A program made the translations under genes and the position numbers. A stretch of DNA of 64,000 bases from Branchiostoma floridae (Eukaryota > Chordata > Leptocardii > Amphioxiformes > Branchiostomatidae), in assembly GCF_000003815.2 (NCBI RefSeq), contig NC_049989.1:22967737-23031736 (forward strand). The letters are read 5' to 3'. The notes under the pieces were generated by a model. It saw nothing but the letters and a program-made list of their open reading frames with translations, did no database searches and was not told where the DNA came from. Of this stretch, positions 1 to 64,000 are shown in pieces. Every line of letters begins with the position of its first letter. The stretch's first letter is position 1.

Positions 1-164
1 AGTTACTGGACTTCTAAACTATTTTAGACTGCATTTTCTAGACTTTAAATTCTAAGTGAGGCATAGCCTGTAGATTTTTCTGCCTGGCCTGTTTTGGAAA
101 AGGAATACCACTTACAATAACAGCTGGTTTAAAGGTATAATAGTTTAGGGATATACATAATCCC

Positions 165-712
165 CTCCTACTTACATGCCCCTGCAGTAGTTTCTGTGTG
201 TTGTTACTGTAGTACTCACATGCCCCTGCAGTAGTTTCTGTGTGTTGTTACTGTAGTACTCACATGCCCCTGCAGTAGTTTCTGTGTGTTGTTACTGTTA
301 CTGTAGTACTTACATGCCCCTGCAGTAGTTTCTGTGTGTTGTTACTGTAGTACTTACATGCCCCTGCAGTAGTTTCTGTGTGTTGTTACTGTAGTACTTA
401 CATGCCCCTGCAGTAGTTTCTGTGTGTTGTTACTGTAGTACTTACATGCCCCTGCAGTAGTTTCTGTGTGTTGTTACTGTAGTACTTACATGCCCCTGCA
501 GTAGTTTCTGTGTGTTGTTACTGTAGTACTTACATGCCCCTGCAGTAGTTTCTGTGTGTTGTTACTGTAGTACTTACATGCCCCTGCAGTAGTTTCTGTG
601 TGTTGTTACTGTAGTACTTACATGCCCCTGCAGTAGTTTCTTTGTGTTGTTACTGTATATAGTACTCACATGCCCCTGCAGTAGTTTCTGTGTGTTGTTG
701 CTGTAGTCATAC
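165..712. repeat. 44-bp minisatellite built from the CFAP251 exon 5 / 5' splice-site junction, 12 copies
   Basis: The anchor CATGCCCCTGCAGTAG begins at 175, 219, 263, 313, 357, 401, 445, 489, 533, 577, 621 and 669. Spacing is 44 bp apart from one 50-bp and one 48-bp step. Read on the minus strand, each unit is the last ~36 nt of exon 5 (...AACTACTGCAGGGGCAT) followed by the donor GTGAGTAC or GTAAGTAC. Only the 669 copy is joined to the rest of the exon. The 44-bp unit is not a multiple of three, so chained use of units would break the reading frame. Confidence 0.95.
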
Positions 713-3700
713 AGCACCGCAGTGTGCGCACACGTGTACAGGACCAGTCTGCGCTGATCGTCTGTCATGTTGATGGCTGGAACTCGCTTGTTCAGACCAA
801 ACGACCAGACCATGTTCTAGGGGAAGTGAATAGTGTCATCAGGTTGGTACATCACTGAATAAAAAGACTCTTTCTTCATATAACCCTTGCTTTATTTTCA
901 TCAGGTTGGTGCATTGTATGTTCAACTGAATAAACAGACTTTTCTCACAACCCTTGCTTTACTTCCACCAACGGTTTGGTGACAATCAGTCAATATTGCA
1001 TATGATATCACAGTACATGTATATGATTATGACTTGTGTAAATACTTAATGTTTGTAACCGTAGCTGTAGAAGTGACACTTATTGCAGCTGCTGTACAAT
1101 GTCAACTGGACAGAATTGCCCTCTCTTTGTTCTTGACGACATTCAGAGTTAAAAGGACACCCAATGTGTGAGGGGAGTCCACCCTTAGTACATTTAACTA
1201 AAGTTAAAGAACCCAACATACTTAATATGTACATTATACATAAGACATATGTTAGAACATACCAATGCGTCGATGGGGATGGGCTCTTCCGAAGCTTCAG
1301 ACTTGCGAGAGACTGGAGTGTGTCTCCCCCCTACGGTGGGGGGTTTGGTATCTGCCACGCTCTGGTCGCCGGGGACAACAGGGCTGGCCTTTCCACTGGG
1401 AGGCTTCTGAGAGGGGAGGAAAAGAGTGAAAGAAAGAGAGATTCGTAAGTTCAAAAACTGTCATTAGTAGTAGTTTTGTTACGTTCCCTCTAGTGCAAAC
1501 TCTATTTCAGTGTCAAGTTTCATAATTCCACTGGATGCCTAATAATATTAAGACTGCCAAATTGAAGAAAACAAAAGCAAACAATTTTCAGATGGATCTA
1601 TGTATAAACACCTATATCCCCTATATAACCATTGCACACTTCAGATATCCAGATGTTTAAGACATTCTGAAGAAGGTGTTAAGACCATTCTTATAATGTG
1701 GCAGGCTTAGGGTACCCCATGAAATTATCTTATCTAAATCTTTATGGTTCAAATTTATGCAACGTTTGTTTCTGTTTTGTGTTATGTCCATATATCTTTT
1801 TCTGGTTCTAAATGTTTTCAATATCATTGGAAAAAAAATCAATATATCTCACCCCAGCACTCCCAGCCCGAGCACTCTTCTGTGAGGCTGCGCTGGACTT
1901 CCTGCTCCTCCCACTAGAGGGCCTCGCTGTGCCAGAACCAGGTCTGTCTTTACCAGCGCTTGGAGGTCGGTCCTTGCCGCTGGAGGGTCTTTCTTTTCCT
2001 GGGAAAGATGGTTTTCATTATCAAATCAATACAGTTTTATTCAAAACTGTATCAAGCAATCCTTTTCTGTCCATACAAAAAGGCTTTCAGCAAACCAAGA
2101 GAAAGGGTCTGCATGCCTTTTTCTGTAAGGCGTAGGCAGCTGATTTTGATTTCCCATAATTCGTAGGGAAAATGTCTTATTCCTGTAATTCCTAGCGAGG
2201 GGACCAAATTTTGCTTGATTGCCTTCCGTGATTTCAGTGTGATGTACACTGGGGGCTCTACTGAATTTAGCATAAAACGTTGTCGCGACCCCTCCATGCA
2301 GACCCTGATGAATTGAAAAAGATCTAAAAGTTGCTAATTCAGAATATAGTACATGCATGCAAAGTACCTTTTTTTCAGACCAATCTTCAAAAAGTGTTGG
2401 AACAAATGCACGTGTCTTATACACACGGATTCCAAATTTCAGGTATAATACATAACATAATAGACCAATTAGTTTCCTCGTGCAGCAACGCAACATAAGA
2501 ATAAATAAATAAAATCTTAAGAGTACAAAAACGTCAGGTAAGAATGACAGAATACCTGCACTGGTTGGCCGCTCTTTCCCTGCACTTGCCGTCCGTTCCT
2601 TCCCCGCACTGCCTTGACGACTGCCTGGTGCACTACCCTCCCTACTCCCAGCCCGTGGGGTACCCTGTTGGCTTCCCGTGGGGGTGGGGGGTTTGCTGCC
2701 CCTGGGGGTGGGGGGCTTGCTCCCCTTAGGTGTTCCAGGTTTGCTGCCCTGTGGAGTCCCAGGTTTGCTGCCAGTCGGGGTGGGAGGTTTGCTCCCCCTA
2801 GCAGATCCGGCCTGACTTGCAGGCTTGCTGCCCGCTGGGCTCTGTGGTTTCTCTTCTTCTGTCGCTCCTTCTTCCTGGGCTGCTTCTACTGTCGGTGCCT
2901 CTTTTGTTCCCTCGGTTTCTGTCGGTTCAGCCTCTGGTTTATCTTCCTCAGTCTTCTCTTCTGTTTTTTCAGCTCCTGTAATGAAGTCATGTAAATTACA
3001 CTCAACATCGCCACAAACAACGACAATGGTGCTATTATTGAAGTACAATCATTCATTGTAAAACACATATCCAATGTTTAAATGAAGCATAGTACTATTT
3101 GTAGTATACAGTAGAGTAGATTAATTCCTCAAGCTACCAACATCCTGCACACTGCAGTCGTCCCTCAAAAAGACATCTGGAGCCGCATAGTTCAAGTTTT
3201 GAACTTTTATATTCAGCCTGTCGGCCATGGTACTATTTGTAGTTAGGGCTAATGATAGGACTCCCCCTCCCCCATAGTGAGAAAATATGCACGAACGGTG
3301 GCGATGATCCTGTCAATAGGATGACCTATTCAATTAAGTCAAAGAAAATCTGAGAATGATCTTTTACTTAGGCATTCTTCAACAATTTACACTTGTCAGC
3401 AGTACTGCATGACTATCTAATACATCAGTATTTGATAAGCTACTTTGTAATATGGACTTGTGGGGCACAAGAATTGGCAAATGTCAAGAAGTTGTTAGGA
3501 ACTTTTTTCACAAAAACAGTAAATTATTTCTTCAACAATATTTCCGCCCCCCTCCCCACACGGGCCCTTATATATACCCACCTTCTGCCGCCTCTGTAGG
3601 TCCCCGGTCTCCTGTCTCGGGGGCCTCGGGCTCGGGCTGTCCCTCGGCGTCGGCTGGAGGAGCCTCGGTCTCGGCGCCCTCGGGCCCAGCCGTCTGGGTC

Positions 3701-3747
3701 GCCTCTATCTTCTCCTCGGCCGGAACCGAACTTTCTTCGTCCGCCAT
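670..3747 (-). CDS. CFAP251: CFAP251/WDR66-like ciliary WD40 protein, N-terminal part (5 exons, runs off left edge)
   Basis: Exons on the minus strand: 3747-3582, 2975-2556, 1998-1853, 1406-1263 and 816-670. They sum to 1023 nt (341 codons) with consistent phases and GT/AG junctions. The start is the ATG in AAGATGGCGG (strong Kozak context) at 3747; an in-frame ATG lies 24 bases upstream. Residues 1-195 are low complexity: Glu/Ala/Pro-rich, then Gly-Ser-Lys-Pro-x-Thr-Pro repeats and basic GKxRPxS repeats. Exon 5 encodes MVWSFGLNKRVPAI...LVLYTCAHTAVLYDY...LLQGH, which resembles the first blade of the WDR66/CFAP251 propeller, a protein of the calmodulin- and spoke-associated complex at the base of ciliary radial spokes (family knowledge). 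An acidic N-terminus also fits that family. The rest of the propeller is outside the window. It could be another cilia WD40 protein. The 3' end of exon 5 and its donor have been amplified into a 12-copy minisatellite. Confidence 0.72.
836..975. repeat. Two-copy tandem repeat (~65-70 bp) in CFAP251 intron 4
   Basis: TCATCAGGTTGGTGCAT-like sequence, then CTGAATAAA(A/C)AGAC, then AACCCTTGCTTTA, occurs twice in a row with small differences. It lies just upstream (minus-strand sense) of exon 5. No coding role is seen. Confidence 0.6.
3105..3265. repeat. Dispersed repeat copy, shared with 11700-11880
   Basis: The string CACTGCAGTC(G/A)TCCCTCA, followed by AAGACATCTGGAGCC(G/A)CATAGTTC, occurs here in CFAP251 intron 1 and again at about 11755-11800 in YDJC intron 2. 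Related flanking sequence follows both copies (AACTTTT..., GGC(C/T)ATGGT). This indicates an interspersed element. No terminal structure was worked out. Confidence 0.6.
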
Positions 3748-4128
3748 CTTGGATTTCAAATCTGAGCGCATAACAAAAACAAATCACGATTTATCAGAAA
3801 TTTGTCAAATAACAAGCCCTTTTGATGGCCCAAAATTAAAGGTAAGGTCTTAAAATTTTACGTTAATGTGATAATTACCCAATTTCTGGTGAAATCTCCG
3901 GGAAAACAAACTTTAACTCGCCCGCTTCCCAGTCGTCAAGGAAACTGTTTACCTGTCGTTATCGCCGAACCAGCCTGGTTTGCGGCAGTAGTAGATTCAC
4001 CTTTGACCTGTGTTGAATTTTACGACAGTTCTGGAAAACATCATCATCACCGATTTCGCTTTGTTTTTCGAGCTGAAATTAATGAAGTTTTAGTTATAAT
4101 TTCTAGCACAAGTTTCTTTTCAAGAAAC
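3748..4128. promoter_or_regulatory. Putative bidirectional promoter between CFAP251 and PIGL
   Basis: The CFAP251 start codon (minus) and the PIGL start codon (plus) are head to head with 381 bp between them. That space must hold both 5' UTRs and promoters unless distant leader exons exist. No TATA box stands out. The sequence is AT-rich with a short GC-richer stretch near 3890-3970. Confidence 0.5.
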
Positions 4129-7100
4129 ATGGTTGTGCTAGTGATTGTTGTGTGCGTCCTTTCGTGTGCTGTAGTGCTTCATCTCTTCCTGTGGCTCCAC
4201 CGACCCCTCCTGAACTTCGCCTCGGCGGCCCACCGCGCGGGGCGCCGAGCCCGGGTGCTGGTGGTCACGGCGCACCCCGATGACGAGTGTATGTTCTTCG
4301 CGCCGACCCTGCTGGAGACACTGCGGCTGGGACATCAGGTCTTCCTGCTGTGTCTGTCAACAGGTTACAAATCAGATTGGTACTTCATCCTAAGGCAGGG
4401 AAATGTTTGTGGTCTGTCCCTCTCCCCTTCTCTCTCTCTCTCCCCCCTCTCTCTACTCTCTCCCCTCTCTGTACTCTCTCCCCCTCACTGACTGACTCTC
4501 CCCCCCCCCCCTCTCGAGCTCTCTCCCCCTCCCCGACTCCCTTTCTCCTCCCCCTCTACTCTCCCCGTCCCTCCCTTTCTCCCCTCTCTCTCCCCCCTCT
4601 CTCTACTCTCTACCCCTCCCTTTCCCCTCTCTCCCTCTCTCTCCCCCTCCCTGGCTGCCTTTCAACCCTCCCTTTCTACCCTCTCTCTCCCAGCTCTCTC
4701 TACTCTCCCCCTCCCTGACTCCTTTTCTCCCATCCCTCTCCCCTCTCTTTCTCCCCCCTCTCTCTCTCCCTCCCTCCCTCCCTGACCTCCTCAATCTCAT
4801 TCTCTCAGAAATTGCACAGGTCACAAATGAAGCTGTCTCAGTGTCTGTTAACAACTCAAGTGACTTGAAAATAATTACAGTATGCATAGACAGATGGCCG
4901 GCTATTAAACGTTATATATACTATGTACCATCAAAAGGTGGTCACAATGACATGGGTCACAGGTCCTTTAATGATACACAATGGCCATTTGGATAATATA
5001 CAGAGGTGTCACTAATAAAGGTTTGGTTATGAGATAAACAGTGATGTGAAAAAGATTACCACAGGGATTTAAAGTCACATTCAATGTATATCAAATGGGA
5101 TTCTTTCGTTGCTAGGTAACTTTGAGAAGAAGGGCGCCACCCGGCGACGTGAACTGTTGGAGAGTGCAGCAGTCCTGGGGATCCCAGCTGACAATGTCAC
5201 TGTTGTGGACAATCCGTAAGTCAGTCCTGCTGTGTCCACACAGTCCAGGCTATCGACAGGAAGATGCTCTTGACATGATCCTCCTGTCAATAAGATTTCA
5301 TTTATACTCTGGATGTAAGAATTCTTCCTGTCAATAGTCTTGGCAATATACTTGCTGTTCACTACATAGATACAGTACATATTAGGTACATTATCACTAA
5401 GTACTGTATACATTTGTACGCACTACTTAGTGACATATTCTCACCAGATGACTCTAGTAGGGGTTAGATGTGTAGAGGTTATGTTTTAATTATGACTTCC
5501 ATCTTTAAGTTTAAGGAAAATTAAGGTTGTGCAGCCAGGTTGTCTTTAATTGGTGCGACTGGATTTGATGGAAGTTACCTGCTAAGCTAATGTGAAAGTA
5601 TTTGGGGTATTTCATGTATGTTACAAGATTCCTTTTTTTAGAAATAAATATACTAACTTGTTACTAATATACGCATTAAGAAAAATTATCTCAACTTTGT
5701 TTCAGTGATCTTCCTGATGACATCAGCACAGCCTGGGACACCAAACTGGTCGCAGAGAAGATTTTGGAGCATGTCATCGACACATCTGCAAATGTGGTAA
5801 TGTTTTTTTTACTTCGTCTGTCTCTGCCTTAGAAGCTGGTGCATTTCAAGTGTTAAAAAGGTGGTAGAACCAGCTAGATAGTACAGAGTTTTTGAATTTG
5901 AAGTTGAAGGCTCTGAACTCCCGCCCCCTCCTCCTGCAGGTCATAACCTTTGACCAGTATGGGGTCAGCGGTCACAAGAACCACAGCAGCCTGTTCCATG
6001 GGGTCAACAACCTGATGAAGAGGGGACACATGCCTGACAGTATGCTTCATTCCATTATTTATGTTTGGTTTGTTGAATTTCATATTCTAAAGATATTTTG
6101 TGTATAGATGATAATGATATACTTTATTTATATATATTCATTCATTCGTCCCATAGCCATTTATTTATATGATTGCTCTAAATCCAAAGTATCTTTAGAT
6201 CATACAATCTGTAGTTGGTACAAAATAACTGTTAATAATGGCAAAGAGACACACTATTTTGTTGCTTTAGTTTTGCCTTAACTAATGACATAGTTAAGAC
6301 TTACTATACCTCATCAACAATTCATGTTTCTAAACTCCTCTTTTAGAACAAAGTGGATATTTATTCTGAACATTTCTTTGTCATTACCAGATGTACTGGT
6401 CTATGTTCTTGAGAGTGTGAACCTCATGAGAAAGTACACCTCAGTCCTAGACGTCCTACCCAGCATCCTCAGCTCTGCTAATACCCTGTTCCTGTCTGGA
6501 TACCCAGCAATACTGAAGGCTCAGGTAATGTATATGGTAGTTCTCAGAAATTTAATTTCATGTACTATTTCTCTGCAACAGTCAGAAACAAGCCTAATAT
6601 GTGTAGGCTAATGGAAAGCTTTGTAGCATTCACTTGACCAATCAGCACCAAGGCTAGCACCAGTTGGCCAATAGAAATCTACAGGTGGCATTTACTCAAC
6701 CAATCAGCACCAAGGCTAGCACCGATAGGCCAATGGAAAGTTAGGTAGCATCCAATCCACCAATCAGCACCAAGGCTGGCACCTGTAGGCCAATGGAAAG
6801 CTAAGTAGCATCCAATCCACCAATCAGTACCAAGGCTAGCACCTGGCTGTAGGTCAATGGAAGGCATGGTAGCATCCATTCAACCAACCAGCACCAAGGA
6901 CAGCACCTGTAGGCCAATGTAAAGCTGGGTAGTATCTAATCCTCCAATCAGCACCAAGGCTAGCATCTATTGACCAATAAGAAGCTATGTTGCATACAGT
7001 GAGACATTCAGCACCAATGCCAGTATACAAAGGCCAATGGAAATCTAGGTAGCACCCAATCAACATCAAGGGTAGCAACTGTAAGCCAATAAAAAGCTAG

Positions 7101-7359
7101 GTAGTATCCAATCAACCAATCAGTATCAGATTTGACAGCCCCAAGACTGTCATCAAAGAATCAAGTTATAGATTTTTGTGACCTTATCATAGTTGTATGA
7201 AAGTATGGTTGCTCTTCATACCAATGTACTGACAAGTCTCCCTTCTCCCCACAGCGTGCGATGTGCACCCACAGGTCACAGCTCGTCTGGTTTCGATGGC
7301 TGTACATTGCCTTCTCAAGATACATGGTCATCAACACACTCAGGCCGCTGGGCAGATAG
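4129..7359 (+). CDS. PIGL: PIGL, N-acetylglucosaminyl-phosphatidylinositol de-N-acetylase (complete, 6 exons)
   Basis: Exons 4129-4363, 5116-5215, 5706-5796, 5940-6039, 6391-6524 and 7255-7359 sum to 765 nt, or 254 aa plus a TAG stop. The human protein is about 252 aa. PIGL removes the acetyl group from GlcNAc-PI on the cytosolic face of the ER, the second step of GPI-anchor synthesis. Visible marks are a hydrophobic N-terminal anchor at residues 1-24, the metal-binding/catalytic AHPDDE motif at 48-53, and the second His cluster GHKNH at 153-157. The C-terminal region ([11 protein letters not shown]..., then [13 protein letters not shown]) is typical of animal PIGL. All splice phases agree. 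Intron 1 contains a pyrimidine-rich tract and intron 5 a 60-bp CCAAT-containing minisatellite. PIGS, another GPI gene, lies about 7 kb downstream. Confidence 0.96.
4410..4795. repeat. CT-rich low-complexity tract in PIGL intron 1
   Basis: About 385 bp of almost pure pyrimidine (CCCTCTCTCT, ACTCTCTCCCC, CCTGACT variants). Long open frames here on both strands are composition artefacts. Confidence 0.9.
6605..7132. repeat. ~60-bp minisatellite in PIGL intron 5, about 9 units
   Basis: The landmark ATCAGCACCAAGGCTAGCAC recurs near 6641, 6703, 6763, 6823, 6888, 6948 and 7008, then in decayed form near 7061 and 7119. Each unit carries GGCCAATGGAAAGC and (A/T)CCAATCAGCACC, so CCAAT-box-like motifs are repeated 15 or more times. 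The array ends about 120 bp before exon 6. Confidence 0.88.
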
Positions 7360-9372
7360 CACCGGTCCAAACTGGTTTTAACCAGTCCTCTTAACTGTGC
7401 TTTGCCTAGATCCTAAAAGCTCATGGTCATCAGCTACCTCAGGCCTTTGGTCAAATAGTACCAGTCCAAACAAGTTTCAACCAGATAAAGCTAGTTCTCT
7501 AGGTTTGTACACTGCATCAACCCCAGGCATTGGGTCAAATGGCACCAGTCCAAACTGGTTTCAACCAGATTAAACTGGTTCTGCTGGGTGTATATTGCTC
7601 AAGGTACATTGTTATCAACAGCCACAGACCTCAACCTTAGATAGTACCAGTTCAACTGGTTTTACCAGATTTTACTGGTTTCAGCCAGACTGTACCAGTT
7701 CAAAACAGTTTTGAGTGGACTCAACTGTTTCTAGCATAAACCCTACAGATACCCAGAGAGACATTTGACAAGGTAAAAGAAGACATTGACACTTGCTTGT
7801 CTATGAATTATAGATCTCTTTGATGTAGTATTGAATAAAATAATCATATCAAGGAGTTTCAAATTCATTGCTTATGTTGAGACCAAAAGATGTATGGATC
7901 ATGCACTAAACACAACAGTTACTGTCATGAATAGCTACCAGTATGTGTAGTAAAATAACCAAACCCGAGATTTGTCTACTACTTGCATGTATAACAAGGA
8001 AATGATTTAGCATGGCCTAATTGAATTTTTCATGCAACACAAAACATGAATTACAATACAAAGTCAACATCATGCATGTGTATGTTACCATTACACAACA
8101 AATGTGATGTTTGTAAAACAAATTTTCAAAATATGCCATTGTTGTGTTTCTTTTCATAATTGTTGTCAATTCCGTCGCATACTCTGATTAAACCTTGTTG
8201 GAAGATCTTTTGAATATAATATCGTGATCATGATCTCAGTTTAATAGCCTACACTTCGCAGAGAAGGTTAAAACTATTTGGTGATGTTTTCTGCTTCACA
8301 ATAACATTGACACCTTATTATCTAGGCAACAAACTGCATCATTGACACTAATCTCACTGGATTTAAAATCCAAACGTTGCAAATCTCAAAAATGCAATGA
8401 TAGGACACTAACATGATAAATAATAATTGTTTTTCTTAAAAGTCAGAAAATAACTGTACAGTATCTTTTAATCCTTACAGCAATTGTACATGTAATTAAG
8501 CTTAAAACCCTTTCTTTAAAAACTACCAATTTTGAAAGTAAAATTGACACTGGTAAAATGGCTCAGTTAAGCCAATGTATCTAGTAGACTGAGTATGTAA
8601 TAATATAGTTACTGTAATGGTATGTTTGTATTTGTCTCCACAACTGTGTGTTTAAAGACTAGGTCTGACATGCCAACAGTCTTCAGATCCTAAAATATAA
8701 ACTTCTGTTTTAAAATTCTCTTCGAATGTTGTAAAGACTGTTATACAATCATATAATTGTAGTAAAACATCGCTGAAGTAGCTTTAGATATCTCAATAAG
8801 CAAAAATCTAAGAAAATATTAAAAATACTGACTCTGTCCATCACTGTGTTACAGGAAAATACATGTAAAAATACTTTTGAATTTACTTAGTATATATAGA
8901 ATTTAGTACTGTGCACATCCATTGCATATAGAATACAATATCTTTATAAAATTAGAAAGTTGACCCTTTACAGAGTAACATTTTCTCAGGCAATTTGGCA
9001 ATGATTTGTTGATTCTCGGATTCTAAAAAATATTTCTGAATTAGTATCACCATAAAAACAGGGTCTGACAGAAAAGTCTGCATGTACCTTCAAGTTGGTA
9101 CGCAGAGTTTCTGCTGTGAATACAAGCATATTCAAGTTTTCCTCAAACTCCTCCGTTTTCAATACTTCTTTGCTAAAATATTGCTGTAAAATGCCCAGGA
9201 ATCAACCATTTACATTGGCATTGCATTTTGCCTCAGTTTCTGTGAACAGTCTGATGTTAAAGGTTGAATGTAGTACTAATGTTATGCATGTATGAATTAA
9301 TGTGTGGGTCACAACACAAGCAGTCACTGCCTGTCACCTACTTCTATTGTATTGTCTACAATCTAAATAAAG
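7360..9372. other. Convergent intergenic / 3' UTR space between PIGL and YDJC
   Basis: About 2 kb of AT-rich sequence between the PIGL stop and the YDJC stop (minus). The first ~350 bp contain decayed repeats of CCAGTCCAAACTGGTTT and CAACCAGAT. An AATAAA on the plus strand at 7834-7839 is a plausible PIGL poly(A) signal. A second, at 9366-9371, lies right beside the YDJC stop codon. No open reading frame of note is seen. Confidence 0.6.
7834..7839 (+). terminator. PIGL: Candidate PIGL polyadenylation signal AATAAA
   Basis: Canonical hexamer 475 bp after the PIGL stop codon. It is the first canonical hexamer noticed downstream, and no transcript data are available. Confidence 0.4.
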
Positions 9373-12300
9373 TCAAAGGTCAGCAAAAGAACATAATTCG
9401 ATCCCTTCTTCCTTGTAAAACTTCTTGAGTCGTCCGTCCCCGAGAACGGTCATCTCGTGCCGGCGGTCATGTGACAGGGAGAAGTCATCGGGGCCCTGGC
9501 CACACCCGCCGCATCCCAGCATGCTCGGGTACCCAGGATGCACCATTACCTCACAGGTCACATGATTGGTGGGTGACCTGTCTGCTGATTGGTAGGCTGC
9601 TTGTAGCGAGTCGCAGAGATGCTGGACGGACATGTCTGCACCCATGGTGGCCAGGCCTACAAATGAATCAGTTAATCTGTAACACAAGGTAAAAACATGA
9701 AAATTCATCAAGTTCTAAATCAAATATTTTTCTAACAGTAAGGCCACACTGACTTAATTTTATGGATGACGTCCTCTGGATACCCCAAAACTAATGTGTG
9801 TGGGCAAAAAAGAAAAATTCAGCAAAAAATGCTGCTAAACCACAGGACTTTTTGTAACATCCAGCTGATGTTGTGTCATAAATATAGACTACACTTAAAA
9901 CAGTCACATGACTAGGATATTTGTAGTTATCTTGGTTCTTTGATATCACTTTATTCAGGTTTACATTGTATCTATTGAGGATGCTGGATGGAGCAAAAAG
10001 CAAAATGTAAGAAGCCCAGTCTCCACAAAAACTATAGTGGGGCTAGTCCCAGCCTGTCGAAGCCCAGCCAGACCATTAGAATGAAATCACACACACACAA
10101 ACACACACACACAAACACACACACATACACACACACACACACATACACACATTCACACAAACACACACACACACACACACATTCACACAAACACACACAC
10201 ATTCACACAAACACACACACATACACACAAACATGCCAAAAACAACCCTCCACAAAGAGAAAGAAACAGCCACTGACCTGAGTCCCTGCTGTAAGAAGAC
10301 TTGCCGTGCCTCTCGACAGTCGTCTTCTACCTCCTTAAAGAAGTCCTGCTGTGCCTCGCTGACCCAGTCACAGGTCGGGAGGTCGGTCTGTACGGGTAGC
10401 CGCACCCACCTGACACCTGCTGCAGCTGCCGCAGCTGCAAAAGCATCACGAACACCTGGGAGGGGACAGATGATCGCTTAGAGTAAAGAGACAGCTACAA
10501 TTTAGTAAAAGATAAACTCACCAGGGTTACTGTAAATGCAGAAATGCGGTTTTCACTGTGGCCACTTCACCACAAACTTCCACAAACATTTTTCCATTAT
10601 AGTATTAGACTACAGACTATGACAATACTTAAGCATGCAATCAAACTTAAAACAACCAATCTTCATTTGTCCGCTACTGCAAAAGAAAATACCCCCGAAC
10701 TTAAATGCATTGACAGTATTCTCCAAGCAGAGGTTGGTCTCAGAGATAGTAGTAGAAGGGGAGCGAGCCGGTAAAAATCCAGACCACTACTATCTCTGGG
10801 ACCCAACCTCTGCTTGGAGACTAAACTGGGGTAACTGTTCCAATCATGGTTTAGACTGGATTTATCCCTCTGAGCCAGGGTGTCAGAAAGAGTTGGACAC
10901 AACAGGTACCAATGCACAGCTTCTCATGAATAAAAAAAGGTTCATACATTCAAGCAAACAACGTGTATTCAACTTCAGTCCCATAAATCCAGCCTGATTT
11001 TATTTTGCGCCCGTAAGGGCCAATGGCAGGAAATCTAAACAATTACCAGTAGGTTAAGGACAAGTGGTAGCATGGTTCCATCCCAATTGTAGCTATTCTG
11101 TACTCACTCTGGTCTCAATTTGCTAATCTCCAAGCAGATCCTACATGGCATAAGAGAATATCAAAAGCTGGCAAAGGAGTGTAGTTGGCATAGGAGTGTG
11201 CATTGCACACCCCATGCCCACCACATACCCACTGCTGGGAGAATAAGTCTAAAGAAGTAAGAGTTTGCTTTATAGGAAGGGCCAAAACCCACCTGGCAGT
11301 ACATGGACATGGTTGTGTCCGTCTATGTGTGTAGGCAGTTTCCCTAACTGGTCCACAAACCATCTCAGCTGGGCTTCTATTTCATCACGGACCTGGGGAC
11401 ACAGATCAGAAATGATAAATTTATTCAATCTCGAGTCCTTTTAGAGATTAAGCATATTTTCTAGCAGCTTCTATATGGACTTATTATCAACTTGCGATCT
11501 AACGGTAACAGAGGCGAAAACGTCTATATATTTTCTTGCAGCTTCTATATGGCTTAACGCTTGTAACCCAACAGCAAACAAATTCCCATTTCTGGCAATG
11601 TAAAACTATAAATAATACCTCCTTCCCGGGTTGACAGTTTAAGGAGGAAAACTTGGTATATGTATGTTAGAGGCTATCATTGAAGAGAAGGTGTATAGAC
11701 ATATAGTAGAGTGCAGTGTAGTGCAGTGCAGTTAGCTGAGATTCCTCAGCTAACTGCACTGCAGTCATCCCTCAGTAAGACATCTGGAGCCACATAGTTC
11801 CAGTTAAGAACTTTTGCCTACTGTGGCTATGGTGCTATAGATGTTTTTTAGCTAAGGAATGACCCTACTGTACATTACATTGTTAAGGAGATGTAATTCT
11901 GCAGCTGTAAGTTGATATCCAGACCTCTGTAGCGTCCAGTCCCCCGCTGTACGCTGCCTTCCTCACGCCCAGCTTCCCATGGAACCAGCCGTCACCGTCC
12001 ACCAGGCTGGAGCCCTCCCGCAGGCGGTTGCAGACCGGTCGCCCCTCCGTCAGGTTCAAGTGCAGACCCAGGGGGATGGAGTGGAGCGTGGCAAGCTTAA
12101 CGGCATCCTGGGTTGGAAAGAAAAAAGAAAGTTATCTCAGGTCTGTAAAAAAAAAAAGTTAAAGTTTGCCCATGCATCTACGGATGCGTAGGGTGGTGCC
12201 CATCTCCACTTCGAAGCCCTTGGACCACACATTTGTGCAAGTCACTACAGCAGGGGGCTGGTCCGCTGGTAGTGATGTGTGTTTAACTTCAATACTCTTC

Positions 12301-13306
12301 CTTATTAGTGCTGAGTGCTAAGCAGAGAAAGCAGCATGTACCATTTTTAGGGTCTTTGGTATGACTCGACCGGCTAGCCTGGGATCGAACTCACGACCTA
12401 CCGAATGCAAGGCGAACACTCGGCCATTGCACCGGCCTGTAAAGCTGAAATGAATTCAATTAACTGTTGAGCTACTCTTCCACTGGTAGTACATGACAGA
12501 GGAAATAGACACTACTAGTATGTATCAGATTCTGCAGGTTCATTTTACCAGGGATATATAAAAATTATATATAAGCAAATAGGAGAATTATAGAGGACGT
12601 CCATACCTCACACTTAAGAACTTTATTGAAGTACTGAGACTGGACTATATGATAAGGACCTCATTGTACTAATGAAAGATGGAACATAATGGAAGCAGAA
12701 CTATGTGAATGCTTCAACTTGTTAAGAGTATGAATATGTATGTGTATGTATGTATATCCGTGTCTCTGTGGCCAATCAGTAATGCAACCCCATCTGGTTG
12801 GCCATCTGGATCTACATGAATTGTAATTCTATCAGTCAAACAATCAAATAACCTTTATTTACACTGGAATAGCCCTATCGTCCTTCACCGCTCTCCCTGA
12901 GGTCCAGTAGAAGGGGGGCGGGAGGTCACAGGAAATGAATCAATCAATACAAAGTAACTAAAACATGGATCTGTGGGCCTGAGTTCGACCAGGGTCGATT
13001 CAGCTCCGACATGTTGTGAGGGATTGCTTTCGTCTTTCGGAGGGGACGTAATACGGGTGTCCAGAGTTGGAGGAGACGTGCCTTGAGCACGTAAAACAGC
13101 CTCTGTCTGAGTCACATGAACTAGGTCAGAGTTTGAGGCAGCAAAGTAGCTAATTTGACTTGCGCTCAAAGGCTTACCTCTGCAGCATCAGCATTGGCCA
13201 TCAGGGACGCTGTGGTGACGTCGCCATGGAGATAGCTCTCCACGATCCCACGGTTCCGCTCAGGGCAGTAGCCGAAGTCGTCTGCGTTGATGACCAGTTT
13301 CTTCAT
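9373..13306 (-). CDS. YDJC: YDJC carbohydrate deacetylase (ChbG/YdjC family), complete, 5 exons
   Basis: Exons on the minus strand: 13306-13178, 12107-11925, 11392-11293, 10455-10278 and 9676-9373. They total 894 nt, or 297 aa plus TGA. The protein opens MKKLVINADDFGYC with the family's Asp pair at residues 9-10, then GLHLNLTEG in exon 2 and the metal-site segment HIDGHNHVH at 126-134. The last exon has LTDSFVGLATMGADMS and GYPS...GGCGQGPDDFS, close to vertebrate YDJC. ChbG, the bacterial homologue, removes acetyl groups from chito-oligosaccharides; the animal substrate is uncertain. The final acceptor was placed at 9677 rather than the nearer AG because only it keeps phase. The exon 2 donor is a weak GTCTGG. 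A 5' UTR intron is likely (minus-strand donor at 13908, acceptor near 13331). The gene is tail to tail with PIGL and head to head with PIGS. Confidence 0.93.
10081..10232. repeat. (CA)n-type microsatellite beside YDJC exon 4
   Basis: Interrupted ACACAC with ACAAACAC, ACATACAC and ATTCACAC variants. It starts about 46 bp into the intron past the exon 4 donor. Confidence 0.92.
10721..10819. mobile_element. MITE, family with CTCCAAGCAGAGGTT ends (copy 1)
   Basis: Left arm CTCCAAGCAGAGGTTGG, with CAGAGATAGTAG next. The right arm is its inverse (CCAACCTCTGCTTGGAG), giving a ~99-bp foldback in YDJC intron 4. The same ends recur at 53529-53690, 54265-54415 and 63118-63347. Confidence 0.8.
12144..12440 (-). 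mobile_element. tRNA-derived SINE in YDJC intron 1
   Basis: On the minus strand the element begins with a tRNA-like head: TGGCCGAGTGTTCG resembles the A box of Leu/Ser tRNAs, and GAGTTCGATCCC is a near-perfect B box. A ~200-bp body follows, and the element ends at a homopolymer tract (A run at about 12147-12158 on the plus strand). No functional tRNA folds from the head as read, so it is a SINE rather than a tRNA gene. Its family was not identified. Confidence 0.72.
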
Positions 13307-14315
13307 GTCTTCTCAAAGTTGGCTAAGACGCTAAGAAAGAAAAGGTATATACATAAAAAGGTTGAAGAGGAAAAGAATTAATCATCTTACTAGTTAGTCT
13401 GTGTAACACAAACTCTGCTGTCCAGGGCTGTAACTGGCCGGCGGATGTTTGGCGGGCTGCTATGACACAGGCAATTTTGACACTAACTGGTCAGATCTAC
13501 TGTGATATTAACCCCCAACGACCAAAGAGTTATGACTAACAGGTGAAAGTTAAGGTTCAATATTGTCAACAAAGAATCCATATTCTTTGCTACATGTTGA
13601 TCTACAGTAAGAATCTGTGTAAAAATGGAACTTTCTTATGCTTACCTCAATGCTCTGAGTTTAAGTATTGGTTTTAAATGTACCCAATCGATCGATGTTA
13701 TATGACCAGCTGCGGTTAAGTCCGTGGTAGGTTTGCGTAACACACGTCAATGCGGCCTCTCTTAACCGATCAATATGGACCAAATTTTTACCTAACACGA
13801 ACGGGACATTTACACACACACAAATATTTCAGTGCACAGACAGTATTAGAAACAATTTAAACTTGTCTTTTAACTTTTAAGATTGTTGGAATAGGAGCAA
13901 AAACTCACCTGCTGAGCTGATTTCTGCCCTGTCATCCACTCGCGCGTTATGTATTACAGTAACAAGTTAATAAATACCGGCAAAATGAAGGCAAAGCAAA
14001 CACAGGGTGCGGATGTCAGACCCTAAAGTGGCCGTCGTGTGTCGGAATGTAATATGATCTGGAAGCTAGCAAAAATAGACAAGCTGACAAAGATTTTGTC
14101 ATGATCTTGTCCTCAAATATATCATTTCAACATATCTGACGTTAAAGCAACACATTTCGCAAGGTTTCCAAACGTTTCCGCATTGCCCCATTCCGTATTT
14201 CCTCCACTAAACATTAAAAACGTGAACTTCAAGACAAAGTGAAGGAACGCGTCTGAACCCGGAAGTGCCCACGCGTCGTCTGCATGGGTGAGAGGTTAGA
14301 GGTTAGGTCACCAAC
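13307..14315. promoter_or_regulatory. Divergent promoter region YDJC / PIGS
   Basis: YDJC (minus) and PIGS (plus) start codons are 1009 bp apart. A minus-strand donor CAG|GTGAGTTT at 13909/13908 suggests a YDJC leader exon ending there. Both transcription starts would then fall in about 13.95-14.30 kb, a GC- and CpG-richer stretch that includes CCCACGCGTCGTC just before the PIGS start. Confidence 0.5.
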
Positions 14316-17300
14316 ATGGCGGCGCCAGGTGAGAAACAGGCGGCCAAATCTTTACAAGATGAAGAAGGTAAAATCTAACGATTTTGGCTCATTTCTGCTT
14401 AAGTTTTTACCGGCATTTGTGTAGACAGTTTCCCTGATCAGTTTGGGTATTGCAGAATATTGAACGTAGTACATATATTCTGTAAAATAAAGAAAATCTT
14501 CTGCGCGTTTGGTATAACAAAAAAAAGACCTCCCTTCGCCACTTCGTCCCTCCATAAATTTTGTTTCTTTAATGACAGAAAATCCAGAAAATATCCTTAC
14601 TTCTGTCTGAAAAGCTTTTTCAGACAGCCAATCCTGTGTTGCGCTTCTAGAATCCTACATTTTTGGGGAGAGGGGGGGGGGGTTAAAGGGACTTACACTT
14701 ACTGGTCAAACCTTATTTTCGAACAGACGGAATAAAGAACTCAGTCAAGGTGGGACCATGCATCATCAATTAACGTTAACAAACAGGGAATTATGTTTCA
14801 GTCAACAAAAATTGCTTAGTTGTGCTGTATGCCATGGTTAACATTCCCGACCTTAAAGTTTATGATGAACACCATTTGAAAACCATAGTCTGAAAATAAT
14901 GCATGCAATCAATTTGTTGCTGTTTTGATTATAAAAATGTCTAACTTGTATATGGTCTACATGAAGGTCTATCTATGAAAGGCTTAACATTATATATGAT
15001 TAAAAAAGCACAATGATTCCTGCCATTTTCCTTTTACTCACTCTCTCCCAAATCCCTAGCCTGGTTACCAAACCCCAGCCCGATCTCAAGTATCTATCGT
15101 GCAGGGGTCTGGCCGGATGGGATAGGAACTCTTCTCAATTCTGCCCCTTATAGTGGGCAAAAAACTCCACCAATAGAACAGCAGCAGGATCAGCAGGAGG
15201 TAATTACACCCCTGCCATGATTGGTTAAAGACCCCCAACTGTACTTTTTGAATCCATAACAGTGACCACTAAGTACCTGATTCGCTACTGTGATAGCCTG
15301 CTGACCAACTGTGGTGTTTTGTAGCTGGCTACCTGTGGTGTGAGTGGTCATCAATCCTAGGTTCTCCTCCCTCTGATCAAGGGCCTTCGAGAACCTTTCT
15401 ACAGCCATCCTGCCAGACTGGCTGAATACGTGTATTGAATTATTGATGAGATCAAATTGCCTGGCAAAATATCTTTCAGGTGTAGTTCTTTGATGTTATT
15501 GTGCATCATTGTTAGAAATGGACTGTGCTAGACTAAAAAAGACATGGAATTTTGTAGCTGTATCAAGAATGAAGCAACTACATTTTTATTAAGTTTCCTA
15601 ATGATTCCTAAGGCAGTCCCTTATTTTGACTTTTTCCACCACCATCATAGTTGCCAATTGCATTGTATTCATTAGAAACTGCATAATCTAAGCACTTTTT
15701 GAAATGAAGGAATATGTCACTGACTCTGGATCTGGTTCGTGAAATCATAACTTCGGAACTGATGAAAGAGCTGTAACTGTAAGTGTAAAAGCTGATCAAA
15801 CATGATGAAATTGGTTACTCAGGTCATTGTCCTATCTAAATATCCAGACTGTTGTTGTTTCTGTAGAGGCAGTTACCCAGGTGTACGCGACCCTCGGGGT
15901 GGCCCTGGTTGTCGTGGTGATCGGCGTGCCGCTCTGGTGGAAGACTACCGAGGTGTACCGGGCTTCGCTGCCGTACGCAGATATAGGGGAGCTGAAGGGG
16001 ACACAGGTAACATTATATGATAAACATATGTGTGTCTGCTGCAATAAACGTTCTTTTAACTTACATATCCAGATAGTAAAATTTAGGCGGTCACAATTTC
16101 TGAAGCAGATGAAATTTAGAAATGTTCAGATAAATTTTAGCCAGCATCAGCTGTCTTTCGTCAGTGTCACTAAAAAGGTAACCTTGACCTTGCAAATTTT
16201 TGCAGTTGTCATTTTGTAAAAGAAATTTATCATGACTTTAGTTATCATCATTAATGTATGAGTGGAGCTTTTCGGACATGAAAGGCAAACATGCAATTAA
16301 GGATAAACCAGATATTTATATTTATTTATTTATTTATACACAAAAATCAAAATCTAAACATAAAGAATAAATCATAATCCACATTCACAGTTTTCATTTA
16401 ATAGACAAAGAGAGGCCACATGTCAAACTTTTCATTTCTTAAAAAAAACTTACTGCCACCCTCCCCCTTATCAAGGTCATCTACAAGGTCGGGGTGGAGT
16501 TTGTCCTGCCTGTACAGACCCAGCCTCAGGACCTGCTGGACTGGAGGGAACAGGTGGATCAACACCTGGACACAGGTAAATATAACACATGGATACAGGT
16601 AAATATAACACCTGGATACAGGTAAATAGAACACATGGGGACAGGTAAAGATAACACCTGGATACAGGTAAATAGAACACATGGGGACAGGTAAAGATAA
16701 CACCTGGATACAGGTAAATAGAACACATGGGGACAGGTAAAGATAACACCTGGATACAGGTTAATATAAGACCTGGATACAGGTAAACAAAACACCTGGG
16801 GATAGGTAAAGGTAACACCTGGATACAGGTAAAGATAACACCTGGATACAGGTAAATAGAACACCTGGGGACAGGTAAAGATAACACCTGGATACAGGTA
16901 AAGATAACACCTGGATACAGGTAAACATAACACCTGGATATAACACCTGGATACAGGTAAACATAACACCTGGATATAGGTAAACATAACACCTGGATAT
17001 AACACCTGGATACAGGTAAACATAACACCTGGATACAGGTAAACATAACACCTGGATACAGGTAGTAAAGATAGCACCTGGATACAGGTAACAGTATATA
17101 TAACACAAAGGCACAGGTGAATATGACACCTAGACAAAGGTAAATATGACACCAGGGTACAGGTGAGTGTTACACCTGTCTTACAGGTAAAGATAACACC
17201 TGGATACAGGTAAAGATTACACCTGGATACAGGTAAGCATAACACCTGGATACAGGTAAATATAACACCTGGATACAGGTAGTAAAGATAGCACCTGGAT

Positions 17301-20300
17301 ACAGGTAACAGTATATATAACACCAAGGCACAGGTGAATATAACACCTAGACAAAGGTAAATATGACACCAGGGTACAGGTGAATGTTACACCTGTCTTA
17401 CAGGTAAAGATAACACCTGGACACAGGTGAATATAACACCTGGACAAAGGTAAATACATGTATAACGTATAAGGGTATGTAAAGGTACATGTTAAGTTAT
17501 GTTTCTGTTCTTTATATGCAACCAAGTGTTAGTAGCTGGTCGATGATTCAGAGACCGTCAGAGTGATATCTTCTTCAGGGTAATAATGATAAATGCTGGT
17601 TCTACTTTGCACTGCAACTGCAAATGTAGACCTGTGTGTGTAACTGCTGCATTGAGAAAGATGAGATCCGAAACGAGACAGTTCATGCATATTTGTTTGT
17701 TTGTTTGTTTTCTGTGACCAGGTACAGTGTACAGTCCCATCTCACCCCACTACGACATCAAGGTCCGCACCACCAACAAGGAGGAACGAACTGTCATCAA
17801 CCAGCAAGGCTCTATGGAAGGTGGGAATATTAATTTTGTATGTTTCACAGAACCAGCAAACTACCTTTGGATATTATAAAAAGCTGTTATTTTTTTTTCA
17901 GGAATTACAATGTGTGTAAGAGTGGACTCAGTGAGCTGTAAGGTTTGATTTCTTACAATGGGAAGGAAAGACCCACAATATTCTTTTTTGTTGAGCTATC
18001 CTTTTATGGTCTTGACAGAGAAAACACATAGTACATGAGTACTAGGAATAGATTTAGAAGAGATGTAATTTCCCTTTTAATATACCTAATAAAGTATATA
18101 TTTCATTTTCCTTGTTCATTGTTAAGTATAGAACTCAATATGCTTAGCCTTCGTGCATGGTATTGCATTAAAGTTTTTGACGACGCCTCAGGGGAGTCGT
18201 CAAGTGGTATATATTGCATTCAGTCTGCAAAAATTCTAGGAATTGCACAGGAATTTTTCCACAGGAATGCTAGCACTCCACAGTATGCTGGGTATTCAAT
18301 CCCCCCCCCCCCCCAAATCTGTTCCAGATGTATCTCTGGTATGCAATGGTGGAATGTAGGTCACACTGGTTCCTGGAGGAATTTGTCCTTTGAAACTAGT
18401 GGTAGACAGGGAAACTGCACAATGGATCACATTGTCTTGGTTGTTATGTTATATGTTATGAATGATACATTTTCTTTTCTAGAGCTTGTTCAAGCCATAG
18501 GCCACAGGCAGACAGGAAATACTTCTGCAGTGCTCAGCTGTAGGTTAGGTCACTGGCAGACCATTGTACTGTAGGTTTATGTTACAGGTGGGCTAGTATA
18601 TTGTGCCAGGGATAGTGCGACAGGGAAGTTCCAGTCTATTTCTGATTTGAGCTGTATTGTTGTACCCTCAATCGTCGTCATGGCAATAATACATTTTAAT
18701 TGCCAGTCTTGTTATCATTATAACAAATTAGATGAAAAATTATATTAGTATTTACACTGGTTCATGTTGTCAGCATAATGAACAGTGGACCACAGCCTGT
18801 AACCCTCTCCAGTAGCTTGTGTTTATATGTTTCTGTTTTCCCCCACTTGTTCAGACCTGGAAGCAAGTCTGACCCAGCTGAAGCCCCCAGGCGTAGGCAG
18901 CTGTACCCTGTACCTCCTGTGGACCACAGTCTGTAACCCTCTCCAGTAGCTTGTGTTTATGTGTTTCTGTTTTCCCCCACTTGTTCAGACCTGGAAGCAA
19001 GTCTGACCCAGCTGAAGCCCCCAGACGTAGGCAGCTGTACCCTGTACCTCCTGTGGACCACAGTCTGTAACCCTCTCCAGTAGCTTGTGTTTATATGTTT
19101 CTGTTTTCACCCCCACTTGTTCAGACCTGGAAGCAAGTCTGACCCAGCTGAAGCCCCCAGACGTAGGCAGCTGTACCCTGTACCTCCTGCCTAAGGACAG
19201 TAGTCTGGAGGCGCAGGCTTACATTGGCCGGCACAGGACTGCCTTTGTCAAGTCTTCAGGAGGTGAGTCTCAGATTCTGCTTCTTATGTCCTGAGTCAAA
19301 AGTTTTTGTATTAGGTCTCTCCAAATGTATACTTCTTGAGGCTCAGATCTTTACAAATGAGACAAATTGAACTAACCCAATTTAAAAGTTACTCAAGAAT
19401 TTGTCAAAGTATGATTGTAAACCTTACCAAGTGGCCTGAATATTAGTTTGTTTAATATAATATCTCATTACCCAAATGTCTAACCTTTATTGATGTAAGA
19501 TAAAACATCCACGTAAAACCTTCAGGAGGTGAGTCTTGATCAGGTTATGCTCCTTATGTCCTGAGTCAAATGTTAGCTTTATAAGGCCACTGCAAATGTA
19601 TCTCTTGAGTCTCAGATCTTGAACAAAATGAAAAAATGAAAATATCCAATTCAAAGTTACTTAAGAAACTGGACAACGATAATTGTACTTACATGTACCT
19701 AGTGGCCTGAATAAGGTTTGTATAGTAGAGTATCTCATTACTTGGATGTCTAACCTTTATTGATGTAAGATAAAATATCCACATAAACCCAGAGTCTGAC
19801 AGGAAAGTCTTGACTTTGTCTGCCTCCTGAGTAGCACTGAGACACCTGGTTTGTTGTTGACCCTTTCCTCTCACCTGTAGACGTCTCCCGAGACGTGCGG
19901 ATCTCGGCACACCTGGTGAGGTCTTACTTTGTGAATGACGAGAGACTGAAAATCGCTTTCACTTCGGCAACCGGAGCGCAGCATGACAAGGTGAGAGTTG
20001 TTTTATTGGTGCTCACAAGGACTGAAAAGAATCAAAAGCACATCATACAAAGGTGAAAGCTGTAGCCTACTTTTGTTACACAATATAAAATTGGACCAAC
20101 TTACGTGCAGGACAATTGTGATTGTCTCTCCTCCATTTCCGCCGTGGTCATACCTAGCATGCCTCTGGCAGGCAGGCACACACGTCCTAGCTCTTCACAG
20201 CCATACCGGAAGTGAAAAGAGACTCCTCCCACTTCCGCCTGTGGCTGTGCTCCCGTGAAACCCCAGTTACTTTGAAACCAGCTGCAGTACTGGCCGAAGA

Positions 20301-23300
20301 ACTTAGGGCGGGCATATACCAATGCAGAACCTGCAACACAAAGATAGGGCGGGTATGACCACGGCTTCAATGGAGGAGAGACAATCACAATTGTCCTGCA
20401 CGTAAGTTGGTCCAATTTTATATTGTCTCTCTCCATTTCCGCCGTGGTCATACCTAGCATGACTTCATAGCAGAGGCCAGTACTGATTAACCAGAGAGAC
20501 AAAAAGAAAATGTTGCAGAACATTCCAAATGTCAATACAAAAGCCCAGTTAGCTGCCTTCATCATTACTTTAGACAGAACCCTGGCTGTGTAGGCAGTAG
20601 AGGTCGGTGCCCTCCTAAAAACAATGTCCTGTGAAATGAAACATTGGATCCAAATCTGCTAGATGCAGATAGAAAACTGCACAGCATTCCAGAGCTGAGA
20701 AACTCGCAGAACAAGCCATGTCTGAAAAGAACGGAATATTCATATTCTATGAAAAAGAGCTTGCAAACACAAGGCATAACACCTTTAATTAATAGCCCAA
20801 AACAAGTACAGGGAATGCTGATTGGCGAAGACCTTGTTGGTCATTTACTTGTATACGGAAAAACCATAACCCAAGTGTGAAAAAGAGGTCGTTCGATCCA
20901 TTTTGGTGAAGACGAAGACGTTCTATTCGCATCTAAAAATGCCAAATGTTGGACTCTTCCTACCGAGTCTCAGCATGGAGTCTCAGCATGGGATATGGAA
21001 GAAAACTATTTCTGGCGAGCACCTGTGGAGCAAATTCAACGCCACAGGAAAGCACCAGCCTGGCACGCTTGGTCAGAGGAGAATTCAAATGAATATTAAA
21101 TGTGTACTCTCGTGCTGGGTACCACCTGATTCATTCAAAAAGAAAAATGATGAAAAGGAGGAATAAATCGACTCAATTTTACTCAAATCGACTATAACTC
21201 TTCATAACAGAGACAGAAGTCCTATAAAACTTTCTCTGGCAAGAAAGTAAATATAACGTTAAAACACATAAACCGCCTTGACCTGTGGGCAAGGAACTGG
21301 GCAAACCGTCAAAGGTTGCTATGGGAACGTGCTGTAGAAACGATCCGGGAAGATCGAAGCACACGCCTGTAAGAAAAACACCGGAATCCTTGTGAAGTAA
21401 CGCGTGAACACGGAACGACCCGAAACTCTGTGAAGTCGCCTACCGTTTCCAGCAAGAGCGGTAAGTATAACTGGTCGGCTGAGTACCTGAAATGAACGTA
21501 CCAATCATTAACGGTTACTGCCGTAACAACAAGTACTCGTCCCACTGTGTGGGCGAACAAGAAAGCCCATGGCTAAGAGTGCAAAATCGAAACACGTTCG
21601 AATGCTGTAAAAGACGTCGGAGATGACCGGTACCGTACAAGGTAACGAACACGCGAAATCGAGAGCCGAGTAAGGATGCGCTACTTCGGAAGCGCTAAAA
21701 TTCCGTCTGCACAGACGAAAACCGAAACTGACGGCTGGTGTAGCCCACATCAGAAAAACTACAACGGTATACAAAATACCATGGAAGTAACCCGGGTAAA
21801 AAAGACAAAGGCTCGATGAAACAACGCGGCAAAGACAAGTGTTGCACGTCAGAAGACGAGTCACTCAAGTGCGAGAGACGCCATATTAAAAAACACGCAA
21901 AGTCTGACCTAAAAACAGCGCCATGTAGCGATTGTCGCATGAACTACAAGGAACATGTAACATACGCGTTGACGGCAGACGAAGGTGACGTGGTCAGGAT
22001 GAGCTAAGCTTGAACTTGGAACCCGACGGACGAACAAGAGATGCTTGAACAAGGCCTATTTGAAAGGCGGTCTATCTAGTCCGTCGAGAAATGAATGTAC
22101 CACAAAGGTCTTTCATTCATACACTCATAAGGCACACGGCTTGTGATGACAATGGTAAAAAGATTAACACGTAAACAGCTGATGGCGAAGTCCGACCTAA
22201 CACCACGTTGCAAAGCGGCCACCGCAGTAGCGGTAAAATATTCAAAGAAAGCGTGAGATTTCCTAACACCCGAGGTCAACGCCTGGCTAGCCTAGAAAAA
22301 AAAAAAGGCGAAAAATGCGCGTCTAAAAAGAACCGAAAACAAATCGAAAACTGGTACGCGAGAGCGAAAACAAACGATAACATACATCAGCGAAAAAGGA
22401 ACTCAAGTAACACACCAAGTAACGAAAACCGCGAAGACCTAAAATGGTCAGACAACTCTGAAGCAGCGGAAGCTGCTTGATCAGCTTGATACAGAAGAAC
22501 CAAGGAGCTTTTAAGAAAAGTCGAACACGATGGCGATCAACGCTAACGTAGCCACGAAAAATTAACATGACAGTGACGACGAGAGACCCGAACGAGAAAT
22601 ATTACGTAAAGTGCGCTCAACGATCCATTCCAATACATTTGCATAAAAATGCTAAGCAACCTGGCGATCTAAGCCAAGTAGTAACAGCAAAATTTTGCAT
22701 AACAGTCAACAGTAAATAGCGGAGCGAAAACAGTGGGTTTAACAAACCCTCATTTACCTCTAAAGAGGCTTAGCATGGCTCCATACTGGAAGTACTGGCA
22801 GTAAAACAATGAAAACCACAAAACTTTACTGCATAAACTCTCCCCATGGAGAACATTTTTCCAACCCTACCTGGCACAATCATGAACGTACTATAACGTT
22901 CTCAGTTAACAAAGAATCAAAAACTCAAGAATTTGAGAAAATTCATGAACGGTATGAAACGGATTACTTTAAGCTTGGCAGAGACGTCGCTACGAGACTG
23001 CCAGCGTGAGAAAAATCCTTGCCAAAAGGCACTGGGTACCTCCTACGGTCATTTTGACCTTGTTAGACGGGATTGAAGTATTAAAAACACCGCAAATAGT
23101 CATTTGGGCGAGTATTACACGCACCACGAAAGTGAACAAAAACATACCTCAGCTTGACGCCTATGTTAGGCACGTTGCTATAGTCCTGAATTGGACTTTC
23201 CACTCACCTGCAGCATGGCTTGGAATACACATACCTACCATCGCTGCATTCGGTGCTTGTGTCCGCTCAGCGGAAGGCGCCCTGGAACCGAAGACGAATG

Positions 23301-26300
23301 CGGCGCCAGTCAGGATGATTCTATGCGGCCTAGGCCTGCAGTCTCCAGCAGCATGGCTCATAAACGGCCCTGCGTACGTCTTGATGGCGGTCTGCCAGCT
23401 GAGCAAGAACAACGGGCTCGTGATCGCTGATACATGTACTAGTCACACCCCCGGTCTGCATGCCGGCTGTGTGAGAATCGACGGGCTCCGAAAAGGCCGC
23501 ACTACATCTCAGGTACATTCTCGTGTCCGCTGACACCTGATACATGCTGCTGTGACCCATGACCAAATTCCGAGGAAGACTGGTTGGAATGGGTTCTCTG
23601 CTGTTGTGTCCCAAAAGGTGTCACATGGTGCACCATTATTGTGTTGGCGGCACATCCGCGCTACCCTGCCGAAGTGGGCTCGGTGGAACTGCAACGTCTC
23701 CGCCCAGGCAGGAATGTGGTGCGAGCGTAGCTCACCTGAAACACTTTCATAGCAATGTATGCACGTGGATTGGGACACAGCGTTTAAACACTTTAATATA
23801 GTGACGACAAAACAGCACTCAGCTTCTGTGCATATGTCGCTCGAGGAACGAGCAAAAACACCCTGACGTGAAACTAATTTGAACAATGACCAGGACTCAA
23901 ACGAGCTTGCTCACCTGGTAATGAAGGATAATGAATCATAGACACTCCGTGACTACTCAAATACCCATCTGCTTCCTGGCTCCGTGTCGGGGAAACGAAC
24001 CCCGGTGTCCCGCGTGACAGGCGGGGATACTCACCACTATACAAACACGGAAGTGGAGCAGTTCAAGAAAAAATACTGCGGGAAAATCCATAAAACACAT
24101 AACGGTCACAAGACGGGGCGTAGTGAGGACTACGCGCGGCGACAGTATGCCGCGGAAACAAACTTACCTGATAAAAGGCGGAAGGGCCCGCGGGCGGTTG
24201 GAACATGCTGCCGAAGCGGTCGAGGAGACGAAGCCTAGACGTCGCTGTAAACAAACCGCTGATAACTACTACGAAAACCGGAAAATACGCGGACACGGTT
24301 CGACATGTTGGTGAACGATGACTCTCTCAGCGACGTGCCGCTCTCCTAACCGCCGCGGGAAACTCTGCCGAAAACGGTCGGTCAACCGCACGTCAAGAAG
24401 CATGGGAGGATGCTGGTCATTCCACTCCTGCGGAGCCAAGGGTGTCCGCCCACCTAGTAGTAGCTCGTTTTGCTGGCTACTCTCCGGAAAAAAGAGACTC
24501 GCACAACGCCAACAAGCGCTCAGGTTCCGTCGAAGATTCCAGGGGCGAGGGGGCGGATGCGTGCCTGGACATGTTGCCCGTCACACGTGTCGGAGCTGCG
24601 TAAGATTTGACGCGACCAAACCTCCTCACGCACGAAAAACACTTTCCAGAAGTGTATTAGCAAAGGAACTAGGAACTTAGAGACTAGACATGTCTATTAA
24701 CACTCAAACGAATCTTATAGTAGAAGTAAACGCGAAGAAACGCGGAGCTAGAAACGCGTGTGTGTAACCTGCGTAGCGAGAAAAAGAACTGGGGTTTCAC
24801 GGGAGCACAGCCACAGGCGGAAGTGGGAGGAGTCTCTTTTCACTTCCGGTATGGCTGTGAAGAGCTAGGACGTGTGTGCCTGCCTGCCAGAGGCATGCTA
24901 GGTATGACCACGGCGGAAATGGAGAGAGACAACATACTGTATGTAACCACTTGAAAAGGGCTTAGAAAGTAGCAAATAAACAAATGCAAAAATCTTTCTG
25001 CAAAAAGTGTGACCTGATGTGTTTTCTGCACTCATACTACCTAGATTTCTCACAAAAGTCCTTCTACAATGCATTGAGGTCTCCAAGAAAATGCCTCAAG
25101 AATCAATTATTTTACTCATCAATCAAATGAGATATAAGTATAGCTGACAAATCCAGGTGAGTACCAAACTTCCTTGGAAAAATTCAGACTAGTCACTTTC
25201 TTAAGTCAACGTAGTACAGATGGGATCCTAAGTTTATCATATTTTTATTGCTTTAAAATCAGACTGTAACCCCGCCCCACAGGAGAATATTGCTAAAGAA
25301 CAGATGCGTGCCTTCAAGACCAACATGGGGTACGAGGTGACCTTTAGCCTGTTGAACCCTGACCCGAGTGTGCTGGATGTCCAATGGGACGTAGAGGCAG
25401 GGACGGCCAGCTACCTGAACCCCTTCCTGGACAGGCTGGCCGATGTCGCAGAGTTTAAAGTTTTCTCACAGGTAAGGTTCACTACTGTTCCGCTTAAAGC
25501 CTTGTATCTACAAGTATAACACTATCCAGTATACATGTACACCAAAAAGCAGTAACTGTTACTCACGCAACTGGATATGTCTAACCTTCATTGACTATCC
25601 AGTATGTATGTTTTAGAAATACATTTTCCCAAAATTGTAAAACATTACCCAACACACTTATTAAGAGTGACCTTGCTGTAGTGAAGCCATATTGACATGT
25701 TGCTGACAGCAAATGGAACTGGAGGAATCCTACTACAGCATCCTACTACCTTTCCATTGTAGTGTTGACCTTTACCCCATCACCTTTAACCTGTGACCTG
25801 TCCCCAGGTGCTGTACTATGTTGACCTGACAGTTCGCCCAGCCCGTGATGAGTGCACAAAGTCCTACTATCTGACCTCTAACCTGTGACCTGTCCCCAGG
25901 TGCTGTACTATGTTGACCTGACAGTTCGCCCGGCCCGTGACGAGCGCACAGCGTCCTACTGCCTGACACCCGACCAGCTGCCACACACCATCAACCCAGT
26001 GGAGGCAAAGCTAGGTCAGAACAATGCTTTCTACAGTTTAAACACTGTCATCTTCAGGGCAAAAACTCAAATGTTCAGATTTATTTAAATAATGTAAGAA
26101 TAGGCAAAATAATGGTATCATAATCTCAGCTATCAGCATTCCAGAGTGAAAGATCATCTATAGCAGTAGTCTACTATGTCAAATGACCCAAATGTCCAGT
26201 TTAATTGTATTTCAGTGTGCTGTTCTATGAAAACATTGTACTGTTCTGCTGTTGATATGAAAAAAACAACAATCAGATTTGTCATTTTCTAACAGCAATA

Positions 26301-29300
26301 CACCTGAACTTTTTTAGAGTCTTTTACTGACTTTTTTTGTGTTTTACCCCAGGCTCCCACGTGTCCACATATCCCAGCGTGCACTTCCTGGTGTACGTCC
26401 CAGAACGGGGTCATTCTCCTCTCTACATTCACAATGAGGACGGTCAGTATAATCAATGCTTAATAATAATCCTGTATAGATCTGTATAAATTTTGTGATA
26501 TTGTTGATGTCTGACCTTACTGTAGCTACATTTGTAGGCACCTGTTTTCACATGAGTCAAATTGTGAAACTTGATGATAAAAGTGCCTTCCCCAAAGTGC
26601 AGTGTCAACTTTTGAGGTCTGCTAGGGATTCAAACCCTGAACCCAAAATAATTGCGATGATGAACTTTTAAGGTTGAATTGTGACCAATTAAGTTGCACA
26701 TATCAAGTTACCAGGGTTGTAGCCAGCCTGAAATCATTTTCCGTCCCCTTGACGTTGAATCCTATTGAGATGCCCAAGGCACGACATTCATGGGCATGCT
26801 GCCCTGGAAAATTTTGAAATCTAGACACTCTGAAACGCAATTTTCTGCGTTTTGAGGTGTAAATTTTGATGGTAGACTAAGCTGTTCCATGACATCTGGT
26901 TTTGGTGAAGTTTACACAAGGGAGACAGTTTTATTATATCTTTACATATCAATATTTGTCTGTCACAGAGGACGGAATGGGCAAAAAATTTTTTTTGTTC
27001 CCAGCTGCAAAATTCTGTCAAAGGACGGGAGGATGGGTGCTGGCTAAAACCTTGCAAGTTGCCAAAAACTCAAGTACATTGTATATTCACGCATGTTTTT
27101 CCCTTCCTGTCCAGGCATGGAGTCAGAAACAAACGCGTTCTTCAGCCCTCGCTGGGGCGGGATGAAGATCGTGAACGTGGCGTCCCCGCCAAAGAACGCC
27201 TCCCTCCCGCACACTGTGACCCTTGACCTGCTCCCCGTCATGGAGACCTTCCTCTCGCACCTGCGCCTGTTGCTAGGCATGGCCCAGTTGCCGCCCGACC
27301 CGTGGATCGTGGTGGAGCCAGCAGACAACACCGCCATCACAGACTGGGTGGGCTGCAGTATAGGCTTGCTTAAACCATATTGTATGAAAACAATGAAAAC
27401 AGAACAATGTATACTTGTATTATTAGGAAGCAATTGTTCAAGATCATTGTAAAGTTGATTGTACTCACTCATTCACTTATTTACACACACAGACACTTGC
27501 TCACTCATTCACTCGCTTGTGTTCAATCACTCATTCTTTCATTTATTTATTCATTCACACTCATTTATTCAGTCTTTGACTTGCTCACTGTCATTCACTT
27601 GCTCACATAACCTCATTCATTCATTCATTCACTCATTCACTCATCTACTCATTCTTTGACATGCTCACTCTCATTCACTTGCTCACATTCACTCGGCCTC
27701 TGATTCAGTCATTTATTCATTCATTCACTTGGTCTCTTGTTCACTTGCACACACATTTACTCATTCACCAGCTTGCTCACTCTTGCATTCATTCTTCCCC
27801 CCTTCAGGAATATGACCACCTCCTGCGGGTGCGAACAGTAGAGAACCTTGCCACGGCAACAGCCACCCTGGCGTCGCTCTCGCAGCTCCTCGGAGAGATC
27901 GGCAACATCGTGATCAACGACGACATCGCCTGGCAGGTCTACCTGGCTGTGGACGCTATCAGGAAGGCACAGCTCCTCCTAGCAACTGGGGAGCTAACTG
28001 CAGCTTTCCAGGCCTCCAAAGAAGCCATACTCTCTTCAGGTAACGCACTCCAAAATAAACACACATAAAGTAAAACAGTCCAAAATCCCAGCTCTGTTTT
28101 TCTGTTAGTATTGTAGGGAGTTATTCTTTAACCTACATGATAGCATAACATGTACAAAGCAGGTAATAGATTTTCATGATATTTGTTAGGTAAATGTGGT
28201 CCAAGAAGGAAATTTTTAGGTACGACTGGATTTCAGAGACAATCGCCTGTACAGTTGTACAATCATGTACACTGCTAGGACACACATTCGTACAAATTTT
28301 GTACAGTTAATGAATACCAAATTTGAATCTTTGCCTGGAAAGAAAAAGGTTATTAAAAACCTTAAAGCAGAGTCTACAATTAAAGTATTACTAACAATTT
28401 TCCTAAATTTTACCAAAAATTTGTTTTATGTTGCAGAAAAGGCATTTTTCGACCCATCACTACTGGAGCTGCTGTATTTCCCAGAGGACCAGAAGTTCGC
28501 CATCTACATCCCCCTGTTCCTGCCCATGAGTGTTCCTGTTCTCATGTCTCTGTTCCAGGCTTTCAGGTGAGACCCCCCTCTGCAGATGTAAGACCCCCCC
28601 CCACACACACAGGTGTCATACCCCCCCCCCCCCCCCANNNNNNNNNNNNNNNNNNNNNNNNNNNNNNNNNNNNNNNNNNNNNNNNNNNNNNNNNNNNNNN
28701 NNNNNNNNNNNNNNNNNNNNNNNNNNNNNNNNNNNNNTTTGGATGAGTAGTTTGTGTCAATACGATTCCTTTTTTGAAAAGCAGTAGATATGTATTGGCC
28801 TATGTACAAGGAAATTGCATCAGGACATGACATAAGTAAATTGAAAGTTTCTGAACTTGTCTTAGGTAATGTTATGTTTGTAGTCTTGTTGATAACGTCC
28901 ATAAGCTTCTGCCTTTCCTCAGTATATGTGGGACATAATAATAGAAAGTGTAGTTCGTCTTCGATACCATGATTGCAAGTAGGACAGCGTCTCTGAGTGG
29001 CTGGTATATTATTATATCGACCTTTTTCTATCTCCAAACAATGTGCACTAATTCGCAATTTTGTTATGTTAGCAACAAATGATTTATTTTGAATTGATGA
29101 AAGGTACTTTTCGAGAGTGAAGTTGGTCTTGAATTTAGAATAGGTTTGCAATTTGCTATAATTTCTTATCTCTTGCCTCCAGCCAGAAACAAACGTGTCT
29201 TTCAGACGTTCCTTGAACACGTTTCCAAAATGTTTGGCGTCAACTGCAGGGTTTAACCAAACATTTTGGAAACCGTGTCTGCACAATATGTCTTGTACAT

Positions 29301-31293
29301 GTACGGCACAGTCCTGTTCTTGTTCAACAGCAAAATCGTAAGCTTTTTTAACTATTCTATCGTTTGGAAGGTTTTGTAGTCTAAGCCAATATTTAATAAG
29401 TTGAGATGGGCTTCAATGTATAATGGAAATGTTCCGAGTTCACCCCTTACGGCGGCATTAACGGAACTTCTGGGAACTTGAAGTAGGATTTTACAGTAAT
29501 TGAGAAGAACATGCTCTAGATCAGACACTTCATATGAGAATTTGGGATGTGTCAATAAAATATTTTGATTCGATAGTAATTCCGATTGATATAGAATATT
29601 TAATTTGTCACTATATCTCTTAAACCGGACTAGAACAGGACGAGGCGATGTCACATCGTTCTTCTTTCCTAATCGTGTAACCTTTAGGAGTTGTATATTT
29701 GAACCTAATATCGGAGAAAGGATGTTATAAATTCCTTCCCGTATATTTTCAGCAGGATATTCCTGTACTCCATTAAAGGTCTACTCTCTACATTGGATGT
29801 TTGTCCCTAGTACCTCAGCACAGTAAAGTAATATAGGTTTGACTAAACTATGGAACAGATCAAGGGCAAGGGAAATTGATGGGTTATGGTTTGATGCTAG
29901 TAAGGATTTGAGTTTAAAGGAGGCCCTGAGAGCTTTCAGTCGCAGCTGTTTAGTAGCCCGTGAGAATGACCCTGATGGGGTGATATCTATGCCTAAGTAA
30001 GTATAAAATTTAGTGATGTCTATTGTGTGCCCTTGTGTTCGGAAAGTTGATTGCTGTTGCTTACTTGTCCTGCCATGTTTTGAGAAAATCATGATTTTAG
30101 TCTTATCTCTGTTAATTGATAGTTTCCAAAGAGAGCAAAAGTCATCTAATCTTTTGAGACATTCTTTGAGGCCTGTTTCTGATTTTGACAACAGTACAAG
30201 GTCGTCTTCCCATAAAAGACTACTTATGGGGGTGTCTTTTAGGACGACGGGATCACATAAAGGTGACATTAAAGTGGCTGGGAGATCGTTTATATAAAGG
30301 TTGAACAAGAGCGGACTTAAATTACATCCTTGGCGCACACCACATGTCGACTGAAAGAAATCTGAGAGTCCATTTGGCGTTTTGACGCAGTATTCTACGT
30401 TAGAATACATGGATTGGATGATTTTAAAGAAATTCCCCCCTATACCAGAAGATAAGATTTTATAAAATAGCCCATTTCTCCAAACAGAATCAAACGCTTT
30501 CTTGAACCCAACAAAGCAGGCGTACAGTTTACCCCCGGGTTCAGATGTCTGCTTGTCAATTAGCGTTTTGAGTACAAATATGTTGTCACAGGTGCGGAAG
30601 TTTTTACGAAAGCCAGACTGAAAAGGGGATAGTAAGTTGTCATTCTCTAGGAAGTGTGCCTGTGCTCATGTCACTGTTCCAAGCTTACAGGTAAGACCCC
30701 CCTCTACAGATGTAAGACCCCCCACAGCTGTAAGACCCCCCCCCCCCGCACACACACACACACTAACCATAACCATCTACATCCCCCTGTTCCTGCCCAT
30801 GCGAGTGTGCCTGTGCTCATGTCACTGTTCCAAGTTTACAGGTGAGACCCCCCTCTACAGATATAATACACACACACAAAAACACAGGTTTAAACCACCC
30901 CCCTCCCCCGCCCCCCACACACACGCAAACCACACACACACCTGATGTTCAAGACTTTCTTGAGAAGGCTTTCTTGAGAACACTCTCATTTAATGTGGAT
31001 CATTTTTGCATTTGAAAACTTAATTACTACTACTAGTGTATTTGCTAACTTCAGGTTTTCTGTTCACATATGCCATATAAAATACTTCAAAGTGGCAGAA
31101 TATCTATAAATGCTTTTTCTGTTCAATCAGGTGGTACAAGAAAAGGCAACAACAGGAAGGAAAAACTAACCAGGAGAAAGAGAAAGAAGGAATAAAAGAA
31201 GCTCAAAAAGAAGAAACAGAAGAAGACGATGACAGCGAAGCAGAAGAGAAGAAATCTCCCAAGGGAAAGAAGCAGTCAAGAAAGGAAAGATGA
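14316..31293 (+). CDS. PIGS: PIGS, GPI transamidase complex subunit (complete, 13 exons)
   Basis: Exons: 14316-14367, 15867-16006, 16476-16575, 17722-17820, 19125-19262, 19881-19990, 25283-25471, 25900-26014, 26353-26442, 27115-27347, 27808-28039, 28437-28566, 31131-31293. The sum is 1791 nt, or 596 aa plus TGA, with every phase consistent. The human protein is about 555 aa. PIG-S belongs to the ER-membrane GPI transamidase, which attaches GPI anchors to proteins. Recognisable blocks are the N-terminal membrane segment ending [17 protein letters not shown] (TM about 25-41), [62 protein letters not shown], and the second TM (about 521-541). The last exon adds a Lys/Glu-rich tail (about 50 residues) not typical of vertebrates. 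Exons 3, 5 (both ends), 8 and 12 have tandemly duplicated boundaries. Intron 6 holds a 4.8-kb TIR element and intron 12 a LINE and an assembly gap. Confidence 0.97.
15052..15415. repeat. Possible interspersed element in PIGS intron 1
   Basis: A GC-richer block begins AGCCTGGTTACCAAACCCC and has TCTGGCCGGATGGGAT near its left side. CCATCCTGCCAGACTGGCTG, partly inverse to that, is near its right side. This looks like a decayed foldback element inside an otherwise AT-rich intron. Confidence 0.35.
16560..17457. repeat. ~24-bp minisatellite built from the PIGS exon 3 / 5' splice-site junction, ~37 copies
   Basis: Exon 3 ends CAACACCTGGACACAG|GTAAATATAA. From there to 17457 the unit ACACCTGGATACAGGTAAA(T/G)ATA is repeated. 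I counted 37 AGGT-bearing units, most reading CAGGTAAA and a minority CAGGTGA or AAAGGTAAA. Every unit is thus 16 nt of exon end plus about 8 nt of intron start, a full-strength 5' splice-site motif. The antisense frame stays open for up to 255 codons purely from the periodicity. Confidence 0.96.
18787..19190. repeat. 135-bp tandem triplication covering the PIGS exon 5 3' splice site
   Basis: The block from GGACCACAG(C/T)CTGTAACCC through polypyrimidine, TTGTTCAG and the first ~66 nt of exon 5 occurs three times. Acceptors end at 18854, 18988 and 19124 (spacing 134 and 136). Only the third copy continues into the full exon. Reading through the earlier copies meets a stop (CTCCAG TAG) after the exon-like part. 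Confidence 0.95.
19250..19795. repeat. 266-bp tandem duplication covering the PIGS exon 5 5' splice site
   Basis: TTCAGGAGGTGAGTCT at 19255 (true donor) recurs at 19521. Both copies are followed by CTTATGTCCTGAGTCAAA, GGCCTGAATA, TATCTCATTAC and GTCTAACCTTTATTGATG with moderate divergence. The second copy has an exon-like end and donor but no upstream exon body. Confidence 0.88.
20082..20424. mobile_element. 343-bp foldback element with 73-bp inverted arms
   Basis: Arm 20082-20154 (AATATAAAATTGGACCAACT...) is inverted at 20352-20424 with only a few differences (TTTCCGCC versus TTGAAGCC). The centre holds sequence shared with the right end of the larger element (to 24932), so the two structures overlap. 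Confidence 0.8.
20123..24932. mobile_element. ~4.8-kb DNA-transposon-like element with ~145-bp terminal inverted repeats in PIGS intron 6
   Basis: 20123-20268 (TGTCTCTCCTCCATTTCCGC... to ...GAAACCCCAGTT) is the near-perfect inverse of 24787-24932. A further partial end (TGTCTCTCTCCATTTCCGCC, about 40 bp) starts at 20424 and matches the right terminus even better at its tip. The interior has no long ORF; the longest frames are below 180 codons and resemble no transposase I recognise. The stretch 20.9-22.7 kb is markedly A-rich and T-poor on the plus strand and rich in CpG. It is probably a non-autonomous or decayed element of an unidentified superfamily. Confidence 0.75.
25782..25965. repeat. 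92-bp tandem duplication covering the PIGS exon 8 3' splice site
   Basis: CCT(T/C)TAACCTGTGACCTGTCC, then CCAG|GTGCTGTACTATGTTGACC and on into the exon, occurs at acceptors 25807 and 25899. The first copy reads ...TCTAACCTGTGA, an in-frame stop before any donor, so the second copy is taken as the exon. Confidence 0.95.
27440..27800. repeat. TTCA/CACT-type degenerate microsatellite in PIGS intron 10
   Basis: About 350 bp of TCATTCACTCATTCATT-like repeats with TTGCTCAC interspersed. It ends just upstream of the exon 11 acceptor CCCCTTCAG. Open frames across it are artefacts. Confidence 0.9.
28638..28737. other. Assembly gap (100 N)
   Basis: A run of exactly 100 N in PIGS intron 12, flanked on the left by a poly-C tract and on the right by the 3' part of a LINE. 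The exact size suggests a placeholder. Confidence 0.99.
28738..30650 (-). mobile_element. 5'-truncated, inactive non-LTR retrotransposon (LINE) in PIGS intron 12
   Basis: The minus strand from 30650 encodes a reverse-transcriptase fragment: [11 protein letters not shown] (palm entry), [14 protein letters not shown] (motif A), [19 protein letters not shown] (motif B) and [14 protein letters not shown] (motif C). Then [14 protein letters not shown] follows. After frame breaks, a C-terminal zinc-knuckle region [20 protein letters not shown] is read near 28950-29010. Motif A normally carries Asp where Gly is found, and motif C is WEDD instead of YADD or FADD, so the copy is dead. The 5' half (endonuclease) is missing. 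The clade was not assigned; it looks Jockey/CR1-like. Confidence 0.88.
30651..30900. repeat. Two extra copies of the PIGS exon 12 3' end and donor
   Basis: GTGTGCCTGTGCTCATGTCA...TTACAG|GTAAGACC (30651-30735) and a longer copy starting ACCATCTACATCCCCCTG (from about 30771, ending TTTACAG|GTGAGACC) repeat the end of exon 12 (28500-28566) and the start of its intron. The longer copy has two extra bases after CCCATG that shift its frame, so it could not replace exon 12. The LINE lies between the real exon and these copies. Confidence 0.9.
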
Positions 31294-33420
31294 TGAAAAC
31301 TTTGTCTAGTTTGTTTGTTCATTTGGTTGAAGCATTTTGTTCTTGTTCACAGTTCCACTTTGTGTAAATATTGGTGGTGCAGAAAACTGCAGAATCTGTT
31401 ATTTTTTCTATTCATGAATGCAATTTTCATGCATTTTGGGGTAATATCATCTACTTTTTATTTGCAAAATCATTTACCTTGATTCCTGTTTGGTACAGCC
31501 AGGAGAATTGCTGAGATACAGAAAAATTGCTGAGATACAGAAAAATTGCTGAGATACAGGAAAATTGCTGACTGAGATACAAATTAGTTTCAGCAAGGAT
31601 ATAACCTCCTTGGTTTCAGGGACCATTGCTATCTAGACTGTTTAAATTAACTTGAAGGCCAAACATATTGGCACATCGAATTGTATGTGCAAATTGATTT
31701 TGGGCCCTTAAAACAAATATGATATATTTTATCTTTTCAGCAGATAGCATTAGTGGCTTCTAGCAATGTTTTCATCCTAGTGACAGGTTGTCACAAATTT
31801 CAGAAGTTGTTGAGCGCAATACTTATCGAGCTTCGTGGCATAGAGTAAGACATTATGTTTTGAGCTAACCTTTTTCTACAGTTTTGTGAGCTTACCCTAT
31901 TCTACATTTTTGGGTGAGGTTTTTATTTTCTATGCAATCAAGTTCATAAAATATATATATAGAAGTATATATATAGAGACTCTGCCATTTGCATAATGTT
32001 GTTGGGTCAGGCTGCATGCAATTTGAGCTTACCTTATTCTACATTTTAGGATGACATTGTCAACCATGCAATCAAATTCATATGTCATGGAGGCTTGCTT
32101 TTCCATACTGTTGCAAGGTGGCAACGGCCTGGGTCAGGTGCATGAAAATTTTGATAAGATGGTAGATAAAATAAGCACAGACAAAATTGTGACTGCAAAG
32201 GCTGTATGTCGCAGCAATATAATGTGATGATATAATCTGATTTCACACAAGCAATAAAACAAAGTGTACATTTGTAAAGAAGGCTTCACAAGCACTTTCT
32301 AAACGTTCACCGCATTAGTGTAAGAATAGTAAGATATCAACTCACAACTGACACACAATTGATGAATCAAGGCGTGCATTTGTATGAAGGCCAAACCTCA
32401 TAGTCATACTCGCTTTCTAACTGTTCGTGTGAAAATGGTAGACGTGTATTACATTGTAACATCCCAACACAACACAAATGGTACATGTAAATCATGAGCC
32501 ACACATCTGTATAAAGTCCAAGCTTGAGGCACAATTTCTGAGCATTCATAGCTGTAGAATAAGTGCTGGCTACAAGCCATTGTCATAGTTAGGTTGTTGT
32601 GCATTTCACAATCATATAGCATCAATTTTACATAACCTATGATAAAACCTGCAGGTGTTTAAAGTTGGCATTGTACAATCAGTATCAGCTTGTGGGAGAT
32701 CCAAAGTTTTAGGTAATATAGGTTGTTGTAAATTTCCCAATAGCTTAGATTTATATAAACTTAGATAATGTAAGCAGTATAGATGTTTAAAGGTGATGTC
32801 AGGATCATTATATACAATCAGGATCAGCTGGTGAATCTATTGTCTAAGGCAATTAGGTCGTAAGATAGTTTTGCTACAAATTGGTAACGATTGAAAAAGA
32901 GTAGAGGCAAAATAAACATTTCTTTGTACATCAAATGTACCTTCTGCTCATTTTGCTTAGAGATATGAGCTATGGATATTATTTACATTATGCATTTAAA
33001 AGTACAAATGATACAGTTACTGTATCATAGACCGTACATGTAACGCTCTTTTCACACTATGTGCTACATTAAGGAATGTAACGGTTTCATACTACCTCAT
33101 ATTCAGCAGACTGGCACTTAAGTCGGTGTCAAATACGTTTTACGTAAAATGTAACAATTGAATTATGCTTTACGTTAAATCTGAGCAGTCTGGCCTCTGG
33201 GGTGGAATCAAAACTGTTGATTCCAACTGTTGATTTGTCATAGATTGACACAAATCATGTAGACCCAATCAATCAATTAGGCAAAAAATCAGGTGTTCAA
33301 GCAAAATATTGATTTGCATTAATTTGATCTGCTAATTTGAATATCAATTTTCAATCCAATCTAATGACGTTCTGGTAGGCACCAGCCCGGATATAAACGA
33401 CACCGGCGATCGCTGACGTA
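31294..33420. other. Convergent 3' region between PIGS and the LRR gene
   Basis: 2.1 kb of AT-rich sequence between the PIGS stop and the LRR-gene stop (minus strand). An AATAAA on the plus strand at 32253-32258 is a candidate PIGS poly(A) signal. No gene or structured element was recognised apart from the 19-bp repeats and a short TA tract near 31954-31976. Confidence 0.55.
31500..31580. repeat. 19-bp repeat, about 4 copies, in PIGS 3' UTR
   Basis: AAAATTGCTGAGATACAG-type unit repeated four times with minor change. Confidence 0.8.
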
Positions 33421-36400
33421 TTAGAAGTCTGGAACGACCCGTGTGACGGTATCCTGGTAGGCAGGAGGCGGGGTGTGGGGAGGGAAGTTGGTGCGGCGGG
33501 TGAAGAGCGACCTCTCCCCGAAAACCGACTTCTGCCGGGACGACCATCGGCTCTTCCTGCCCCCGAGGTTGGTCGGAGTCTCGCCCTTTCCGTGCGGCTT
33601 GCCCCAGTCGTCCACCTCGTCTTTTGCCGACATTTTGGGTTGTTTTTGGCGTTTGGTGGGGACTTCCTCGTCTGACGATATCTCGTCTTCGACGGAGACC
33701 CGACGGTTGCAGCAGCCCGGTGTTCGACTTCCAGGATGCCTCCTTCAAGAGAGAGGTAAATATTAGTAAACATTGTATCATATAGTTGATTATTAGACCC
33801 TAATGTTATGTATCACGGTATCTACTCCTCGTAGTCCTTGAGACTGTACATGCAGTTAGCCTTCGGGCATGACTTTGCAACTAAAACATTATTTCTTTGA
33901 GATATTTTTACAAATCATGCAAAGACGAGCAGAGAATTCTATAGCTACTTTAAATGCAAATTCCCCTTATTTAGTCATCCTGCATTGAGGCGGAGCATGA
34001 TTCATTTTGAAATGATTGATGCAGGAGAAATCAAGAAATCAAGACCAGATTTTCACCAGATTTTCACAAAAATTGCTGGACGTCTGCAGTCCTACGTTGC
34101 CTTTCGATGCTGTGCGGAAATCAGCCCACAGTGTCGTATGATGGGCATTTGTATTGCCCGTTGTATGTCTACTTTTCAAGCGGGATACGACATACGAAGC
34201 TGTATTGCTCTACTATCATGTTTTTTTAAGAAAACACCACACTTCACCTCAACTGAGGATGACAAAAGAAGAAGTAGATCTGCTTACATTTTGTAGCAGA
34301 CGTAAGCGAGGGTGGCGAGGCAGATGACCAGGGTGGACAGGACGGAGGCTAACAGAGGCCACAGCAGCAGGTCCATCTGGTTCACACACATGCAGCCGGA
34401 ACCAGTACCAGAACCGGTACCGGAGCTCCCATCTCCTGTAACACATGAAGCAGCACCTTGTTACTATAGAGTGTCTACCAGACTACATACAATGACTATG
34501 GGGAGAATGATTTGCCATGAGCGGCCACAGTAGCAGGTCCATCTGGTTCACACACATGCAGTCGGAACCAGCACCAGTACCGGAGCTCCCATCTCCTGTA
34601 ACACATGAAGCAGCACCTTGTTACTAGTTTCTACCAGACTACATACACTGACTATGGGGAGAATGATTTGCCAGAAGTGGCCACAGCAGCAGGTCCATCT
34701 GGTTCACACACATGCAGCCAGAACCAGCACCAGTACTGGAGCCGGAGCCATCACCTCCTGGAAAATATTATGTATCAACCATTAGCAACCCAGTGCCTGC
34801 CTTTTGACAAGCTAAAACAGATTGAAGCAAAACAGCGCTTTCATAAAATTCTGCCAACCAAGAATATATGGAACAACTAAAGATAGATCATTGTCGTTCA
34901 CCCTCTATTGCAGCGAATGTTTGCCCCATGCGTTGCAGTATTTTTAACCCACAAAAGAGAATTGAACTTTGAGAAATCATGACCAAAAGCTAAAGACAGA
35001 TGCCTAGTGTTTCAATAACGTAGGCAACAAAGCTCAGTCACGTTTGGCACCGCATTCTTCCTACTTCAGCAGCGCCCCCTAGCTGCAGTGCGAAGTCGAT
35101 CCAGTCTATTATCCTGAGGATTTAAGGTGACAGGCGGTGCTGAAACGCCAGTCTAGATATTAAGAAAAAAATGCCTGTGTCTAAAGAACTTTGCTATCCT
35201 GTGACATACCAACCTGATGAAACTATTCATGGGGATTCTGAACTAGCTAATGTAATTTGCAGATCGTGGTGGGACCACAGCAAACACTCGAAATTTCTGA
35301 CTGACCTGTCCCTGATCCGCTGCCATCTCCTCCGGTCCCGTTCCTAGACGTCCCGTTGCCATAGAGACTCCACCAGTCGTCTGCAGACCCGTTCCGGTTG
35401 CTAGGGGTGGGACTGGGGCATTCTGGGATCGTCACGCTCAGGGTGTTGTTGAGAAGGGGGATGATGGGAAGGCCCAGAAACTCCTCCGGTCCGGCACACA
35501 CCAGGGCGTCAGTGTTGACCAAACTGGGATGGACAGAATGAATGAATGACTCAATAGAGTCTGGAGAAGACAGGTGGGAGACCAAAGAGTTGGTATCCTA
35601 TGAGGAACAGGCCTGGGGTTTTACTGACTACATCAGTTTCCATCAAATACACCAACATAAAGAGTGCATTGAATGTTTTCCACCCCTTGCAAAGCGCAGT
35701 TCCTACACCTTTATCACGTCTAAAAAATTGTATGTAGCTACAGTCAGGCTGTCAGATGCTTCAGATCAAGGTACTCACTACCTTAGCCACGTTTGGGATT
35801 GTGTTCTCGCCACAAAAGCGCCACCTACATCGGCTACATATAGCGGCGAGAAGCAGAACTCAAGTCAGAAGCTCCGAGGAAGGTGTCTGAGAGACATCGA
35901 AACGTAAGCAAGAGTGAGTATAAACTGCTGTGTAAAGGAATTCTATATTCTACCAACCTGGTGAAANNNNNNNNNNNNNNNNNNNNNNNNNNNNNNNNNN
36001 NNNNNNNNNNNNNNNNNNNNNNNNNNNNNNNNNNNNNNNNNNNNNNNNNNNNNNNNNNNNNNNNNNNNNNNNNNNNNNNNNNNNNNNNNNNNNNNNNNNN
36101 NNNNNNNNNNNNNNNNNNNNNNNNNNNNNNNNNNNNNNNNNNNNNNNNNNNNNNNNNNNNNNNNNNNNNNNNNNNNNNNNNNNNNNNNNNNNNNNNNNNN
36201 NGATGCAGAATGTAACATTATTAACTGATGTCAGTTTGGTGACATCTACAAGAAGCAGAATAGCACTGCGTATTCAGGTACTCTGTTCAGATCTTTTCCA
36301 AAAGGAGGTAAAACATGAAATATCTGAGGGGCATCATATATGTCTATGTATATTATTTGTATAAATATTCTCTATATTCATGTTTCTGCATATGTTTTAC

Positions 36401-39400
36401 TTAAAGTCCTGGTTACTCGGCATTTGAAATTGATCATTGTTAGCTATTATACAACATCACTTCTGAATCAACAGTCCTGTTAGAAGATCACCTCGAACGC
36501 GCCGTCCTCGATAGTGTGGATGAGGTTGTCACTGATGTCCATCTTCCACAGTCTGATCAGTGGGGAGAACACGTTGCTAGGCAACACCGTCAGATCATTG
36601 CCCTGGAATAAACACAAGTGAACTTTGACAGTTCAACAGACCATGCGGATTTAGCCTCCATAGCAAGCTCTTTGGGGTCTTTTGTATGCTCATATTGATA
36701 ATACACTTTTGCTGGCCATTTCTTTTTGTACTGGGTGGCTGATTGCCGGCCGTCACTGATTACTGGCCCCGGCAATCAGCGACCCAGTAATCAGCGACCA
36801 AGTACAAAAGAAATGGCCAGCAAAAGTGTATTATGAGCATACAAAAGGCCCAAAGAGAGCCTGCTATGGAGGCTAATGCGGATTCTACTGTCTACATTCT
36901 CTTTTTCACAGGGAAGACGAAAGCGCATTCTTTAAAGAAAAGCGTACATCAAACAGGCAAAATTTTCTTCTGTGCCAGTGTAATAGCATTTGTTATAAAG
37001 GTTGACTATATATAATTCTGAAGCAGCTACAAGTAATTATATTTGAAGGCAGTTATGAGTAATATTTGACGTCTACATATTCGCTATGATAGAGTACCTG
37101 TAGTTTGAGCTGGTCCAGATCAGTCAGGTCATTGAACGCTCCGGTGTCGATGGAGGCGATGTCATTGTTCTCTAGGTACAGATAGTCTAAATCCAGCAGG
37201 TTCTAAAGAAATAGTAGATTAACACAATAGCCATGTCAAAATCTGTAACAATCGTCACTGACAGCATACATGGAAATTTTCAATTCGTTCCTCCAATGGA
37301 TGTCTGGTTGTAGTGGTTGTATCTGTATCAAAAGCCTGCAATGGTTAGGTTTTGTTCTGTTACCTCAAGGCGTCGTTCCAGGCTAACCCGGCAGTCAACT
37401 TGGCACCACACAAGAGCACTCTATAGATTACCGTTCCGCTTGCTGTTACAGGGGAACTCTTCATACCTACAAATGTACAACTGTGGCACACAGTACCTCA
37501 TGGGACTGTTGTCATGAGAAACAGAATTTAAAATATGTTACCACTTTAGAATGTGATGGAAAAAATTGTGTACACTGATCGCTAGGGTTGGTGATGATGT
37601 GTCAAGAATGATATGGAAAAGATTGTGTATACAGCAGAGCCGGCGAACCCACCTGAAAGGTGTTGTTGACCAGTTCCGTTAAGTCGTTGTTCCTCAACCC
37701 TAGCTGCCGCAAGATCTCCAGGTCCTTAAACTGCCCCTCCTGTAGCTGGTCGATGTCGTTATTGTCCAACCACAGCTGCCTCAGCTTGGGGATACCTGGA
37801 AACATTTCCGGTGTCAGTATCCAACGACATCTCCTCATTGTTTACTGACGAAAGGTGGTCACTGTGGATTCTGTCTGAAACGTCTGACTGTTTCCAAAAT
37901 CATATCCAGTTGCTTGAATATTGCTATTTGGCGTATTTTATCACCTGGGTGTCTAACCTTCATCGACACAGTAGCAGGTATGTTCTATAAATATGATGCG
38001 TCGTTCCAGAGCCTTTTGATGCTATAAATGTTTTATCTTAATTCCCAGTCAAACACATCTTGCTATTTTTGTCGCAAGAATTTCGTATCATAGCTAAGTC
38101 GTGCGATGCATGTGACCCTGGCATATGCTTCCCACCTGGAAGCAGAGGTTAGGCTTTGGCTTTTTTGGTCTATCTAAGGCGTTTGTATCAGGCTCTCTAC
38201 ATTGTCGAGTACTGTAGGCTTAACAAGGTGGAAGGAGGAATGAAAAAGGCTGATGTTGCGTTTATCAACAAAGGCGCCCACGGTGCAGGGTCCCCAGGTA
38301 CAATGAACAAGGTACATAGCGCATGTCTTCTCTGTCGCAACTAGAGGAACATTTATAGTTGCACTGTTTAAAAAAACAGAATGATAGGGTTGTGTTTACC
38401 AACAAAGGCGTCCTCTTCCATACAGTTGATGAGGTTGTTCTGGAGGTACAGCAGCCTGAGGACGGGCATGCCGCAGCAGAAAATGGAGCCGTTCAGACAC
38501 GTGAAGCGGTTGTTCTTCAGGTTAAGGGAGTCCAGCTTGTCCAGCCCGCTCCACGTCTCGTTACTCATGCCCCACTCCGTCAGGCGGTTGTTCTCCAAAT
38601 TCAGACCTCTCAGGTTGGCTGAGAACGACAGTAAGACGTACGTAAATAAACTCTTTTAGCACTTCTTTGCGTTTGGGACTGCATTGTACATATTGTGCAT
38701 AAAGCTACCTGTACATAATATTATGTACAAAATTAATACGTTACGTTTTATGATCGCATCTGAACTGTGAGCAGCGACACCTGTCCTGCAGTACAATGTG
38801 AACCAATCAGAATTGCCCTGAAGAAGGTGACAGACGGTCACCGTAAAGTCGGTGAGAATAAAGCATAGAATGTGTATCAAGTGTCTCTTTCTCCAGTGAC
38901 GTACCAACTAGATTAAACTATTCACGGTAGTAAAACGTAAGGTCCTGAGTTTAAGTGGAATCGTTTATGAGCTGATAATATGAATGGCTTACAGATAAAG
39001 TTTTTTAATGAGGAGATCGCCATTAAAGCACATAAGTTACGAAACCGTCGTCCCAACTAAGCAGCTGAGTCACTTTAGGTTTTGTAGTCGTTTGGAATCT
39101 AACAAGGCATCATGCAAAATGAACGTCATCATACTTTTAGAGAGAATCTAGGAAGATTTGAGCTTATCATGAATAAATAAAGGTTCAAACAAAAGGTGTG
39201 TCCTCACAACAATGTGAAGTCATTCTTTTACGTGCAGAAAATTGTATATGGCAGCGTCCAACATGTTGCCCCTATAATTTGGAGAAAAGACTTTCTAAGT
39301 GTTAAGCCCGTCTACTTGTTCCTTGTGAGTCTTACCAAGGTCCTGGAAGCTGTAGTCAGGCAGAGCCGTCAGCAGGTTTTGGTATAAGTACAGGTACTGC

Positions 39401-42400
39401 AGCCGGGTCAGACCGACAAACGCGTCAGGGTCAATACTCTCCATCCCGTTCCTGGAAAAACAGTAACAGATGAAGGTAAGTGCATACAACTTGAAAAGTG
39501 GCAATTTTTTGTATGTTGTGTGTCTAAGTCCAAGTTCTCCGTTCTTGTCAGGCCCGTCTGACGTTCAGCACTGAGGCAAGCATGGATCCTTGACTTAAAT
39601 GTGTGTCTGTGAAGCAATGTTTAATGGGACTTCCGTAACTTTTCATTTACCGTGTTAGCAGGTGAACTGTTAGTGATTCAGTTAGCGTTCCCCAAAATCA
39701 GACAGGTTACGTATGGTGATAATTGCAAATGATAGAACTACTGATGATCAGAACCATGAATGTCATAACTAACTGGCGATCGATTGTTCTTTTTAGGTAA
39801 CCATTCCTCTAGTTCCTGCTCTCATACAATTACATGCATGTACAGCTATCGATGGATAATTTCCCAACCATACACCAAATAAACATGGAAGATATACTTT
39901 CAAACAATGTCCGGCTATATCAACAACACGACTTACGAGTGGAGCCAGAGCCTCTGTAGCGAGACGAGCCTCACAAAGTTGCCGCCCTCCAGGTGAGTTA
40001 TCTTGTTCCCCTGCATTTGCAGGTGTGTCACTGACGTCAGGCCGTTAAAACTGTCTGTACAACACAGAGACATATTAGCATCTTTGCGAAGAGGGTTTAC
40101 ATAGTGTCTATTTGTACTAGAGTTAGATCGTGTAGCGCAATTGGCAGCGCGTTGGTCTCAGGCCCAAGAGGTCATGACTTCGAATCCGGCTGCCGTGTCA
40201 CCGATCTTCTGCCCTTGTGTGAATGAGTAGCTAACTGCGGCTAGTGGCAGTGGCAGGCCATAGGGGCATGTTCGGGCATGACGCACTCGCCATGATACAC
40301 GAGTCAGGGGTAGGAGGAACCCCTTGCATCCTTGGTCGGAAGTCCTCCTAGGAGACGGAAACTCTAAACAACAAATCTTCATCTGCTGGGACTGTCTTAC
40401 ACGCTGCATACAGTTGCCCCTGTAGGACTTTGTGCGCCAGTGGACGAGAGGGTGGAGAAGGAACTGCACACCCCTCTTTAACTTAGAAAGTCACGTGCAG
40501 GCCAGGCAGACAGGTCGCCTAACCCACCCTGTCTGCCTACCATTGTCTTCCGAGACAGACGGATGACATTTGTACTAGGTAAATCAATGGTGCTACTTAT
40601 ACCTTTGGTGACAGATGCTGGATGTGATCAGTCATAGGCAACATGTCTAATCTCCAACCAGATCTATCGGTGACAAATCAGTTTCATAAGGACCAGCCAA
40701 TATCCAACAGGGTTCCTATGGCCTGTTTGTATTTCAACATTTAAAAAAAACATCATTCATTGTTGATTGCTGATCCTTGGGTTGTGTAAAAAAATACAAA
40801 ACCCAAGTTAACCACTTGGCCCTGAATCTATGTACAAGGCATCACGCTCCTACGAAATAACATAGTTTATTAGAATGCCATTGCCTGCCAGGGTATGTCC
40901 AAGATAGGCTATTGCATATGTAGATTGCCCGTATTCTGCACGTGGTACTTTACCTGCAGTAAAGTTGACCAGCCCCATGCTGGTAATGTACAGAGTTTTG
41001 AGCTTGTTGAGGTACTGGAAGACGTCACTGTGGAGGGTGGAGATGGGGTTTGAGCTCATGTGGAGATAGTCCAGGTTGTCCAGTCCTCTGAACGACTGGG
41101 GATTCAGCTCCGTGATACTGGAAGACCAAAAAAGGGACAATTGATGTGACGAGAAGGAAAAAGAAGGAGACAGCTCTCCATTCCCATAGCTACCTTGTCC
41201 TCCCAAATCCCTGGATCCGGAAGTCAAAAGACTACGTAGGTAGGTAGGTAGTTTATGTGACGTTTTGTGTAGTTGTGTCAATATTCGAACACATTGTACG
41301 GATGCCGACCGACACACAGGCGCAATAGGCTTAGGACTTTGCATTGATTAAGGATTTACTACCTACCGATCCAGAAAAGGAAGAACCTACTGATGGCAGA
41401 CCTTAAAGGCTGAGGACTAAGATTGTTGCAGTCAGAAAGAAAATTACGGGAGCTAGGTGACCTCACAACAAATGGGATAACGTGGAGAGATTTGAAGAAA
41501 GACTAATTGCAGTTACAGGGTGTCCAGGTACAGCAGCAGAACACAGTGGAGTACTACGTTTACTACTACATGAAATTTAGGTATTGATGGTTTCTTGCTT
41601 GTGAACACAGATTGATCAGACTTATTTGCTTGGGTAGAGCCACACCGAACGCTTGTTACTAGTGATCCCCTTTTAATGATGTCTTAAATTGAACGCCGTG
41701 CTTGATTCAGAAGATTATACTGCAAAGTAGTAAGAGTATGCTACAAACTAAGAGTATGCTGAAATATTACCATTAATCTCAAGATTTCACAGTTGTGTGT
41801 ATTATGAAACATCTCACACAGAAGTACTCCAATGACCAAACAAAGCAGCAGAATCAGAACCCACCCGTTGTTGTTGAGCCAAAGCTTCGTCAGGTGCGTC
41901 ATGGTGTATTCCCGGGGCTGGGGCGTGGTCGTTACCGTGGTGATCAGAGTGGAGAGTAGAGACGTCGGTGTAGCAGTTGTCGCTCCGGCTGTAGTGGTTG
42001 TAGCGTTGGAAGTAGTGGTTGTAGCGTTGGCTGTAGTGGTTGTAGCGTTGGAAGTAGTGGTTGTAGCGTTGGAAGTAGTGGTTGTAGCGTTGGAAGTAGA
42101 GTTGTCCAAACCTGTAGTGGTTGTAGCGGTGGAAGTAGAGTTGTCCGAACTACCTGTAGTGGTTGTAGCGGTGGAAGTCGAGTTGTCCACACTGGCTGTA
42201 GTGGTTGTAGCGATGGAAGTCGAGTTGTCCATACTGGCTGTAGGGGTTGTAGGGTTGGAAGTAGTGGTTGTAGCGATGGAAGTCGAGTTGTCCATACTGG
42301 CTGTGGTGGTTGTAGCGTTGGAAGAAGTGGTTGTAGCGATGGAAGTAGAGTTGTCCATACTGGCTGTAGTGGTTGTCGCACTGGATGTACCAGCGTCTGT

Positions 42401-45400
42401 GTTGGCTGTACTGTCTGGCACGTCTGGTGTACCGGTGCCCGTAGCAGCTGTAGTTGCTGTTGTTACGCTAGATGTGCTGTTGTCCGCTCCGGCAGTTGTA
42501 GTTGTCACACGGGATGTACCGGTGGTTGTACCGACTGTAGTTACTTGTTACAAAAGAATGAATGAATGAATGAATGAATGAATGAATGAATGAATGAATG
42601 ATGAGCTAATATGGGCTTATATGACACCACACTTTGTATATGTTATATGCGTTACATTATATATTTGTACGTCATATGATATTTCTATTTCTTTATTTCT
42701 TTATTTCTTTATTTGAATTTACCACATGCAAAAACAAGTGGAAGGGAGGACAAAACAGGTGTATCAACACCTTTACAAGTTGTCCTCCCAAACCTGAAAT
42801 GATAATAGAAAACAATACGAAACCAAAATCAAACAATAAACATTAGACATCAAAAGTCAGTTGACATGAATATACCATTCGGTGACAATTATACACAGAA
42901 TTGATTATATTATCAAATATCATTATATACAGAGTAAAAAGCTAATTATAGTAGCCTTAAAGCAGTGCAAGAGGCACACCCACATGACTGAAACTATCTA
43001 TAGATGATACCCATATTTACAGTATACCCATATGTTACGTTGTGCTGTTATCCATACCGGAAGGTGTAGTCGTTGCACTAGATGTACCGGTGGCTGTACC
43101 GCCCGAAGTGGTTGGCACTTCCGACGTACCCAGCGCACTGGTTGCAGCGTTGGACGTACTGGTGCCCGTCCCTGTTGCAGCGGCTGTGTCGGTTGATCCA
43201 CTGATGGTTTTCCCGGTTGTAGAGATTGATGACGTCACGGAGATCTGTGCCTGCGTTGTCTGTGACGTGGCAGGATTGGCTGCTGTGGTTGCTAGGGAAC
43301 CGGCCGTCGGTAGGGACGTGGTCGGTCCCGGAGTTGTGGAGACCCTGGACAAAAAGTCGATAGTGACACATTTTACAATCAGCTGTTTGAAGGCAGGTCG
43401 ATCATCGTCATCATTCCTCTTTTTTCCAAATTATCTGAATCTATGTAAAACTCCAACCATCAAAATCGTTGACAAGTAATTTCAAAGTATAGTCTTATAT
43501 CATTATTGTCTTCTGCTATTGTCAAAATCTTTAAGTGCTAGCATCATCTATAGATAATTTCAGTCATGTTTCCTTCAATAACCGCCCTTCCGCACACCAC
43601 ACCACACCATCGTCAAATGCACGCGGCATTGTTTGAGCCTATCCAAACATTCGCGTTGCCCCCGCCCCTACCCCAAACATAGAAACTACTGTCCCAATTA
43701 AATCCCGATGTTTAAATGCGGTACTGACCAGTCGCAGGGGTAGTGAAAGACGTCTGGCTCCAGCTCCTTGATCCAGTTGTACCCCAGGTTCAGCTCCTTC
43801 AGACCGTAAGGTCCGAAAAACGTGCCGCACTGAAACATGTCGGGGCAAGGGTCAAGAGAAGATTATAAAAAATAATAATAAAGATAGCAAGATCCAGCAT
43901 ACTTGAATAGGTCACAGATTCCCTACGCCAAGTAATAGTTACTCAAGCAACTGGATTTAATACTGGAAATGGTCAGACGTTTCAGACAGCATTCGCTGCC
44001 ATTGATGATCCTAAGATCTTGTTGCTTGAGTAACTATCATTTGGCGTGTATTATTACCTGGATGTCTTAACACTTATCGACGTGTCATTGATAAAAATGT
44101 ACATATGAACTAGATTCGGCACTTCTTTTGCATGCAGTGATTTAAAGCCCCTTACACGGAGCCACAGGCTTTACGCCCCCACCCGAAAGGACAAATGCAA
44201 TCGCCGATAGCCCATAGTCGTAGTCCAATGATTAGCGAACCAAAAGGTTTGGAGTTTGAATCCCAGCTCTCCTGACATGTAACATAATGCAAAGGGTTTC
44301 AGACATAGCGAGGGACATTAAAACGCGAAACGTGCTCCACTGTTCATTTTGCTTGCCATAAAGAGTGAGGGGAATTTCTTCAGTACAATGAACGTGTAAA
44401 TACTGTATATAGTGTCCGTCCTCTCTGGCACGACCAGTTACTAAGAAGAGTAGCTCTTCGGTGAGCTAACCTGGTCGGAGACCACTCCCATCTTCACCGA
44501 CTTTACCTACCTTTATGTCGGAGATGCCGTTGTTTCTGAGGTCCAGGTACTCCAGACTTCCCAGCTCCAGGAACACGTTATCCGCCAGGCCTCTAAGCTA
44601 AACTTTGTGTGCCGTCGGGCTGCGGATTCGCCCCCAGTACGTGCCAGTACGGGCGACGCGCCTGCCCCGTACAGCCTGAACGTTTTCAGAAATACGTGGC
44701 GGACGTGGCCACTCCCATCTTCACCGACTTTACCTACCTTTATGTCTGTGATGCCGTTGTTCCTGAGGTCCAGGTACTCCAGACTTCCCATCTCCAGAAA
44801 CACGTTATCCGCCAGGCCTCTAAGCTAAACTTTGTGTGCCGTCGGGCTGCGGATTCGCCCCCAGTACGCGTCAGTACGGGCGACGCCCCTGCCCCGTACA
44901 GCCTGAACGTTTTCAGAAATACGTGGCGGACGTGGCCACTCCCATCTTCACCGACTTTACCTACCTTTATGTCGGAGATGCCGTTGCTTCTGAGGTCCAG
45001 GTACTCCAGACTTCCCAGCTCCAGGAACAGGTTATCCGCCAGGCCTTTAAGCTAAACTTTGTGTGCCGTCGGGCTGCGGATTCGCCCCCAGTACGTGCCA
45101 GTACGGGCGACGCCCCTGCCCCGTACAGCCTGAACGTTTTCAGAAATACGTGGCGGACGTGGCCTCCCTTAGCATAACCGACCGCACGTACCTTGATGTC
45201 GGAGATGCCGTTGTTCCTGAGGTCCAGGTACTCCAGACTGCCCATCTCCAGGAACAGGTTATCCGCCAGGCCTCTCAGCTGGTTATACCGTATGTGGAGC
45301 TTCTTCAGGGACGACAGACCCTGGAGAGGGGGGGGGGGGGGGGGTGATGTTATTTGGATTGTAATAAGACAATGCAGTATACTGCACCAGGCAGCAAGAT

Positions 45401-47853
45401 GCTGATGCTGTACAGCATACACATGGGGGAAAATTACAGGTGTAATATGGTTGGAAGGTCTCTCGATAAGGCAATACAAATGCGATGTTGATGAGACACC
45501 TCCTTGAAGGTTCCAGATTTGGTTCTAGACAGCATACGTCAACTACGTCAGTTTAAAGGTGCACAATACTCCACGATTTCTTCTTCGTTGAAAATGAAAA
45601 AAAAAAAACGACTGAAAGAGTGACAGTCGAAGCAGCAGACAGATATATCAGTACAGAAAAAGACGACTTGGTTGAAGCAAAACATCAGGTATTGGGAGTA
45701 ATGTCAATTCTGAGGCAAAATATCTTACCAAGAATGTGTCTTCCGTTGGCGAGCTGATGCTGTTCTGGTACAGTTTAAGTTCTTCCAGGGCACCGAGGTC
45801 AAGGAACACCTTGTCCGGAAGTGACGTAATGGAGTTGTTGTGGAGAGACAGGTACGTCATCTTGGTCAAGCCCTGGAGGAAACGACGACGATGATGATAA
45901 TGGCGATGAATGATTTATTGTATTGTATTGTTGGATTGGGTGGGCCGACTACTCTCTCTTGGCAGCCAGGGGCTGTATTGCGAGGAGCTTACAATAAACG
46001 GGGCTAAGCCGCAAGGGTCTGAAATGGCACCCTGTATACAGCGCTAAATGACCTCAATACGACAGTAATTGCCCCAGGTGCGGCCAGGAACTGTACATGT
46101 AGGTTTCGGAACCACTCACACCGCACCATCGCACGTGTGGTGGGTTCTTTAACGTGCCTGGGGTATTGAACATGCTGAATGGTCTATTGAAAATCTTAAT
46201 TACTCGCAGCCTGTTGGCTGAATTGCGGATTCGTGACAATTTTAGAGCACGACCGGACCCCGAGGTGATTTTAACTCGGAGTTAAAAAAATCAACGTCAA
46301 GCAGGAACAAATAGACGCCATAAGCTAATCGTGAGAACACCGAGATGCACAACCGCGGTGTCCGGCAGACCACCGACACAGATCTGTGGCTTCGGGCCCC
46401 GGCAACCTGTTGGCTGAATTGCGGATCCACGACCAGGTCCCGGGGTGATTTTAACTTGGAGATAGAATCAACATTAATCCAAAACAAATAGACGCCATAA
46501 GCGGAACACCGAGAGGCACCACCGCGGTATCCGACGGTCCACCGAGACAGATTTGTGGCTGTAGCTATACCCCCTTCGGGCACTGGCGCAGATGGTAGTC
46601 TCTACCAGACCGACTACACGCTGGCTAAGGGAGCAAAAATTGCCTGGGGGAGTTTGGCTACCTGAGGAGTTTGCCTCCGGAGAGGGAACATGAACCTTAG
46701 CGTGGACTGACTCCCCAGGCCAAGTTCCCTTTTTAAATTTTGTTTGTTGCCAAATTCTCCAATCCTCAGCGACACCCCTATAGGAAGACCTAGTGGAGGC
46801 TGTGCAAATTGGACCAAAGTACTGTAAATGCATTTCAGTTCGCCGGGATTTAATTTCGCGGTAGCGGGAAAAAGAACTTTTCGCGGTGGTTTTACTTTCC
46901 CGGTAACACCATAGGCTGTAGCCTAATACCATAATAGAAAAATGTTCACGGTGGTTTTAAGTTCGCGGTGAAGTGGTCACTGCGAAAACCGCGAACATTA
47001 ATCCACCGCGAACATTTTTGCATCTACAGTATTACCTGAAAGGTTGCCACCGTCAGCTGTGACCCCATCATGTTGTTCCCCAGCTCCAGCGACTCTAGAT
47101 TGGTGACGTCAGACAACACGTCATCAGGGAACGTTGCTATGGTGTTGTTGCCCAGGTTGATCTCCGTCAGGGCCGCCATGTTGGACAGAGAGGTCGAACT
47201 CAAGGACGGGATGACATTGCTGAAAAAGTCGGCCTCAACCGTGTCCTGAAAACGGGACGATTTAAGAATCAACTTTTGTCATTTGAATTTAGAAACTTTT
47301 TAAGACACGATCATTAAATATAGACAGCAATTTCAACCAAAGAATTGTTTAAAAGCTATTTTTAAAATATCTTCCAAAAATGACACTGCATCTTATTCGC
47401 AGACGAATGTAAAAGTGCCATAGTGTAGAAATATTCAAACATTTCACATTTTACGAGTTACGAAATGACTTTTCAAGCTGACAGAGGCCAGAAGTTTCAG
47501 CGATTTACAGTCGTTTAATTGTTTGCCGCGATCAACATAGAAAACGAACATATGACCCTACCTTTAACTGTCAACGAAATATCATGAAGGTGCTTTCTAT
47601 GTAAAGGAATGGTTATTATGGTCATTGTGATTGACATGAAAAGTATATCACAGCCTCAGGCTGAATTGCATAGTCATAAATTAACCTCTGGCATGCTGGC
47701 CGGAAATGACGTCAGTCTCCTGGCCCTGCAGTTGATGGACTTGTCGGACAGACAGTTGCAGCGGGTCGGGCAGTCGGAAGTGACGTCGGGCCACGCACTT
47801 CCGGTCGCCAGGAGGCAGTTTAGGACCAGGAGGATGGCGAACGATGACGTCAT
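33421..47853 (-). CDS. Large LRR single-pass membrane protein with internal Ser/Thr-rich mucin-like domain
   Basis: Minus-strand exons: 47853-47686, 47245-47036, 45872-45729, 45320-45192, 43829-43729, 43344-43058, 42543-41865, 41117-40954, 40054-39937, 39451-39336, 38618-38400, 37795-37653, 37202-37098, 36602-36492, [one or more in the N gap], 35523-35306, 34435-34288, 33742-33421. Phases match at every junction outside the gap. Order: signal peptide (MTSSFAILLVLNCLLATGSA), LRRNT cysteines (CPTRCNCLSDKSINC), about five LRRs, then ~320 residues of Thr/Ser/Ala repeats with NST sites, about 16 more LRRs, the second half of an LRRCT (VCAGPEEFLGLP), a Gly/Ser/Asn linker, a TM helix (LLLWPLLASVLSTLVICLAT), and a ~110-residue basic/acidic cytoplasmic tail ending VVPDF. 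It is over 1100 aa. It is presumably a cell-surface recognition or adhesion receptor; no TIR domain is seen, so it is not a classical Toll. A 5' UTR acceptor lies near 47876. The orthologue was not recognised. Confidence 0.85.
34310..34757. repeat. ~160-bp tandem triplication covering the 3' splice site of the LRR-gene TM exon
   Basis: Minus-strand acceptors followed by GAGATGGGAGCTCCGGTA-like coding sequence begin at 34757, 34595 and 34435 (spacing 162 and 160). All three copies share the segment coding CMCVNQMDLLLWPL. Only the 34435 copy goes on into the transmembrane helix and a donor (34287). The two upstream copies stop being exon-like right after LLLWPL. Confidence 0.93.
35967..36201. 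other. Assembly gap (235 N), probably hiding an LRRCT exon
   Basis: It lies between LRR-gene exons ending at 36492 (phase 0) and starting at 35523 (which needs one nucleotide to finish a codon). The LRRCT first half (the CxC tryptophan-rich part) is missing from all visible sequence, so an exon most likely sits in or beside the gap. Confidence 0.95.
36654..36873. mobile_element. 220-bp near-perfect palindrome (foldback MITE) in an LRR-gene intron
   Basis: GCCTCCATAGCA(A)GCTCTTTG... to ...GTACTGGGT at left is inverted as ACCAAGTAC...CAAAGAGAGCCTGCTATGGAGGC at right, with arms of about 95 bp and a short GC-rich centre. It sits about 50 bp from the 36602 exon boundary. Confidence 0.85.
37860..37990. 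repeat. Decayed member of the GTCTAACCTTCATCGAC repeat family
   Basis: Contains GAAACGTCTGACTGTTTCC, ATATCCAGTTGCTTGA, TTTGGCGTATTTTATCACC and GTGTCTAACCTTCATCGACA, all shared with 43925-44080 and 62695-62850. Confidence 0.65.
40125..40560 (+). mobile_element. tRNA-derived SINE-like element in LRR-gene intron
   Basis: The head GTGTAGCGCAATTGGCAGCG matches a pol III A box. GACTTCGAATCC, about 35 bp on, matches a B box, and a ~75-nt tRNA-like unit ends near CCGTGTC. A GC-rich body of about 350 bp follows. The acceptor-stem ends do not pair well as read, so it is not called as a functional tRNA. Confidence 0.6.
41960..42540 (-). repeat. In-frame Thr/Ser/Ala minisatellite within an LRR-gene exon
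   Basis: On the minus strand, units of the type ACTACAACC(or A)...GCCAGTATGGACAACTCG encode TTTTASMDNSTSIA-like repeats, with shorter TTTTSNA units near the 3' side. Unit lengths vary but the frame is kept over the whole 679-nt exon. Repeated N-S-T sequons and dense Thr predict heavy glycosylation. Confidence 0.9.
42554..42601. repeat. (GAAT)n microsatellite
   Basis: About eleven GAAT units just outside the acceptor of the 42543 exon. Confidence 0.97.
42680..42850. repeat. Possible retroelement tail with TTTCTTTA repeat
   Basis: Three to four TTTCTTTAT units, followed by AAAACAAGTGGAAGGGAGG and later TTACAAGTTGTCCTCCC, resemble the 3' tail of an interspersed retroelement. Assignment is tentative. 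Confidence 0.3.
43925..44047. mobile_element. ~123-bp MITE with ACGCCAA...TTGGCGT ends
   Basis: ACGCCAAGTAATAGTTACTC / AAGCAACTGG at the left and TTGCTTGAGTAACTATCATT / TGGCGT at the right are inverse to each other. The centre has GGTCAGACGTTTCAGACAGC. A second intact copy is at 62695-62815, and fragments lie near 25545, 37860, 52690 and 60465. Confidence 0.8.
44205..44275 (+). mobile_element. Possible decayed tRNA-like SINE head
   Basis: TAGTCCAATGATTAG (A-box-like) and GGAGTTTGAATCCC (B-box-like) lie about 35 bp apart. The match is weaker than for the other two SINE heads in the window. Confidence 0.3.
44480..45295. repeat. 227-bp tandem array covering the LRR-gene exon 4 / 5' splice-site junction
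   Basis: The true exon ends at 45192 with GACATCAAG|GTACGTGC (minus). Downstream, three more copies of its last ~80 nt (encoding RGLADN(V/L)FLEMG...DLRNNGI) plus donor GTAGGTAAAG follow. The landmark CTAAGCTAAAC sits near 44593 and 44820, and in variant form near 45047, so the period is 227 bp. The intron part CTGTACGGGGCAGG(C/G)GC... is repeated too. None of the extra copies has its own acceptor. Confidence 0.94.
45920..46245. repeat. Interspersed element, marine-invertebrate-type (GTGGGTTCTTTAACGTGC)
   Basis: A ~320-bp block has CCAGGGGCTGTATTGCGAGG, CACCGCACCATCGCACGTGT and GTGGGTTCTTTAACGTGCCT. I recall similar strings from repeats in several marine invertebrate genomes (memory, not checked). 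No terminal repeats were resolved. Confidence 0.45.
46207..46585. repeat. ~196-bp tandem duplication
   Basis: CCTGTTGGCTGAATTGCGGAT begins near 46210 and again near 46406. Both are followed by GGTGATTTTAACT(C/T)GGAG, AAATAGACGCCATAAGC and ACCGCGGT(G/A)TCCG. It is non-coding and lies in the intron between LRR-gene exons 2 and 3. Confidence 0.85.
46820..47031. mobile_element. 212-bp MITE with TACTGTA(A/G)ATGCA ends, abutting an LRR-gene 5' splice site
   Basis: Left end TACTGTAAATGCATTTCAGT, right end inverse TTTTTGCATCTACAGTA. Inside are CGCGGTGG and GAAAACCGCGAAC arms that also pair. On the minus strand the exon 2 donor reads CAG|GTAA and the next base is the first base of the element. A likely partial relative starts at 10525 (TTACTGTAAATGCAGAAA). 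Confidence 0.85.
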
Positions 47854-48249
47854 CGTGGTTGATGTTTTACATCGATCTGCCGTAAGAAAGGAATGAAAGA
47901 TTGTCGGTATGCTTCACAATTATTAGCCCTCTTTAGACCTGAAGAAAATGTACCTTGCACATGGATAACTTTCCTTCATTATCTTAGGCTGGTTTCCGTG
48001 CTATGTCACGCAATTCTGTTAAAATAACTTGTCACTAAGAATCATTACGTTCAATGTCATCGGCAAAAGGCAACGTGAATACGCCAACCAGATCCGACTA
48101 TGTGTGGATCCTATCTTGTGCTTTCGAATTGGTTATTTTTCAGTCATATTCTTAATGATGCGAGAAGAGAACGAGGCATAGCAATATGTTCTCGTCATTT
48201 GCCCAAGGTGCCCTTCGCTTTTCGGTTACTTTAGTAAGCAGGTTCCTCT

Positions 48250-48940
48250 CTGTTGATGATGCATGTCTTGTTGATGTTGTTTCCCTGTCATGCGTGTAGA
48301 TCGTGTTTGACTTGGTATTTCAACAGAACAACAACAAAAGGTCGGACGTCAATGACTTATACAAGTCGTTGTTAAAGATAATCCAATCTCTTTAACTGGA
48401 TCAATAGGATAGATATAGAGATTTTCTTCCGGACGTTTCAAGTGACATCCATTACTATTCTCTAGCGTCACCAGACTATAAACTGGCACAACGAGCCAAA
48501 ACTATTACACAATGCAAGTTGCGGTCGTCAATGCGTTTGTTGTTGACTGTTTGCCTTCCATCCATGTACATCGTATTGTAATCTCTACTACAGCAGGACA
48601 GGCAAGAAAGGTCGCACACTATTTTTGTAGAATCTGTAGTTCCGAGGCTCTTCGATTCCGACGATGCATGTCTTGTTGATGTAGTTTGCCGGCCATGCAT
48701 GCATAGCAGTGTTTGTTTGTTGTACTCAGTACTATAGCAGAACACCCGTGGAAGGGCACGGGATGATTTATCTTCCGTTAGACGGCTTTTAGACATCTAG
48801 GAACAATACAAGCTGTAGTTGCGAGGCACTTCGATTTTGGCGATGCATGTCTGGTTGATGTTGTTTGCCGGCCATGCATGCACAACAGTGTTTGTTGTAC
48901 TCAGTACTACAGCAGAACACCCGTGGAAGGGAAAAGACTG
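48250..48940. repeat. Decayed tandem repeat, about 4 copies of 120-280 bp
   Basis: CGATGCATGTCT(T/G)GTTGATG, followed by TTTGCCGGCCATGCATGCA and GTACTCAGTACTA(T/C)AGCAG, is clearest at 48660-48765 and 48840-48925. Weaker versions lie near 48258 and 48535. Confidence 0.7.
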
Positions 48941-49724
48941 ACGTTCATTTGCAAACTCCACATCTTTCCAGTTAAGACCATCGGTCGCGTCGACAGCCCG
49001 GTGAAGATCTCAAGAGGTTAACTGTGACATTTAACGAATAAGGTACGTCTTCTGTTTGTATTAATTAGCATTCAAAGCCCAAGTATCTTCCAGAAATTTA
49101 TAACACAAGATCCAGCGGGGCACTCGCTCGCTCAAGAATCCAGAACTTCAACCAGTTGGCCAACTTTAAAAATGTCTATGAAGTTTAAGATCAGGCATGG
49201 CGTTTCTCCCATTTCTAAAGATTGGCGATGGGCCTCCACTGCGTCACTTCCAAGGAACGGTATCTTTAAAACCACTTCTATCTATATATTTTAACTTAAG
49301 GTCACTAAGGATCGGGGTGTTGAGCAATATGAAGGTTGCTGTGCGAAAGATGTCGTTCAAGAGTCAAAATGATTTGCTATTATCTAAAACTTTGCTAATG
49401 ATGATTTTGTGGAGACATGTGTAGACAGGTAGGGAAATGTGGATATAGACATATTCAATTGAGGGTGTATGTGTAGGGTTTGCATATTTGTGTTAACCGT
49501 AGTGTCGTGAGGGTGCATTCCCTGTCGGAATTTCCGTCCACCAGAGGTATGTTTGCCTCCAGACTTAACCTACTTCTACACAGTATACACACTTGCTGGA
49601 CAGTCACCAGAAGAAAACATCTTTTCTTAAGTGAAGTTAATAGTTTTGTTTTTCGTATCAGCAAATCTTATACGATATATATGTATATGTAATGCTATGA
49701 TTCTTTCAATCTTGCTGTCTTTCT

Positions 49725-49768
49725 GTCTGTCTGTTTGTTTGTTTGTTTGTTTGTTTGTTTGTTTGAAC
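49725..49768. repeat. (TTTG)n microsatellite
   Basis: About nine GTTT units, preceded by CTGTCTGT repeats. Confidence 0.95.
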
Positions 49769-50636
49769 CTTTGTTTATTCGTGAAAGCTCAAATACGCCT
49801 GCAACCCGCTTTTCATTGAGGTCATGAGGGAAGAGGCAAGGGTCAGACAACAGATGCCTGTTTGGCTTTATTTGTCTAAACCCTTGAGTATTAGCCCTGG
49901 TAGAGTTCAAGGGTATGGCATTAGATAGGCCGAAAGAGAATTATGAACAGTTCTGTGAAAACTGTTGCAAAATTAAGATGTATTGAAAAGCCGTTACATT
50001 CATAGAACCCAGCTATATCTAGCCACGCCTTTTCTAATATGGAAAGAGCAGGTATCAAAAATACGAAACCGTGCTAACAGCAACGCACTCTAGCGCTACC
50101 ATATACAACTGCAGCGGACACATTGGCGCAGTGCGCGGACGTTTCACATCTGCTCGATGCTAACAGTTAGCAGCGTCCTCTTGCCCTAACATAAGGAACT
50201 GCAGTGGAGTGACAGAAACTCCACAAGCAATCTGGAAAGCCTTCAAGCAGATGGTTTACGGCGCTTTTTATGAGACAAGCCGTCATACTGTCTTCCTGCC
50301 ACGTAAAAATAGAAGAACGTAACGGTTACGCCTCACACAACATCTGCTTCGAGATTATAATTAAGAGCATTTCATTTCATCTCCAAGTAGATGTAGCATT
50401 CGTGCTTCTTTTGAGTCATTTTGTGGCGGTACGTTTTTTTTTGTTTTTTTTTTTTAGGTGCGCTTTGAAAGATACAGAATAGGTCAGGATACGTCCTACC
50501 TTTCAAGCCTGGGTGACCCATGGTACTACATATCTATGCCCGCACGTCACCGAAGGGTAGGGTTACTATACCTTTGTTTCTTTTCACGCCTTTGAACGCT
50601 TTATCTCCACAGCGTTCGGCAGAGCTGAGCTCTGCT

Positions 50637-50900
50637 TTTCATAGCTTTTATGTACAACGACGCACGACGACAACCTTTATAAGTATTCAGCCATCTACTA
50701 ACCTAATAAAATATTTACGGATATGCAGGGGATAATGTCCTATTGTAGGTGAACATGACTTTCATTCTTTTCATGAATAGCTTTTCATAGCTTTTATGTA
50801 CAACGTCGCACCACAACAATCTTTATAAGTATTCAGCCATCTACTAATAAAAATATTTACGGATATGCAGGGGATAATATCCTATTGTAGGTGAACATGA
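50637..50900. repeat. ~135-bp tandem duplication
   Basis: TTTTCATAGCTTTTATGTAC, AAC(C/T)TTTATAAGTATTCAGC and TACGGATATGCAGGGGATAA each occur twice, about 135-140 bp apart, at high identity. No coding content is seen. Confidence 0.88.
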
Positions 50901-52958
50901 CTCTGTATGCTTTAGTTCCGGTCATTTCGTGTTGACTACCTGCTACTATAGAACAAACAGATTGTCCTGAATAACCTATATGATACTACATACCTATGCT
51001 CGCACGTAACCCATACTTAGAATTGTTATCTTTTGTTTCTTTTCACTCGGCATCTGCGTCAGAACAGTTCATCTTTAGACCTGTTCAGTAAGAAAGCTCT
51101 GATTTTGGTGAATAGTTTTATTTACATAGACGCACCCTGTCCGTCACGCATGGGCGAACGCCATTGGTCAGCTGTGACCTCTGGTGACCTGCACGCTCGA
51201 ACGCAAGTAAATGACGTTTTGTGGTGTATTCAACGTTGTCCTTGCAGTGATTTTACTATTGTACTACAAACCACCCACTTTGAATCAATTTCAAAGTTGA
51301 TGTTAGACAGTATTAGATTAACTGTCAGGAAAGAAGATCATTATATCTGTAAACTTGTCGCCTTTTTTTTATTATTTACGCTAAAAAAAAGAAATGTTAA
51401 ACAAAAGTTATTTCAAAACCTTCTTTGGTCACGACAGAAAGGATCTCTTTACAGAGGCCGCCAAATACCATCGTCGGATGGTTCCACATTTGCAGACGAA
51501 AAACTACATTAAAAAACGCAAATTAAGAATAAGTGAGACCCTTCGTCTTCCACTGTCTCATGATAAGAAGTTGGAATTTAGAGTCAGCAACTTAACTATA
51601 GTACATACGTTCTATATTCTTCTACGTTGTTTGTCCGTCCCTTTTGATATTACTTGCAATTAGCCTTCTGGCAATGAACTGATTATTACCTTCTTAGAGA
51701 TATTATTATTGCTACATGTCACAAGCGGCGTTGCAGTTCTAAAGCTGCTTGGGACCCAAAACCCTAAAGCCTCGTCTAATAGCCCTGTCCTGAATGTAAA
51801 GACACAAGTCTTTGTTCATTTAATGGTGCATCACTTAGCAGTTCTTTTTACCTGGGCCCGTTTACCTTTTACCTGTCGTCTCTCCGTACCGTTAAAAGCC
51901 GTCGGCAGGTGGATCGGTTTTCCCGCCTTTTGTCATAGCGGACGACACCGTCTCTTCAGGACAAGACAGCCGTAAACGTCACCATGGCAACGTGACAATT
52001 GGCGGGATCGTGTGTTGCGATCGGTCTGTTGGACGATGACCCGGAGGTCTACAATTGCCTTTTTTCGGCACAGAAAAGTTTTGTTTTCCCTGACGGAACC
52101 TGTTTGTTGTTTGTCCATGTAGTCACTGTTTTTCTTCACTCTGCGGCAGGGTATTTTCGATGACTGTTTGATAAATGTTACTTTCACTATTCAAGACTTT
52201 GACTACGCAAAGTTACATATGGTCAAGACAAGATGTCTTTTTTTTTCTTTCTTTTCCTTTCTGTCGTTCCATGTCCGTTTTCTCTCTCTTCTTCTCTGCT
52301 TTCTCCATTTCTTTTTTCTTAATTGAAGCTCTCTCACCCTCTCACTCTCTCTCCTTCATTTTCTGTCTTCCTGCCTTCCTCTCTATCTCCTTTGTCTCTT
52401 TCCTTTTCGTCATCAGGCCCAGATCACCAATCTAAATTTACATGGCGTGTAGGAGGAAAGTATGCCTGCGCACCAAACTTTACTTAACGTTGGCGCCGGT
52501 GCTTCCAACCCCACGAGACAACATTAGCTCCTGTGCTAAAACAACAGCAGACTCATTTGGATCAACCTTGACTTTGTCTTGCCTTTGCTTTTAATCGGGC
52601 AATCTAAAATGAGTCCTCACCTTCCGTGCACATCAATTCATAGTTTTGTATAAAACTTGCCCTCCGACAAAATCTCCCCAGTATCACTGAAGAAAAGTAG
52701 CGGTTGCTACCTGAAAAGTCTGACCGTTTTCAAAATCATATCCAGCTGAATCCTGAGCGATGTAACTCTGGTAAAACAAATAAATGAAAAAAATTAAATG
52801 AAGCTGGCGTACATGATTTGTTCCGCTCTTCCGTTACTACTTTCTAACAGACTCCTTTCTGGCCAAATAGTAAAATGAGATTTGGGCTAAGTTAGGAATA
52901 AAAGCCTAGTAGGAGTTAATTGGCCTAGGAGTGAACTGGCCGGCCGGTGGATAGCTGC

Positions 52959-53166
52959 TAAGGCCTAGGTCACATTTCCTACCCGGAGCCCGGCCGGGTT
53001 GTTTGAGAAAACGAAAAAATTAAGTTTATGCCAATAAATATGTACAATGCACTCTGTTGAATTACTTTCGGTCCGATTTTCGTTGTTTTTGTCTTTTATA
53101 TCATACTTATCGTTCCCGAAAGCTGCCCGGCCGGGCCCCTTTGTGGAAATGTGACCTAAGCCTAAG
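52959..53166. mobile_element. ~208-bp MITE with TAGGTCACATTTCC ends
   Basis: CTAAGGCCTAGGTCACATTT at left is inverse to AAATGTGACCTAAGCCTAAG at right. Inner inverted CCCGGCCGGG motifs flank an AT-rich centre. Confidence 0.8.
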
Positions 53167-53528
53167 ACTGCAAAAGACCGACTGAAATCCCATGGCAACT
53201 TATTTGTCCTTTTTTTGGCCAATTTCTTCTCCTTTTTTTTCATCCGAGCTGCTTTACTTGGAGACTATCCCACTACTCTGACAACGCCTCTTACCCTACC
53301 GCCCAAGCGTAACCATTCCCTGCCACATCCGGGCTACAGAACCGGACTTGTCATTGATGTACTGTCAACGTTAGACGCGAGACGTCACAATTACACCCTT
53401 ATCAAACACATGTGCTTTAGAACACCATCGAACCGTGATAATCATGTCACTTCTATTACTGTAGACCCTCTACGGGATCATTAATCGTTCCCAGCAGATA
53501 CATGATTGTGGACCATGTAATATATAGC

Positions 53529-53690
53529 TACTCTCCAAGCAGAGGTTGAATCGCGCAGATATAGTATTATTCGGGAAAATTACACGGGCGCTCTTCTTAC
53601 TGTACTCTTCTTACGTATACGTAAGAAGAGCGCCCGTGTAATTTTTCCGACTACTAAAACAGACGGAGTCGAACCTCTGCTTGGAGAGTA
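53529..53690. mobile_element. MITE, CTCCAAGCAGAGGTT family (copy 2)
   Basis: TACTCTCCAAGCAGAGGTT to AACCTCTGCTTGGAGAGTA. A nested ~70-bp hairpin is centred on CTTACGTATACGTAAG with GGGCGCTCTT arms. Confidence 0.88.
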
Positions 53691-54264
53691 TGACATGGCC
53701 TCCACCAGGCCTTCCTACGGGGGTACGGGGATCGTAGAGTTCGGAAAAAATGGGAAATGGCCAGGGGAATCATTCCACGCTTAGGTTGATATTTCCCCTC
53801 CGGAACGCGGTTGATCAACTCCTCTGGTAGCAAATCTCCCCTGGCAAATTATTCTCCCCATAATAGCCAGTGTAGTCAGTCTGGTAGAGACCGTGTGACA
53901 ACCAGCATTAGGAATGTGCAACTACACGTAACATTAGGTACGGGTACAGGAATCGGTTTAAATTGAAGGTTTATGGTTTTTTTTTCAACCTTTATTTAAC
54001 CTTGATACATCATTCGGCCTGAGCCGTTTTTCAAGATTTCAAGGGTCGGGACAGGTACAGGCCTTTATCAGTTCTTGTACCTGTACCTGAACAACTTTAC
54101 AAAGTAAACGGCGGTTTACATTGAGCACAGAGACATAAATAAACAGTGAACAGAATGTTACTTAGGTTTCATGTAAGAGAGAACATGACGCTTTCGAGAG
54201 GGTCTTCATATCTAAGATGCTGATAGCCTCAATGCCCACATACAAGTAAAAAACGTTGAGCTTG

Positions 54265-54415
54265 TACTCTCCAAGCAGAGGTTCGACTCCGTCTGTTTTA
54301 GGCGTTTCTGTCGAGCGTTTTATTTTGTACCGTTTTCTTCATGTCAACGAGTCAAACCGGACAAAACGCCTAAAAGCGTCAAAAGAAGCCGGCGCCGAAC
54401 TTTTGCTTGGTGAGT
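54265..54415. mobile_element. MITE, CTCCAAGCAGAGGTT family (copy 3, diverged right end)
   Basis: The left end TACTCTCCAAGCAGAGGTTC is intact. The right end reads CGAACTTTTGCTTGGTGAGT. Inner arms CGTCTGTTTTAGGCG and CGCCTAAAAGCG pair loosely. Confidence 0.7.
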
Positions 54416-57400
54416 TTTCGCACGTAAATGAAGGCTGTGGTATGACTGATGTCACAACGTACACTGCTCTGCGCAATTTCCCAATTAAGGCGTAAGACGA
54501 TTCTTACAAAATCCAGCTGTTTGTGACTGAAAAGGTTCAGTGTAGATCAAAAATCGACGGACGGTTCTGTCAGAGCTCCTGACTTAATCATACCACAAAT
54601 AACTCTTACCGCGAATGCAAACTAATAGTTGCAGTTCATTTGTTTTTTCAATGACATTTTGGCAGTAGAATGACACAAGAAACGATATCAACCAACCAAA
54701 CCCAACCAGATTGCCAAACAAGTAAGCAACCAAACAACTAAGCAAGTAAGCAACCAGCCAACCAACCAAGTAAACGATCGATTGGATGATAGATGGTTGG
54801 TCGAAAAACTAATTTCGTTCTGGAAAATAGAGGAACAATAAAAAAGTAAAACTTACGTGCTTCCTTTCTCAGAGGGATGGTCAGATTTTCCGTCTCTTTA
54901 AGATCTGCAAAGTCTTGCTGGCCGGATAAGAGGTGTTAAGTTTCAGTCCTATAAGGCGTTTCCTACCTGCCGTAGACGACGATCTACCAGGTGAGACACT
55001 TGTTCCATGGACGGAATTTCTGGAAACACAGGAATTTCTGTGTACGTGGTTCAACTTTGTTATAACAAAGAGGTTGAAAAATTCCTCTTTTGAACCTCCT
55101 TGGTTACAAGAAGTTCGCTGGAGCAATCGTCCTTTTTCAAATCTTTTCCAGTCCGGATAGTCGTTGCACCGACTACATGATAACAAGCTAAGATGTTCGC
55201 TTCAATCACGTTTCAAACGCTGATGGAGGACAGGAACGTGAGGCAATCCGCAAGCATGGGACAAACCCATGGACGGCTACATCATACCTTCTGATGTATA
55301 TATCACTCTACCGTTGCACATTTGCCAAACGGCGGCGCCTCTACTCCTGTCTTCCCATCTTCTACAGATCTCGCGGAAGGTTCGCGTAGGTGGCCAAAGT
55401 AACAAAAAAAGTATACAATTTGGGATCGTCTATTCAAAGCATAGGGGTGTAGCAAGGTGTAGTAAATAAAAACATTGCCCATTGACTGCTGAATTATGAA
55501 GGTTGTCATAAACAGCAGAAACGCCGAAGAAAACAGCTAACTTGTGTTTACTTTTGTTAATGGCATCGGCTGTGGTATAACACGTTAGATGACAATACTG
55601 AATATCAAGAACCCCTGTTCTTAGTTCGAAATGGCCCAGCCTGGTAGTGAGAAGAGGCTCGGTATTCTTCACCAGGTGATAATTGTGACACCTGATATGC
55701 AGGTATTTGGATCCAGCCAGGTGCGCGCGTGCCTAGTATCGGGTTTCACCCTTAATGCACGCTGTAGTGTTCGGCTATGTGAAGCTCTGCTATTGTCCGG
55801 TGTCACGCTGGATAATTGTCACCTGCCAAATATTTTCCCCGACACTTTATAGGGTTTATATGGACACTTTATCGCGATACTTTAGAGGGCTTTGTGTATT
55901 AGAACTCCTAAAAAGTGGCTTAAGGGTAAATTTCGGTATTTAGACTGCCTATTCTTAACAATGGGAAACATGGCAGCAAGAGGCTGTCAAAAATCACCTA
56001 GTTTTACAATATGAAAAACTCACATTGGCATGGTTGTCCGGCCTCTTAAGAGTAATTTGACGACAAAAAAAGGAAAAAGAATTACGGCGGAATTATGATA
56101 CGCCATCAAAACATAGGTGGTGACCTTTTCACCCCTTTTCACTGTCTGAAAACAACACCAAAACACCTAACTTCTAAGGCCTATTGCAACCACAAATATC
56201 ACTAAAAATCTGGGTTTTTTTTTCAACACAATATAGAGACTACAACCCTTACCTATAATATGCCTCTTCAAAATCCAAGCATAACCCATGAAAAACATTT
56301 GTACAGGCACTTTGGCCAAGGGTACCTAATCATTTTGATAGTCAATGGATAGTTCCCTAACGGAACTATCCTAGGACATAAAAGCTTATGCACCAAAGTA
56401 GCTTTGTGTAAGGTGAAGCGTTTATGTGTACTGCGAAATATGGTCGCTATGTGGCGTCGCTGCCCAATGCCCTGTGACACAACATCGCAGTATACTTTAC
56501 ATGGGTCGGCAAAAATTATTGTACAGTCCCGTTATCCCGTTACCCCGGCTATTGTATGTCTCTTTCCAATTCATGCGGACAGTGTTTAGTGGTTCAACAT
56601 GTTTGCTTGCATGAGGACCACTCGCAAACCCTTTCCAAAGAACCCGGTGTCAACACAGGGTTCTTTTATATGGCTCGTTCAGTATTTTGTACCACAGAAC
56701 GGCGCTTATAAAATGTATTCTCTTATAGTGACACGTTCAGTGTTACAATATACATTGTTTGCACGGCACGGATATCGTCTGCAAATTATTTCTGTAGAAC
56801 CTGCAGACATTAGCGTAAGCTACATCTAATGACTGAATCCTCCAGTTTTTGGTATCATACAAAGGCGCTTATCATATGCGTATTCTTCTCCTGGAGTGGT
56901 TACTATGAGCACATCGGGAAGTAATGGCAGAGCACACAAGAGTGGTGAAATGGCGGGAAAATAAAGTCGTCTGCTTCTCCCTAGCAACAGGGACGTACTA
57001 TTGTTCACTAACAGGTGGCACGGACGTCAATGTCGTCTGATCTCCATGGTAACGCGGCAATGTTCTTCGCACAAGTTCAAAGTGACTTTGTTCTTATAAA
57101 ACTGGGTATAAGAGTTTTTGTTTTGATAAGAGAAAAAATACTACTTCTTCTAAACGATGGGACATACTAATCGACTATGTTCGTATCTCACAAGTTTAGA
57201 CGCCATTGCGAACGAGATAGAAAAGCAATACTAAAACCCGACGTATAAAATATCTATTGCTCAGGTAATTGTTACAGCTAAGGACACCCCCCCCCCTCCC
57301 AAATTCAAGATGGCGGAAGGTCACTTGACGTGGTCAATTGACTGTTTGTAGACATGTCAAATCACTGATGTTGTTTGTTCTCTTGTTAGGCTGTTTGTTT

Positions 57401-59589
57401 TGTTGTTAGGTTGTCTGTTTTGCTGTTTGTTCAGCCGTCTTTTTCGCAAGACGACAGAGGCGGCTTTAAGTTCTAAATAATTACAGGGACTACAGAGAAT
57501 GCTATGACTTCTGAATAATTTAGAACCGTGCGTTTTGTTCTCTTATTGATATACGTTACGTAACCAGAGAAAAGAAATCACGTCCGTAAACCTAGTCTAC
57601 CTGTGTTTTATAAGCGATAAGGTGGCCACAATGTTTAGTTACCGATTAGATTAATCACCCTGTTGTTGTGTGTTAGCTGTTAGTTCTTAATTTTCTAAGT
57701 AAGTCACAACAACTAAAGTCCTTTTACACAATGCTTTGTATACAAAATTCGACGTACCTTCCTCTTGTGGATAGTATCATATTCGATTCATTGATGTAAT
57801 GTATGTAACATGTAGCGTGTTGAAAAAGGTACAACGATGATTGTAGTTGGTAGAAAAAAAAGCGTTAACGTTGACTTGGGAATTTATAAATGCCTGAACC
57901 ATTTTTTACCTTGCCTCCAAGATTACGAACTGATTTCCAGTTCCCACTTAATTTGTCGACTTGGACTCTCTTGAGTCAGCACTGCATGTTTCTGTACAAG
58001 GCCGTTGCCCTGTGAAACGCATTGGGTGTTACATGTAGGAATTATTGGAAAGCACAGTACAGTCGGCCGCTCTACTCTGTAGTGATGAAAAGTAGTTCAA
58101 CATCACTGAACGAATTGGATTTATTCCCAGCGGTGCGTTAGATTGAAAGAAGTGTTGTTATAGTTATATTGCCGGTAAATGCATTTGCTTTCACGGTAGT
58201 TTTATTAAGCGGTAGGGAGATTTCGCAGTGTTTTACGTTCACGGCCGAAACAATTCTACATCAAAGTAGGATTACAAAAATCTACATTAAAGTAGGATTA
58301 CAAATTAAAGTAGAAAAAAAACACACACACAAACACAAAAATACAAACATTGCGCACATTTCGACATTTACAGTAAAAAGAAAATCAAGGAAATGACTGT
58401 GTGTGTATAGGTAAGAGCATTTGTCAAAATCATTTTCAGATCTTACTACTACAGTTTAGTGTACCCAGTTCCAGGGACAGTTCGCACATTATATGTGTCA
58501 GGGTGTGAGGGACAGGTGGTTCCTTTTGATCTGGCACCTGTAATCACGTAAAATGATGATTAATGACTCCCCCCCCCCCTCAAGCTAAAGGGTAACTCGG
58601 GCCTTCTTTTATCAGGTCAAAGGTCACCCTCGCCACTAGCCATCAGGAAAGTTTACACCTGAAACATTACACCTGAGGTTTACACCTGCCTGACAGCTGC
58701 ACAGGTGAGAGATACAGGTGGTTCATAGGTAAGGCGGCCACTTTTGTCTCCTTTACGACGCTTTTTTTGAAGCTACCATGCATGCTACCATTTCAGACGG
58801 TAGCATCGTTGGTGAATGCAGTGAGAGTCACCATTTTTAAAAGCCAGTGCCAATCAGGGACTGTAGTACAGACAACCGGTACTTCTAACCTACTTAGGTT
58901 AGAAACAACATAACTACCTGGCCACTGTGGGTACTGATTTTTCCTTTTTGGACTTATTTCCCCCATTATTGAATGAATGAAGACCTTTATTGTACAATTT
59001 TGCCCAACCGAGCTAAGTACAGGTCACAACAAGTCAGGATATATACATATAAAGGTGTCACAAATCTAGTCTAGCACAAAAGTTCGGCTTCTTCTCGCTT
59101 CTTGGTAATAGTGAAAATGTAGGACTGTATGGGTTTCGCTATTGTCGGTTTGTCAAAACGCATGAGAAATATAAACTTGTCAGTGCTACTCATGTGTCTA
59201 AAATGAGGGAATCTACTTTCTATATAACTAAATTACAAGCATTACATAATGGTGGCCACCTGTCCTATGTGACTTTATTCGTCGGGTCCAATACTAGGAA
59301 ACTTACCACTCTACGAGAGACGATACCTAGGTTTTTAGAGTTATGAGAGATGCATACGTTATGACACATGATACTTTCTATATTTTATGTGAGGCATAGA
59401 CAATCACAAATGTCCAACTAATCATGTCTTATGTTTTTCCTTGTCATTCGTAATGGTGAAAGAGAAACAAAAGACTGGCTAGTTATCTCCCATTGAAACT
59501 CCCAGCTAGGTGTGTCTTGCTGCAGGGTTTCCTGTGATCAAAACCCCCTTCCTATAACTTGTCATTGTTCTGTGTTCTCTTGGTTGCCC

Positions 59590-60060
59590 TATGGCGTCAT
59601 GTTGCCATAACGGTTAGGGAATTTGGCCCAGAACCCAGAGGTCCCGGGTATTTGACATGCTAACCGATGTTCTTTGGCTCTTGTCGTCTCGCGAGACGGT
59701 CAATAGCTTCAGTCAGGGCCTCAGTCGTTACTGGTTACAGTTCTTGCCTGGCAGTGCCTTTGATGACCTATAAGTCCAATCTTGGCACGGCAGCCTCTTC
59801 CACAGAAGGTGCAGGTGACCACTTCTCCGGTATTCGACTCCACTGTACCTTTCTTCCCATAGTTAAGGCACTTTACACGACTTTCCTCACTCCACCCAGG
59901 TGTAGCAATGGGTATTCCTGACTTCGGTTAGGGAGATAAAGGAGTGGAGGGAGGGGGCACTGACTGTAAGACAGTGGAAGGAGGAGGTTTGGCTCCAACT
60001 TCCAATACTGTGCCCTAGATACAGTAGATACCAACCCACTGCCTCTGTGACCTTAATACG
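59590..60060. repeat. Composite SINE-like element
   Basis: CATAACGGTTAGGGAATTTG and CCCAGAGGTCCCGGG resemble a decayed tRNA-like head. GGCACTTTACACGACTTTCC, CTCACTCCACCCAGGTGTA and GACTTCGGTTAGGGAGATAA lie farther on, strings I associate with interspersed repeats of marine animals (memory only). Confidence 0.4.
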
Positions 60061-61500
60061 CTAAATATTGTATGGTACTACCTTTCTAATAGACTTAACG
60101 TAACAGGCTTTTACGCATTGTTCCAGCGCAGTCTAGATGTGTCGGGTAAATTAGGCGGCAAATTAGTAAACAAAACATCCGTTAACAAAGGGTGAACACA
60201 AACAAAACAAATGTGATGTAGTGTGGTAGGAGACGTAAGAAGAACCTACGGTATAGCTTTGGTGTTATAGTTATACTTATGGTATAGGGACAGGTAACGT
60301 TTGGGGCAAGAAGTAATATTTTAAAGGTTCAAGAGGACTGGGCATGTCGAAAAGTAACTTAAAACGAGGAGAAAATTTAGGAATAAGATAGTATAAACTA
60401 TTTAGCAGTACTTGCATATGGATCGATAGTTTTTGGCTTAGTACCTTTTGAACTAAAGTTATTCGATTCTACATGGGAAACGTCTGACCGTTTCCAAGAT
60501 CTATCTAGTAGCTTCTAATCTTGAGTAACTGTTGTTTCATAACGTTCATCGTCGCCGTAACGATTTAGATTTGTCATTTGTTGTTTTCATGGTCTCGCAT
60601 CAGTTTTAAAATTGCGCGTCGTCTACTTGTATTAGAGAAACATCAAGTAACATCTACTAGTATGGTCGTCGAAACGTTTACGGAAGAATTAAATGAAGGT
60701 TGTGAAACGAAGAAGACCTTGTTCAATTGATCTACCAACCCGGTAAAAGTATTTACGGATATTCGAGTAACATTTTACACGCCTCAATGTTCTATCCACC
60801 TACCGAAATGACATGTATTATAGGCTTAAGGAAACAGCCCGGTGTATTGTGTGGGGAGATGGATGACTGTAATTACGTGTTGACACAATCGGTGTCCAAA
60901 CTGCAGGGTGCGGCGGGCAAACCTGTTCTTAAAGCGCTCTTAGCGGTGTCTTCTGACGTGAATGATGACGTACCTGTCAGAAGGCAGGTGCGAACAGGTG
61001 ATTTGGGTCACACCTTACCCAAAGGTGTCCCACGTACAGTCTTCACTGTCTTTGTTTGAAGGACATTTGGTGGGCAAAACGGCATCTCCTGTCAATAAAA
61101 AAAACGTCTTATTTAAGTCCATGACTTCCCATATCTAAACTATAATTCAGTCTCTTTTATAGAGGTGGGCGGTAAAAGAGTTCATCCAATGCGTTACACT
61201 GCTTTATTTTTACAATTGCTGCAGCATGGCTGATATATAATGATTAAATCTGTTCTTTTTCAGCCTTACTGTGTCTGTGACAGAACCGATGATCTCCACA
61301 TGATCTACCAGAGACAACTTAAGTTTGCGGGGCACAGCCACAACTGTCATATTCATAATACCCTCAATCTACTGTCATAAGACCAATGTGACAGTGTTTT
61401 TGTGCCAATCCATCCACGCTGAGTGTATCAACGTCCTTCAATTTTGAACTCGCGAATAAGTAGTTGGATCTATGAAGTCGCTTATGATTTTTTTCTCCAC

Positions 61501-61548
61501 AGGGAAGGCAACGATGACGTGATGACGTCATGATGACGTGACCCTGAC
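61501..61548 (+). promoter_or_regulatory. Channel-gene 5' UTR segment with overlapping mini-uORFs and a CRE octamer
   Basis: A probable 5' UTR exon follows the acceptor TTCTCCACAG (ends 61500). It contains ATG-ACG-TGA at 61514-61522, ATG-ACG-TCA-TGA at 61522-61533 and ATG-ATG-ACG-TGA at 61530-61541, each stop overlapping the next ATG. The palindrome TGACGTCA at 61523-61530 equals the CREB/ATF consensus. An in-frame TGA precedes the main ATG at 61549. Confidence 0.5.
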
Positions 61549-63845
61549 ATGGATCAGGAGGATTTCTGGTACCGACTGGCAGCTGCCTACGTCACGGATG
61601 CCGTCAGTTTGTTTGTTTGTTTGTTTGTTTGTTTGTTTTTCCGTTTGTTTGTTTGTTGACCAATTGGTCCGAGGTGGATTATAATGCCTATTTGACTTTT
61701 TGAATCACCGTGTAACGCAAGTCTTCTTGGAGATGGAGTTCCAAGTTCATCCTTGTCATGCTTGCTTCACTTTGCTGTGTTTCTGTAGTTAGAAGGGCGC
61801 CACCATGCGGTCGGACTTGGAACGAAAATTCTGCTGGGAAAGACACACGCTGCCAGGTACCGGCGTATATTGTTTTCATCCTTGATGACGACAGTAGTCA
61901 CTTTAGTTCTTTAAACTAATATAACATAGAACTTAGCAAAATAGAACTTATGTGTACCACTTTTAAGTATTCTGGAAGACATGGTTATTAAGTCCGATGT
62001 TTTTAATCTCAGATGTCTGATGGTGCAGTGCCACCCCCTCTGCACGGGGGCGCTGTTGCTGACGATCGTGTTCCACTGCGCGCTGTCCCACTGGGAGCCT
62101 GCGCAGATGGTGGCAGCTAGTGCGCAGCTGCGGCCCTGGGTGCTGTGGGGCGGGGTCGGCTGCACGGCCGTCTATTGGTTGGACACATTTCTGACGGTAA
62201 GGAGGCAGCTTAGACCAAAAATAGGAGCAAGCCTGGGCGTTTTGCAAGATGTGTGACGTTTCATTGTCCCATGTGACTTACACGTCAATAACACGTGGCT
62301 TTAAAAGTGGGTCATATGTGCCAGAAAGTGTGTACCGTCCTCCGTCTCCGTATCGGTCTATAGTCAGATAAACAGAAGGGGGCGGCACCAGTTTTGTGAT
62401 ACGCGACGTCACAGTGGCTGTTTCTCTGTATAAGTCTCTACACCGACAGGGGGTGGCACCAGCTTTTGTGACACGTGACGACAGCAGCGGGTCATAGGTG
62501 CCCGGAAGTTTGTACCGTCCCCAATCTCTGTATCATATTCACTACACAGACTGGGGACGGCACCAGCTTTGGTGGCACGTGACGTGATCAGTGGGCCATA
62601 GATGATCTGGAAGTCTGTACTTTAATGACACTGGCTTTTCTGACACATTCACCGTTGATATCAGTGTTACTTTATGATAATCAATTATAGACTTACGCCA
62701 AAAAGCACTTACTCAAGCAACTAGATATCGTTTTGGAAACGGTCAGACGTTTCAGATAGTATCCACTATCTTTCGTCAGTCACACTTGCTTTCAAGAGTA
62801 ACTGCTTTTTGGCGTATCTTATTACCGGGATGTCTAACCTACATCGACGTAGTGAAGACTTATTTCATAACTTATCATATCACAACAGATGGCTCACATG
62901 ACGCCGCGTGGGTTCTTCAGGCTTCCGCACAACATCTTACACGTCATCCTTCTGGTCCTGCTGACGTCAGACTACGTCATCTACACGTAAGCATTGACAG
63001 TGCATTGCATCTCGATGGTGACTTTGGAAAAGACTTAATCAAATCCTAAGGTTTGTGATGCTCGAGACTACTAAGTAGTCAATAGACGAATTCGTCGAAT
63101 CAATTGGTATAAAAGGATACTCTCAAAGCAGAGGTTAGGCTCCGGCTGTTTTTTATTCGTTTTGGGGGGGGGGGGGGGGGGGCTTTCTATTTTGTATTGT
63201 ATCTTGTATTGCCAAAACCTGCATTCTGAGCCATGTTTTGATGGCCTTTGTGTCGATGGAATGCAATACAAAATAGAAATTAAGCCCGACAAAAAGGACG
63301 AAAAACGTTTTAAAAATAGCCGGAGCCAAATCGCTGCTTGGAGAGTAATAAAAGGTACTTTGTTTGAATCAACCTTGATTTCAATTTTGACAGCTTTTTT
63401 CTCACTGTTTTGTGTTGGATGTTCACCGCAGTCTCAGTGGTCGGCTGATATTCCGATGCCTGCGCCCATTTCTCTGGCTGCTGAGGGACAGGACCACAAG
63501 GGGGTATGTAACATGCACTTCCCCAGAACACTGCTAGGTGACGCTGTGCTGGAAATGTAAAGCATATAGTCAAACAAAAGGGCTGGCATTGGTTTTATGT
63601 ACTAATAATTTCTTATATACCAGTAAATTACTAGTAAATATTTGTATACTGGTGAATTTGCACCACAATGTTCAATCTTAAACTAAAGATTCAGAAAGTA
63701 TTTTCTCGCCAACCTTACAGCGTTGTCATGGTGATGGCCGGCATCACCCCTGACCTACTGAAGTTCCTGTTGCTGACGTCACTCTGCGCACTGTGGCTGG
63801 CGGCGGTCGGGATTCACCTGTTGTCTGGGATCTTCCATTCACCCG
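61549..63845 (+). CDS. Two-pore-channel-like (TPC) voltage-gated-type cation channel, N-terminal part (6 coding exons, runs off right edge)
   Basis: Exons 61549-61602, 61789-61856, 62013-62196, 62889-62986, 63432-63503 and 63721-63845 (601 nt so far) have matching phases. The start ATG has an upstream in-frame stop. The translation begins MDQEDFWYRLAAAYVTDA. It then gives S1 (TGALLLTIVFHCALSHWE), S2 (LWGGVGCTAVYWLDTFLT), S3 (NILHVILLVLLTSDYVIY), a short Arg-bearing S4-like exon (RLIFRCLRPFLWLLRDRTTR) and S5 (DLLKFLLLTSLCALWLAAVG). The LAAxYVxDA start and the LRPF-type S4 with ITPDLL before S5 recall domain I of TPC1/2/3, endolysosomal or plasma-membrane cation channels. The pore loop and second repeat are beyond the window. 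Another 6-TM channel family is possible. Intron 1 opens with a TTTG microsatellite and intron 3 carries a tandem repeat and a MITE. Confidence 0.66.
61609..61658. repeat. (TTTG)n microsatellite at the first channel-gene donor
   Basis: TTTGTTTG repeats begin about 7 bases into the intron, right after the GTCAGT donor. Confidence 0.95.
62290..62640. repeat. ~105-bp tandem repeat, 3 copies, in channel-gene intron 3
   Basis: GGTCATA(T/G)GTGCC(A/C)G(G)AA..TGTACCGTCC, then GG(C/A)GGCACCAG(C)TTT, then GTGA(T/C)ACG(C/T)GACG recurs near 62310, 62455 and 62505 with variation. Confidence 0.7.
62695..62815. mobile_element. ~121-bp MITE with ACGCCAAAAAG...CTTTTTGGCGT ends
   Basis: The ends pair: ACGCCAAAAAGCACTTACTC against AGAGTAACTGCTTTTTGGCG. 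The centre GGTCAGACGTTTCAGATAG matches 43925-44047. Confidence 0.85.
63118..63347. mobile_element. MITE, CTCCAAGCAGAGGTT family (copy 4)
   Basis: Left TACTCTCAAAGCAGAGGTTA, right CTGCTTGGAGAGTA. Inner arms CTATTTTGTATTG and CAATACAAAATAG pair. A poly-G tract follows the left arm. Confidence 0.85.
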
Positions 63846-64000
63846 GTGGGGGTCATTTTTATGTGGCCCGTTATCGTTACGTTTTTTATTTCAATATCAA
63901 ACGGGACGAAATACCTCTTATATTGCGACCTACGCGTTATGCCAGAAAATATTTTGCTAAATGTTTTTCACTTCGAAAACCGCCGATTTCACTAAGCCTT

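Follow-up and report, generated by a model that had tools for sequence, protein, structure and literature searches.

We identified eight tandem arrays spanning exon-intron junctions in three neighbouring genes of amphioxus. In all eight the repeat unit consists of a junction together with exon and intron sequence. The arrays are new cases of what is known in lancelets as mirages, not a new phenomenon. Most probably they are ordinary mirages that arose by minisatellite expansion and are tolerated since the inner site is selected by exon definition. All arrays reported in the earlier note are present (seven of eight detected by TRF, the eighth by alignment), and its claim that each holds a splice junction with its copies was borne out, the junctions being placed by protein homology or by an open exon frame.

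The window, i.e. the whole stretch of DNA analysed (C11:22967737-23031736, 64,000 nucleotides), belongs to a genome of 513.4 Mb in 431 contigs, in which C11 has a length of 23.53 Mb. Lancelets carry GFPs, yet a Pfam GFP search of this genome gave no matches. The PIGS gene (15867..28566, plus strand) was placed with 11 exons, and a draft splice with exons joined by hand matched human PIGS in the PDB with E = 3e-121. The 5' part of CFAP251 (1..3761, minus strand) runs off the window start. Homology support covers its exon 670-816 only, which matched CFAP251 structures with E = 4e-12; the homology extends to the codon adjoining the donor, at which the query was ended. The third host is an LRR and transmembrane (TM) gene, perhaps more than one (34288..47797, minus strand), with 10 exons placed in an incomplete model. 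Its LRR exons match Pfam LRR_8 (E = 1e-26), and its TM exon was placed from the reading frame alone. Exact junctions were set by a generic splice-site score beside the homologous or open exon, and HMM rows containing stops were excluded from junction placement. A mucin-like, Ser/Thr-rich open frame in the LRR region (41987-42376, minus strand) holds a tandem repeat.

Five of the window arrays lie at donors and three at acceptors. In donor arrays the first copy is downstream of the exon body, in acceptor arrays the last copy is upstream of it. The mirage at the donor of CFAP251 exon 670-816 (169..707, minus strand) was described by TRF as a 44-bp unit in 12.0 copies and has 12 donors. In PIGS (all plus strand), exon 3 (16476-16575) carries a donor mirage at 16561..17456 (TRF 23 bp x 38). 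Exon 5 (19125-19262) is flanked on both sides, by an acceptor mirage at 18785..19189 (TRF 134 bp x 3.0) and by a donor mirage at 19254..19787 (266/270-bp unit x 2.0); the latter shows 78% matches and is probably older. A further acceptor mirage (25782..25967; TRF 92 bp x 2.0) belongs to exon 25900-26014, counted as exon 8 in the earlier note. In the LRR gene (minus strand), the TM exon (34288-34435) has an acceptor mirage at 34357..34757 (TRF 34357-34742, 156 bp x 2.4) with acceptor sites at 34757, 34595 and 34435, and exon 45192-45320 has a donor mirage at 44482..45280 (TRF 227 bp x 3.5) with four donors. TRF periods are divisible by three in just two of seven arrays.

The remaining mirage, at the donor of PIGS exon 12 (28437-28566), is split and extends over 28500..30900 on the plus strand. 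Its three copies (28500-28632, 30653-30747 and 30773-30900) were aligned and do not form one TRF row. What recurs in the second and third copies is the donor with the 38 to 67 bases of exon 12 in front of it. A reading of these copies as a weak 20-bp repeat was ruled out by the alignment. The donors of copies 1 and 2 are 2.1 kb apart, and an N gap and a minus-strand RVT_1 ORF (E = 2e-28) separate the two copies. On the simplest reading, a retroelement may have inserted into the array. Two adjacent ORFs, one of them the reverse transcriptase match, lie between these copies at 29355-30665 (minus strand). Runs of N are found at 28638-28737, within this mirage, and at about 35.9-36.2 kb.

Tandem repeats across exon-intron boundaries were named mirages in amphioxus Adh3, and globin cases followed in 2010 together with a model of intron gain (PMC3087553). 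PMC3902484 describes a PGBD5 mirage and cites one in TnC. In these published examples (Adh3, BflGb6/BflGb9, TnC, PGBD5), many copies keep the AG/GT signals, as they do in our arrays, and the printed units of 10-160 bp overlap the unit lengths found here. The present arrays differ from the printed ones in that eight occur in three adjacent genes, with units of up to 270 bp and up to 38 copies, and in that a gap and a retroelement ORF interrupt one of them. Normal splicing of the Adh3 and globin mirages is documented by transcripts, whereas the arrays reported here are known from genomic sequence alone. A literature search, with most subscription journals beyond reach, found no genome-wide mirage survey.

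Judged by the reading frame, the exon-proximal copy would be the site used. The frame is kept by the copy nearest the exon body, e.g. the first CFAP251 donor and the last PIGS exon 5 acceptor copy. Use of 60 of the 61 decoy sites would lead to a frameshift or a stop (58 of 59 in seven arrays and both decoys in the exon-12 array), a count in which a few of the 39 sites taken for PIGS exon 3 are GGT matches other than unit donors. The single exception is CFAP251 copy 2, which would add 48 nt.

We propose the following origin for the arrays. A segment of about 20-270 bp straddling a junction would be duplicated, and the duplicated unit would then expand or contract like a minisatellite, by replication slippage or unequal recombination. 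Duplication of one junction would leave a complete exon with one good site, the extra copies lying on the intron side. Exon definition, in which U1 and U2 factors pair from one side of the exon to the other, would likely favour the exon-proximal copy at donors and acceptors alike, and the protein would remain unchanged provided that the splicing machinery uses this copy. Duplications inside exons would be purged, and those within introns or at a single exon edge would survive. This last step adopts a suggestion of the earlier note, namely that duplications elsewhere in genes are purged while those removed by splicing survive. Alone, however, it predicts fewer spanning arrays than we observed, so something beyond tolerance may contribute.

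The earlier note had proposed a genome-wide comparison with shuffled repeat positions; here the expectation under random placement was worked out for the window and for a sample. With units free to land inside introns or over a single junction of the three gene spans, seven of eight window arrays span a junction versus 1.31 expected (P = 1e-5). This test is post hoc, the window having been selected for junction-spanning arrays, and it used incomplete CFAP251 and LRR gene models. Two coding-exon repeats (2555-2799 and 41987-42376) were left out of the eight; with them included, 8 of 10 span versus 1.47 expected. Addition of the exon-12 array, with 0.2 assumed for it, gives 8 of 9 versus 1.51. 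When whole arrays were shuffled as blocks, 3.78 were expected for the same seven of eight (P = 0.016).

The sample comprised 54 stretches (223,488 bp) retrieved through homology searches for the myosin head, the kinesin motor and TCP1 chaperonins. Four of its 21 arrays with a period of at least 20 span junctions versus 1.2-1.5 expected (P = 0.03-0.06), where the number of junctions (260-340) and the 40 kb of coding sequence are estimates and the 17 arrays scored as non-spanning were scored without a full gene model for each. The four are divided equally between acceptors and donors. The acceptor arrays are found in a kinesin gene (C2:31967588; 151 bp x 2.7) and in CCT-zeta (C11; 68 bp x 6). 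The donor arrays are found in CCT-beta (C19; 67 bp x 14) and in a kinesin gene (C6:18691097; 66 bp x 1.9), the latter with a weak splice score and its junction 4 bases inside the array edge. The two chaperonin arrays were spotted by eye and then confirmed. With a cut-off picked post hoc, four of five sample arrays with units of at least 60 bp span junctions. The excess outside the window is modest and borderline. Arrays of period at least 20 make up 9.23% of the bases in the window versus 1.49% in the sample, i.e. about six times as much. The concentration of arrays at exon edges, which the earlier note had called surprising, thus exceeds random tolerated placement in the window, and weakly in the sample, but it is partly regional: the window is repeat-rich and lies 0.5 Mb from the end of the 23.5-Mb contig.

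These excesses, including that among the longer units, are what one would expect if, through a mutational bias linked to splicing or to sequence, AG|GT junction segments duplicated more often than the rest of the intronic DNA and to an extent that tolerance does not account for. We consider such a bias possible, but rather unlikely. Against it, only 2 of 194 homology-placed sample junctions lie in arrays (from 198 placed, with four in surplus copies of a single kinesin exon set aside). Motif counts bear on the same question. Genome-wide, CAGGTRAGT is found singly 15,134 times versus 7,039 for the reversed motif, and pairs at 29-59 bp number 2,797 versus 12. The corresponding 233-fold ratio was dropped as a measure of enrichment, since 163 pairs were counted for the permuted control CAGGARTGT and 222 for its reverse, which marks the reversed CAGGTRAGT control as unusually low. 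The pair ratio also overstates the enrichment because many-copy arrays count repeatedly and one dispersed repeat family contributes. Array loci were counted, and the dispersed family set apart, by eye among the matches listed, and a number of the single pairs may have arisen by chance. Within the initial 29.2 Mb of C1, nine non-family loci of the donor motif versus three of the permuted motif were found among the matches listed, an excess of about threefold (P = 0.07). That AG|GT segments are prone to duplicate, one of two readings offered in the earlier note, is not shown by these counts, as the permuted CAGG motif recurs too.

The dispersed family consists of tandem arrays with a unit of about 50 bp that reads like a donor, a pyrimidine tract, an acceptor and a donor. 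It is present on eight of the nine chromosomes listed, and its loci include C1:8046904, C1:9479866, C1:20224899, C1:29239706, C6:949687 and C9:340675.

Eleven donor-motif arrays were fetched from C1, namely those outside the dispersed family that stood among the matches listed for its first 8.7 Mb. Four of them (L074, L075, L076 and L083) begin where a homology-confirmed exon ends; the exons belong to dynein heavy chain (two arrays), TALPID3 and cornichon. These four also count in favour of a mutational bias at junctions. Of the other seven, two contain an open frame that lacks homology (L077, L079), three have putative coding-like sequence on the opposite strand (L078, L080, L082) and in two nothing was seen (L081, L084). 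CAGGTYAGT, with 541 pairs versus 89 for its reverse, could not serve as a non-donor control because two of four fetched arrays sit at exon ends, one in CDK7 (E = 5e-10) and one at a dynein-like exon (E = 2e-5, below Pfam's cut-off). Given the homology-confirmed exons at arrays of both motifs, mirages are probably widespread in the genome.

Three of the arrays (L074, L075 and L085; C1:221810-236121) lie within 15 kb, 0.2 Mb from the contig start. Exons of dynein heavy chain adjoin two of them and a dynein-like exon the third; perhaps they belong to one gene and mark another hot spot. At C7:17949686-18078746, seven listed loci share one 32-bp donor-bearing unit, and this cluster perhaps reflects tandem gene duplication, with a single mirage inherited by the copies. 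A globin search gave nine exon matches, and tandem partial copies were absent among the matches listed.

The position of the arrays along chromosomes was analyzed with CAGGTRAGT pairs at 89-99 bp (209 versus 4 for the reversed motif), of which 100 of the 209, on C1 to C9, entered the test. Fourteen of 30 listed non-family loci are no more than 1.5 Mb away from a chromosome end versus 3.0 expected (P = 3e-7). After merging of neighbours within 250 kb, 10 of 26 listed loci are near ends versus 2.6 expected (P = 1e-4). The lengths of C4 and C8 were interpolated, and the choice among the values tried had little effect on the results. The dispersed family is without end bias (2 of 12 listed loci versus 1.2 expected), and permuted-motif arrays are barely biased (3 of 19 listed versus 1.7 expected; one further C4 value was used in this comparison). 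Set against each other, 14 of 30 and 3 of 19 differ with P = 0.03, and with P = 0.18 after merging. With 14 of 30 loci near ends, and 10 of 26 after merging, donor-motif arrays are likely biased to chromosome ends; the bias may be specific to them.

Vertebrate subtelomeric minisatellites (VNTRs) are tandem arrays with units of tens of bp that are concentrated near chromosome ends. The donor-motif arrays resemble them in unit length and in location. To our knowledge, vertebrate subtelomeric minisatellites have not been reported to favour exon edges. It is conceivable, and we put it forward tentatively at somewhat less than even weight, that junction-spanning arrays occur in hundreds of genes, concentrated within a few Mb of chromosome ends and beyond what tolerance explains, and that subtelomeric recombination preferentially expands exon-edge sequence. 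Every such array would then put exon definition to a natural test, with up to 38 near-identical splice sites in competition and a protein obtained from the innermost alone.

Conservation within the units bears on a different possibility, that selection keeps the copies as decoys which buffer or regulate splicing. The ranking took in 9 of 11 arrays, some of them outside the window, with CCT2 and the LRR TM array left out. Decoy GT/AG dinucleotides are nearly always intact (identity 0.96-1.00 across the nine arrays), as selection would require, but the rest of the unit is equally intact and the splice-site columns are not outstanding, with ranks from 0.13 to 1.00. Since these columns are unremarkable and nearly all decoys break the frame, the copies resemble neutral passengers, and splicing should take place at the inner site. 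Maintenance by selection is very unlikely.

In the Rogers model of intron gain, a duplicated exonic segment reportedly turns into a new intron. The arrays described here share with this model that tandem copies carry AG|GT. They differ in that an existing junction was copied and no added intron was seen: in all eight arrays the copies sit intron-side of an existing junction, none contains a new in-frame intron, and 60 of 61 decoys would be unusable in frame. The earlier note had suggested that the arrays could be intermediates of intron gain by tandem duplication, which in view of this placement is highly improbable. Such a model was proposed for the globin mirages in PMC3087553, which cites the Rogers model of intron gain by AGGT tandem duplication; potato RdRp is a reported case of this route (PMC4974935). 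An assembly artefact, i.e. collapsed or expanded repeats or merged haplotypes, is scarcely plausible, for although an N gap lies inside the exon-12 array and one globin mirage was reported as mis-assembled (PMC3087553), the copies differ from each other, the units differ between genes and similar arrays are found at other loci.

The eight arrays lengthen the short published list of mirage genes. Together with the further cases they suggest that mirages are common in the amphioxus genome and not a curiosity. Given chromosome-scale assemblies, population samples and RNA, mirages could be used to test junctions as hot spots of minisatellite birth, and to test how a splice site is chosen among dozens of near-identical copies.
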